Source of the DNA: Cyrtodaria siliqua | Taxonomy: Eukaryota > Mollusca > Bivalvia > Adapedonta > Hiatellidae | Assembly: GCA_037043455.1 (NCBI GenBank) | Contig: JAWPHD010011489.1 | Span: forward strand, 1 to 64,000 | DNA: 64,000 bases | Reading direction: 5' to 3' | In this document: piece after piece, positions 1 through 64,000 of the stretch | Layout: the number at the start of each line of letters is the position of its first letter | Position numbering within the stretch: the first letter of the stretch is position 1 | Program-made: the position numbers and the translations under genes | The notes under the pieces: model-generated | Seen by the model: only the letters and a program-made list of their open reading frames with translations | The model's database searches: none | Told to the model about the DNA's origin: nothing

Positions 1-537
1 AAAATCTGCCGTTTGGTATTACACACAAACATACCAAAACTGCCGTTTGGTATTACACACAAACATACCAAAAACTGCCGTTTGGTATTACACACAAACA
101 TACCAAAATCTGTTTGGTATTACACACAAACATACCAAAATCTGCCGTTTGGTATTACACACAAACATACCAAAATCTGCCGTTTGGTATTACACACAAA
201 CATACCAAAATATGCCGTTTGGTATTACACACAAACATACCAAAAACTGCCGTTTGGTATTACACACAAACATACCAAAATATGCCGTTTGGTATTACAC
301 ACAAACATACCAAAAACTGCCGTTTGGTATTACACACAAACATACCAAAAACTGCCGTTTGGTATTACACACAAACATACCAAAATATGCCGTTTGGTAT
401 TACACACAAACATACCAAAATATGCCGTTTGGTATTACACACAAACATACCAAAAACTGCCGTTTGGTATTACACACAAACATACCAAAAACTGCCGTTT
501 GGTATTACACACAAACATACCAAAATCTGCCGTTTGG
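1..537. repeat. 34-bp hairpin minisatellite
   Basis: About 15-16 head-to-tail copies of a 34-bp unit containing TTTGGTATTACACAC and ATACCAAAA. The array is cut by the window's left edge and ends at about 537. Each unit carries the inverted pair TTTGGTAT / ATACCAAA around a 12-nt spacer, so each monomer can fold as a short hairpin. One copy near 111 has lost a few bases, and the others differ mainly at one or two positions (tctgcc, tatgcc, actgcc). Because the period is not a multiple of three, all forward frames stay open across it. I do not consider these coding. Confidence 0.95.
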
Positions 538-1014
538 CAAGAACCTATCAAGACACAAAACAGAGAAGATAGACACAGCTGACAAATGTGCCAGAATAGC
601 ATCACCAGACTGTGTCGCTCCATCATCTTCTGCTGCTCCGCAATGGTCATACGCCAGCACGTCTGCCATGACACAATACGAGACACAGTAGAATTCTAAT
701 CAAACTAGCAAGTGTGCCATAATAATAACCTAACTGTGAATATCCATATCCATAGTGTATGGCTTCCTTCGTCAACTGCATGGCTGTAGTTTCCTCTATC
801 ATTGTCGTCTGCCTTAAATAACTGTTGGATTGTAGCTCTCTTCACTGACTGCACGGCCGTTTTCTTTCGTTGACTGAAAACAAAACAAAAACAATTAGAA
901 ATATTATTTTCAACTACAACAAAATAGTTTCTGACCTTGACATAGTAAAAAATACTCCTAAGGAATGTGAGTGTAGATCACGAACACTTTGCTATGCTGC
1001 GGCAAGTCATGTCA
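538..1014. other. no gene seen between repeats
   Basis: Unique-looking AT-rich sequence between the 34-bp array and the foldback repeat. Short open frames exist but none shows a recognisable domain or splice structure. Confidence 0.5.
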
Positions 1015-3085
1015 TCACTGGTAGTTTTGATATTGTAGATTATAAGAATCTTTCATGGGTATCCGGTGAAGATAGGGAATTCCAACCTGAGGTATAACAG
1101 CCTCGGTTCCGATTAAAACACTTACCCCGAGGGTTGGAATTCCCCTTTCTGTCCCGAATACCCATGACAGATTCTTTTTCTTGCCTATCAGAGACATGTT
1201 GTGCGTTGAACGTTTTGCATGTTTTCCTGCATATCGGATGTTGGTGCGCGAGTGACTTTTATCTTTACCCATAAATATAAGACTTTCTTGCATACCGGAC
1301 AAGGATATCCGTCATTTTACCTGGGCTAGATATTTCCATCTCACCCTAGGGTCGAGATAAAATTCACGCGCGCCAACATCCGGTATGCAGGAAAACATGC
1401 AAAACGTCAATAGCTGGCGGCGTCAACGCACAACATGTCTCTGTTATGCAAGAAAAAGAATCTATCATGGGTATTCGGTTCAGATAGGGAATTCCAACCC
1501 TCGGTATAAGTTTTTAATCGGAACTCGGCAGAGCCTCGGTTCCGATAAAAACACGTATACCTCTGGTTGGAATTCCCTATCTTCACCGGATACCCATGAA
1601 CGATTCTTATATTACTGCATACCGGACAAGGATATCCGCCATTTTTTTTACCGGGGCTAGATTATAAGAATCTTTCATGGGTATTCGGTGAAGATAGAAA
1701 ATTCCAATCCGAGGTATAAGTGTTTATATCGGAACCGAGGCTCTGCCGAGGTTCCGATTAAAACACTTATGCCGAGGGTTAGAATTCCCTATCTGAACCG
1801 AATACCCATGATAGATTCTTTTTCTTGCATATCAGAGACATGTTGTGCGTCGACGCCGCCAGCTACTAACGTTTTGCATGTTTTCCTGCAGACCGGATGT
1901 TGGCGCGCGTGAATTTTATCTCGACCCTAGGGTGAGATGGAAATATCTAGCCCCGGTAAAATGGCGGATATTCTTGTCCGGTATGCAAGAAATTTCCATC
2001 TCACCCTAGAGTCGAGATAAAATTCACGCGCGCCAACATCCAGTATGCAGAAAAACATGGAAAAACATAGTAGCTGGCGACGTCAACGCATAAAATGTCT
2101 CAGATATGCAAGAAAAAGAATCTATCATGGGTATTCGGTGAAGATAGGGAATTCTTGCATACCGTACAAGGATATCCGTCATTTTACCGGGGCTAGATAT
2201 TTCCATCTCACCCTAGGGTCGAGATAAAATTCACGCGCGCCACCTTCCGGTATGCAGGAAAACATGCAAAACGTCAATAGCTAGCGGCGTCAACGCACAA
2301 CATATCTCTGTTAAGCAAGAACAATAATCTATCATGGGTATTCGGTTCAGATAGGAATCCCAACCCTCGGTATAATGTTTTAATCGGAGCCTCGGCAGAG
2401 CCTCGGTTCCGATAAAACACTTATACCTCGGGTTAGAATTCCCTATCTTCACCGGATACCCATTAAAGATTCTTATATTCTTGCATACCGGACAAGGATA
2501 TCCGCCATTTTACCGAGGCTAGATATTTCCATCTCACCCTAGGGTCGAGATAGAATTTACGCGCGCCAACATCCGGTATGCAGGAAAACATGCAAAACGT
2601 TAGTAGCTGGCGGCGTCGACGCATAACATGTCTCTGATATGCAAGAAAAAGAATATATCATGGGTACTCGGTTCAGATAGGGAATTCCAACCCGAGGTAT
2701 AAGTGTTTTAATCGGAACCTCGGCAGAGCCTCGGTTCCGATAAAAACACATACCTCGGGTTGGAATTCCCTATCTTCACCGGATACCCATGAAATATTCT
2801 TATATTCTTGCATACCGGACACGGATATCCGTCATTTTACCGGGGCTAGATATTTCCATCTCACCCATGCGAAAGTCAATAGCTGGCGGGGTCAACGCAC
2901 AACATTTCTCTGATATGCAAGAAAAAGAATCTATCATGGGTATTCGGTTCAGATAGGGAATTCCAACCCTTGGTATAAGTGTTTTAATCGGAACCTCGGC
3001 AGAGTCTCGGTTCCGATAAAAACACGTATACCTCGGGTTGGAATTCCCTATCTTCACCGAATACACATGAAAGATTCTTATAATC
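1015..3085. repeat. foldback-rich tandem repeat of about 340 bp
   Basis: Five to six copies of a unit that contains its own inverted repeat. One arm reads tcatgggtattcggttcag then atagggaattccaaccctcg. The other arm is its near reverse complement, with cgggttggaattccctatc then ttcaccggatacccatga. The arms are about 75 bp and the centre is cctcggcagagcctcgg. A second conserved block holds ctcaccctagggtcgagat, cgcgcgccaacatccggtat and gcaggaaaacatgcaaaac. Copies occur in both orientations, which suggests foldback transposition or recombination between inverted units. No coding capacity is recognised. It directly abuts the reverse transcriptase remnant at 3086. Confidence 0.85.
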
Positions 3086-4790
3086 CGGCATTCGTTTTCT
3101 AAAGGTCTGAAGTATAGATTACCTTCAATTATTGATTTAATGCATGCCGTGCTCAGATCGCCCAGTCCATTGAGGAATTTAGTATAAAATGGTGTCGTAG
3201 TGAACATGCGGACCCGAACTCTCTTTCTACTTGGAAATCTTTTTATTCAATTATAGATGCACGTATTAACTTTTATAATGATAACTCTTCTATATGCGAT
3301 ACCTAGGTTAAATCGGGAATTCAAGAATTTCATAATAAATTAGTTTTAGTTCCTGCTGATAAATCAGCTAATAACATAATTATTGTTTGACGCTTATAAT
3401 TACAGTACATCAATGATTTATCTCTGGAACTCAGTAATACTCCAGTTCAATCTATGTTTTTGTTTATACTGCATATCACTGGGTGCACCATTTTCAAGGC
3501 TGCGGTAGACGAAGGGCATAACAAACTTTCAACTACGAATTGGGATTCCTAAATTACATAAACAACATTATAAAGCCCGCTTATAGTGCCTGCACCACTA
3601 CAAATATATTCAAACTGTTAACATCTTGTCTTACTGCCGTTAAAGTTCAAGTTAAACAATATTGTGCTAAAGCTTTAATATGACAACTCTGTGATCAGCT
3701 TACTTTGGTCGATTAAAAATTCAGGAGACGTTCTTGATAACATTTGCAGTAAACGTCCAGTTTCATCTATAAGTACTTCTGACTTCTCAACACGATATAC
3801 AACCTTACCACATCACCTTATCAAAGACAAGCTTATTGCTCTCATTCCAACAACGTTCCCTAAAGAAAAAACTACATGTTTGGCCTGTAACAAAATTAAT
3901 GCGTGTTTTTTTTACTAACGGCAGTTTAGACAATTACACTATGTGGACTTGCCAAGAAGTTTGTGAAGCACTCATTTCCTATTAGATAATATTTTCGTCA
4001 AGTATGGTTGTTGGTATCCCTATGTGTACGTTCGTACCTCTTGTCATAGATTTGTTCTTGTATTACTATAAAAGAGATTTCATCCGATATTCAGACAGAT
4101 GTTATTGAAGCCTTTAATGACACCTCTCGGTATCTGGATGACATATTGAACATTGGCAATCCTTTCCTATCTACTATGGTTAATATTATCTATCCTAAAG
4201 AACTTCAACTCAACAAAGTAACATTTCTGATACTGTCACTTTTTTCCTTGATTTACATCTCTCTATTAAAAATGATGAACTAATTAGTAAAATCTATGAC
4301 GAGAAAGATGACATTAATTTTGATATAGTTGAATATCCCCACTTAGATGGGGAACTTTCCCGAGCTACTTCTTATGGGGTATGTTTCTCAACTTATTATT
4401 TTTTTCTAGAGCTTGTAGTCGTGTTGAGGATTTTAATATTCGTAATATTTGTATAAATAAAAAACTTCTCCAGCAAGGCTATCGTTACCATAAACTTCGA
4501 AAAACATTTGCAAAATGTAATTATCGTAAACCTGATCTACTTTTAAAATATAAAAGTTACTTAAGAACTCTTCTGCGACAATAACTATCACAACCTTTCT
4601 ATGGTGATGTGATTTACAACTTCGTAAGATACTTGGTCATAATCATTTTCATACAATCTTTATAATATCAAAAGAGATTATTTTGCAACGCACTGCATGT
4701 TTAGTGGTTGACCCATGTACAGTTCGCCACTATGCTTTCCTCTTTGACTGTGCGATGACCGGACAGATTGTGGACCCTCTGATGACGTTT
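3086..4790 (+). pseudogene. decayed Penelope-like reverse transcriptase
   Basis: This is a degenerate retroelement ORF broken by stops and frameshifts. Readable pieces in order: a segment with DPNSL and IDARINFY (about 3205-3275); VLVPADKSANNIIIV (about 3347-3390); an intact stretch with STSDFSTRYTTLPHHLIKDK (3691-3918), matching the RT region that precedes the catalytic core; and RYLDDILNI (about 4125-4155), the YxDD-type motif. These are followed by a block with FLDLHLSIK, IYDEKDDINF and YPHLDGELSRATSYGV. The C-terminal part includes LVVDPCTVRHYAFLFDC near 4690-4760. The order matches a family of metazoan reverse transcriptases that I place with the Penelope-like elements. The Penelope assignment is from memory of the family and is less certain than the RT call. 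It is not functional. Confidence 0.75.
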
Positions 4791-5222
4791 ACCTAAATCC
4801 TCATAGAACGGTAGCGTTTGAGGTTTGTCTTAAGTCTTGTCTTGGAGTACCCTTAACGGATTTTCTCTTCTTGCTTTGTGGCTTTCTATACATAATTAAT
4901 ATTATATATACATGACCATTTATGTGTTTTAGTTACATTGCCTATTAATGCTGCTCAGTTTATTAGAAAATATAACTTGGTGGGGATATCTTTATTTACA
5001 CTGTCCCGTTAAGAGACTTAAAGTGAGGTTAGTTCACCCTAGAACCTGGTTTAAACCCCCGAAGACCATTTTGCCACTGACCATTCCAATGCGGTAGCCC
5101 TATTGTCAACCCTTTTATGTTTGTGATGCCCTATCTTGCCGTTTATTCATCTTTGTAATGGTTGTTTGTTTCTGTGCGTGTTTGTGATTGACTGTGGTCC
5201 TTGAATGCTACATTTCCTGTTC
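4791..5222 (+). repeat. probable 3' region of the RT element / dispersed repeat
   Basis: Directly follows the RT remnant. Contains tatttacactgtcccgttaa (about 4991), acctggtttaaacccccgaa and gccactgaccattccaatgc (about 5075), then ggtagccctattgtcaaccc and a T/G-rich tract ending ccttgaatgctacatttcct. The same blocks recur around 6400-6650 (minus), 56440-56660, 58665-58870, 59330-59545, 61835-61900 and 62672-62765. They probably derive from the untranslated end of one retroelement family. That link is inference from adjacency. Confidence 0.7.
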
Positions 5223-6400
5223 GACGTTTACAGGTCCTTTGGGATCAACGAGCGCAATGAGGTAGAATACCGCTTAACCGGTGCTAGGAGGCGAGAGAGG
5301 TGTTGCTTCTTACACTACCTCTCATGAACAGACTCAATAAAACCGAGTCTGCTACATTATTTTCTTGGTTGTGTTTGTTGCTTCCAAAGGATCTCCCTTG
5401 TCAATATTTATCAACATTCACACTAGTGCTCGTTTAGCGCAGTGCCGCAGCTGTAAAACGTCTCTCCGTGCTACGAATCAGTAGTGTTATTATTACTGGC
5501 CCTTTGGGATCAACGAGCCCAATATAGGTGGTTATGAAGTATAATACCGCTTAAGCCGATGCTAGGGGTCATGAGAGGTGTTCCTTTTTTTTTACATTAC
5601 TTCTCATGAACAGACACAATACAATTGAATCTGCTGCTTTATTCTCTTGGTTGTGTTCTTTGCTTCCAAAGGATCTCCCTTATCAGTTATTTGTATCTAC
5701 TTTCTATATAAGAACAACACTTATTACCTTGACAATGCATTTGATGGCTCCACTCATACAGGAACGGATACTCCACTCACGGTACAGACAGTTTTTTACC
5801 ATGATTTTTGTACCATGAGTGCGTTTAGCAGGCGTGAATGAAAAATAGTAGTCTAGATCATCTGCGACGCTTGTTTTTTTAAGAAAAACGTCGAGTTTGT
5901 AATTATAATCAAGCGTCGGAGATGATCAAGACTGAAGAAATAGTGGTAGTATTACAGTCGCATTAATGGCACAGAGGAACTATCGTACGCGAAATGTACT
6001 ATTATCGATAACAGAACGTAGCTTCGTAGTAAAGTTAAGCCTATGTAACAAGCGTATATTGTATGGTATATACTATTCAAATTACTGAGTTGTATACTAT
6101 ATCAAGTACTAGTGTCTGTAAATGGTTTATACCGTTTCTTTCATTTTATATGCAACTCTTCCTTTTTTTAGGCTTGATGCGTGAGAGGTATTGCACTTAA
6201 CATTACCTCTCATGAACAGACTCAATCAAACCGAGTCTATTACTTTTATCGCTTGTTTGTGTTTTTGCTTCCAAGGTATTTTCAGTATATATTGACATTC
6301 ACACTAGCGTTTGTTTAGTGCTGTGTGACGGCCGTAAAAAGTCGCCCCGACTACAGATCAGTAGTGTTATTATTTACTGATCCTTTGGGATCATATATAG
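5223..6400 (+). repeat. three copies of a ~275-bp repeat with a two-stem motif
   Basis: The block starting at cctttgggatcaacgag occurs at 5237 and 5509, about 275 bp apart. A third, diverged copy runs about 6165-6390 and ends in tcctttgggatc. Each contains the two-stem motif GAGAGGT...ACCTCTC followed by CAGACTC...GAGTCTG (copy 1: stems 5295-5301/5317-5323 and 5329-5335/5345-5351; copy 3 in about 6178-6245). The second copy is decayed. Between copies 2 and 3 lies a short foldback at 5856-5927 with arms gatcatctgcgacgctt and its near complement. Confidence 0.75.
5856..5927. repeat. short foldback
   Basis: Arms gatcatctgcgacgcttg and caagcgtcggagatgatc pair with one mismatch around a 36-nt AT-rich centre. 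No coding content. Confidence 0.7.
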
Positions 6401-6660
6401 ATAGATTTATTTCGGCAAAAATACAGATGTTCATACATGGTTAAAAAGACAACACAAAATGATATATAGGGTCCTATAGAAACCACAGCGTCCGAACGCA
6501 ATGGCATCGTAGGTCCGCACTGTACTGCAAACAAGGACTTGAAACTACAATGAAAGAGACAAAAAACAACAGAAAGGGTGGTGAAGACAGGGTTACCGAC
6601 TTGGAACGGTCAGTAGGCAATAAGACCTACTGGTTAGCTTGAATCGATTTTATATGCGCA
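6401..6660 (-). repeat. dispersed retroelement-end repeat, reverse copy
   Basis: On the minus strand this reads actgaccgttccaagtcggt followed by aaccctgtcttcaccaccc, matching the gccactgaccgttcc block near 5075 and elsewhere. It extends into a region with ggtcctatagaaaccacagc on the plus strand. Non-coding. Confidence 0.6.
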
Positions 6661-7650
6661 CAATCCTCGCTATTATCCTGTCTTCAGCGCCCAAATAGAC
6701 AAGACAGTGTAAACAAAACTAAATCCCGTCAAAAGGAAATCTCTAACAATAAAGTCCACATCCAGAGAAACCAACTAAAGATATACATACAAAATAATAA
6801 ACATCTCAGGATGTATCCAGAATCCTGAGATACATAGAATAAAAATAAAATGCATGCATTAGATATAAACCATGCTTTGCACATAAATGATTTTCCCTTA
6901 ATTCCATTGTGGTCCTTGATAATGACGGCGTGACACATAGCGGCATAAGTATCACATTAACTATCCATTATGTAACACATTTCTTTAACATTAGCACATG
7001 CGAGACATAAATATCACATAATAATTGATATTGGCATTTTAATAATATCACATAGATAATTAACAATTACTACCATTAAATGGAAATGGACAATTGACTA
7101 TCATCTAAATGAATAGTAAATTAATTATAACATAGATAATTTAAATGACTAGCATTATACGGAAATGGACAACTGACTTTCACTACTGGACTCACACCAC
7201 TATTATCTCCCTTGAATACTCGTGCCCTACAGATAAAGGAGGTAGATAAAAAAACAAGTTCGCTTTTCTACATTTTACAGGATACATTGATTTATCTTTA
7301 CCAGGTTCTAAATCTACAGCATTTTAGGAAGAGATCACAGAAAAATGCATGTTGATATAAGATTTCTAGCTAATTCTGCCTCATTTTACACATCATGGGT
7401 CTAATCACCACGGGGTTGTATTTTTGTCTAAATTTTGATAGGTGTCACGCAAACATGAAATTAAAAAAAGTTCAATCTGGTAAATATTTGTTAAATGTGT
7501 TTTAAATTGCAGATATTGGATCAATGAAGAATTTAAGCATAAATATACATGTTGCAAAATCTGTTTTATCTCTATGCCACGAACAAAAACAATACAATGG
7601 GACCCTATGGAAAATTAATTGTGGTGTGAGACGTACTGTACAAATACACT
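6661..7650. other. AT-rich interval without a recognised gene
   Basis: I see only short chance open frames. Sequence around 6950-7150 contains loosely repeated stretches with aatatcacatagataattaa and ggaaatggacaa(c/t)tgac, suggesting a decayed local duplication. The right end (about 7440-7650) is probably the 3' untranslated end of the adjacent minus-strand LINE. Confidence 0.4.
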
Positions 7651-8365
7651 CTAATTAGGCATCGATTGATTTTTGATAGCTACCTTGAAATCCCAAAGAC
7701 CATTTATGTTTCTTATATGAAGAGGTAACTCATTCCATAAAGTACACCCTTTATATGCAAATGACTTTATACCAAAACCTTTGACTTTGGGAACTGAGAA
7801 ACATCCTTTATCCCGAAATCTTGTAGAGTGTTCGTGAACAGAACTTGCTAAAGTAAAATGCTCACCCATATATCAGGGGCAATACCTGACTTTAGTTTAA
7901 AAACATGACATAAAGTAATTTGATCAACTCTTTTTGTAACGGGTAACCAGTTCAAAAATTTGAAATGTTCTGGTCCAACATGTGTTCTATGGTCAAGGTT
8001 TAAAACAAACCTAATCAATTTATTTTGGGTAGTTTGGAGTCTATTTTTCAATAACTTGGACAACCCTGGTAACCATAATGAACATGCATATCCAAAGTGA
8101 CACTGAATAAGGGACATAACCAGAAGTTTTTTAGTATGTTGAGTGAGAAATTCACACATTCTATATAGAAATTTTAACCTTGAATTAGCCTTCTGTATGA
8201 TAGACCGTGCCATTGTTTCACAAGATAAACTCTGATCTAGAGTTGCACCAAGGTATTTGACTGAAGATTTAGACTTTATAGTCTTACTGTTACAAGATAT
8301 ATTCATATTGATCTCAACCTGGACTCAGAACCAAATAAAATAGATTCAAGACCAATCTTTGTGAC
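7651..8365 (-). pseudogene. 5'-truncated non-LTR retrotransposon RT C-terminus
   Basis: Two overlapping minus-strand frames (8306-7848 and 7869-7651) encode the carboxy end of a LINE reverse transcriptase. The first carries VKYLGATLDQSLS, then ANSRLKFLYRMCEFLTQHTK, LIQCHFGYACSLW and a block with RLQTTQNKLIRFVL, typical of the jockey/CR1-like group. The second carries TRFRDKGCFSVP, then AYKGCTLWNELPLHIRN, the usual final block. A frameshift near 7860 separates them. On the upstream side the sequence still reads SILFGSE up to about 8365, after which the similarity stops. This is consistent with ordinary 5' truncation on insertion. A decayed copy, not a gene. Confidence 0.85.
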
Positions 8366-8545
8366 TTTAAAGTAAAGTATCGCTTAAGCCGGTGCTAGGA
8401 GGCGTGAGAGGTGTTGCATCTTATAATTACCTCTAATCACTATACATTACTTGCCATGAACAAACTCAATAACACCGAGTCTGCTACTTTTATCTGTTGT
8501 TAGTGTTTGTTGCTTCCAAGGGATTCCATTTTCAGTATTTATTTA
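8366..8545 (+). repeat. copy 4 of the two-stem motif repeat
   Basis: Begins cgcttaagccggtgctagg and carries gtgagaggtgttgcatctt, acctctaatcactatac and, further on, aacaccgagtctgctac. The first hairpin is interrupted by about 25 extra bases relative to the copies near 5300 and 6200. It ends in the cttccaagggattccattt block, also seen near 5385 and 6272. Confidence 0.65.
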
Positions 8546-8550
8546 ACAGA

Positions 8551-8705
8551 TAATGTATGGTGCTGAGGTCCATATGCAAGTTTATGGACTGGGCAGTCAG
8601 ACCTAGAATTTTATATGGACCGAAGCGCAGCTGAGGTCCATATAACGTTCCAGGTCTGACTGCCCAGTCCATAAACTTCATATGGACCGAAGCACCATAC
8701 ATTAT
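8551..8705. mobile_element. foldback (MITE-like) element
   Basis: Near-perfect inverted repeat: arm 8551-8604 (taatgtatggtgctgaggtc then catatgcaagtttatggact) pairs with 8652-8705. The centre (8605-8651) is itself partly palindromic (tatatggaccgaagcg / cagctgaggtccatata). The whole unit could extrude as a cruciform. No transposase is encoded. Confidence 0.85.
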
Positions 8706-9580
8706 TTGTTGTATTATACCGAATTATACCGAACCGGAACGGGCGCCCGGTTAATATGCAACTTTATGGACCGGATGACGTCACATTAAACAAAGAGTGG
8801 AATATGCAAATGAGGTATAATATTATCAGTTAAACACGTCACACGTCATTCGCAACATCTCGTATGCTTTCACGATTGGTCACACGTTTTAATCTTTAAT
8901 CGTCTCGTGTAGGACAAAATCATCATTGTGAATCAGACGCATTTCCTTGCTAAATCATCATTGTGAATCAGACGCATTTCCTTGCTAAACGCTTTTTCTA
9001 AGGGGAGAGGCTAGTTACCAGCCATATGGAGTACACAGAAAGTGATGACGTCATTTTGTATACACATTGTCGCATTGCGCAATCGAACACACACAATAGA
9101 CTGCACATGGGAGCAATTCTGTCTTTTGGTAACTGTTGCGATCCATGATCATATAGTGAAAACACTTTGTAGAAATGTAGTACAATGTATTTTACAAGTT
9201 AGCCAATTTACATTGAAATTAGGCCACTTAAACATTCGGTACCTGGCTGATTCGGACCCCATTATAATTTCCTGATTTCTGTATTAATACATACTATTGT
9301 ATTAATTCAGAGCTGACTATTTATGTTCGAAACAATGCTTAATTAGAACACAGAAATGTTTTATTATAGATTATTTATTGTATTTATTAATGTTTTTCCT
9401 TTGTTCTCGTTTAATTTTTCATAAACCTGAAGGTCTGAGCCTAAACCGTGCTATAAATGGCGGTATATTTCAGACGTGTTATAAATGACAGATTCGGCAG
9501 TTATACCATGGTCTACTCAGTTTTAAACGCGCCTAGTTGTAATGTTTACACACAACCTGTTTATCAGCTATGTAAAACAC
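8706..9580. other. intergenic; short tandem duplication and CRE-like sites
   Basis: A 37-bp direct duplication starting aaatcatcattgtgaatcag occurs twice back to back near 8916-8990. TGACGTCA octamers lie at 8776-8783 and 9046-9053. These match the CRE consensus, but no gene start is visible nearby, so regulatory meaning is unproven. Short open frames at 9042-9275 and 9457-9672 show no domain. Confidence 0.45.
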
Positions 9581-10215
9581 TCCCTTACCAAAAATATAGG
9601 CTTCTGGCGACTATTTGCTGCAACTCTGCGGCAAACATTGCTGCAAAGCTGCGGCGAACAAGTTTAGTTTAAACTTATTTATTTTACATCGTTTGTAACG
9701 AAAGCTCTTTGAACTTATTTTGAATCACTCTCGATGTCTTCCTGGGTAGAACCAGTACTAAGCAATGCAGATAAAGTGTCTTGCTCAGGGACACAACGCA
9801 TATGGCAATGACGGGAATCGAACCTACGACTTTTGGATCATGGGCCCAACGCTCTACCACTAGACCACAGCGCTCCACGGCGAACAAGTTTGCGGCGATG
9901 TTGCGGTACACTTTTATCATGCCGCAGCGAACAAATATGCAAATGAGGTTATGGTGATGTTCCGGCGATGTTCACCACAACTTTGCCGCAGTCCTCATTT
10001 GCATGGTAAAAGTGTGCGGCAACTTTGCAGCAAACTTCATTTGAATAACGCTTTTAGCTGTAATCTTCTGGCGATGTTCGCTGCAACTTTGCAGCAAACT
10101 TCATTTGCATAAAATGTTTCTCTACACTGTTCTGGCGATGCTTGTGGTGATGTTTGCTGCAAAGTTGCGGCAATGTTCGCCAACACATCGCGGCAAAGTT
10201 TTTCAAAATAAATAA
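9581..10215. repeat. palindromic repeat built on TTGCGGCGATGTT-like units
   Basis: Interspersed direct and inverted copies of ttgcggcgatgttgcgg and aactttgc(a/c)gcaaactt. The left part (9600-9665) and right part (9878-10210) were one repeat before a SINE inserted. Within the right part, cctcatttgcatggtaaaag is the complement of a stretch near 9905-9955, making a large hairpin with atgcaaatgagg at the inner ends. Related but diverged units occur at 13690-13860. Confidence 0.75.
9666..9877 (-). mobile_element. tRNA-derived SINE, family A, copy 1
   Basis: On the minus strand it starts at 9877 with a tRNA-like head: box A-like tggtctagtggtagagcg and box B-like ggttcgattcc. It continues through ccctgagcaagacactttat, ggttctacccaggaag and catcgagagtgattcaaaat to an AT-rich tail. 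The 14-bp sequence cggcgaacaagttt lies at both ends (9652-9665 and 9878-9891). This is a clean target-site duplication within the host palindromic repeat, so the insertion is relatively young. The short reading frame here is incidental. Confidence 0.92.
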
Positions 10216-10514
10216 TGGACTGAAATTATGAAATGAAACAATGGTGCGCCGTTTTAAAAAAATATATATTTAGATCAAAAACATGATTTTTTTTCACTAT
10301 TTAACATGGACTGCACCAAATTTAAATAAATGGGAACGATTTAAATAAATCGACACTAAATAAATGCTCTCGATTTAAAGTATATCCTTACGATTTGTTA
10401 TGGGGGGTGTTGCGGGTGTCCGACCAAAGTTGACGTTTCAAAATGTCTCGTGAGGGTCCCATGCCTAGTTAGAAAATTCCCCACGGGTATATGTCTCACG
10501 CCCATTGTTTTACG
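10216..10514. other. AT-rich spacer, nothing recognised
   Basis: Contains loosely repeated atttaaataaat and aataaatg stretches but no gene or element I can name. Confidence 0.4.
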
Positions 10515-12285
10515 TGTGCTCATGGAGATGTCGACCGCTGTCATTTCTGCATTACTCACATTTTATGGAGATGTCAACCGCTGTCATTTCTGCATTACTC
10601 CCATTTTCATGGAGATGTTGACCGCTGTCATTTCTGCATTACTCCCATTTTATGGAGATGTCGTCCGCTGTCATTCATGCATTACTCTCATTTTATGGAG
10701 ATGTCGACCGCTGTCATTTCTGCATTATTCCCATTATCATGGCGATGTCGACTGCTGTCATTTCTGCATTACTCCTATTTTCATGGAGATGTCGACCGCT
10801 GTCAATTCTGCATTACCCTCATTTTCATGGAGATGTCGACCGCTGTCATTTCTGTATTTCTCCCATTTTATGGAGATGTCGACCGCTGTCATTCCTGCAT
10901 TACTGTCATTTTCATGGAGATGTCGAGCGCTGCCATTTCTGCATTACTCCCATTATCATGGAGATGTCGACCGCTGTCATTTCTGCATTACTCCCATTTT
11001 CATGGAGATGTTGAGTGGTGTCATTTTTGCATTACTCCCATTTTATGGAGATGTCGACCGCTGTCATTTCTGCATTACTCTCATTTTCATAGAGATGTCG
11101 AGCGCTGCCATTTCTGCATTACTCTCATTTTCATGGAGACGTCGAGCACTGTCATTTCTGCATGACTAACATTTACACAGAGATGACGAGCGCTGTCATT
11201 TCTGCATCACTCCCATTTTTATGGAGATGTCGACCGCTGTCATTCATGCATTACTCTCATTTTATGGAGATGTCGACCGCTGTCATTTCTGCATTATTCC
11301 CATTATCATGGCGATGTCGACTGCTGTCATTTCTGCATTACTCCTATTTTATGGAGATGTCGACCGCTGTCATTCCTGCATTACTCTCATTTTCATGGAG
11401 ATGTCAAGCGCTGCCATTTCTGCATTACTCCCATTATCATGGAGATGTCGACCGCTGTCATTTCTGCATTACTCCCATTTTCATGGAGATGTCGAGTGGT
11501 GTCATTTTTGCATTACTCCCATTTTATGGAGATGTCGACCGCTGTCATTTCTGCATTACTCTCATTTTCATAGAGATGTCGAGCGCTGCCATTTCTGCAT
11601 TACTCTCATTTTCATGGAGACGTCGAGCACTGTCATTTCTGCATGACTAACATTTACACAGAGATGACGAGCGCTGTCATTTCTGCATCACTCCCATTTT
11701 TATGGAGATGTCGAGCGCTGTCATTGCGCATTACTCTCACTTTTACAGAGATGTCGACAGTTGTTATTCCTGCATTACAGTCATTTCATAGAGATGTCGA
11801 GCGCTGTCATTTCTGCTTTACTCTCATTTTCAAGGAGATGTCGAGCGCTGTCATTTCTGCTTTACTCTCATTTTCAAGGAGATGTCGAGCGATGTCATTT
11901 CTGCATTACTCCCATTTTCAAGGAGATGTCGAGCGATGTCATTTCTGCATTACTCCCATTATCATGGAGATGTCGTGCGGTCATTTCTGCATTACTCCCA
12001 TTTTCATGGAGATGTTGTGCGGTCATTTCTGCATTAATCCCATTATCATGGAGATGTCGATCGCTGTCATTTCTGCATCACTCCCATTTTTATGGAGATG
12101 TCAAGAGCTGTCATTGCGCATTACTCTCACTTTTACAGAGATGTCGAGCGCTGTTATTCCTGCATTACTCTCCTTTTCATAGAGATGTCGATCGCAGTCA
12201 TTTCTGCATTACTCTCATGTTCATGGAGATGTCGAGCGCTGTCATTCCTGCATTACTCCCATTTTCATGGAAATGTCGAACATCA
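10515..12285. repeat. 44-bp minisatellite with 481-bp higher-order duplication
   Basis: About 40 copies of a 43/44-bp unit containing ggagatgtcgaccgctgtca followed by tttctgcattactccca. Units with and without one c before atgg account for the 44 versus 43 length. A larger duplication is visible: catgactaacatttacacag begins at 11161 and again at 11642, a spacing of 481 bp (11 units). Units towards the right drift (gagcgctg, gagcgatg, tgcggtc). Long open frames exist in all three forward frames because the unit lacks stops. I regard them as non-coding. Confidence 0.95.
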
Positions 12286-12311
12286 TCCTAACTGTAGCAG
12301 TCCAATAGGCA

Positions 12312-12452
12312 CTTGGTGCCTGGATATCTTAGAATCAGCACCAGACCCTTAGGACAGACCCACAAACATAAATTTAAACATTTACCAATGGAGGTCAGGT
12401 TATGGGTCTGATGATGGTCTGGGGCTGATTCCGAAAGTTCCAGGCGACTGTT
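12312..12452. mobile_element. foldback (MITE-like) element
   Basis: Arms around agaatcagcaccagaccctt (12331-12350) and tggtctggggctgattccg (about 12415-12433) are inverted, with outer extensions gtgcctggatatctt / aactttccaggcgac in complementary arrangement. No coding content. Confidence 0.65.
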
Positions 12453-13224
12453 ACCTAACCAGATGAAAAATGCAAAACTTGCTATTTTCCGACATATAAA
12501 AATAAAAATAAAACAGTTATATACTTACAATATACAGGTGTGGAACAATTCCCCTTCAGAATATTCACTCAAATAAACTCATTCAAATTCTTTGTTTTAA
12601 ATTGCTACAATTTCATTGAAAAATAGTACACTGTTGACAACAGGTACACCTTTGCCTATATAGACACATGATAAGTGGTTATTTATGCAAAAATACCACA
12701 ATTTCTTGAACACATGTGTTTCTAATAGAATAATCTCTGCAGGATACTGCATGATACTGCATCAGATCAAAGGAAATTGCATACTACCTGGTAATAATAA
12801 TTAACTGACCCAGTCAGCAAGATTATCCAGCTTAATTTCCCTCCAAATCTATCATAAATTGTGTTTCTACATGACTGTACACTTATATTATTCTGATATT
12901 AAGAATTAATTATCATTGTCATTTTTTGACTTTTAAATACATGTTATTTAAAGTATGACTGTGCTTAAATTTCAAAGTAGATTTTATATTTGTTAAATTT
13001 GTAGATAGTTCCTATATAATAATTCACAATGACTTAAACTATTAAATTGACTTGTCATCATGATGGTCATGTTAATGCAGAGTAATATTGATATCATTTT
13101 GCACTTGGGACACAATTTTAATTGTTCTGGTTTTAAATGTTGAAGTTATCATGATGTTTGGAATTTAAAAATGTTTTTGCAACACAATAATACATATTTT
13201 GGCTTTTTATATATTTTTTAAATA
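12453..13224. other. AT-rich intergenic interval
   Basis: No gene, RNA or repeat recognised on either strand. Confidence 0.4.
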
Positions 13225-13536
13225 ATTGAATTGAATTGAATGTTGTTTAACGGCTCATCAACACAATATAGGTTATTTAGAGCCGCCCAAGAGAGGGGAA
13301 GGATACATAGGAATCCGGGAACCGTGCCCTACTCTTATATCGAATAGATTCCTATGGTTCTTTAACGTGCTCGCAGGATAGACCGATACTTGGGACCGTT
13401 TACGTCCCCATCCGATGGACGTGGCTAAGCTAGGGAAAGTGTCTTGCCCAAGAACACACCGACGAAACTCAGTGGCACCATGGAGGATTGAACCCGGGGC
13501 CTCCGGTTACAAATCCGCCGTGCTACCGATTGAAAA
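13225..13536 (-). mobile_element. tRNA-derived SINE, family B, copy 1
   Basis: Read on the minus strand from about 13536: a tRNA-like head (cggtagcacggcggatttgt, then a box B-like gggttcaatcc), then gtgttcttgggcaagacact and tcggatggggacgtaaacgg. It continues through a 3' body ending near the direct repeats ttgaattgaattgaatg at 13227-13242. A second copy in the opposite orientation lies at 31826-32012 in intron 3 of the large gene. Confidence 0.88.
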
Positions 13537-13615
13537 AATAAGGTTACACTAAAAGTTTTATACATGTACTTAGAAAAATAACTTGTTAAGTGGTCCTTTG
13601 ACATAAAATCCACAT

Positions 13616-13865
13616 TTAACTTGAGTACATTTTACTTGAGTAATAAGTAACATAGAAGAAATAACAACAATCTGTATAAAGTTTAAGCTTTGTGATGAAG
13701 TTTTGGCGAACAGAGATAAAGCAGATCAGAATGGAAAAGTTTGTCGTGATCTTATGGCGAATAAAGAAACGGCAAATCTGAATTGAAAAGTTTGTGGCGA
13801 TGTTACGGCGTGCAATAAAAAAAATCTGAATGGTAAAGTTTGTCGCAATGTTGTGGCGAACAACA
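13616..13865. repeat. degenerate ~60-bp repeat with ggcgatgtt-like core
   Basis: Three to four diverged units, each containing aaagtttgt(g/c)g(c/t)gat and a following (c/t)ggcgaa. They resemble the units in 9581-10215. The minus-strand open frame over it is a repeat product, not a gene. Confidence 0.55.
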
Positions 13866-16215
13866 AAACAGGTCACCTACCAGAATAATATAGGCCAGCC
13901 ACCTCAAAACATGTCACCCATCATTTGTATATAAACCAACCACTTCAAAACAGGTCAACTACCAGAATAATATAAGCCAGCCACCTCAAAACGTGTCACC
14001 CATCATTTGTATATAGACCAACCAGCCACTTCAAGACAGGTCACCTACCAGAATAATATAGACCAACCACTTCAAAACAGGTTACCTACCAGAATAATAT
14101 AGGCCAGTCACCTCAAAACATGTCACCCATCATTTGTATATACCAACCACTTCAAAACAGGTCACCTACCAGAATAATATAGGCCAGCCACCTCAAAACA
14201 TGTCACCCATCATTTGTATATAGACCAACCACTTCATAACAGGTCACCTACCAGAATAATATAGACCAACCACTTCAAAACAGGTCACCTACCAGAATAA
14301 TATAGGCCAGCCACCTCAAAACATGTCACCCATCATTTGTATATAGACCAACCACTTCAAAACAGGTCACCTACCAGAATAATAAAGGCCAGCCACCTCA
14401 AAACATGTCACCTATCATTTGTATATGGACCAACCACTTCAAAACAGGTCAGCTACCAGAATTATATAGACCAACCACTTCAAAACATGCCATCTAACAT
14501 AATGATATAGACCAACCACTTCAAAACAGGTAACCTACCAGAATAATATAGGCCAGCCACCTCAAAACGTGTCACCCATCATTGGTATATAGACCAACCA
14601 CTTCAAAACAGGTCACCTACCAGAATAATATAGACCAACCACTTCAAAACAGGTCACCTACCAGAATTACATAGACCAACCACTTCAAAACAGGTCACCT
14701 ACCAGAATAATATAGACCAACCACTTCAAAACAGGTCACCTACCAGAATAATATAGGCCAGCCACCTCCAAACATGTCACCCATCATTGGTATATAGACC
14801 AACCACTTCAAAACAGGTCACCTACCAGAATAATATAGACCAACCACTTCAAAACAGGTCACCTACCAGAATAATATAGGCCAACCACCTCAAAACGTGT
14901 CACCCATCATTTGTATATAGACCAGACCCTTCAAAACAGGTCACCTAGCAGAATTACATAGACCAACCACTTCAAAACAGGTCTCCTACCAGAATAATAT
15001 AGACCAACCACTTCAAAACAGGCCACCTACCAGAATAATATAGGCCAGCCACCTCAAAACATGTCACCCATCATTGGTATATAGACCAGACCCTTCAAAA
15101 CAGGTCACCTACCAGAATAACATAGACCAACCACTTCAAAACAGGTCACCTACCAGAATAATATAGACCAACCACTTCAAAACAGGTCACCTACCAGAAT
15201 AATATAGGCCAGCCACCTCAAAACATGTCACCCATCATTTGTATATAGACCAACCACTTCAAAACAGGTCACCTACCAGAATAATATAGGCCAGCCACCT
15301 CAAAACATGTCACCCATCATTTGTATATAGACCAACCACTTCAAAACAGGTCAACAAACCAGAATAATATAGACCAACCACTTCAAAACAGGTCACCTAC
15401 CAGAATAATATAGGCCAGCCACCTCAAAACATGTCACCCATCATTTGTATATAGACCAACCACTTCAAAACAGGTCAACTACCAGAATTATATAGACTAG
15501 CCACCTCAAAACATGTCACCCATCATTTGTATATAGACCAGCCACTTCAAAACAAGTCACCTACCAGAATGATATAGACCAACCACTTCAAAACAGGTCA
15601 CCTACCAGAATTATATAGACCAGCCACCTCAAAACATGTCACCCATCATTTGTATAAAGACCAGCCACTTCAAAACAAGTCACCTACCAGAATAATATAG
15701 ACCTACCACTTCAAAACAGGTCACCTACCAGAATAATATAGGCCAGCCACCTCAAAACATGTCACCCATCATTTGTATATAGACCAACCACTTCAAAACA
15801 GGTCACCTACCAGAATAATATAGGCCAGCCACCTCAAAACATGTCACTCATCATTTGTATATAGACCAGCCACTTCAAAACAGGTCACCTACCACAATAA
15901 TATAGACCTACCACTTCAAAACAGGTCACCTACCAGAATAATATAGGCCAATCACCTCAAAACATGTCACTGATCATTTGTATATAGACCAACCACTTCC
16001 AAACATGTCACCCATCATTTGTATATAGACCAACCACTTCATTCAAGACATGTCACCCATCATTTGTATATAGACCAACAACTTCAAGACATGTCACCCA
16101 TCATTTGTATATAGACCAACAACTTCAAGACATGTCACCCATCATTTGTATATAGACCAATCACTTCAAGACATGTCACCCATCATTTGTTTTTAGACCA
16201 ACCATTTCAAACATG
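13866..16215 (+). repeat. 41-bp satellite array A
   Basis: About 57 head-to-tail 41-bp monomers. Two monomer types alternate irregularly. Type 1 contains aggtcacctaccagaataat then atagaccaaccacttcaaaa. Type 2 contains catgtcacccatcatttgta then tatagaccaaccacttcaaa. They share the ccacttcaaaac segment. The right end (16010-16215) is a run of diverged type 2 units. The array lies about 0.7 kb past the stop codon of the minus-strand gene. The same satellite, reversed, fills intron 1 of that gene (34222-43992). Confidence 0.96.
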
Positions 16216-16911
16216 GTATGTTTATGCACGAACCTTTTTAAGCCACACATCTCATTTCCTATACATGTATATAGATTTACTACAACACATCAATCACATG
16301 TCGCATCACCATCACATACGTTGACCTACTTATGTCCAACCGGATAAGAAATTGGTTATTTTCTTAGAACATTATATAATCTTATACACATTCTTTAACC
16401 TTCATGTATTGAAACTATTTGACAGTCTTAAACCTTTTTGAATAACACCTTGATGAATACCAATACCAAACATAGTTCACTATGCCAATGACCTACTTAA
16501 CATACTTATTCTGGTCAACAAAACTGTAAATCTCAATTCCTAAGACACTGCATGATTAGAGAAACTCTTCAACTTTCTAGAAATACTAAGTAATGCACTG
16601 AAGTATAAAAAAGAGGCCACCGTGAAATGACCTTGACCTACTAAATGAACTTGTTATGATCAACAACTCCTAATTACTTTTCTCAGCCAAGAATCTGCAT
16701 ACGCCTGCAGTGCTCTGGTCTTATATGAAGTAAAATTCACTCATTCAAGATCCTCTTTTATAAAAGATAAACTCTTGAGTACATTTAACTGTCTTTAGTC
16801 ATGCATGATAAGGGGTTTGGTGTCATTCCAAGGCATTTTCCAACAGCATACATCAAGTTTCACAGGTTTTAGTACTATGCGTTTTAAAATATTCAGTTAG
16901 AAGGAGGCTCC
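16216..16911 (-). other. 3' flank / probable 3' UTR of the large gene
   Basis: Downstream of the stop codon at 16912-16914 (minus). I find no clear AATAAA on the minus strand here, so the 3' end of the transcript is undetermined. No other feature recognised. Confidence 0.4.
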
Positions 16912-19900
16912 TCACAGTCCATACTTCTGTTTTCTATCTGCACCTAAAAAGTATAAACACAACAAATATTAATCTAGTCTTGAATTGGACAACTCCACAC
17001 ATTTGAACATTGTTAATTTTTAAGGAATATAGTAATACCTTGACCCGACCACTCTAATACTGAGAAATTTCCTTATAACAAAATCTGATAAATCTGAATA
17101 ATAAATCATCATTACTGTCAATGACAGTTTTTTCCACCAACGTTTCTTGTCATGAATTTGATGTAAACTCACATCTAATCAAGACTGAACAAAGCTTCTG
17201 AAGTAATAAACAAACTGTTGAGTACTTACATAATTTCAAGGACTCGTCTAGAGCTTTATTTTTGGACTTCTGTTCCAACTCTGAACATAGCAAGTCTGCT
17301 TCTGTGTAGCTGATGTTCAATACCTTTGCTGCTATTGCAGCTAGTGCCTCTTTATTGAGCACATGCTCAGTGTACTGCATGGCCAGACTGAAATAAAGTG
17401 ACATTTACATCTTCCAAATTATGTTAAGGTATACAGCGCTAAGAAAAAACAATCCTTTATAACATTAACTATTCTACAGTACAGAACAGTATCTAAGATA
17501 GTTTGTTAAGATACTCAATGGTGATTGGTTATTGAGCAGGCTTTAAACAAGCTATTAATAACTCGGACACCACGTCCTTCAACTGTCATTTTAAACTAAG
17601 TGAAACGTCAGAAAACATTCAAAACATTTTAAAAGCAATGGGATGTTCGAACAAAAAGTTGAAACTGTTAAAATAGGATAAAGCTGTACATTTTCTTCGT
17701 TCGTTGTGGAGAGAGATGGGCTTCAATGTAACTTGTGAGAATTTGTATTATGTTCAATCTCTCAAAATGTGTGTATGCAATGCACAAAAGTCCATCTTGG
17801 ATAAAAAATAAAATATTTCCAGCTGGTTTATATTGTGGGAGAACAAAACCTGGTGTTTTGAAACACATCGAAACATGCATGCGGCCCTTGGTGTCTATAG
17901 TCTTCAAGTACCACCCACCAGGTATTAGTATACTGATATTGATCTGGGAGAATATAAACCCGCTGGAAATATTGTATTTCTTAAATAAAACATCAAATAC
18001 GATCATGCACTTACAACTTATCTTTCTCCATTTCTTTTATAAGCTGTATGTCCTTCATCCCCACAATCTGTCCATGTCTGGAGTATGGTCTGCTGTTAAG
18101 TGTAGGCACATACATAAATAACGGTTTGTTAAGTTGTAGAACAGAAATAAAATTATGTCGAGCTATAGGCATCTTTACATTGTTCAACTTTTCACAACAT
18201 CAAGCTCTAAATAGTTTTAGTAGCAATGGAGCTTCATTTAAAGACAGTTTAGTTGGCTAATTTACACATGTAACAACTAGGGAAGATGATTATATTTTCC
18301 CTAAGAAGTTGCAACTCCATCAGTATCATTTGTTAGATTTTAAACACACGACTGGTTCTATTTATCTTCACGTTAAACCATTATTAAAGAAAGTATCTTA
18401 AACAAATATAGTACCTTGTTTTATCCAGGAAAAATCGACTTTTTACCATATGTTCGACTGATATTACTGCCTGAAAATCCATTTAAATAAAACACAAGTT
18501 ACAGCATTTTAATTTACACGCAAGGCCATGTTTAAATAAAATTACATCTAATTGAATTGTTTAAATGCTATTTTTTAGAAGTTACAAAGAACCAGTATAA
18601 AAATAATCAGGCAAAAATGATTGATAAATAATTCGGAAGATTTCTGTATATAGAAAACAATTTTATTACAGTTTAAAAATTATCGACTGGTCATATATGT
18701 GAAAAGGATATTCTATTATACACAAATAAAATCACTTACAGAAGGGCTAAACAAGATGAATCCATATCCTCTTAAACATAGATTTGTTTTTCTGTTCAAG
18801 AAATCGACATGCCGTTTCCTCCAGGGTACCCTTTTTATGCAAACGAAAAAATGTATACATATTACACATCTTAAATACTATATCACCACAAACACATCTA
18901 CTTCTTTGTAATATTTCTTTCGTTATAACTGCCCTGAATCAATATACATGGTGGATTTATATTTTCTTGAGTATGTATAAACTGTCGGCATATGAACTGG
19001 TCTCTCTGTGTTACACTTTCCTAAATATACATCTGTCCCTATAACTGGTCTAAGTGTGTTATACCTTCTTGGTTAAACATCTGCCCCTATAACTGATATA
19101 TGTGTATTATACCTTCTTGATGATATATGTGTTACTATAACTGGTCTATGTGTGTTGTTCCTTTCTGATTATACGTCTGTCCCTCTAACTGGTCTGTGTC
19201 TGCTATACCTTCCTGATTAAACATCTAACATATAACTGGTTTATGTGTGTTGTACCTTCCTGATTAAACATCTAACATATAACTGGTCTGTGTCTGCTAT
19301 ACCTTCCTGATTAAACATCTAACATGTAACTGGTATATGTGTATTATACATTCTTGATGATATATGTGTCCCTCTAACTGGTCTGTGTCTGCTATACCTT
19401 CCTGATTAAACGTCTAACATACAACTGGTATATGTGTATTATACATTCTTGATGATATATGTGTCACTTTAACTGGTCTATGTGTGCTATACCTTCATAC
19501 ATCTGTCCCTATAACTGGTATATGTGTGCTGTACCTTCCTGATTAAACATCTAACATATAACTGGTATATGTGTATTATACATTCTTGATGATATATGTG
19601 TCACTATAACTGGTCTATGTGTGCTATACCTTCATACATCTGTCCCTCTAACTGGTCTATGTGTGCTATACCTTCCTGATTAAACATCTAACATATAACT
19701 GGTATATGTGTATAATACATTCTTGATGATAAATGTGTCACTATAACTGGTTTATATGTATTATACCTACCTGTGAAGATCAGTATTATATGTCTGAATA
19801 CTGGACCTACCTCTTAGTTGTTCTTTCACCGCTTATTATGTCTTCAATTCTGTTAATTGCCTCTTTAATCTACAAAAAATGTATCAATGCAAAAATAGTT

Positions 19901-21677
19901 CTTAGTAGACAAAACATTTACGGGATTCACTTTCGTTCAATAAGAAACTGATATAATGTTAATTGTATTATTATACACATCTCACAGGCTGTATATTTAA
20001 TTACACGCATAATAATGCTAGAGACTGCAATCATGTGAAAGAAAAGCAACATATGTCGCAGGAGTACTTACATGAAACATTGCTGTATTTCTACAGATGC
20101 AGAAGCCTTCTTCAATATTGCCCTGGAAAAACATTTTGATATACATGTATAAACAAGGGGCTTTGGATGGTTTTCTTTGCAATTTGAAATTAATTAATCT
20201 ATTCTTCTGAGACTGTGTATGGAGGGGAGGGTTATTCAGTATAGTAATAGTATCATTTCTTTAATTTCATCATCAGACAAGTGTATGCCATTCAGTTGTT
20301 GACTTTTCTGTTGATATATACAGTATATATATATATCATATATAAGACAAAATGTATACATTATTTTTATCTTTATAATCAGCTGATGGATGATCTTATT
20401 ACCAGATACATAACCATTATGCAGTTTGAAAATACTCCAAATGAAATGCCGATAAACAGAATCAATAAAAACTGGATGTAAATCTGCATAGTAAGCAGAA
20501 TAGTGTTTGAGGCTAAAGTAGAATTTCACTCAAATCTATAACATAATAGATAAAATAACACATATATTTTCAGTTTAGTTAAAGAACATCAAGAGTAGGC
20601 TTATAATACTTTTGGTATGAATAAACATTAACCTCATCATCACTCCCAGTCTCTTCGAGAACCTTATTCAGCACTGCCATTTCATCCCATGATTCACTAC
20701 TTGGTTCCAATATCTGAAAGCAAATTTAGTTCAAGTCAATCATGAATTACATGTAAGATAGATACTGCATCTAATTTATTCACAAATATTAACCGTCTCT
20801 TGTGGATAGCGCGTTACACTCTAAATCCGGATTTCAATGGTTTGAGCCTCACTCAGTTGCCACTGGGTCACTTCAACGTGTCCTTAAGCAGTACATTTTC
20901 CTATGCATATTTCCCCTTTCTCTGGGGCGGCTCGAAAACCTAAACAATGTGTTCAGAACCCGTAAAATGAAATTCATTTTTTAAAGGCAAGGTTGGGATT
21001 ATTTGACTGGTATTACAAAAGTAAATAAAGATCAGGATACTACTTTAATTTGAATGTTATTTAAATTAAAGTTATCATCTCTGATGACTAAATTCTAAAC
21101 TAAAATTATAAGGATTTAAGAAAAATATGAGTTTACTTCTTGTTTCGACCAATTCACTCTTCTTCTCTTTCTATGACCAAGTTTCACTTTCATGTTGTTT
21201 GTCGACGACACGCCTGAACACTCCTGAAAAACAGTGGAAGGATTATATTTAGCTATATTTCAGGTGCAGAATACTTGTAATGGGTATGCTTGATGCTCTT
21301 CTTCACAAACGTTAGAATGACATACATAACTAGTTCATACTTCCCATGGTGTAACATTTGTTTTTCTATTTACAGACCTCAGTGCGCTTAAGAGCTGCCC
21401 ACTACTGTCTTTGCTTGGTTTTGAGTCCTGGTGGTGGCAGGTTTAATAGAAATATTCACCTTCATCCTTTTTGGCCATGATGTTGTAAACAGTCCCTATT
21501 TTACCTAATATGATGTGCTGACAGGACACACCACTCCACTTATTTTCATCTTTTTTATTAGTCATATCATTTTACTGATGTTACCAAGTCATTTCTGTTT
21601 GACTGTTCCCAGCTGACACTTGTAATTTTGATATCGTCATCAGCTACATCTGTCATGTCCTTCAGTTGTTGAATTAG
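16912..21677 (-). CDS. exons 19-26: unrecognised C-terminus
   Basis: Eight small exons (31, 29, 27, 17, 18, 25, 52 and 9 whole codons) coding residues 1189-1399. Text includes LIQQLKDMTDVADDDIKITS, MKVKLGHRKRRRVNWSKQE, ESWDEMAVLNKVLEETGSDD, NIEEGFCICRNTAMFH, RPYSRHGQIVGMKDIQLIKE and AIAAKVLNISYTEADLLCSE. It ends DRKQKYGL and TGA at 16912-16914. HRKRRR is a possible nuclear signal, and acidic patches alternate with helical segments. I know no family for it. All junctions keep frame, including the split codons Ser1311, Phe1337 and Cys1390. It could be a separate terminal isoform or, less likely, part of a second gene. Confidence 0.65.
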
Positions 21678-24600
21678 CTGTTGAAAAACATGCAAGTAAG
21701 AAAATGAGTAGGCTAAATGGCTCTTTGATATTTCATAGTTGATAATTTTATATCATAACCTGGTTGAAAAAGGATTGTTATTAATATATTTTTTACAATT
21801 AGTATCTTAATATGTTTATGGAGTTCTTAGTGTTCTCTTCCTATCTCATGTGGATCAATTGATACCTACTCACACTGTTCTTATGTGCAGTTAAGAAGGG
21901 ATCAATTATTAAAATCTGTATGATTTTTGTAAATAAAAACATTTGAATCTGACAGTTCACTTAAAAATTAATAAATGAGGATGTTTGCTGCAGCAACTGT
22001 TTTCATTACCAAAATTAATAACCGATTGTTTTGATAGGAATAAAGTCAAAATGTGCTGCCTTCATATGATTGTAGCTAGCTAACTTTAATTTTTTTTGAC
22101 TAGTTATCCGTGTTAATAATATATTTGTCACAGTATTCTAATTTATTTTATTTTCCAACGTTCATGCGCCTCATTATAGTTTTATGTAGTTTATATATGG
22201 TGTCAATACCTCCGATGTATTGGAATACATTGCAGGTTTTTCCTTTCGAAGAGGTGCTTCTTCCATGTGCTTGTGTATGTATGACACTGGCTGAAATATT
22301 ATATCACCATTATGAATGTTAGCATCAATTTAAGATTCACTTTAGGTATTGAATATTGACTAGTACATTCAAAGGGTCATTAGTGAATGTGTACTGCATG
22401 GTTCAGTAGCAGAGCGTCGGACTTCAGATCGAGAGGTCGCGAGTTTGATCATCGTCGTGGTCGAGTAATTTATCCTTGAGCAAAATAATCATCATTGCAA
22501 GTTATGGTTCTACCCAGGAAGCCATCGAGAGTGATTAATATAAGTTGCACGAACTTGTAAAAGAAATATGTTTAAACTTAGCTAAAAGGTCATTTACCTT
22601 GAAGATTTTCTTTATGAACCAACTATTTCTTAACTAAACCATAAACGAAATGACTTGTAAGTAGATACAGAAGAAATAAAATAATCACCCAAAAGTTTAT
22701 TCTACAAAGTCTGCAGACAAAGACACTGGCACCAGCTCCCAGGTCATTCAGATCCTCTGCCACACAGTAGTTCTTGAAGTGGTAATTTCTTTTACATGTG
22801 TTACACTGAATCTATTTAGAATACAATACAGCGTATTTAAGTATTAACGTATCTGAAGTTTCTACAATTTCAGTCTTGTTGCGTGTTCTGTCCTAACATT
22901 TAGATACATATATTTGCATTTTAAATGTCTTATCATTCAGTCAAGACAAAAAAGAGTCTTCGCCGTAAGGTTGTGGAACAAAAATAAAGAGCTAACAGTA
23001 ATGGATTATATAGCTAGATGATGATTTACTGTTAATCTATAACATGTGAACTATAAAGTTTGATTAAATTATTGGAAAATAGAGTAAACAGATACTTATA
23101 TAACACTTGAAATATATGAAAAATACTATTTAGAACGAAAAAGCATCAAGAAAGCAAAAACAAAAAATGTCAATGATGTACTATTAAAGAAACAGACCTT
23201 TTCATCTTCTCCAAGACCACATCCGCACTTTGGACAGCATCCTGTGAGAAACTCTGAAATTGGTATTAAGTAATGATTTTCTCAATACTGTACTTGTGAT
23301 TTTTTAACAATTGGTATACACATAATTGATATTAATTATCCTGTGAAAATATGGAAGATATTCACTAAACCGGATGTTTAAGAGTATGGTTATTACACCG
23401 GACATGCGTGATAATTATAGGTAATTTACCTTCATACATCATTACTTCAGACGCTACATGTTGCCTCATCACACACAGGTCATTTGATGATATATCCATC
23501 ATAGGCTCTTCTTTTAAGTGCTTCTCAGCAAACTGTAAATTTTAAACTGTAAAGTGTATATAGTGATACCACATTCACAAGCCAATATATTTTATTACGT
23601 AAATGTTAAAAATCAGATTTTGAAAGAACGTCTGATGAAATATTTCTTTGAGAAATATTTATATTATAATATTTTGTAATATGAAACATTAAATGGTATG
23701 CATTAAATGTCTGCTTGTAGAGTGTCAGTGAGACTTCTTCGGACTTGTTCATGTCTGCTTGATAATTCTTTGCATGGTAAGGTGTCGGTGACTGTGGCCA
23801 TTTATTTGATTACGTTTTAATACCTTTAAACAGAACACTCCACAGTTGAATGAGTCCGTTTGCGTGGCATGAGGATTTGTATGGATTGTCCAGTCGGCAG
23901 GGAATGTCTCACCAAACCTCTGGCTGTATTCCAAAACATACTCTCTGAAATAGTTATAACAACACTTTTCAAATACTAAAATTGGGATCCTTCACAGAAT
24001 AATAGAAGAAAGTGATTTTTATTGAGACTGTTCACAAGAGGTAATGTATGCTGCAAACCTCTTACACCAACAATTGCCGGTCTCAGTGGTAATCTTCTTC
24101 GAAACAAAAGAAGTCGACTCCCTTTTATTTAATCAGTTCAAATGTCTGTCAGAATTCAGCGTGGCTCATTGTCATATATAGCACGGTAGACTTGGAATTG
24201 TTTGATTGTAAACAATGATATAAAAAACATTTATAGTAAACATCATAGCGATAAAAATGTACATTCATACTTCTATTAGAAATATAAACTTCAAGGAATT
24301 ACCTTCTCAATCAGTGTATTTGGGGAAAAAATCTATTTGATATCAGATTCAGAAAAAAGATAAAATTTACCTCCATTTCACCAAAACTTTCTGTATCTCA
24401 TGTGCTTGTTCTTTAGCAGGGTTGTAGAAGTACACTTTCCCTGTCTGAACCTCTACCACCTTGATTGGAGTAAAAAAAAAAGTAATATTTTTAATTTAAT
24501 GTAAACAAATATATATATGCGATAAGATATATATATATATATGTATATATACATACGGCTAATGCCGCTATTACAGAACTGGCTAAATGGCATTTAACAT

Positions 24601-27600
24601 ATACCATGTCAGATTGTTAAATTAAAAAAAATCTTCATCTAATTATCTTTTAGCACTTAATGGGTTGGGAAATGTGCTGGTCTCGTTATATAATATAGAA
24701 AAAAGACAGAATGAAAACATCGAGTAAACAAACATGATTTTCACCTACCACAAGAGTCCAATGGCTGGCCCTATGGTACGCACCAATCACTATTTCGGCT
24801 TCACTTAACTGAAATGCACCAGTATAAAGTTATTTGAATCTGTTAGCAAGCCAGTGCATAATAATACAAAATTAAACAATAGTGCAATTTGACATAAAAT
24901 AAGCATAATTATATAGTTTATCTATTTTACTAGTTATTGTTGTACACAAATAATTCGATATTTATGACTTGATTTTCAATAATATTCAATAATACTAGTG
25001 ATATTCACTATAATTCAGGTTGTATAGCTTTGTACAAACTGTTTTTGTTTTAATCTATACATATGTGTATTGATGAGACTTGATTACTAACTTCGTACAA
25101 AAACATTCCGTCATATGTCTGATCACCTGCGAACACAAGGTCAAGTTCACACGCTAATAACGGTCTTGTTTACTGTTGAAAAAAAGATTAAATTGAATAT
25201 GTCCACCTTTCACACATGTATTCAAGATTCCTATGTTTTACTTACCTTGTGTATTGTTTTCTTTGAAGAATGTACATGGTGGGTGCCATTAATGATGCTG
25301 GTCATTTTTGACTGTACAAAGTGGATAACCTTTCTTCCTAAGTCAGTCTGTGATGTCACTAGTAGTGATAAATAACTGTCGATAATCTGCAACAAATAAC
25401 TATTAATGTAAGTCAGAGCGACCTATTTTAAAAAAGCTGCGATAGCAACATCAAGGCATGTTTTGAAAAAATGCCGAAAAGTGAAGAAAAGTTTCTAGTC
25501 TGTTGCTTTTTAAAAAAAAAAAATTTAAAGTCGGGGTGCATTTTAATTTATTAATTAATCCAGATATAGATTGTCATTGAATTTAAATAAATAAATGAGT
25601 AGTATGGTAGGCAAACTATGTCTTCTCTACTTTAATAGAGGCAAGTGCGGAATCAATACCTTATCTGTCAGCCATGTTCTGTTCCTAAGTGACCTCACAT
25701 CAGTATCTGTGACGGTAACTCCATATACTTTGGCAACAGGAATGTCATAATCCTTTTCCAGTGACCACAGTCGATTGACTAGCTCAGATGCTGAAAGTGT
25801 TAGTAAAACAAAAAATTAAAAAGATGTAGTTTTTAATTTTAATTAAGAAAACATAAATCGAATAAACAAAATTTAAAATATTAAATTTGTTCAACTACAG
25901 CAAACATTTATTAAAGTTACCATCCATTAAGCCTCTCTTGCATCTGACATGTTATGTGTTTATATAATGCATATAACGTAATCAATGCATAATATGGTCC
26001 CATTAAAACAAGTATGTCAAGACTTGCAGAAGTATATTAAGTCCATAACCTTACCTACGAAAATGTCAAGGTCAACACCTGACACAGATGATTTTTCACA
26101 GCTTGTTTGCTGCTGAGCTTGTGTTACCTTTAGCCCTGAAAATACAGTTATATGAAAATGTATCTCTTCCTACATCAAAGTAAGAAAATATTGAAAATTC
26201 CGGCATACATCACAGTTTTCTCAAAATAGCAGTTAATAATGTTCACCCAGTAAATTGTTTCTCATTACAAAAGATGCATTACACGTGGACTGATTGTGTC
26301 GTTATATTTTTCAAATATAATTGTGCTGCTGTTTAAGTGTGTATACATACGATTAAAAAGAAGCTAAAGATATTTATAAAAACTAAACACACACATACGA
26401 CAATGAACAAGATTTCATTATAAATGATCTTGAATTATGTTAAGACACCAACATTATGTGACAGAATAGAAGTACCTTGTTCTCTTGTCTCAGTTATGTA
26501 GTAATCATCCGATATAGGAACAATTTTTGCTTTCTTGGCTACCATGAACGGATTTTCTCGTATCTTTCTCTTCAGCTTAAGTCGTGGTTCTTTAACAGAA
26601 AACAATATGTATGATATGTACTCTAAAACGGTCTATATACCAATTTACAATTAAGTATGTAATATGGATTCAAAGAAGCATTTGTAGTTGAAAAAATATA
26701 CTATTTTTCTGTCATTAATCGTTTGTCCAGGCAGACAAGGTGTAACAATATATAGCATAATACTACAACAATGCATATAATACATGCAAACAGTAGCTCA
26801 TATGGATACACATTTCCTACAATTATTTAATTTTTTGTTTGAATTACCTGTTTTTTTGTCACTAGAATTGGTGCCTTTTATTTCATCGCCTGTAGAATCA
26901 GACTGGAGACCTGCATATAACAATATGTTACTTTTGTCAAATAAATGAAGTAGTTTATTGTTAATAAATGACATTTATTGTATAATGTGTACTTTTTAAT
27001 TTTGTTTCTGACCTAAGAAAAACTTCCTTTAAAGAACGGGGGTGGGGTATTTGGATATGATTTTACATGACATCCTTCTTCATTGACCAATAGTTTGCAT
27101 TTTTAAAATTATTTTATCCTTGGTAAAGCCAGTATTGTTCCCAACCCAAATAAAGCATTACTTCTGCGATGACCCAGTTACATGTGTGAAACTGTTTAAT
27201 ATGATGCTATTTGCATGCAATATGTATTTATTTCAAAACATTATTATTGTCATGATTATTTTCCAAGATGCTGTAGATGCTAAATATATTGTAATATTTC
27301 CAACTTCATTAGCATATCTTTATTTAACGTTATTTACATGGTACCTTACATGTTACGTTTTTTCAAAATGTTTTTACATCCATGAATGAATGCCTCTTGA
27401 AGAACTACTTTACTTGCACGTTTGTCATACTATTTATTATCTTGTTTTAGCTGAGTTTGTCAATCTTGTTCAAAATTTCATTTTTGATAGAAAATATAGA
27501 ATCATAATAATTGATGTGTTTTGATGATTTTACCTTTGCCGAAAGCCGCACAAATTAAGCAAAACTTGGTCATTTATTAAATTTGTTTTTAACCAGTTTA

Positions 27601-30600
27601 TTCATGTGAAACGTTTGCTAAATTCCACAGAAGTTTAACATTTAAAAGCCCCTTTATTTAATTTGTGCGTGACTCGTCAAAGTTAACACATGCATAAAAT
27701 CCATCAAAAACAAATTTAATCCTATATTAGATATTTAAGCCTTGACTGAGTCTGTTTTGCTAGTTTACCTGTACAAGTGTTGCTGTTCATTTCTCTTGCT
27801 ATTTTACCAACTCTCCTTCGGAATTTGTTACCAGGTCTTTTCTTATATTTCTTTCTGGTTGGAAGTTTTCTCAGTGCTGGACCACTTTCTATTACTAATC
27901 CGGCTTCTCTGATCAGACCTGTTGATAAAATATCCCTGACCTTGGCGACCTCCTGTCTAGCTTTCAAAAGTATGTCTTCTCTTGAACAGATGTAGGCCAG
28001 GTTTTGTAATGTCCGCAAATCTGCCACTAGTTCACGTTGGTAAAATGCCAAATCAGATGGCGAAATGTTGGGCTTTTCATGACATCTCTTTTCTACTTTT
28101 TCAGTTTCATCTTCATCTGCTTTCTTATTTTCGGAACTAATAATATCTGCTATAGGAGACTGGGCATTTTGTGACAGGATGCTGTCATCTAACACCAAAT
28201 AAGGACTGTCTTTGTAAAGTGGTGACAAATCATCCCATGTTTTTCCTGCATATTTAAATACAGCAAAAAAGTGTTTGCATGGCAAGTAGTTTTTGTGAAA
28301 GTCGTCACAGTTACAAAATGGAAACTGTCCTTCTGATCCGAGCTGAACATTATATGTAACATTTACACTTCTTACTTGGTAGGTATCTTCCTCCATTTCA
28401 TGTACATTAGTTTCTGTATACTGTTCACTGGATACTATTCGCTTCATGCAGTGTTCAACAACTTTTCTTGGCCTGTTGTTTAAAAACTTTGGAACTGAGC
28501 TATCATAAGCTTTGTAGTTGCAGCTGGACCTAAAATTGCAAATAGGATTAAGCTTAATATCTTTACACAATCATATTGATGTTGCATTGTTTGGAAGTTT
28601 ATGTTAAAAACAAAGTGATTTTCGTTTTCAAACTTGACCAAGCCTTCATTTAATAAAAATAAACAGTAAATTTGTTTTCAAACCCTATGGAATATCAACT
28701 AGAGTTGTGTTTTCTGGACCGCGTACAATGTTAGACATATGAATAGTGGCATTAAGTGTAGATAATGTATACAAAGTAAGGATCAAACTATGACATTGAC
28801 TGTGACCTTTACCCGTGCACATTGTTATTAATGTGGCTATAGTTATAATGTGTGTTATTATATCCAATACGTTATGAAGGAAATGAATTTGTATAAGAGC
28901 AAGTTAAGGTTTTATAATCAACGTTTTACTTTTAAATCCAGAGTATGGCCTTGTCTGAGACCTTGACCTGTATATATTGGCGACGACCACATATCTAAGA
29001 TAAAATAATCTCTATGTATTGCTTTGTTCTTCAAGTGCCCCATTAAGTGTCAATGCACGATTCTTAAAATGAGTATGAGTAAACGTCGCTAGAGGGCGTG
29101 AGAGGTAGCTAGCATATTTCACTACCGCTCATGAACAGTCTCAATCAAACCGAGACTGCAATATTTCTTATGTGTCGTGCTCGGCCGTTTCCAAAGGTCC
29201 ATTATTGTACTCTTTTTCATGATCTTGGTCAGTGCAAATACAAACAACTATACAACTATTATTATATATACCTATAGTTCAGCATCGTGTAAGCCTGGTT
29301 AAGATCAGGAAGGAAGTCTTTCATGATCAACTCCAACATGTTGCTCAATGACCCAGTACCAGACAATTTCAAGTAGAAATGTTTCAGTGATTTATTCAGG
29401 CTTTCCACACCATTATTTGTTGTAACAACTGTGTGAAAACCAAGGTCCATGAAGGCTTGGCACCAACGCTAAAAAACAAACACTATTATTATTGTAACAT
29501 TACACGTTTTGTTCTTGGGTAAATAAAACAAAAAAATCAAGTTCTCTTCGCGTACTTAAAGTTATAAATGTAAGTGACTATAATATACTTTTTTTTTATT
29601 TACATAACTTGGACAGTTAATCACTAAGATCTAACTATCAATCAGATGTATATGATTTTCATCTTTGTTGCAAATGTGGACTGTTTATAACAATTGTAGG
29701 CATCAATACCACTCGTTCGAGGTGATATACTTTCTTGTCTTCTTTGCTGCAAATTTTTAGCGGAATAATGAGTTTAAAGGGACACACGGCAATCTTGATT
29801 TTTTTAAAAACTCGCGGTGTCCTGTTACTTTTTCTACATAAATTGCATTTGTTCAATCAATAATATTTATTATAAAAATAGTATAAAGCAAAACATTATT
29901 GCATATTTTTAACTGTTGATTAAATTTCACCAATAATATATTCAAACCTATGGTAGAATAACGAAGAAAAGTTGAGACCTTAAAACTGTATTAAGAGAGC
30001 GCTCAGAGTGCTTATAAGCAAGCAGATTTAAAGGAAAAATGATACTGGATTCATAAATCGTGAGACTAATTTTAATGCTTGCTAAAAACTTCAAGATTGC
30101 CATTTGTCCTTTTAAAAATCGCTTAACATAGAATTAAACTATGTATTGTGTTACTGTGAGGTAAAACATGGGGGTAAAACATATGTGCACACTATACTAT
30201 ACATATATGGGTTAAATCTGTTATAACATCTTGGTAGAGCGGCAATTTGGTTTAATACTTTATGCTTAAAACACAATACAATGTTGTTAATGGCTGTAGT
30301 ATGCAAATAAACCAAATATAGTTGAAAACAATCGATCGGTAGTCAAGAGCAGTTGTGATCAGAATTAATTATTTTGTTTTAATCTGTAAATTGTAAACAG
30401 TGTAATAAAATACAAGTAGATACACAACAGGAAATGTAGTAGTCACATAAAGCAGCAAACCAAAAAAAAACGTGTTCAAAACAAACAACAAGTACATGGA
30501 TAAGTTCAACAAAGATAGTATCTTGATTGGAGAATAAAAGGCAGAAATGAGCAGGATGAAAGGGGCTTTAAATAATTAACATCGGATGTATACAAAGTGC

Positions 30601-33600
30601 ACGTATATATTTCACTAAATATTTCATAAGGAGTCAAACAATGTTAGAATTTGTTACACGAGACAACCAGACAACCGGTATTAAGAGACCACTTTTGGTG
30701 TTTCCCTCTGAGCGCTCTCTTAAACCATGTTTGACTGTATATACATAGATTAAATGTACATGTGCTTGCCAACACCTTACATGTGATATGATAATATATA
30801 GAAACAATATTCAGAGTACTAATAGTTACAGCAGTGTTTGTAGGAAGAGGTGAGTTTTAGTACACAAGAAAACTTAGAAACTAAGGAGCATAGGGAAACC
30901 AAAGCTAATGCTAAAAGCCTACACCAGAGGAACAATATTCTCTTACCATGCATCTGGTTAACCCTGTTCATAAATAGTGGTTATTTAATTAATATGTGTT
31001 TTATTATTTTCTTATCTATCCTTTGTTATTTTTTATAAACATAAATATTCTGAAATGCAGTCGAATAGAAAAAAGAAATAAATAGAAAAAATGTATTTAA
31101 ATAGAACAAAATAAGCAGATATTTAATAGTATTATGCCAAAGTGTGATCAATACTCCTTTGTCATTAATAGAAACAGTGTATGCTTTAATATCAATAGGG
31201 CAGGAGAGATAATATATTCTATCATACATAATATAGTTCACTCTTAAAACACTGTTGCACTTAAATAATTAGATATAATCATTATTGATATTTGAATTTT
31301 ACATAACATTTATAGTACATCAAAATTATAAAAGATAAAATTAGTCCAATGTTCCTGAACCACAAAGATGTGTACAGAAGGGCTGGACATTTTAAACTTT
31401 ATTGTTTTTTGATCAACACAATCAAGCTTAGGTCCTCACATGTAAATGAATTTAATGTGGTTATTTACGTATTAAATACCTCTTAAAAGTATTGTATCAT
31501 CTCCTTAAACGATTGCATTTACCTAAGTGTGTTGTATTAAAACTAACTTACATGTCTTATATTGAGCCACTTGTTCTTCAAATATCCTTGCACCGCAGTG
31601 TTGTCTTTGTACCATTCACTGGATTCAACAGACCCCATTGCTGCTGTGAAATTCTCTTCTGTATTAGCGTAGGCCATACATCTCATCTTTGTGAGGAAAT
31701 CTTCTCTGTCCGCACTTTTGATTTTATTTCCTGTTTAATATAGGATTTAATTGAATTTCTACTGATGAAAGATTATAATTTCAAACAGTCATGCTTTGAA
31801 CACATACTATTTTTTTTTAAATGAGGGCTGGCGTGGTGCAGTCGGTAGCGCGGCGGATTTGTAACCGGAGGCCCCTTGTTCAATCCTCCGTGGTGCCACT
31901 GAGTTCCGTCGGTGTGTTCTTGGGCAAGACACTTTTACTTAGCCTCGTCCGTCGGATGGGGACGTAAACCGGGCGGTCCCGTGTATCGGTCTATCCTCCG
32001 AGCACGTTAATGTTTTGAACATATTTTATATATATATATATATATATGTAGGGGGGAATATTTGTGAACTACCAAGGACAGACAACCTTCGGACGAACTA
32101 CGGCAGGGCGCCTAGCTATGACGAGATACACAGAAATCAAGCGTATGAATTCACTCCTTAAAAAAGGTAGCTGCAACACACGTTGATGAACTGTATCTTT
32201 ACATCATAACACACTCGTCTGGAGGCACAATTAATATATAGACGCATACATACATACAATTATAGCTCATATGAGTTTGCCACATTTAAGCGTTCAACCA
32301 CACAGCTATATTGAGACAGTGACAATGAAAGGTGCCGGATCTTGGGGATACTGTGAATTCAGTAAATATAATAAAGGGAGAGAATTTGAACTCCGTACGG
32401 CAACTTTCGAAATTGGGATCTCGTAAGAGATTCACGTTCACAAGGCAGAATTATATATAGGGGGAAATATTTGTGAACTATATATATGTATATATATCCT
32501 ATAAAACTAGAAAATAAACTTAAATCTTACCATCTCTGGACCACCTTTCCCAAGCCTGTTCCCTATGAAAGGCACAGATGAATACTTTGCAGTCTGGAAA
32601 AGTCGCCTCGACTGCATTGATTTCGGCCTCGCTGTAGTCTACCATAAAGTATGGTGGGTTCCAGTTAGGGTTCCATTCTTGAAGAACTGCAACAGCTTCT
32701 TGTATTGAACCAGTTTGTTCATCTTCAACAACAAACTCTGCCACTGGAATGTAATCGACGTTAGTTCGCACGACTAGAAAAAAGAGTGGCAAAGAATACT
32801 TGGTGGTCTTGTATGTGGCGTCAAGCAAACATAAAGTATTGCCATACCTTTTCAGAAGGTCTGCTTGCCACTTCTCCTGATGAATGTAGATAAATTTGTT
32901 ATTTTCCTCTGTGTCGTTGGAAGCAGCTGTTGCAGGGCGAAAGTAAAATTTTCGATTGCTATCTTCTTCCATCCACAAATCGATTTTTTTTTTTAGGTTG
33001 TGTTGGTCCAGGTCAGCTAATCGTCCAGCGACAATGGCATTATGAATGTGGTTTTTTATATCCCGAGATGTTGGATAATAGGACCTGTCTAGAGGTGACG
33101 GCTTGATCAAATCTTTTGATGTTTCACTTTCAACAAATAATTTCAATGTTTTTTTGACAATTGGAACTGATGTTATGCCTGAAGTTACTAGATCGTGTAT
33201 TTTGTCTTTTACTTGTTGGTGTACTCGCTTAGCCATCCCAGATTCTATTGTGATCGAATGATTTGTATGCTCTTCTTCCAAGGGTAAGGTGATGTATATT
33301 CTTTTTTCTGGAATGTAATTGTCTTCAGACTGCATTGCTCTTTTAACTTCTGTCAACGTTTTTGCACGACTTCTTGCAGTGGATGGTGTCGCATCGTTTC
33401 TAAACCGTTTATCATTATGGACAGAAACATGTCTAATTAAAATCCTTGCTGAGCATCCCACCTTTCTACTGGGCTGTAAATGAAAACGCCCATGCTTGCT
33501 GTACTGGTGCATGTCAACAACCTGAAGAATGAAAATAAATCAAAACATAGATATTAAAAATAAAATACAAACAGATCATCTTTTCTTTATAAATCTTTCG

Positions 33601-36600
33601 GATGGCTCGATGAGAAATAATTGTATTTACTTATTCACAAACAGTTTCGCATTTACCCCTCGACTGAGGTATTTCTAAGTAATAGGTATAAAAAAAATAC
33701 CAATTATTCAAATAATTTTAAGAGTTTCGGGTAGAGCAGTCACTTGCTTCTCATAAATGCAGTCTGGATTCGATTGCCTCTTTCGACTTTTTAAGGGGTA
33801 AGGAAGGAGGTTGCCAATCGGACATGTGGAGTTTCACCACTAAGTTTTCGGTTTTCATCCTTCGCTGTCACCCAAACCATGAAGACTTATTTGTATAAGC
33901 GGTTTAGCTTGTTTTGTATGAGTTGGTTTACATTATGATGACAATGTAATGCCACTTTTTTCTTTCATAATACCTACCTTCCGTTTATGCTTCTTTGATT
34001 TCTTGTGAGGCTTGCCATATGTGCACATTTTAAGTATGTTCCTATCAACACTGAAGGGAACACCAACAAGTGGAATGTCCTTGTGCCGCCAAAGTAATCT
34101 TCCATTTCCACCTGAAGCATTCAAATGTCTTTTCCTGTCATCATGCCTAGACAATAAAATAGATATATTATAAAAAAATCCTTTTGTAGGCAACATCTAA
34201 TATATATCTATATATATATATTACAATGGTTGGTCTATATACATACGCTGAGTGTCATGTTTTTAAGTGGTAGGTCTATATACATATGATAGGTAAAATG
34301 TTTTGAAGTGGTTGGTCTATATAATTCTGGTAGGTGACCTGTTTTGAAGTGCCTGGTCTATATACAAATGATGGGTGACATGTTTTGAAGTGGCTGGTCT
34401 ATATACATATGATGGGTGACATGTTTTGAAGTGGCTGGTCTATATACAAATGATGTGTGACATGTTTTGAGGTGGCTGGTCTATATACATATGATGGGTG
34501 ACCTGTTTTGAAGTGGCTGGTCTATATACAAATGATGGGTGACATGTTTTGAAGTGGCTGGCCTATATACATATGATGGGTGACCTGTTTTGAAGTGGCT
34601 GGTCTATATACAAATGATGGATGACATGTTTTGAGGTGGCTGGTCTATATACTTATGATGGGTGACATGTTTTGAAGTGGCTGGTCTATATACAAATGAT
34701 GGGTGACATGTTTTAAAGTGGCTGGTCAATATACATATGGTGGGTGACATGTTTTGAAGTGGCTGGCCTATATACTTACGGAAGGTGACCTGTTTTGAAG
34801 TGGCTGGTCTATATACAAATGATGGGTGACATGTTTTGAGGTGGCTGGTCTATATACATACGATGGGGGACATGTTATGAAGTGGCTGGTCTATATACGT
34901 ATGGTGGGTGACATGTTTTGAAGTGGCTGGCCTATATACTTACGGAAGGTGACCTGTTTTGAAGTGGCTGGTCTATATACAAATGATGGGTGACATGTTT
35001 TGAAGTGGCTGGTCTATATACATATGATGGGTGACCTGTTTTGAAGTGGCTGGTCTATATACAAATGATAGGTGACATGTTTTGAGGTGGCTGGTCTATA
35101 TACATACGATGGGGTACATGTTATGAAGTGGCTGGTCTATATACATATGGTGGGTGACATGTTTTGAGGTGGCTGGTCTATATACTTATGATGGGTGACA
35201 TGTTTTGAAGTGGCTGGTCTATATACATATGATGGGTGACATGTTTTGAATTGGCTGGTCTATATACATATGATGGGGGACATGTTTTGAAGTGGCTGGT
35301 CTATATACATATGATGGGTGATATGTTTTGAGGTGGCTGGTGTATATACATATGATGGGTGACATGTTTTGAAGTGGCTGGTCTATATACAAATGATGGG
35401 TGACATGTTTTGAGGTGGCTGGTCTATATACATACGATGGGGGACATGTTATGAAGTGGCTGGTCTATATACATATGTTGGGTTACATGTTTTGAAGTGG
35501 CTGGCCTATATACTTACGGAAGGTGACCTGTTTTGAAGTGGCTGGTCTATATACAAATGATGGGTGACATGTTTTGAAGTGGCTGGTCTATATACATATG
35601 ATGGGACATGTTTTGAAGTGGCTGGTCTATATACACATGATGGGTGACATGTTTTGAGGTGGCTGGTCTATATACATATGATGGGGGACATGTTTTGAAG
35701 TGGCTGGTCTATATACATATGATGGGGGACATGTTTTGAAGTGGCTGGTCTATATACAAATGATGGGTGACATGTTTTGAAGTGGCTGGTCTATATACAA
35801 ATGATGGGTGACATGTTTTGAGGTGGCTGGTCTATATACAAATGATGGGTGACATGTTTTGAGGTGGCTGGTCTATATACAAATGATGGGTGACATGTTT
35901 TGAGGTGGCTGGTCTATATACATATGATGGGTGACATGTTTTGAAGTGGCTGGTCTATATACAAATGATGGGTGACATGTTTTGAAGTGGCTGGTCTGTA
36001 TACATATGGTGGGTGACATGTTTTGAAGTGGCTGGCCTATATACTTACGGAAGGTGACCTGTTTTGAAGTGTCTGGTCTATATACAAATTATGGGTGACC
36101 TGTTTTGAGGTGGCTGGTCTATATACAAATGATGGGTGACATGTTTTGAGGTGGCTGGTCTATATACATATGATGGGTGACCTGTTTTGAAGTGCCTGGT
36201 CTATATACAAATGATGGGTGACATGTTTTGAGGTGGCTGGTCTATATACATATGGTGGGTGACATGTTTTAAAGTGGCTGGTCTATATACATATGATGGG
36301 ACATGTTTTGAAGTGGCTGGTCTATATACACATGATGGGTGACATGTTTTGAGGTGGCTGGTCTATATACATATGATGGGGGACATGTTTTGAAGTGGCT
36401 GGTCTATATACATATGATGGGTGACATGTTTTGAGGTGGCTGGTCTATATACTTATGATGGGTGACATGTTTTGAAGTGGCTGGTCTATATACAAATGAT
36501 GGGTGACATGTTTTAAAGTGGCTGGTCAATATACATATGGTGGGTGACATGTTTTGAAGTGGCTGGCCTATATACTTACGGAAGGTGACCTGTTTTGAAT

Positions 36601-39600
36601 TGGCTGGTCTATATACAAATGATGGATGACATGTTTTGAGGTGGCTGGTCTATATACATACGATGGGGGACATGTTTTGAAGTGGCTGGTCTATATACAT
36701 ATGATGGGTGACATGTTTTGAGGTGGCTGGTCTATATACATATGATGGGTGACATGTTTTGAAGTGGCTGGTCTATATACATATGATGGGTGACATGTTT
36801 TGAAGTGGCTGGTCTATATACAAATGATAGGTGACATGTTTTGAGGTGGCTGGTCTATATACATACGATGGGGTACATGTTATGAAGTGGCTGGTCTATA
36901 TACATATGGTGGGTGACATGTTTTGAGGTGGCTGGTCTATATACTTATGATGGGTGACATGTTTTGAAGTGGCTGGTCTATATACATATGATGGGTGACA
37001 TGTTTTGAATTGGCTGGTCTATATACATATGATGGGGGACATGTTTTGAAGTGGCTGGTCTATATACATATGATGGGTGACATGTTTTGAGGTGGCTGGT
37101 GTATATACATATGATGGGTGACATGTTTTGAAGTGGCTGGTCTATATACAAATGATGGGTGACATGTTTTGAGGTGGCTGGTCTATATACATACGATGGG
37201 GGACATGTTATGAAGTGGCTGGTCTATATACATATGTTGGGTTACATGTTTTGAAGTGGCTGGCCTATATACTTACGGAAGGTGACCTGTTTTGAAGTGG
37301 CTGGTCTATATACAAATGATGGGTGACATGTTTTGAAGTGGCTGGTCTATATACATATGATGGGACATGTTTTGAAGTGGCTGGTCTATATACACATGAT
37401 GGGTGACATGTTTTGAGGTGGCTGGTCTATATACATATGATGGGGGACATGTTTTGAAGTGGCTGGTCTATATACATATGATGGGGGACATGTTTTGAAG
37501 TGGCTGGTCTATATACAAATGATGGGTGACATGTTTTGAAGTGGCTGGTCTATATACAAATGATGGGTGACATGTTTTGAGGTGGCTGGTCTATATACAA
37601 ATGATGGGTGACATGTTTTGAGGTGGCTGGTCTATATACAAATGATGGGTGACATGTTTTGAGGTGGCTGGTCTATATACATATGATGGGTGACATGTTT
37701 TGAAGTGGCTGGTCTATATACAAATGATGGGTGACATGTTTTGAAGTGGCTGGTCTGTATACATATGGTGGGTGACATGTTTTGAAGTGGCTGGCCTATA
37801 TACTTACGGAAGGTGACCTGTTTTGAAGTGTCTGGTCTATATACAAATTATGGGTGACCTGTTTTGAGGTGGCTGGTCTATATACAAATGATGGGTGACA
37901 TGTTTTGAGGTGGCTGGTCTATATACATATGATGGGTGACCTGTTTTGAAGTGCCTGGTCTATATACAAATGATGGGTGACATGTTTTGAGGTGGCTGGT
38001 CTATATACATATGGTGGGTGACATGTTTTAAAGTGGCTGGTCTATATACATATGATGGGACATGTTTTGAAGTGGCTGGTCTATATACACATGATGGGTG
38101 ACATGTTTTGAGGTGGCTGGTCTATATACATATGATGGGGGACATGTTTTGAAGTGGCTGGTCTATATACATATGATGGGTGACATGTTTTGAGGTGGCT
38201 GGTCTATATACTTATGATGGGTGACATGTTTTGAAGTGGCTGGTCTATATACAAATGATGGGTGACATGTTTTAAAGTGGCTGGTCAATATACATATGGT
38301 GGGTGACATGTTTTGAAGTGGCTGGCCTATATACTTACGGAAGGTGACCTGTTTTGAATTGGCTGGTCTATATACAAATGATGGGTGACATGTTTTGAGG
38401 TGGCTGGTCTATATACATACGATGGGGGACATGTTTTGAAGTGGCTGGTCTATATACATATGATGGGTGACATGTTTTGAGGTGGCTGGTCTATATACAT
38501 ATGATGGGTGACATGTTTTGAAGTGGCTGGTCTATATACATATGATGGGTGACATGTTTTGAAGTGGCTGGTCTATATACAAATGATGGGTGACATGTTT
38601 TGAGGTGGCTGGTCTATATACATATGATGGGTGACATGTTTTGAAGTGGCTGGTCTATATACAAATGATGGGTGACATGTTTTGAGGTGGCTGGTCTATA
38701 TACATATGATGGGTGACATGTTTTGAAGTGGCTGGTCTATATACAAATGATGGGTAACATGTTTTGAGGTGGCTGGTCTATATACATACGATGGGGGACA
38801 TGTTTTGAAGTGGCTGGTCTATATACATATGATGGGTGACATGTTTTGAGGTGGCTGGTCTATATACATATGATGGGTGACATGTTTTGAAGTGGCTGGT
38901 CTATATACATGTGATGGGTGACATGTTTTGAAGTGGCTGGTCTATATACAAATGATGGGTGACATGTTTTGAAGTGGCTGGTCTGTATACATATGGTGGG
39001 TGACATGTTTTGAAGTGGCTGGCCTATATACTTACGGAAGGTGACCTGTTTTGAAGTGTCTGGTCTATATACAAATGATGGGTGACCTGTTTTGAGGTGG
39101 CTGGTCTATATACAAATGATGGGTGACATGTTTTGAGGTGGCTGGTCTATATACATATGATGGGTGACCTGTTTTGAAGTGCCTGGTCTATATACAAATG
39201 ATGGGTGACATGTTTTGAGGTGGCTGGTCTATATACATATGATGGGTGACATGTTTTGAAGTGGCTGGTCTATATACAAATGATGGGTGACATGTTTTGA
39301 GGTGGCTGGTCTATATACATATGATGGGTGACATGTTTTGAAGTGGCTGGTCTATATACAAATGATGGGTGACATGTTTTGAAGTGGCTGGTCTGTATAC
39401 ATATGGTGGGTGACATGTTTTGAAGTGGCTGGCCTATATACTTACGGAAGGTGACCTGTTTTGAAGTGTCTGGTCTATATACAAATGATGGGTGACCTGT
39501 TTTGAGGTGGCTGGTCTATATACAAATGATGGGTGACATGTTTTGAGTGGCTGGTCTATATACATATGATGGGTGACCTGTTTTGAAGTGCCTGGTCTAT

Positions 39601-42600
39601 ATACAAATGATGGGTGACATGTTTTGAGGTGGCTGGTCTATATACATATGATGGGTGACATGTTTTGAAGTGGCTGGTCTATATACAAATGATGGGTGAC
39701 ATGTTTTGAGGTGGCTGGTCTATATACATATGATGGGTGACATGTTTTGAAGTGGCTGGTCTATATACAAATGATGGGTGACATGTTTTGAGGTGGCTGG
39801 TCTATATACAAATGATGGGTGACATGTTTTGAGGTGGCTGGTCTATATACATATGATGGGTGACATGTTTTGAAGTGGCTGGTCTATATACAAATGATGG
39901 GTGACATGTTTTGAAGTGGCTGGTCTGTATACATATGGTGGGTGACATGTTTTAAAGTGGCTGGCCTATATACTTACGTAAGGTGACCTTTTTTGAAGTG
40001 GCTGGTGTATATACAAATGATGTGTGACATGTTTTGAGGTGGCTGGTCTATATACAAATGATGGGTGACATGTTTTGAGGTGGCTGGTCTATATACATAT
40101 GATGGGTGACATGTTTTGAAGTGGCTGGTCTATATACAAATGATGGGTGACATGTTTTGAGGTGGCTGGTCTATATACATATGATGGGGGACATGTTTTG
40201 AAGTGGCTGGCCTATATACTTACGGAAGGTGACCTGTTTTGAAGTGTCTGGTCTATATACAAATGATGGGTGACCTGTTTTGAGGTGGCTGGTCTATATA
40301 CAAATGATGGGTGACATGTTTTGAGGTGGCTGGTCTATATACATATGATGGGTGACCTGTTTTGAAGTGCCTGGTCTATATACAAATGATGGGTGACATG
40401 TTTTGAGGTGGCTGGTCTATATACATATGATGGGTGACATGTTTTGAAGTGGCTGGTCTATATACAAATGATGGGTGACATGTTTTGAGGTGGCTGGTCT
40501 ATATACATATGATGGGTGACATGTTTTGAAGTGGCTGGTCTATATACAAATGATGGGTGACATGTTTTGAAGTGGCTGGTCTGTATACATATGGTGGGTG
40601 ACATGTTTTGAAGTGGCTGGCCTATATACTTACGGAAGGTGACCTGTTTTGAAGTGTCTGGTCTATATACAAATGATGGGTGACCTGTTTTGAGGTGGCT
40701 GGTCTATATACAAATGATGGGTGACATGTTTTGAGTGGCTGGTCTATATACATATGATGGGTGACCTGTTTTGAAGTGCCTGGTCTATATACAAATGATG
40801 GGTGACATGTTTTGAAGTGGCTGGTCTGTATACATATGGTGGGTGACATGTTTTGAAGTGGCTGGCCTATATACTTACGGAAGGTGACCTGTTTTGAAGT
40901 GTCTGGTCTATATACAAATGATGGGTGACCTGTTTTGAGGTGGCTGGTCTATATACAAATGATGGGTGACATGTTTTGAGTGGCTGGTCTATATACATAT
41001 GATGGGTGACCTGTTTTGAAGTGCCTGGTCTATATACAAATGATGGGTGACATGTTTTGAGGTGGCTGGTCTATATACATATGATGGGTGACATGTTTTG
41101 AAGTGGCTGGTCTATATACAAATGATGGGTGACATGTTTTGAGGTGGCTGGTCTATATACATATGATGGGTGACATGTTTTGAAGTGGCTGGTCTATATA
41201 CAAATGATGGGTGACATGTTTTGAGGTGGCTGGTCTATATACAAATGATGGGTGACATGTTTTGAGGTGGCTGGTCTATATACATATGATGGGTGACATG
41301 TTTTGAAGTGGCTGGTCTATATACAAATGATGGGTGACATGTTTTGAAGTGGCTGGTCTGTATACATATGGTGGGTGACATGTTTTAAAGTGGCTGGCCT
41401 ATATACTTACGTAAGGTGACCTTTTTTGAAGTGGCTGGTGTATATACAAATGATGTGTGACATGTTTTGAGGTGGCTGGTCTATATACAAATGATGGGTG
41501 ACATGTTTTGAGGTGGCTGGTCTATATACATATGATGGGTGACATGTTTTGAAGTGGCTGGTCTATATACAAATGATGGGTGACATGTTTTGAGGTGGCT
41601 GGTCTATATACATATGATGGGGGACATGTTTTGAAGTGGCTGGTCTATATACATATGATGGGGGACATGTTTTGAAGTCGCTGGTCTATATACAAATGAT
41701 AAGTGACATGTTTTGAAGTGGCTGGTCTATATACATACGGTGGGTGACATGTTTTGAAGTGGCTGGCCTATATACTTACGGAAGGTGACCTGTTTTGAAG
41801 TGGCTGGTCTATATACAAATGATGGGTGACATGTTTTGAGGTGGCTGGTCTATATACTTATGATTGGTGACATGTTTTGAAGTGGCTGGTCTATATACAA
41901 ATGATGGGTGACATGTTTTGAGGTGGCTGGTCTATATACATATGATGGGTGACATGTTTTGAAGTGGCTGGTCTATATACAAATGATGGGTGACATGTTT
42001 TGAGGTGGCTGGTCTATATACATATGATGGGGGACATGTTTTGAAGTGGCTGGTCTATATACATATGATGGGGGACATGTTTTGAAGTCGCTGGTCTATA
42101 TACAAATGATGGGTGACATGTTTTGAAGTGGCTGGTCTATATACATACGGTGGGTGACATGTTTTGAAGTGGCTGGCCTATATACATATGATGGGTGACC
42201 TGTTTTGAAGTGCCTGGTCTATATACAAATGATGGGTGACATGTTTTGAGGTGGCTGGTCTATATACTTATGATGGGTGACATGTTTTGAAGTGGCTGGT
42301 CTATATACATATGGTGGGTGACATGTTTTGAAGTGGCTGGCCTATATACTTACGGAAGGTGACCTGTTTTGAAGTGGCTGGTCTATATACAAATGATGGG
42401 TGACATGTTTTGAGGTGGCTGGTCTATATACTTATGATGGGTGACATGTTTTGAAGTGGCTGGTCTATATACAAATGATGGGTGACATGTTTTGAGGTGG
42501 CTGGTCTATATACATACGATGGGGGACATGTTTTGAAGTGGCTGGTCTATATACATATGATGGGTGACATGTTTTGAAGTGGCTGGTCTATATACAAATG

Positions 42601-44149
42601 ATGGGTGACATGTTTTGAGGTGGCTGGTCTATATACAAATGATGGGTGACATGTTTTGAGGTGGCTGGTCTATATACATATGATGGGTGACATGTTTTGA
42701 GGTGGCTGGTCTATATACATATGATGGGGGACATGTTTTGAAGTGGCTGGTCTATATACATATGATGGGACATGTTTTGAAGTGGCTGGTCTATATACAC
42801 ATGATGGGTGACATGTTTTGAGGTGGCTGGTCTATATACATATGATGGGGGACATGTTTTGAAGTGGCTGGTCTATATACATATGATGGGGGACATGTTT
42901 TGAAGTGGCTGGTCTATATACAAATGATGGGTGACATGTTTTGAAGTGGCTGGTCTATATACATACGGTGGGTGACATGTTTTGAAGTGGCTGGCCTATA
43001 TACTTACGGAAGGTGACCTGTTTTGAAGTGGCTGGTCTATATACAAATGATGGGTGACATGTTTTGAGGTGGCTGGTCTATATACTTATGATGGGTGACA
43101 TGTTTTGAAGTGGCTGGTCTATATACATATGGTGGGTGACATGTTTTGAAGTGGCTGGCCTATATACTTACGGAAGGTGACCTGTTTTGAAGTGGCTGGT
43201 CTATATACAAATGATGGGTGACATGTTTTGAGGTGGCTGGTCTATATACTTATGATGGGTGACATGTTTTGAAGTGGCTGGTCTATATACAAATGATGGG
43301 TGACATGTTTTGAGGTGGCTGGTCTGTATACATACGATGGGGGACATGTTTTGAAGTGGCTGGTCTATATACATATGATGGGTGACATGTTTTGAAGTGG
43401 CTGGTCTATATACAAATGATGGGTGACATGTTTTGAGGTGGCTGGTCTATATACAAATGATGGGTGACATGTTTTGAGGTGGCTGGTCTATATACATATG
43501 ATGGGTGACATGTTTTGAGGTGGCTGGTCTATATACATATGATGGGGGACATGTTTTGAAGTGGCTGGTCTATATACATATGATGGGGGACATGTTTTGA
43601 AGTGGCTGGTCTGTATACATATGGTGGGTGACATGTTTTGAAGTGGCTGGCCTATATACTTACGGAAGGTGACCTGTTTTGAAGTGGCTGGTCTATATAC
43701 AAATGATGGGTGACATGTTTTGAGGTGGCTGGTTTATATACTTATGATGGGTGACATGTTTTGAAGTGGCTGGTCTATATACAAATGATGGGTGACATGT
43801 TTTGAGGTGGCTGGTCTATATACATATGATGGGTGACATGTTTTGAGGTTGCTGGTCTATATACAAATGATGGGTGACATGTTTTGAGGTGGCTGGTCTA
43901 TATACATGTGATGGGTGACATGTTTTGAAGTGGCTGGTCTATATACATATGATGGGTGACATGTTTTGAAGTGCTTGGTCTATATAATTCCACTTACCAG
44001 AAAACGAATTCGCACAATTGATGTCTGGCGTGACATTCAATTACTTTCTCTAACGTCTGTTCGCTGCTCACCCACCCTCGAACGCAATTGGAGGCAATCG
44101 AGTGGATTGTAAATCCCTCGACTGAGCTGTATGTTTCTTCAACAGACAT
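16912..44149 (-). CDS. MULE transposase-SWIM-Ulp1 protease-PHD-like protein, 26 exons
   Basis: Predicted 1,399-residue protein. Coding exons, in order: 44149-43998, 34146-33978, 33521-32531, 31730-31552, 29468-29272, 28529-27769, 26910-26848, 26589-26476, 26135-26055, 25790-25660, 25386-25242, 25126-25092, 24808-24749, 24459-24371, 23944-23824, 23532-23430, 23253-23198, 22805-22689, 21677-21585, 21223-21137, 20713-20633, 20122-20072, 18470-18415, 18092-18015, 17387-17230, 16943-16912. All introns are GT-AG and the coding total is 4,200 nt including TGA. The start at 44149 is the first ATG after an in-frame TAG at 44162-44164. Domains: Cys/His N-terminus, DDE transposase, SWIM finger, basic linker, C48 protease, PHD-like finger, novel tail. 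A nuclear DNA- or SUMO-related role is likely from the domains, but no function is proven. No flanking terminal inverted repeats were recognised. Exon 11/12 and the C-terminal exons are the least certain parts. Confidence 0.82.
17812..17973. mobile_element. MITE-like inverted repeat in intron 24
   Basis: Ends aatatttccagctggtttat(attgtgggag) and the complement (ctgggagaatataaaccc then gctggaaatatt) form about 30-bp terminal inverted repeats around about 100 bp. No coding content, although an open frame passes through. Confidence 0.7.
19020..19765. repeat. minisatellite in intron 22
   Basis: About 14 diverged units of roughly 47-60 bp built from taactggt(c/a)tatgtgt(g/a)t, (t/c)atacctt(c/a), cctgattaaacatctaacat and ttcttgatgatatatgtgtc. 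It lies within the 1.6-kb intron between exons 22 and 23. Confidence 0.85.
20795..20985 (+). mobile_element. tRNA-derived SINE-like element, family C
   Basis: tRNA-like head with tgtggatagcgcgttacact (box A region) and tggtttgagcc (box B region), then cacttcaacgtgtccttaag and ttcccctttctctggggcgg. It inserted in intron 20, antisense to the gene. Confidence 0.65.
21554..21569 (-). terminator. possible alternative stop and poly(A) signal after exon 19
   Basis: If exon 19 is not spliced at 21585, the frame reads VTSVK and stops at TGA (21567-21569). An AATAAA on the minus strand lies at 21554-21559, only eight bases later. This would give a shorter protein of about 1,224 residues that lacks exons 20-26. 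The extremely short 3' UTR makes it uncertain. Confidence 0.4.
22392..22570 (+). mobile_element. tRNA-derived SINE, family A, copy 2
   Basis: tRNA-like head (catggttcagtagcagagcg, box B gagtttgatcatc), then ccttgagcaaaat and a 3' body with ggttctacccaggaagccat and cgagagtgattaatataagt, shared with the copy at 9666-9877. It lies in intron 18, antisense to the gene. More diverged than copy 1. Confidence 0.8.
22689..23532 (-). CDS. exons 16-18: PHD-like zinc finger
   Basis: Exons 23532-23430, 23253-23198 and 22805-22689, residues 1097-1188. After a helical spacer (FAEKHLKEEP...HVASEVMM) comes CCPKCGCGLGEDEK, CNTCKRNYHFKNYCV and VFVCRLCRIN. The likely ligands C1137, C1140, C1150, C1153, H1158, C1163, C1180 and C1183 give a C4HC3 order as in PHD fingers. 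The His-to-Cys gap is four residues rather than the usual two, so PHD-like is safer than PHD. PHD fingers usually read histone tails, but binding is not shown here. The exon 18 donor TGG|GTGATT is weak. Read-through would append a hydrophobic tail and stop at 22623-22625. Confidence 0.8.
23824..25790 (-). CDS. exons 10-15: Ulp1/SENP-like C48 protease domain
   Basis: Exons 25790-25660, 25386-25242, 25126-25092, 24808-24749, 24459-24371 and 23944-23824, residues 903-1096. Text in order: RNRTWLTDKIIDSYLSLLV (the usual W-L-x-D-x-I-I start), DQTYDGMFLYE, IVIGAYHRASHWTLV with the catalytic His H1022, KVYFYNPAKEQ with N1039 where SENPs have Asp, and HATQTDSFNCGVFCLK with the oxyanion Gln Q1084 and the nucleophile C1090. 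The fold is that of SUMO/ubiquitin-like peptidases. The Asn in the acid position is unusual. The exon 11 donor is ambiguous: the strongest GTAAGT (after 25246) breaks frame, while GTAAAA four bases on (after 25242) keeps it. Confidence 0.86.
24490..24552. repeat. (AT)n microsatellite
   Basis: Runs of atatatat broken by gcgataag and gtatatacatac, in intron 13. Confidence 0.9.
26055..26910 (-). CDS. exons 7-9: low-complexity linker
   Basis: Exons 26910-26848, 26589-26476 and 26135-26055, all phase 1 to phase 1, covering residues 817-903. Text includes SDSTGDEIKG, then LKLKRKIRENPFMVAKKAKI and PISDDYYITE, then VTQAQQQTSC and SVSGVDLDIFV. No domain is recognised. It links the transposase/SWIM half to the protease half. 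The uniform phases mean any of these exons could be skipped without shifting the frame. Confidence 0.78.
27769..28529 (-). CDS. exon 6: SWIM zinc finger and basic linker
   Basis: Residues 563-816. QFPFCNCDDFHKNYLPCKHF is a canonical SWIM finger, CxCx9CxH with C635, C637, C647 and H649. SWIM fingers regularly follow MULE transposase domains and are thought to bind DNA or protein. An acidic stretch (about 700-725) precedes a strongly basic region (RKKYKKRPGNKFRRRVGK), a likely nuclear localisation signal. The exon ends at ACAG|GTAAAC. Read-through would give a stop after about 16 further codons. Confidence 0.92.
29090..29215 (+). repeat. copy 5 of the two-stem motif repeat
   Basis: In intron 5. 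Stem 1 pairs gagaggtag (29100-29108) with ctaccgctc (29122-29130). Stem 2 pairs cagtctc (29136-29142) with gagactg (29152-29158). Relative to the copies near 5300 and 6200 both sides of stem 2 have changed, so pairing is kept. The flank tgtgtcgtgctcggccgttt then ccaaaggtcc matches the tail of the other copies. Confidence 0.75.
29272..29468 (-). CDS. exon 5: MULE transposase, third acidic residue
   Basis: Residues 498-562 plus two bases. RWCQAF then TTNNGVESLNKSLKHFYLKL contains E519 in the NNGxExxN context that marks the third DDE residue of MULE transposases. The acceptor is a T-rich ttttttag. The donor is TATAG|GTATAT, and the split codon makes Arg563 with exon 6. Confidence 0.9.
29773..30115. 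mobile_element. MITE with ~30-bp terminal inverted repeats
   Basis: Left end tttaaagggacacacggcaa then tcttgattttt, and right end the complement of tttaaaaggacaaatggcaa then tcttgaagttttt. About 343 bp with no coding capacity, in intron 4 of the gene. Confidence 0.75.
30116..31551. other. rest of intron 4
   Basis: AT-rich intronic sequence with scattered chance open frames. A short inverted pair ttaagagagcgctcagag (about 29990) / ctctgagcgctctcttaa (about 30709) brackets 29990-30727 and partly overlaps the MITE. Otherwise nothing recognised. Confidence 0.4.
31552..31730 (-). CDS. exon 4: MULE transposase, helical insert
   Basis: Residues 438-497, beginning with a codon split across the junction (G/GA gives Gly438). 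It reads KIKSADREDFLTKMRCMAYA then NTEENFTAAM, and ends KNKWLNIRH at a GTAAGT donor. This is the helical stretch between the second and third catalytic positions. It is too short to be found as a single long open frame. Confidence 0.85.
31826..32012 (+). mobile_element. tRNA-derived SINE, family B, copy 2
   Basis: Head ggcgtggtgcagtcggtagc then gcggcggatttgtaaccgga, box B-like tgttcaatcc, and body with gtgttcttgggcaagacact, cggatggggacgtaaacc and tcggtctatcctccgagcac. It matches the minus-strand copy at 13225-13536 closely. It lies in intron 3. Confidence 0.9.
32022..32500. repeat. direct-repeat-bounded insert in intron 3
   Basis: A (TA)n tract then aggggggaatatttgtgaac at about 32049, and again ta(g)gggggaaatatttgtgaac at about 32458, so about 400 bp lies between near-identical 25-30-bp direct repeats with TA-rich flanks. 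It could be a tandem duplication or an insertion. No coding content. Confidence 0.6.
32531..33521 (-). CDS. exon 3: MULE transposase core (first two acidic residues)
   Basis: Residues 108-438. The transposase catalytic domain starts near residue 320. LCLLDATYKTTKYSLPLFFL holds the first catalytic Asp (D341). YFMVDYSEAEINAVEATFPD holds the second (D402). VFICAFHREQAWERW carries the C-x2-H pair (C423, H426) typical of this superfamily. Upstream (residues 140-320) is a helical region without a recognised domain. No stops interrupt the 991-bp exon. Confidence 0.92.
33722..33910 (+). mobile_element. probable tRNA-derived SINE, family D
   Basis: tRNA-like head with tcgggtagagcagtcacttg and ggattcgattgcc, then a body with aaggggtaaggaaggaggtt and gcggtttagcttg. 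It lies in intron 2. Assigned by head motifs only. No second copy seen in the window. Confidence 0.5.
33978..34146 (-). CDS. exon 2: Cys/His N-terminal region
   Basis: Residues 51-107. It contains GGNGRLLWRHKDIPLVGVPF and CTYGKPHKKSKKHKRK. C92 and H98 here, with C130 and H138 at the start of exon 3 (KVGCSARILIRH), form a Cys/His arrangement like the N-terminal zinc-binding regions of MULE/FAR1-type transposases. The similarity is by eye. The acceptor is tattgtctag and the donor AAG|GTAGGT. Very basic C-terminal end. Confidence 0.8.
34222..43992 (-). repeat. 41-bp satellite array B, filling intron 1
   Basis: About 238 head-to-tail 41-bp monomers. On the plus strand each reads gaagtggctggtctatatac then aaatgatgggtgacatgttt, the reverse complement of type 2 monomers of array A. 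A minority type carries ggcctatatacttacggaag then gtgacctg. Higher-order structure: a block containing gatggggtacatg at about 35108 recurs at about 36867 (1,759 bp), with a related 1,800-bp shift to its left. gtctgtatac at 38981 recurs at 39391 (410 bp). The array runs from just inside the exon 1 donor to about 75 bp before the exon 2 acceptor. Confidence 0.96.
43998..44149 (-). CDS. exon 1 of the MULE-Ulp1 gene (start codon)
   Basis: Encodes residues 1-50 plus two bases of codon 51, with SSEQTLEKVIECHARHQLC near the end. The donor is a strong TTTTCTG|GTAAGTGG. Its phase-2 end joins the first base of exon 2 to make Trp51 (EFVFW/HDDRK). It is separated from exon 2 by 9,851 bp, almost all satellite. 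It is chosen as exon 1 because the ATG is preceded by an in-frame stop and the exon joins exon 2 without frame conflict. A further untranslated exon upstream cannot be excluded. Confidence 0.75.
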
Positions 44150-44500
44150 TACAGTCGATTTCTATTTGAACAATGTTCATATGTCTATCATTTAAACTAT
44201 CTGAAGTTAGTTACCAATCTAGTTAAACGTCAGGTTATGTTAACATTTTAACGAATTTATCATTTTACCGCTAGTTTTCATGTTGTTTACTGTTGAAGAG
44301 TTGGAGATCAAGGGAGTTAACTCGGTGTACGCAAGAAGATGACGTCATGTAATCGAAGTGGTAGGTATTTAGTGAATCCCTTTTTCTAAGTTCGACAAAG
44401 CAATCCCGGAAGTTATTCTCGATAGCTTCCGCAACGTCTACCACGTATAATCGTTGGCGGAAATTGTTCACCGTTGTATTTTATTGTTGCAGCTTGTGAA
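44150..44500 (-). promoter_or_regulatory. 5' flank of the MULE-Ulp1 gene with a CRE-like site
   Basis: Upstream of the start codon. A TGACGTCA octamer is at 44340-44347, about 190 bp before the ATG. A 66-codon open frame (44471-44271) and a donor-like AGCG|GTAAAA near 44268 could mark an untranslated first exon. No TATA box is obvious. Confidence 0.35.
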
Positions 44501-45640
44501 CCACGACAGGTTATTTCCGAGTGGCAGCTTGAACGACAAGTGTATTCTTCGAGTAAATAGTGTCACTTCTTCAATTGAAACAAATGCATATTAATCTGCC
44601 GTGTCAAATGAGTCATTAAGAATTCTGATCAACACAAATTGAATTTTAATAAGCTTCTTGCTCAGCTAGGCTAATTTGGAATTAATAATGTCGACACCAT
44701 GGGCTTCAGTTTTCCATAAAACTCGATTGATTATTCATTTGCGTTCTTATCGCCGTCCCAGCAGGTGAAAACATAAGATATGACGATATTAAATATTCCA
44801 GATCGATGGGCCTCTATCTACAACATTAGTACGTTCTTTGCATCGTGTAAGAATCGCGCTGAAGTTTGATTAAACACCAGAAACTAATTCTAAAACTAAT
44901 AGGATTCGTCGCAGTTTTGCATCTTACTCCATTATCTCTTAATTACATTTAAATCTAATTAAAATTATAGACGGAAGTCGTACAGTGTAGCGCATTGTAA
45001 ATAGAAAGATGTTTTCTGATATAACTGATTGTGAAGGCATATCCCAAGATCAGACCATCGTTACTTCTGACTCAAAATAACTCAGAATGACATGCTTTAA
45101 TAGAATCTGTCTTCGACATTGGCTTAAGCAAAAAGCAAATCCAAACCATTTAACCATTTAATTGGAAAAACTAAACAGGGTTGGATTTTTTTTCCGAACT
45201 CTAATGAGAACATCTTATCGTTTCTCACTGAGGAATCTGGTGGCGGGTCATGTCATGTTATACTCACACACGCATACACACGCACGTGTACGTACACGTA
45301 TGCACGTGTACATATACTAAAAATGCATCAATGTGAATAGACGTCATATTAATTTAGCCAATCCCGTCATTTTTCGGATTAAGCTTATCAAATAAAATAA
45401 CATTAAATACTATTAAAAGGACATATGGAAGTCTTGAAGTGTTCATCAAACATTGAAATTAGCCTCTAGAGATATTTATTCCGTATCATTTTGACTTTAA
45501 ACCTGCTTGCATATGATTATATAACAGTTTGCATTTTCATGTTTTCTTCTTATTCTATCGTAGGTTTAAATATAGTATTGGTGCAATATAACCAACAGTT
45601 AATAATATGCAAACACAATTTGCTTTTTATTATATACTTT
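44501..45640. other. intergenic, no gene recognised
   Basis: Contains an alternating purine-pyrimidine tract at about 45268-45316 (cacacgcatacacacgcacg then tgtacgtacacgtatgcac), of the type that can adopt Z-DNA. Nothing else supported. Confidence 0.45.
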
Positions 45641-45644
45641 CCGA

Positions 45645-45850
45645 TGTAGCACCGCTAAATGTAAAAATTTCGCTAAATGTAAAAACTTCCGCTAAATGTT
45701 AAAAATCTTCCGCTAAATGTAAAAAAACTTCCTCTAAATGTAAAAACTTCCGCTAAATGTAAAAAATGACTAAAAGCTAAATGTTATAATTTTTAACATA
45801 TAGCGTTTAGTGGAATCCGTTAAATGTTAAAAGTCACTAAATATGTGAAG
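45645..45850. repeat. ~19-bp minisatellite cgctaaatgtaaaaacttc
   Basis: Seven or so units of ccgctaaatgtaaaaactt with 1-3 bp length changes (45650-45785), followed by inverted, decayed units (acatatagcgtttagtgg). Confidence 0.85.
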
Positions 45851-46164
45851 TATGTAAGGGTATGAACAATGCTGTTTTAATCGACTCGATGACGTTTAGA
45901 GCGCCGCCAAGGCAATATGGATAACATGCCACAAGGTCAAATAGAATCTTGGGAAAACTCAACATTTCACTCAAACGATTTGTTATCATGTCTGTTATTA
46001 TTTTTCAGTAGATATGAATATCTTGAAAAACGGAAGAAACGTCTAGGGGTTTGCACCATCTGCAACACAATTGCATTTTCAGACACTCGTTATGTTTAAA
46101 AAGAGTATGAAAGGAGAAATTTGGAAATTGCCAAACAGGATAAATACAAATAATATTGCTATCT

Positions 46165-46222
46165 CGGTTTCACTATGAACGGTAGTGCAACGTGTTGCTA
46201 CCGTTCACGCCCTCTAGGACAT
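46165..46222 (-). repeat. copy 6 (partial) of the two-stem motif
   Basis: On the minus strand: gagggcgtgaacggtagcaa, then cacgttgcactaccgttcat, then agtgaaaccgag. Stem 1 is fully paired (tgaacggtag / ctaccgttca) although its bases differ from the gagaggt version. Stem 2 is decayed. Confidence 0.6.
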
Positions 46223-46268
46223 ACAACAACAATAGGTATCATGTATCCAGTAGATGGGTCCCGTCGTA

Positions 46269-46269
<1 letters not shown>

Positions 46270-46320
<51 letters not shown>

Positions 46321-46392
46321 GAGTAGCAATCTAATTCGTAATCAATCTGTTACAATTTATTTCTTATAATCTCTCTCTCTCTCTCTCTCATA
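46270..46392. repeat. (TC)n microsatellites
   Basis: About 24 tc units at 46271-46318 and a shorter run at 46372-46390. Confidence 0.97.
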
Positions 46393-47560
46393 ATATATTC
46401 ATAACTTTCACATGACATCACCAAAATAATTTGACCAATGAGTGATCAATAAAATAAAAGACCTCCACATTCCGGTAGGGGGTTAACTCGGTGTTTATCC
46501 TTGGTGCTTAACTGACTTTAGCCCTAGTTTGTAGTGATAATTAATTAAAAGCTTTGTTTTTTGTGTACTTCTGCGTATCTTCTTTTGGTGTTGTCTGATT
46601 TTAAAACACCAATATGGATACATTTAATTTAAATCATGGTCTAATATTTTCATTTTTCATATAGAGATTTAGGATAAAGTCCGAGCACAGACATATTAAT
46701 ATGTTATTAGTTCTATGGTCCGAGTAAACCCCTTTATTATCACCTACGCATATCTAGACCTACCGGAAGTTGAGCTGATGTGAAAGTTATGAATTAATAC
46801 AATAGAAATATGACATATATGCAATTACATAATAATATATATGCAATAACATAAATATGCAATAACGTATCTGAATTATAAATTACGCAGCGACTGTTCA
46901 AGACATACTGGCTGTATAGCTACCAGATACGCCAACGTAATTTACTGGAGTTAATTGGTTTGCAAACAAGTTAACACAGTATAGTGAATGCCTAGATCAT
47001 ATCATGAAACCTGGAAAAACTGCATATAATTTGTCACTGTGCCAATGCTGTAATCAGTAGCGGGGAGATGATTTGAACCTTTTTGTAGTATTTGTGTTTT
47101 ACTCAGGTACGATAAAATACTATTTTCCCAGGCTGTATTATTTTTAGCTCTAGCAGCATATTTGTTTTATTTATATCGGAAGGCCACGTGCCTCCCCAGA
47201 TATTCTGCGTGTGTTACATAAGCCGCATGATTGTTGCTGGGCTCGGATTGCACGTGGAGGTCATAAACAATAGGCTTATCAGCTGTCTACCTGAACGATC
47301 ACTGCTGAGCTAGGATCCCATTATTTTTATGAGAAACAGAACTGGTTAAGTAGATGCGATCGTGTATATATAAACATGTTATTTTAGACTTACAAAATAG
47401 AAAAATGTGTGTGCGTAACGTTGTAGATAATTTAAGTTTAATAAAAGAGAATTTCTAATAATTCTATAAAACGTATTTAATTTATTATAAAAAATAAAAA
47501 GGAAAATATGGCATCCGATATAAAAGCAACGTTGTAGATAATGTGTATTTTTTTATTATG
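46393..47560. other. intergenic, nothing recognised
   Basis: AT-rich unique-looking sequence. No domain, RNA gene or repeat seen on either strand. Confidence 0.4.
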
Positions 47561-47765
47561 TTATGTGCATTGTATATTATATATTATGGGCAGTCATTAC
47601 TATATTATGTCCATTGTCTGTTAAATTAAGTGCAATTTTGTCTGTTGAATTATGTGCATTTCGTCTTATATCATGTACGTCCTTTATTATATCATGTCCA
47701 GTCTTTAGTATATTATGTCCATTCTTCATTATATTTAGTAGTACACCACAAACTTTATATTCCAT
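47561..47765. repeat. degenerate ~21-bp repeat (ttatgtccattgt-like)
   Basis: Eight or nine diverged units such as tatgtgcattgtatattata, tatgtccattgtctgttaaa and tatgtccagtctttagtat. Open frames on both strands are products of the repeat. Confidence 0.65.
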
Positions 47766-48720
47766 GAAATGTTATTTCTTATTTTTCTAGCGCTCTAATC
47801 TAATACATAACATTTGCATTGCATTGATCGGAATGATTTTAAACACTTTTCAGTATTCTTTATATTCAAAGTGAAATATAAAGAACCCAATTATTTGTAG
47901 ATTTCAGATAATTTAAAGTATATGGCTTCGACTATGAGATAATAATTTATCAACAACTGTAAACGAACAGTGTATATGTTAGAACTTTTTTTGTGTAATT
48001 GTCAACAATCAAAATACATTTATCATGAAATATTTGAGAACTAAATAATCTAGTCGTCATGCAATAAAATGAACATATTTTTAATTTTGGCATCTGTGTT
48101 GTATAATGTTATAATACGAATATGATAGACATCTGAAATAGTATATGTAATGGATCACTAAATAGAATGTTGTTTCATGATTAGAATGTGAAGAATAGGG
48201 AAAATATCATGGTTAAAATATGAAGAATTCGTAAATTATCACAAAAAGACAACTTAATGATAATATAACAGCAATTGGAGTGTCTGTGAAGGTAATCTCA
48301 GTTTGTAGCAATGTAATTTTACATTAGAAGAAAGGGTTTAATGGTAGATGTTTGTTATTATTGAAATCTGATTAGTAGTTCATGAGAATAAACTTGCGGT
48401 GGAACAGGCCTATTCAAACTCCTTAGAAGATGCTTCAGTTAAAGTTTCATCAACTCTGTTTAATGATTAAAGAGGAGTTGCTTATTTTAAAATCAGATGG
48501 CACGAAAAAGATACACATATATAGCTTTACACACAAACAGTTAGAATATTCAAACACAATTTCCTCCATATTATTCTTATAATTAATATCCATTATTGAA
48601 CAAATGCAAGTTATGTAGAAAAACTAAGGGGCGGCGCGAGATGTTTGCCGTTTGTCCCTTTATTAAAGTTTAACATCAATCAATAATCAGTGACGATAAC
48701 GATTTGGAACCAGCTGTATT
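47766..48720. other. intergenic, nothing recognised
   Basis: AT-rich. No supported feature. Confidence 0.35.
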
Positions 48721-49345
48721 CGTATGCTGAGAAAGATGTATAGACCATACAGACATGAATGTTCTAAGCACGGCACAAAAATAAATGTTCTAAGCGCGGT
48801 ACATACATACATGTATGTTATAAGCACAGCTAACACCGCAATACATGTTCTGAAAATAACACATTTAGAAATGAATGCGCAAAGCAAAGCACATACATAC
48901 ATTAATGTTTTAAGCATGGCACATACAGAAATGAATGATTTATAAGAAAGACAGATACAAAAATACATATTTTAATGGCACATACATAAAGTTCTAAACA
49001 CGGCACATAAATATAAATGTAATGATCAAAACACGCAGCATACGGAAAAAATGTTTTTAATAGGGTCTGTACAGCAGTAAATGTTCTAAATATAACACAT
49101 ACGAAAAATGTTCTAATCACTACGGATTCAGAAATAATTGTTACAAATACATACATAATGAATGTTTGTTTTTAAACACGTCGCAGTCAGAAATGAATGT
49201 TACAGATACATACACAAAACATGTTTGACAAAACATGTTTGTTCTAAACACAGCGCATTCAGAAATAAATGTTTTTAACATGGCACATTCAGAAATAAAT
49301 AGTTTAAACACTGCACATACAGAAATGAATGTTCTGTTTTGAGCA
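48721..49345. repeat. degenerate ~30-bp minisatellite
   Basis: About 20 diverged units such as atgttctaagcacggcacat then acatacagaaatga. The strongest spacing is 30 bp in 48786-48960. Open frames on both strands follow the repeat and are rejected as genes. Confidence 0.7.
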
Positions 49346-49942
49346 CTAGCGGCATCCATATAAGTTATGACTGTTTTATGAACGTCAATATCAGAAGTAC
49401 GGCAATATCAGTGTGAATATGTACAGGTGAAAGTAATTGATCTCAAACACTCCATTAACATTTTTACTGATATGGATTTATTGCGTTAAATGGATACTAA
49501 ATCGTGAAAGACGAGGTTTAAAAGTCTGGAGCTGAAAAAGTAAGACAGTAATCGATGTAAAACAACGTTACCGACGTATAGCTAAGATTGAGCTTTTTCA
49601 TGAAGAAAATAACCCGCCATTAACGGCAGTATTACACTACACAACCGTTAATCAAGACTCTATCCCGGCGTTCAGGTTATATAATGATACATATGTGCCG
49701 ATTAAAAGTATAGATTTATAATTCTTAAAAAAACGTGATATACGTGAAATGAATTATAAGTTTGTAGCTCTTAATTCGACGATCCAGTTTTTGGGGTTTG
49801 GTCTGGCTGGTTGAAACCGTGTGTATTGAGTCTATATAGTTTGGATTCTGAAAATATCTCGTCGTCAGTAGGTTTAGAAACGGTGTACATCTGTTGTAAA
49901 ATTTGCCTGATGGTGGCGGGATAGAGACTTTAATGCACTCCA

Positions 49943-50062
49943 ATGAGTACGGGTAGGCTACTGATTGTCATGATGAGTACGGGTAGGCTACTGATTGTCA
50001 TGATGAGTACGGGTAGGCTACTGATTGTCATGATGAGTACGGGTAGGCTACTGATTGTCATG
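49943..50062. repeat. four perfect 30-bp repeats
   Basis: Units at 49943, 49973, 50003 and 50033: atgagtacgggtaggctact then gattgtcatg. All four are identical, so the expansion is recent. Confidence 0.97.
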
Positions 50063-50790
50063 ACAATTTACACTTTTCAAATAATTATCGGCATCTGTGC
50101 CATCAACGACATCGTCAGCAGCGCTTACTTTGAATACAGATTGAAAACTCGACTGCGGTGGTGTGTGGGTCAGCTGGCCAGGCGACATCCATCGTTAATG
50201 TGATTATCTGACCGGTCTCCATTTTAGTGAAACTAACCTGTTAATGCAATTTATATGATTAATGACGTAGCTAATTACATCGTATACAATATTAATCCGA
50301 TCCTAAAATAAGAATTCCATGACAATGTCTTAGATACGAGGAAGACAAAAGCAGTCGTACCACCGTTATTTGTCAATATATCAATAAAATTATGTATTTC
50401 TTTTGTCGTCCGAAAAATCCTAGGACAGTGAGCCACTTTTCGACTTAAGTTAAATCGAGTTTAATTACGCAAGAAAAGTCAAAAGACCATAATTAAACAG
50501 ACAGCTTTGTTGAGAAGCCTACTAAAAAATAAATGGAACACGTTACTGGAGTAAAAGAAAGACGACGACATACATAGCTATTGTGCGTAAATGTCTCTTG
50601 TATGCATGCTGTTTCATAACGTGACGCTATTAAATACTATAAATGCGTAGAAATGGTTTAGTGCACAAAATAAAAAGATGATTTTTAATTTAAGTAGATA
50701 CCACATCAGCTTCATTTACATAAAAGCGATCGATTACAAATGTGTTAATAAACTGGGTAATTTGATATATTCTAGATTCTAGTTCTTTTA
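50063..50790. other. intergenic, nothing recognised
   Basis: No supported feature. Confidence 0.35.
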
Positions 50791-50794
50791 AATA

Positions 50795-50940
50795 CCACTC
50801 AAGGGATTGCAAGTCTTCTCGCCTTTCACCGCTGGGGGTCGAATCTCAATGGGAGCTCAACTTGTAAGTAAGAAAGTGTCGATTCTTACGGAAGGGGAGG
50901 TATACAGTACTGCCTCCGTCACAAAAAAAGTGACATTTAT
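50795..50940 (+). mobile_element. probable tRNA-derived SINE, family E
   Basis: Head ccactcaagggattgcaagt, box B-like gggtcgaatctc, then a body with aagtgtcgattcttacggaa and tactgcctccgtcac and a short A-rich tail (caaaaaaag). Single copy in the window. Confidence 0.6.
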
Positions 50941-51970
50941 ATATGGCCTAAAATGTGCTAAAATGACGTAAAACACCATTCAACCAAACAATCATTTAAC
51001 TACTATGGTATGCATTTCTTTATAGAGCTAGATCATTCCAGATGTCTCACTTATTACGTGACTTGTCTTAGTCTAGTGTTATCATATAATATAGTTTATT
51101 TATAGGAATTTGGTTGATTGTAATCTTTGATTGTGTAGTCGGTCTTTTGCATGCCGGGAACCATAGTACCACTGCAACTTTGTTTTGTTTTTATACAAGT
51201 ATGTGTTTCATAAGGGTCCTGCAAGAAACACAAACTATCGCCTGCTACGTCGGTAATGTAATTAACGTTTGCATGTGATCGGGCGTTATAATTAGTACGT
51301 TTGAGGTGCTGATGACGAGGCCATTGACGCCATTTTAGGCACAGTTGGTTGCACGAGGAAAACTCAATCATGAATTATTGTGTACACTGTAAACACACGC
51401 CATGAATATTTAATTGAATATTTGTGATTTATGATGTTGGTGCACGGATTTTGCACTTTAGGCGATTTTTGCGATATGCAATCACTCAAACATGTTATCA
51501 ATACCATAGACAACCACATTCCGCGTCATACTTGTATTTGCACGTGTATTTGCACGTGTATGATTCGTGTACGTGGTGACTTGTAAATAAAACGAATTAT
51601 GTCACCAAATAATACCTGTTTATTTTTGTTTGTTTTAGTTTGCTTAAAATTAATCTTGATTTAAAATGATAAAGTCTACATTTTGCGTTTGAACCCGGCT
51701 TTATTTATTACGTTTAACGTGATAATCTTCATTATATTCTATTCTTCTTTTTCTTTTCTTTTTTATGAAAGTATCAAAAAACAAAATTACATGTTGTGTT
51801 GGCAAAATTGCTTAGAATTCAATAAAACAAGAAAGTAAACAAGGAGCATATGTTTTTTAAACCATTTTTTGCCTAGTATGCATATTTTAAATGATTATTT
51901 TTCAAAAATGTATATTGTCTCGTGGTGGATTAGTTTGTATATTGTCTAACCACAGACAAATGTGGGTACG
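50941..51970. other. intergenic, nothing recognised
   Basis: Includes a short duplicated gtatttgcacgtgtatttgc near 51535. Otherwise no supported feature. Confidence 0.35.
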
Positions 51971-51973
51971 TTT

Positions 51974-52070
51974 GATATTTTATTTTAAAGCTCATCTTTT
52001 TATTCATCATAGAAGTCACAATAATTTCAAAGATGAATGAAAAGACGAGCTTTAAAATATAATTAATATC
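51974..52070. mobile_element. short foldback
   Basis: Arms gatattttattttaaagctc then atctttttattcatc, and the near complement at 52033-52070. About 35-40 bp arms around a 20-nt centre. Confidence 0.7.
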
Positions 52071-52221
52071 AGACCTATTGCAGCTAAAAAAGTAATACAA
52101 ATGCATTGTTCGTTTAATATATTATAACGTTTCTATATATGTTTTATGCCATATATAACAGTGTTTCAACAAATGTCTGTACATATTGTAAATATATATA
52201 TGTTTTTGTTTGAGGACCATA

Positions 52222-52278
52222 GAGGGCTCAGTGCAAAACATATGAATAAAGAAGGACAATAGTTTTGCGCTGAGCCTC
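52222..52278. repeat. short hairpin
   Basis: gagggctcagtgcaaaac pairs with gttttgcgctgagcctc around 22 nt. Confidence 0.6.
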
Positions 52279-52419
52279 GATATGTCAGACTGGCTATAAG
52301 CCAAAAATGTTATCATTGATACATAAAGATATCATTAATAGTTCGGGCTCGTGAAATTATTGTTTACAATTGAACTCAAAACCGTGATATATTAGACAAT
52401 AATTCACCGTAAAAGTATC

Positions 52420-52499
52420 GTTATTATTATTATTATTATTATTTTTATTATTGTTTTTATTATTATTATTATTATTTATTATTATTATTATTATTATTA

Positions 52500-52552
<53 letters not shown>
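52420..52552. repeat. (ATT)n microsatellite
   Basis: About 40 att units with a few interruptions (attttt, attgttt, tattta). On the minus strand it reads as poly-Asn, which is not a gene. Confidence 0.97.
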
Positions 52553-52553
<1 letters not shown>

Positions 52554-53930
52554 GAAACAAACTTTGACTTGTAAATAATTGTCTCAGGCATCAGTATGCT
52601 ATAGTCCCATTTCGCAGTTACTATTTTTATATAACCATAGAACACACTACATCAGCAGTAGTTACCGTCTTCCTAGGAGACTCAGGAATGTAATCAATCT
52701 ATGAAAAAACTTCTACAACCTTTTGGAAATTATTTTATTAAGTCAAACGAACTTTTGAGTCAATCTGCATGCATGGAAAAGAATTTGTAAATCAAATCAA
52801 TTCGGATTTCTTGTAATTACTTTTAAATTCAATATGATCACCATGCTGTCTTGACGATAAGGGCATTACGGGGTGAGTTCAGACGACGTGTCTTCTCTTT
52901 ACTAAACACGCATTGAGGCAGTGGCAAGGATTCAATAACTACTTTAGTTCATATACTTTAACATTTATGACGTTGTACTATGCAGCAGCTTGCTTCACAC
53001 TGTGCTTTGTTTGACGACAAATATTTCTTTAAAATTAGACCCTTATAATACTTACAATGCTGCTGAGAGATACAGGGGTTCATTCTAATGACATTGCTGG
53101 AAAAGTGTATGGTCGCAATTATTTTGCAGGTTCAAGTACTACAATTTAGACTAGATAACAAAGCAATAGATTGTTGTTCCCTGTGGTTCCCAAAAATAAA
53201 TAGGGCCACTGGTATCCAGGCAGAGGGGTAAATTTACCCCGAATTCGAGTTCAATTTATCTTTTTTGTCATGTTCATTCATCGTGATCCCTGTATTGTTT
53301 CAGGTGCTACTTGAGTGGTAGCAGAAAACAATGATCGTGGCTCCAGCAGAATTTGCATCAACTCTGCAGTTTTACAGGTGAAAGGGTCCATGTAAATTCT
53401 GCATTTTTTTTATCTTCATGTGAACAGAGGGTGGGCGTGGAATATCCATTCCAGGTGCGCCATATGACCACTTTGTGTTGGTGTGCCGTAAAATTAAATG
53501 CATCTCAAACAGATTGCTAGAAACTGATTTGAAAGTCCATAAATCGGCCCAGGAACGCACCGCATTCCGGTAGCTCTTTTCATCTTCTTAACAATTGATT
53601 AACTTAATCACGATTAGGTCTTCGATGCGAGTCGTTGATCAAGTTAACAGCATCGAATATTTTTTTCTTCTTCAAAGAATGTTACAATTCATTTTAATTG
53701 TACGACCCGAACATATTTTTGAATAATATGCAGATGTACCCGGCTGCATCGTGTTTCAGTTGCGGAAGTAGTAGCCTGCAGATTTATAAATATACACATA
53801 TTGCGTCTGTTTTAATTTTAATAATATGCAGGTTCATAGTAAACCGTTATTTTATTATACGCATGCAATCGGTAATTTCAACGGAAAACAATTTATTTCC
53901 CATCACAACCACCTGTCCAGAGCACTCACA
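52553..53930. other. intergenic, nothing recognised
   Basis: No supported gene or element. Confidence 0.35.
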
Positions 53931-53935
53931 CGCAA

Positions 53936-54170
53936 AATGATAGGAACCAATCAGATTTATTCCGTATTAGTTTCGTATAATAGGTTTGAAATAGTTTAAC
54001 ATAATACGATTTAAAAAATGTTGTCTTATACGGGGCTAGAACCCTGAACATGTAAGTCAGTAGACAAGTAAAAGACGACGCTTTAACCAACTGCGAAGTT
54101 GGTATTTTAGTTGCACTACATTTTCGTATTACATATAGTCTAACAAATAATCTGATTGGTTCCGATCATT
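53936..54170. mobile_element. 235-bp MITE with tRNA-like interior
   Basis: Terminal inverted repeats aatgataggaaccaatcaga(tttatt) and the complement of aatgatcggaaccaatcaga(ttattt). Inside, on the minus strand, lies a tRNA-like stretch: gcagttggttaaagcgtcgt (box A-like) and agggttctagcccc (box B-like), about 54020-54115. Confidence 0.75.
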
Positions 54171-55160
54171 CGGCATGGGAGCGATCTCTTATTATGCAAT
54201 TTAAAGTTTGCCTCAAGTTACAAACGCAATATATACTCTGTCAGGACCATGCCGACACGCACATATTGGTTATATTGCACACGCTGCAGTAATCGCATCT
54301 ATAAGATATATTTCATGATGCAGCCGACTTTTGTATTGTTTTTAGATCTATTATTCCCCTGAGGAATCATGCAAACCCTCATTATCTATCGTTTATTTTG
54401 CAGCATCTGTACTATCTTGCTTTAAAACTGTTTTCATATGCATTTTATCACCAATTTCTTGGCGCATATCTCATGGAAAACTTATCATAGTAAACGTAGT
54501 AAATTTGCAAGATGTTTGCCATTCTTTGTTCTGCTGCCAAATAAACAGAAAAAAAATGTGTTAAGTGTTTTATATCCAACGATAAAAGACATGAATAAAA
54601 GCTTTGTAGAATGCAATATTTGCACAAATATGTGCCAACTGCAAACAACATCAACCATTGAAGCAAAACAATATAACTAGAAACAGCATTTAAGATTAAT
54701 TATGCATCGGATCATTAGAAACGACACATTAAATAAAAGAAGTACAACTGAACATTTTGAAATTCACGTCTGGAACGTTTGTGAATTTCCTGTTTCGCAT
54801 GTACCCCTTCCCCATCCAACTCCCACCCACACCCACTCCCTCCCCTTACAACTGTATACATTACTCTGAGTTACAACTCGAGGGCGAACATATTGTAACT
54901 ACATGTATACATAATATACAGTACGTGGTTTGAGTATTAACTTTCATACCCCATCCAACCTCTTCTCCAAGAAGCGAAAATGGAGTTGGTGTGCAATGAA
55001 ATAAGGCCTAAATTTCAGGATAAAACGTTCGCATATTAAAACACTAAAACATTTAATAGGTGATTTTAAACAGGTTATCGCATTTTTTCAGTAAAAAAAA
55101 GTTTTAAACATGTTTTATTGTCAAAATATCAGTTATAAAATCCTTCTAATGTAAGATTTG
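54171..55160. other. intergenic, nothing recognised
   Basis: Includes a C-rich tract around 54800-54845 (cccacccacacccactccct). No gene supported. Confidence 0.35.
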
Positions 55161-55162
55161 CC

Positions 55163-55210
55163 GGAATTAAGGCGGAACCACGTAATGGAATTAAGGTGGG
55201 ACCACGTAAC
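55163..55210. repeat. two 24-bp tandem units
   Basis: ggaattaaggcggaaccacg(taat) followed directly by ggaattaaggtgggaccacg(taac). Confidence 0.85.
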
Positions 55211-56105
55211 TACGGTATGTACGATAGTTTCGTACTTCTACAATTTCCAGATTAAAACGGGTACTTGTTAACAGTTTTGCCAGTGTTATGTGAATGTTTG
55301 TATTTCAGTTGTTTACCGTCTGTAAATGTATTCTATGCTCCTTTACTCTTTCAAAACTGTCAAGCCTTTAAGGTCCTTAACAACTTCAAAACAATCAAAT
55401 ATTATCAAACTATGAAGACATGATAACCAATAAGTAGAGGTGTGCATGTTACGCAATTTTATTTGGAATGCATTTGCCACAGTTTCCTCTCCTTTAAACT
55501 TTTTTTTTTAAATCCATTACTTTATGGAACATTTTCTAATTATTTCAGCAGGCTTAATTAACACGAAGCTGTCAAATAAACTTGAGGATTCGCGATTATA
55601 CTTCACAAAAGACCATCACGTAACGTGATATATCTATAGAGATATTGAACAGCGGTAGCAATTAGTGCAGCGTCGTCGTCTTACTCATTTGTTGCCAAGT
55701 TTAATATAAATGACAGTGTTCAAATAATGAAGATAATGTAGAAACACATGCGGAATGGTATTATTTAACAAAAAAAAGACACATAATGTGTAATTTTCAT
55801 TAACTCAAGATATTGCTTTTTAAATAAATTAATAAAGCACTCTTCATGAACGTTAATTTTGGTCACCAAGTCTTGCTTAGCAGGGAAATGAGCTGTTTTC
55901 CCAACACAATACATTTGTATTTATTTCGTCTGTAATGACGAATTTATATTTGCTAGTGAAATTTCTGTTATTTAATAATTACATGTTTAAGAAATGGGAA
56001 CAGTTTTGTTTTTATTATCTTGTTTGTTTGTGTGATGTTGTAGCTGATTTTATGCAGCAATAACCTTTTGAAAGCAGGCATTTATATATAGAGGATCTTA
56101 CATGA
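55211..56105. other. intergenic, nothing recognised
   Basis: No supported feature. Confidence 0.35.
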
Positions 56106-56107
56106 GT

Positions 56108-56228
56108 GCTCATTCATTATTGAATTTATTAAACGAGTTGACAAAATGATATAATGAGAGGCTCTTGCCGAGCATTATATCATTTTTGCTAACGACTTTA
56201 ATAAATTCAATAATAAATGAGAACGAAT
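56108..56228. mobile_element. foldback (MITE-like) element
   Basis: Left arm cattcattattgaatttatt(aaac) ... aaaatgatataatg, and right arm its complement (cattatatcattttt ... aataaattcaataataaatg). The loop is agaggctcttgccgag. Confidence 0.85.
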
Positions 56229-56439
56229 GTTAGATTCTATTTATCACATAACGTATAACGTGACATTACGTCAGAAAACGTACATTAACGTTGTTATGCC
56301 ACTAGTGGAATATCGAAAATATTGAATGGTGTTATTACACTCCCACACCACATGTTATGTGATAAATGTATATATAAACGTCGCTGATAAACGCCGCTGA
56401 TGAAGACCGCTAGGTCATAAGGTATGGCACAAAAGAAAG

Positions 56440-56665
56440 ATTTTGACCGTTCCAAGGCGGTACCCCTATTGCCAACCGTTTTATGTTTGTTTGTCGCATA
56501 CTTTGCTTCTAATGTGTCTTGTAGTTGTTGTTTGTTTTGTGTGCGTTGTTTTAGGCCATATATTTGTATCGTGGTGGAGGCAGACCTCCCCATCTTTTCT
56601 GGGTATAACCAGTAATGTATATCTCCCGCCATCCGTAAGAATCGACACTTTCTCGCAAGTTTTCG
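56440..56665 (+). repeat. dispersed retroelement-end repeat
   Basis: gaccgttccaaggcggtacc, tattgccaaccgttttatgt and a T/G-rich tract, then atcgtggtggaggcagacct and ccgccatccgtaagaatcga. The first part matches the blocks near 5075, 59395 and 61845. The 127-codon minus-strand open frame across it is antisense to the repeat and rejected. Confidence 0.7.
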
Positions 56666-57288
56666 ACTTTTATACATGGATTTATTTGTTATTACTTTCT
56701 CAAAGCTCGGTTAAATCTCTTATCTCATCAGCATTTCTAATTTACGGTTCCATTTCGGACACTTTTATCACATACTAGATATAAATGTGCTTATTGAACG
56801 TTACTAGATTCTCACTACATATTACAGAACATTGCCCCCCATGTTTAATGTAACACCGGTACTTGTCTTATTTAATTAGTAAGTGAAACCTTAAGTCAAA
56901 ATTCGTCACCATGAGCCCTTTAATGTATCGGAATACCCCCATGACTTGTCAATCTTTGTTAGAATTAAATGAATCGTCTGAATGTAATGGATATTTGTAA
57001 TTTTGTAGCAAAACTTGTGAAATTTAGTTAATTGAAACAATACATCATGATGGTAATTGATCATTCAGTGAAAACCTCCCACTATTGCGTATTAAATGAA
57101 TTAAACTCGAAGACATTTTCGGGAACATTAATTTTGATCACTTAAGTCAATTGCTTCGGAGACAAATGGTTCATTCCTCTGGTTGTTGAATAGAAACATT
57201 TATATAGACGCAGATGTTTGGGAAAGTAGTGGTCAATGTATATTATGAAGTTACGTAAAAGTTAAAGGACATAAAGGAGGGCGATACC

Positions 57289-57429
57289 GACTGGTAACAA
57301 TGCGCAGGACACCAACAAGGGTCGTTATGTAAGAAAACCAAGATTTGGACTTATCTAACGACCATTTCGTCTCGGTTTTCTTACATACATAATGGTCTTT
57401 GTTGGTACCCAATGCACAATGTTATCAGT
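57289..57429. mobile_element. foldback (MITE-like) element
   Basis: gactggtaacaatgcgcagg, acaccaacaagggtcgttat and gtaagaaaaccaaga, with the complementary right arm (tctcggttttcttacataca ... ggtctttgttggtaccc ... aatgcacaatgttatcag). The arms are about 60 bp with mismatches. Confidence 0.75.
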
Positions 57430-57789
57430 TAATGTCGACCGAGTGAATGTCCTGTAACTCTTTTATTTAATTCTGTGTTTTTCATAATTGTTTTCTCGCA
57501 TTTTATTCGCATTTTTTATTTTTCTCGACTTTTATGTTTTTGTTCAAATTGAATATTTTCCCTTTAGAGCCACTTACACCAAATGTACATGTACTAAGCG
57601 AGAGTGAAATTCACGCTGTGCATTCGCGCATTTACGAATTAAATGCAATTAGACCACGGACAAATGTTCTATTATCAGCATTTAGAAACGGCTTTTCTTT
57701 AAAGTAAAATGCCGCAAACATGCGATATGATATAGTTTTTTTAAAGTCAATGAGTACTTACTTTATGGCTTTCTAAGCTTTTTATATTC

Positions 57790-58650
57790 ATATATAAATG
57801 ATCATCTCTGTATTATATTTACATTGGCCAGTAATGCCTCCTTGTTTGTTAGAGGTTATTCATATATAAATGACCATCTCTGTATTATACGTACATTGGC
57901 TAGTAATGCCCCTTGTTTGTTAGAGGCTATTCATATATAAATGATCATCTGTGTATTATACTTACATTGGCTAGTAATGCCCCCTTGTTTGTTAGAGACT
58001 ATTCATATATAAAGGATCATCTCAGTATTATACTTACATTGGCTAGTAATGCCCCCTTGTTTGTTAGAATATATTCATATATAAATGATCATCTCTGTAT
58101 TATACTTACATTGGCCAGTAATGCCCCTTGTTTGTTAGAGGCTATTCATATATAAAAGATCATCTCTGTATTATACTAACATTGGCCAGTAATGCCCCCT
58201 TGTTTGTTAGAGGCTATTCATATATAAATGATCATCTCTGTATTATACTTACATTGGCCAGTAATGCCCCCTTGTTTGTTAGAGGCTATTCATATATAAA
58301 TGATTATCTCTGTATTATACTTACATTGGTCAGTAATTCCCCCTTGTTTGTTAGAGGCTATTCATATATAAATGATCATCTCTGTAGTATACTTACATTG
58401 GCTAGTAATGCCCCCTTGTTTGTTAGGGGCTTTTTCTATAAAAAGGATCATCTCTGTATTATACTTACATTGGCTAGTAATGCCCCCTTGTTTGTTCGAG
58501 GCTATTCATATATAAATGATCATCTCTGTATTATACTTACATTGGCTAGTAATGCCCCTTGTTTGTTAGAGGCTATTCATATATAAATGACCATCTCTGT
58601 ATTATACTTACATTGGCTAGTAATGCCCCTTGTTTGTTAGAGGCTATATC
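57790..58650. repeat. 72-bp minisatellite
   Basis: About 12 head-to-tail units containing taatgcccccttgtttgtta, gaggctattcatatataaat and gatcatctctgtattatact then tacattggc(c/t)ag. The period of 72 is a multiple of three, so one forward frame stays open as a 24-residue repeat. Single-base indels (ccccc versus cccc) break it, so coding is rejected. Confidence 0.95.
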
Positions 58651-58664
58651 ATAGCCGGATTGCT

Positions 58665-58870
58665 ATATTTACAATATCCCGTTTTATTGGGATGTCAGTA
58701 GGTTAAGAGTGAGGTTTGTGTACCCTAAACAAAGGATAGCCTTATCCTCAACCCGTTTATGTTTGTGATGTAAAATACCTTGCCCCTTATTTATCCTCGT
58801 AGTTGTTGTTGAATCGAAACGTGTTTTTAATTGACTGTTGTCCTTGAATGCTACAGTTCCTATGGCGTTT
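58665..58870 (+). repeat. dispersed retroelement-end repeat
   Basis: ttacaatatcccgttttatt, taagagtgaggtttgtgtac, cctcaacccgtttatgtttg and ccttgaatgctacagttcc match the order of blocks at 4985-5222. Confidence 0.65.
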
Positions 58871-58904
58871 TATATCTACATTTTCTGTATGTATGCATTT
58901 GGTT

Positions 58905-59030
58905 TAATGTCGATTTTAACAATAGTTCAGTCATATCACAGCGGTGTCTACTTGTAACAGCGAACCCAATGCTCAACTTTATAGTGCTGCCACACTGAAC
59001 TACTACACCACAGACACATGACATGAAATA
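58905..59030 (-). other. tRNA-like / SINE-head sequence
   Basis: On the minus strand: gtagtagttcagtgtggcag, then agcattgggttcgctgttac. Box A- and B-like, but no cloverleaf I can close. Confidence 0.35.
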
Positions 59031-59329
59031 ATACCCGGTAACATTACACTGAAACCGGGTCAACAAATGTTAGTAGTACCCTCTATATGCTAAACGTGAA
59101 GCAAGTGGGCTACATGTTGGTGTGACCCGACCGAAGATCGATGAATATGTATATTAAAGAAGGCGTTAATTTAAATTGTTTACCATTTATTATAGTTATT
59201 TTATATTTTCAGAGGTCATACACCATCATTGTAACAGCGTGGGATAGAACCTGGAACCAAGGTAACCATTTACCACGGCCCTTACTATGTTGTTGCTAGA
59301 CTGGCTCCCACGGTAGTGATTTTTAACGT

Positions 59330-59545
59330 TTCCTGAATTGTTCTGTTCAACCACTTCGAAACCAAAAAAATCAAAGAGCACTTTTTCGCCACTGACCGTT
59401 CCAATGCGGTAGACCTATTGTCAACCATTTATGTTTGTGATGTCACATACATTTTGTGTTATTTATCCTTGTAATTGTTGTTTGTTTACATGCGTGTTTT
59501 GTGTACTTGAATGCTACGTTTCCTGTTTGACCTTTATATCTACTT
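59330..59545 (+). repeat. dispersed retroelement-end repeat
   Basis: gccactgaccgttccaatgc, ggtagacctattgtcaacca, tttatgtttgtgatgtcaca and acttgaatgctacgtttcct. Confidence 0.7.
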
Positions 59546-60395
59546 AAAGTTCTCCGGCCATGTTTTGTTTCATGAACATGTTAATGTTTATTTAAATCGA
59601 AATCAATACACAACAATAGATATTTACAATTCAGACATTGTAATATCTGTGAAAAGCGAGAATAAGATCAAGGTAAATGTATTTATCAATTATCTGGCAA
59701 TAGTTGTGCAGCTATACAATTCAGATTTACCTCATTTCCCCGTGCAGTCACGCAGTGGTAAAAGTAGTATATACGTCATGCAAATAATACTTATTTTTTA
59801 TGTTTCTCTCCGAGACTATCAAGAAATGTTCATATGATGTTTAAGAGTTAAATTTGTTAATTGATAATACTACAAAAAGGGTGGCCATTCATATTTAAAT
59901 AAATAAGGACGATAGTGGGACTCGGTAAATATTCATATACCATTGAAACAAGCAAGGTTTTACGCAAGCGTAAAAAAGCTGCCGATAAGTAAATAGACAT
60001 GACTGTTGGCTTGTGAACAACTGATAGGAATGCAAACACTTGTTTTTGTTGGTCTTTGAAATAATTATCGAAATTATGACAGTTATCAAGCTGAAATAAG
60101 TGTTGTTATTTTAAATTATCAAAAGCAATAATTACACAATGAATGCGTCAATATTGTTTATTTTGAAACCTGGCCAAGGTTTAACCGTTATTGATATAAT
60201 CCTTCAAATGAAAATCGATACAAATTAGTATTACTTTTTTTAAAGTGATACTGCTTTTTTTATTAAATAACACGGGGTCTTAATTTTGTTAAACTAAAAG
60301 CAAAGACTTGTGTAACGTGGCTCTTCAAGTTGTTGTGGTCTTATAATAAATAATGCATGAGTAAGAGTTTTACGCTTAATATACAAACTTTAACC
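59546..60395. other. intergenic; one dispersed-repeat fragment
   Basis: At about 59949-59990 lies aagcaaggttttacgcaagc then gtaaaaaagctgcc, the reverse complement of a sequence at about 62640-62675. A 108-codon open frame (59511-59837) has no recognised domain and starts inside the dispersed repeat, so it is not annotated as a gene. Confidence 0.4.
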
Positions 60396-60399
60396 AAGG

Positions 60400-61005
60400 T
60401 TAAAAACTTTAACCAAGTTTTTCTAAGTATTAAAGGGGCCATTATTTTATTAAAGTTATAGCAAAAGTTATAGAAAAAGGCTCTTTGGTGTTGTCTTATG
60501 ATGCAGAATGCATGTGTGAAGTTTCAGTCCATTACGTAAAGTAGATTGTGAGATGCAAGTTTACATAATAATTTAACCAGGCTTAGATGTATACAAAATT
60601 AAACCAAGCTTACATACAATGTACAAACCTTAACCAAGTTTTCGAAGTATAAAAGGTGCCATACTTCTGTTTAGAAAAAAAAAGCACGAGTTACAGAACC
60701 TTGCTCTGTGATGTTGTCTCATGATGCAGAATGCATATGTGAAATTTCAATCCATTATGTAAATTAGTTCGTGAGATGCAAGCTTACAGTCATGCAAAAT
60801 TTAACCAAGATTACAAACTTAAACCAAGCTTACATACAAAGTACACACTTTAACCAAGTTTTCGAAGCATAAAAAGGGGCCATACTTTTGTTAGAATAAA
60901 ATCAAGAGTTATAGAAACTGGATTTGAGGTGTTTTCTAACGATGCCAGATGCATGTGTGAAGTTTCAATTCACTATGTAAGTAATTTGCGAGTTTCAAGG
61001 CTTCA
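60400..61005. repeat. ~222-bp tandem repeat, about 2.7 copies
   Basis: gatgcagaatgcatgtgtga near 60499, gatgcagaatgcatatgtga near 60722 and gatgccagatgcatgtgtga near 60942 mark the period. Each unit also has ttaaccaagtttt, aaaggggccat and ttcaatccattatgtaaa. Moderately diverged. Confidence 0.85.
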
Positions 61006-61830
61006 TACAAACGTTAACTCGCATGCAGACAACACTGACAACGATCAGGAACTTGAATACCGCATTATGAATTAAACCGATTCAACACTAAACGTTCTCG
61101 ATACACATTCGTGGATTTAAGGGTATTATTCTATAAAAATACAAATTTGCACTTATTCCATTTCAATACTTGGTTTCATTCAGTTTCAGTTACACTTTCA
61201 TTATGCTCTGTAAACGTACAAAATTCCGGACTTAAAGATCCCGGAAATATTATCGCATGCTACACTTCATACCAGTCACGTTTTTTAGACTAGTTCACTA
61301 GGAATTGAAGTTGCAATGCATGCTTATCGTTAACTACATGATTCTCTTAACCATAGGCAAAATACAAAACCCATATAAGGATCAGCTGCCTTCGGCAGAT
61401 CAATACATATAGTATAAGCTGAGTAGTACCAAACTTACAACACAAAACGTCTGATTTACTTCTATTTTTAACCCTTAAACCGCTAAGCACGTCTATAATA
61501 GCCTTTTCCCCCAAAACGAACCTTTGTCACATTAATGGACTGGTCTTAATTCAAAGAAAGAACAGTCCATTATATATTTGTAGCGGGTTAAGGATCAATG
61601 TAAACATTTAAGGTATTATTGGCTGATAAATGCATTTCCATTATGTTTTATTTATTTGAAGAAAAACAAATCAATCAGGTAATACATAAATGTGAAACAA
61701 TGCAATGCATTCATGTGAAACAATGTTTGCCTGTCATAATCTGCAGATAAAGGGCTTTATTTTTTTAATGCAAATTCAACAAATGAGTTCAATGTTAAAT
61801 TAAATCCAATCCAGTTGTTTTTCTCTTTTT
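61006..61830. other. intergenic, nothing recognised
   Basis: Only small hairpins (for example gatcagctgccttcggcaga near 61380, and attaatggactggtct / gaacagtccattat near 61530-61575). Confidence 0.35.
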
Positions 61831-61834
61831 TTTG

Positions 61835-61900
61835 CCACTGACCGTTCCAAGGCGGTAGCCCTATTGTCAGCTATATTATGTTTGTGTTGATCCTTTTATG
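61835..61900 (+). repeat. dispersed retroelement-end repeat fragment
   Basis: gccactgaccgttccaaggc, ggtagccctattgtcagc. Confidence 0.65.
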
Positions 61901-62129
61901 GGTGTATATCTGTATATGGTTAACAAACTGTGACCCATTTAAGTGGCGATAAGCATGCTTTACAACTTGAATTCCTAGAGAACTCGTATGAAAAACTTGA
62001 ATAGTATAAACACATTTTGTAATGTTGAAAGGTTACCATTTCACTTGCTGAAATTACGTTTTCATAAACCAGTCTACTGAAATGTAGCATGTAATCATTA
62101 TTATTATATGTATATTAGCGACGAACATT

Positions 62130-62200
62130 CTATAGCGCAGTTGATTGAGGCGTCGTGTTAGTGCCGAGAAAAGTATGGTTCAAGCCTGCTGATTTCCTTT
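62130..62200 (+). other. tRNA-like sequence
   Basis: tatagcgcagttgattgagg (box A-like) and tatggttcaagcctgc (box B-like) with plausible spacing. The stems do not close well, so a SINE head or tRNA relic is more likely than a working tRNA. Confidence 0.4.
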
Positions 62201-62636
62201 TTTTAAATTTTATTATTATGGTTTTCATTATTGCTAATGGTAAGGTAGAAACAGTTCCTTTACATTTTTCACTTTGATAAGGCAATCTTATAATTACACA
62301 TGGTAACAGTGAACAGTTTATATGTGTTGTAATGCACACACTAACGCACATGTATCCCTTACATGTGAAAAATTGTATTTCTGTACTGATGTGTACTTCT
62401 AGCGAGTCGTGTTACAATGGTGAATTGTAATCAATATGTAAGGCATGTCAAGGTATTTGAACAGAAAGAAGCGAGGTCGCCCAAATTGATTTAAAATGCT
62501 TGGTAGAAAGAACTGATGGTAAAAATCGGGAAGAATTAAGAAACACGGTCGTGGCGTGTTTATGTCTCCGTGACAACATTTTCAATATTATTTTAACACC
62601 CGTGACTTTATATATTATTATGTTAACTTCTTGTCT

Positions 62637-62770
62637 CTCGGCAGCTATTTTACGCTTGCGTAAAACCTTGCTTGTTCATCTTTGTAATTATTGTTTGGTT
62701 CTATGCGTGGTTTTGGTTGACTGTGATCATTAGTGCTACATTTCCTTTTCGACTTGTATATCTCCTTTTA
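62637..62770 (+). repeat. dispersed repeat fragments
   Basis: ggcagctattttacgcttgc then gtaaaaccttgcttg (also at 59949-59990, reversed), joined to catctttgtaattattgttt, ttggttgactgtgatcatta and gtgctacatttccttttcg, matching the tail of the block near 5150-5222. Confidence 0.6.
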
Positions 62771-64000
62771 CTGATGTTCAATGAAAAATGAAATGCTTGG
62801 CTCTAAAATTGGATAAATAGAAATGTTATTTTCTCCTTTAAGAATGTAAGATGAAATCATTTTGCTTAAGATCACAAATTTGTGTAAAGCTAAAGTTCAT
62901 TTTTACCAATCAACAATACCGCAAATAGAAGGAATTCGAAATCGGATGTTTTGCGTTCTAAGCTTCGTTGAGAATCATGATTAGGTATACATCTACCTTA
63001 CAATGTGCGCATTCGTTTCGTTTTGTCGTGGTCTTGATGCGTGTACTTATTGATTACAGAATCGGTAAATATCACGCAATCTTTTCCTTCCCGGAGTTTC
63101 TGATTTATATAACATTCAATTATTTGCCTACTTGCATGTCGGAAATTGGTATTTCCTTTTGAAGAGCATCGTTGAATAATGATTCTAATGACGGTGCAAT
63201 GGAATAAACTTTTTCATTAATCGCTACGACTACAGGTGTTTTGATTGTAATCTGGTTAAAACAGATTCTCGCTAATCAATTGATAACAATGGCGGTATTA
63301 TCGTGGTCGTCTGCTCGGCTGTAATGAGGCGTTGCACATTGTGTCAACATTGGAAGGAACTGATTCATTCCGGGAAATGTCCGTGATTTATGATTCCGAT
63401 GACACAATGCCGCTGGAGGGTGATGTAGAGTGTGACATTGATGTATTCTGTGAGCGGTAACCCGCATGGAAACAGATTTTAAAATAAAATATATTAGGTG
63501 TATAGCAATTTAAAAGTTATTCTAAACTCTGATGTCGTGAACATGTATACTATTATATATAACCTAAAGTAAATCAATTTAAATCCAACAACGATGTTTC
63601 CCAATCGTAATATTCTATTAGAAATGGAAACACGCCAATTCTTTTAGTACTATTACCTATGCATAATTTCTTATGTTTTTAATGTTTTGATAATGTCACA
63701 TTTCTTTATTGCAGTTCAAGAAATTGCATGATCGCTAAATATTTGTTAACTCACTCTGAAACGAATGTTTAACTATTGCTGGGAGAAATAAACACACCCG
63801 CACCTCGTGAACGAATTCCTGGTAATCGAATCCGTTAAATAATCTCTATGTATTTTGAATATATTCTTAGTAAAGAGCCATTCGATATTGGGAACAACTA
63901 GAAACAAACACCATGACTGCTCCGTATGATATTTTTTTATGCATTCTGTATTCTGAAAATATGTATATATATGTCTGGTATTTTTAACTATCCCATACTT
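62771..64000. other. intergenic; one unassigned short open frame
   Basis: From about 63286 a plus-strand frame reads LGCNEALHIVSTLEGTDSFR then EMSVIYDSDDTMPLEGDVEC and stops near 63461. It is stop-bounded, about 58 codons, acidic and without a match I know. No splice signals were confirmed. The rest of the interval holds nothing recognised. Confidence 0.3.

Follow-up and report, generated by a model that had tools for sequence, protein, structure and literature searches.

The window analysed here, a stretch of 64,000 nucleotides from the bivalve Cyrtodaria siliqua, carries on its minus strand a many-exon gene in which a MULE transposase is joined to a SWIM finger, an Ulp1-like protease and a PHD-like finger. 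A reading made from the sequence alone had proposed 26 exons and had left two possibilities, a transposase-SUMO protease domesticated by the host or an unusual transposon lineage rich in introns, and the question was which of these the locus represents. With high confidence, we conclude that a large Mutator-like (MULE) DNA transposon of the foldback type occupies 9003-44380 and that the gene encodes its transposase. The paired ends, the 10-bp duplications, the mostly gene-less family, an empty site and the location of exon 1 within the right terminal segment all indicated a transposon. The locus is of an already known kind, a Mutator-like transposon; it is real and unusual, and not a domesticated gene. 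It is unusual in its size, in its inverted repeat arrays, and in a transposase with added SUMO-protease-like and chromatin-reader-like domains.

Gene model and protein domains

Four homologous proteins (Mercenaria P0087, Mya P0039, Ostrea P0002 and Patiria P0001) were aligned to the minus strand with a purpose-written spliced aligner; splice-site enumeration under strict cut-offs overlooked real exons and was not used. The spliced alignment yielded about 18 exons between 44149 and 17249, with neither a stop nor a frameshift in the supported exons, and 15 of the 18 also had a direct tblastn match to a homologous protein. By spliced alignment and tblastn, the other eight or so of the 26 exons claimed earlier, the gene end at 16912 and the length of 1,399 residues were not confirmed. 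The weakest of the directly matched exons were exon 2 and 23532-23425, with best tblastn E values of 0.002 and 0.006, respectively, and exons 26622-26476, 26169-26055 and 18092-18015 drew their support from the spliced alignment, alone or nearly so. The parts of the gene were as follows.

43998..44149, minus strand: exon 1 with the start codon (ATG at 44149), 231 bp inside the right terminus
33978..34146, minus strand: exon 2, encoding the N-terminal portion of CARF/ALS2CR8 (tblastn E 0.002; spliced alignment)
32531..33521, minus strand: exon with the C-terminal part of CARF/ALS2CR8 and the MULE Asp pair D341 and D402 (Pfam, spliced alignment)
31552..31730, minus strand: exon between the catalytic Asp pair and Glu (tblastn, spliced alignment)
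29272..29468, minus strand: exon with the MULE catalytic Glu E519 (tblastn, spliced and multiple alignment)
27832..28529, minus strand: SWIM finger exon (Pfam SWIM), 3' border uncertain
26055..26622, minus strand: two linker exons (26622-26476, 26169-26055) with weaker support, their borders taken from the Ostrea alignment
23425..25790, minus strand: Ulp1/C48 domain in six exons, 25790-25660, 25386-25246, 24808-24749, 24459-24371, 23944-23824 and 23532-23425 (Pfam, SENP2, spliced alignments)
23198..23251, minus strand: PHD-like finger, first half (all 10 residues of the matched stretch the same as in Mya)
22689..22811, minus strand: PHD-like finger, second half (56% to the Mya protein; Pfam PHD on the joined halves)
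18015..18092, minus strand: C-terminal exon, weaker support (spliced alignment to the Mya and Mercenaria proteins)
17249..17387, minus strand: last homology-supported exon, C-terminal tail (Mya residues 853-899)

In tblastn, exon 1 matched the N-termini of the Patiria (E 7e-6) and Apostichopus (E 1.6e-5) proteins. The SWIM exon was matched by all 17 homologues tried, the weakest at an E value of about 0.001. For the linker exons, the Mya and Mercenaria alignments chose other acceptors. The last supported exon gave an E value of 1e-4 in a regional search and 0.028 in a wider one.

The domains were arranged in the order CARF/ALS2CR8, MULE, SWIM, Ulp1/C48 and PHD-like, on open stretches of the minus strand between 34.2 and 22.6 kb. 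The profile searches that the sequence-only reading had named as a check gave Pfam E values of 5.8e-14 for MULE (PF10551), 1.6e-4 for SWIM and, on the six joined exons, 1.8e-13 for Peptidase_C48, bearing out these three parts of that reading; ALS2CR8 was matched at 1.3e-24, and exon 2 alone stayed under the Pfam cut-off (21.7 vs 28.9 bits). Counted from the ATG at 44149, an independent model assigned the acidic positions of the MULE triad the same numbers as before, D341, D402 and E519, and these were D, D and E in 86, 84 and 85 of 88 aligned rows, respectively, the window included. The four Cys/His positions of the SWIM finger were kept in 74 to 78 of the 88 rows. The Ulp1 region aligned with SENP2 (E 7.5e-17), and the His, Gln and Cys claimed earlier were present, with the catalytic Asp replaced by Asn; the Mercenaria and Ostrea proteins showed the same YNP at this position. 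MULEs fused to an Ulp1 protease are found in plants as the KAONASHI type, and these plant Ulp1-MULEs are not known to have an ALS2CR8 domain, a PHD-like finger or minisatellite arrays.

The PHD-like finger was marginal. Its joined halves passed the Pfam cut-off (E 1.7e-5, 25.2 vs 24 bits), but with the C-terminal tail attached the score was just 14.1 bits and failed it. A second PHD finger, as in the Mya protein, was not found in the window. There was no match to FLYWCH in the 10 pieces scanned with Pfam, and SWIM was present; the table entry for Phantom in PMC6446971 reads None, FLYWCH or SWIM.

Borders, termini and genome-wide family

The gene lay inside a unit bounded by two termini and a duplicated target site, with the following parts.

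9003..44380, gene on minus strand: whole transposon, 35,378 bp; both ends common to the copies C286 and C39, right end also to C5049; 10-bp duplication
8993..9002, no strand: left target-site duplication TTTTTCTAAG, identical to 44381-44390
44381..44390, no strand: right target-site duplication TTTTTCTAAG, perfect 10-bp match to the left one
9003..9065, plus strand: left terminus, starting GGGAGAGGCTAGTTACC and containing TGACGTCA, an imperfect inverted repeat of the right end
44316..44380, minus strand: right terminus, starting GGGATTCACTAAATACC and containing TGACGTCA; first 38 bp with 88 genome matches, 64 exact
9066..13863, no strand: left arm, containing a tRNA-like insertion (9666-9877) and a tandem array of 44-bp units (10520-12279)
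13864..16215, plus strand: left minisatellite array of the 41-bp unit, in the opposite orientation to the right array
34227..43986, minus strand: right minisatellite array of the 41-bp unit; its roughly 238 units fill intron 1, and the C5049 copy has the array too

The right border fell exactly at 44380 in the window, and the same right end was found in C286, C5049 and C39. The left border at 9003 had its counterpart at 410890 in C286 and at 384813 in C39. The sequences flanking the array in C286 matched the outer flanks of the window element: the exon-1 segment was 98.7% identical, with the match stopping exactly at 44380, and the left arm matched at 97.4%. Exon 1 was kept in C286 with its splice donor changed (lost), and the start of exon 1 had no letter-for-letter match in C39. 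The C286 copy was bordered on both sides by AGGTTGAGAT, a perfect 10-bp duplication, and the repeat into which it had inserted stands unoccupied, as an empty site, at 46474-46794 of the window. Both ends of the window element contained TGACGTCA, and 11 of the first 17 bases of the left and right termini agreed, that is, the terminal inverted repeats were short and imperfect. Their likeness score was equalled by 0 of 2000 shuffles, yet by 27 of 2000 random window pairs. The likeness between the two termini alone is modest, and it is the genome-wide pairing of ends that carries the case. The features by which the MULE superfamily is recognised, a 10-bp duplication, a D/D/E MULE domain and (imperfect) terminal inverted repeats, were found together. 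A domesticated gene would have lost its mobile ends and dispersed copies, whereas ends, duplication and dispersed family were all present here.

Searches of the genome with the two ends, allowing at most 3 mismatches, found 88 matches to the 38-bp right end (64 exact) and 85 to the 36-bp left end (47 exact); reversed controls gave 0. The identity of 64 of the 88 right ends over 38 bp suggested recent movement. Opposed and correctly oriented ends within 60 kb formed 46 pairs (C13538, with adjacent right ends, being counted twice), which spanned 257 bp to 47.3 kb with a median of 13.2 kb. Twenty of these, hand-picked to span the sizes and not a random sample, were tested for a 10-bp duplication with at most one mismatch, and 14 had it (11 perfect, 3 with one mismatch), against 0 of 380 mismatched cross-pairings. 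At this threshold the other six showed no duplication, and three of them (C7243, C1362 and C14221) had partly matching flanks. A near-identical MULE exon was missing in 45 of the 46 end pairs, that is, in all but the window. The dispersed ends and the duplications in 14 of 20 pairs overturned the earlier suggestion of a domesticated transposase-SUMO protease and supported its alternative, an unusual transposon lineage with many introns. Numerous dispersed copies, nearly identical and bearing terminal inverted repeats, had been named in advance as the observation that would speak for a transposon; the ends showed this pattern, but the gene body was nearly single-copy, which gave the locus the appearance of a host gene.

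The two tandem arrays at 13864-16215 and 34227-43986 consisted of the same 41-bp unit in opposite orientation and flanked most of the gene. Inverted tandem-repeat arrays towards both ends, the hallmark of a foldback-type element, were thus seen in the window, and C286 has an inverted pair. A 30-bp piece of the unit had 10,697 matches genome-wide at 2 mismatches or fewer (reversed control, 0), and the family is a transposon that carries and spreads a minisatellite. Among the first 100 matches listed there was the inverted array pair on C286 and, on C386, opposite-strand matches about 18 kb apart; the C39 array matches, among those listed and read, were on one strand only. In 10 sampled copies of about 10-13 kb each, the right-side probe lay inside an array reading inward in nine, and the left-side probe met an inward array in five, left-arm sequence in four and no match in one. 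The inward-reading arrays of these copies indicated that inverted arrays characterise the family without being present in each of its copies. Neither the inverted arrangement of the two 41-bp arrays nor a mobile unit spanning 9003-44380 had been mentioned in the sequence-only reading.

The left arm was considered as a second gene and rejected: its long ORFs at 10360-12352 corresponded to the 44-bp array, and from its ORFs no second gene could be recognised in the arm. An origin of the 41-bp unit from the right terminal repeat was suggestive by eye; the score was equalled by 251 of 2000 shuffles and by 124 of 700 other 65-mers of the window, and since these scored equally high, this origin was not supported.

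Gene copies, homologues and rival explanations

The main MULE exon had 34 matches in the genome. The nearest, in C5049, was 94% identical with one stop, followed by C3433 (77%, broken) and C7046 (69-70%, two exons recognised); the rest were short or more distant. Ulp1 exons at more than 75% identity were found in the window and C5049 only. C5049 was rejected as a second complete copy, for it matched window 21946-44380 only and its main MULE exon contains a stop. Exons 4 and 6 and the second PHD half of this copy aligned only partly or with gaps, the 40 kb read contained the right end only, and the 10-mer of the right flank did not recur there. C7046 and C3433 were not supported as full relatives: among the matches listed, from tblastn stretches covering 70 kb of the 135-kb C7046 and 30 kb of the 217-kb C3433, the former had only the two MULE exons and the latter split fragments. 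Since C5049 was truncated and damaged, no copy besides that in the window was seen to combine the two ends with an apparently intact gene; other intact copies may be missing from the assembly.

Over 14 exons, the window and C5049 differed by a dN of 0.018 (44/2452 sites) and a dS of 0.027 (17/641), a ratio of 0.67. This value showed at most weak constraint and cannot separate selection on a host gene from selection on a transposon. Of the purifying selection that had been suggested earlier, with dN/dS as its proposed measure, there thus remained at most a weak constraint against a decayed copy and no clear support for domestication.

Of 7051 candidate proteins, 86 matched at an E value of 1e-3 or better. 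According to precomputed Pfam assignments, 19 of the 86 had C48, 12 had PHD and six had MULE, C48 and PHD together, four of the six being from Ciona, Lytechinus (two) and Hydra. As far as the databases go, this result contradicted the earlier statement that no animal version with a PHD-like finger was known. The order CARF-MULE-SWIM-C48-PHD was also that of Ciona P0019 (LOC144746767) and Lytechinus variegatus P0036 (LOC121411820), which, compared as proteins, were 28% and 34% identical to the window protein over the aligned part, respectively. When residues 480-912 of the Mya protein were used as the query, the only match besides itself among 4487 candidates was Mercenaria. A tree was built from 48 rows, the window plus 47 proteins picked out of 87, mostly for known species and with a length filter. 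The clade that included the window (100/98) otherwise consisted of one starfish, two sea cucumber rows, one oyster, one mussel and two cypriniform fishes, and the Mya and Mercenaria rows sat outside it. Such a tree, which does not follow the species, would fit a transposon with old lineages or horizontal transfer.

These results were weighed against the explanation that the locus is a domesticated host gene, a transposase and SUMO protease under selection, among repeats and ends that surround it by accident. The open frames over many exons, the near single-copy gene body, the C-terminal tail common to Mya and weakly to Mercenaria, and the 97-100% identity of the supported exons to C5049, compared with about 96% for the larger aligned blocks including introns, are what such a gene would show. 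However, exon 1 lies within a terminal segment common to dispersed copies, a perfect 10-bp duplication surrounds the whole unit, the tree places the window with starfish, sea cucumber, oyster, mussel and fish and not with the two clam rows, and dN/dS against C5049 is 0.67; we consider domestication highly improbable. The many-exon open frames and the near single-copy body had hinted at it until ends 35 kb apart were found, which is a caution for similar loci. Still harder to credit is a gene that is a separate element or captured cargo nested in a gene-less foldback transposon. The 45 of 46 end pairs without a near-identical MULE exon would agree with it, but exon 1, splice donor included, is located between the right terminus and the right array, in a segment that recurs in C286 and C5049.

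The most serious of the alternatives is that the transposon is real but its copy in the window is by now defunct, the active transposase being lost or missing from the assembly, though we think this the less likely state of the copy. Just one apparently intact gene was found, about 18 of the 26 claimed exons were supported, the left arm has a tRNA-like insertion, and the assembly is in 26,948 contigs; against this, the supported exons have no stop or frameshift, the catalytic DDE is in place, and the identical right ends speak for recent movement. Membership of Rehavkus appears unlikely; this MULE-like group is described as having a 9-bp duplication, a PHD finger and a minisatellite that precedes the 3' terminal repeat (PMC6446971). 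The PHD finger and the minisatellite are the two features singled out in that source, and both also occur in the window element. The duplication here is 10 bp, the arrays lie towards both ends, and the passages of PMC6446971 that describe Rehavkus mention neither Ulp1 nor ALS2CR8. Because of the 9-bp duplication listed for Rehavkus, the element was not filed under that name.

Known elements and proposed mechanism

The transposon at 9003-44380 shares with the MULE superfamily a DDE catalytic domain, a SWIM finger, a duplication within the 8-11 bp range of MULE target sites (PMC6446971), and gene-less copies that outnumber gene-bearing ones. It differs in its 35 kb, its 18 or more exons (approximately), the ALS2CR8, Ulp1 and PHD-like domains, and the minisatellite in intron 1. 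Arthropod MULEs measure 1.4-10.0 kb (PMC13359780), so that the window element is about 3.5 times their upper size, and in the available text of one study no Pack-MULE was longer than 7 kb (PMC6431247). Two foldback elements that have gene-less copies, Tm1 from root-knot nematodes (PMC3169594) and Tetris from Drosophila virilis (PMC4079207), are assigned to Mutator, and the window family resembles them in its foldback-type ends, variable middle and MULE-sized duplications. The tested isolates had a single transposase-bearing copy of Tm1, and Tm1-A is 2.5 kb with a Phantom-type transposase (PMC3169594). Tetris has tandem repeats inside its inverted repeats, and these feed satellite arrays; no transposase copy was found for Tetris (PMC4079207). 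In contrast to Tm1 and Tetris, the window has an apparent source gene with other domains, and its outermost inverted repeats are short and imperfect. MULEs were reported in all mollusc genomes analysed in a paper on bivalve transposons, in whose available text the terms ULP, PHD and foldback are absent (PMC10294476). CARF, ALS2CR8, Ulp1 and PHD are likewise absent from the available text of a paper on transposon-derived transcription factors (PMC10027918). Among the matches listed in the literature searched, there was no description of this MULE lineage; Repbase was beyond reach, and an earlier database entry is possible.

The arrangement of the element suggests how it may work. Transcription would start close to the right end, which has TGACGTCA about 190 bp upstream of the ATG, and splicing would remove the minisatellite array with intron 1. 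The CARF-like and SWIM modules may bind the transposon ends, and the D341-D402-E519 site would cut and paste the element with a 10-bp stagger. Gene-less copies could be mobilised in trans by a transposase of the window type. The role conjectured for the Ulp1-like protease is probably the removal of SUMO or a similar modifier, either from the transposase or from host proteins that act in silencing or repair; the PHD-like finger would probably recognise histone tails, so as to choose or tolerate target chromatin. As a broader and tentative proposal, which we think may well not hold, the window copy would be a source element of an animal-wide MULE lineage combining CARF/ALS2CR8 and SWIM with a SUMO-protease-like domain and a histone reader. 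Such a lineage would spread across phyla partly by horizontal transfer, seed minisatellites through its foldback ends, and be the stock from which the domesticated CARF (calcium-responsive transcription factor) domain of animal genes came.

With SUMO-protease-like and histone-reader-like domains in one transposase, the idea that transposons select their chromatin and counteract silencing linked to SUMO can be put to a concrete test. Since an apparent source gene and 46 end pairs are present in one genome, unlike the case described for Tetris, mobilisation in trans is directly testable in this family.

Tandem arrays and a tRNA-like insertion

Besides the 41-bp arrays, further tandem arrays and one insertion were located in the window; of those listed here, the first two lie in the left arm of the transposon and the other three outside it:
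9666–9877, tRNA-like insertion (Rfam tRNA, 35.1 bits at 9803–9874, minus strand)
10520–12279, tandem array of a 44-bp unit
1–537, tandem array of a 35-bp unit
2151–2866, tandem array of a 326-bp unit
57785–58653, tandem array of a 72-bp unit

The 44-bp array produces long ORFs without meaning, and it also occurs in the element copy on contig C39 (L065). Both borders of the tRNA-like insertion showed the repeat CGGCGAACAAGTTT, and the insertion was absent from the C286 and C39 elements. It is probably a SINE that arrived later in the window copy.

PHD finger and ALS2CR8 domain

The homologous CARTF-like protein of Mya arenaria (P0039) had a second PHD finger (residues 740–787), C-terminal to the first, which was looked for in the window gene and not found there. 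At the N-terminus of the transposase, the first part of 33521–32531 (minus strand) scored for ALS2CR8 (Pfam). In vertebrates this domain belongs to CARF, the calcium-responsive transcription factor, which may possibly have had a transposon origin.

Other ends and related genes in the genome

An opposed pair of left and right ends at G000:C3026:1012–48318 spanned 47.3 kb, exceeding the window element in size, with a perfect 10-bp duplication; a genome search with the MULE exon gave no match within it. In G000:C13538:38623–38883, three exact right ends in both orientations lay inside 260 bp, perhaps representing a nested or aberrant insertion. Contig G000:C8085 had a left end at 108683 and a nearby Ulp1 exon match (71%, 113471–113584), which together are perhaps an older gene-bearing member of the family. 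In the single stretch G000:C4425:57715–71908, the MULE exon matched at 50% and Ulp1 exons matched at 71% and 36%, perhaps representing a separate family related to this one. The dispersed repeat at window 46474–46794 was the unoccupied form of the insertion site of the C286 element.
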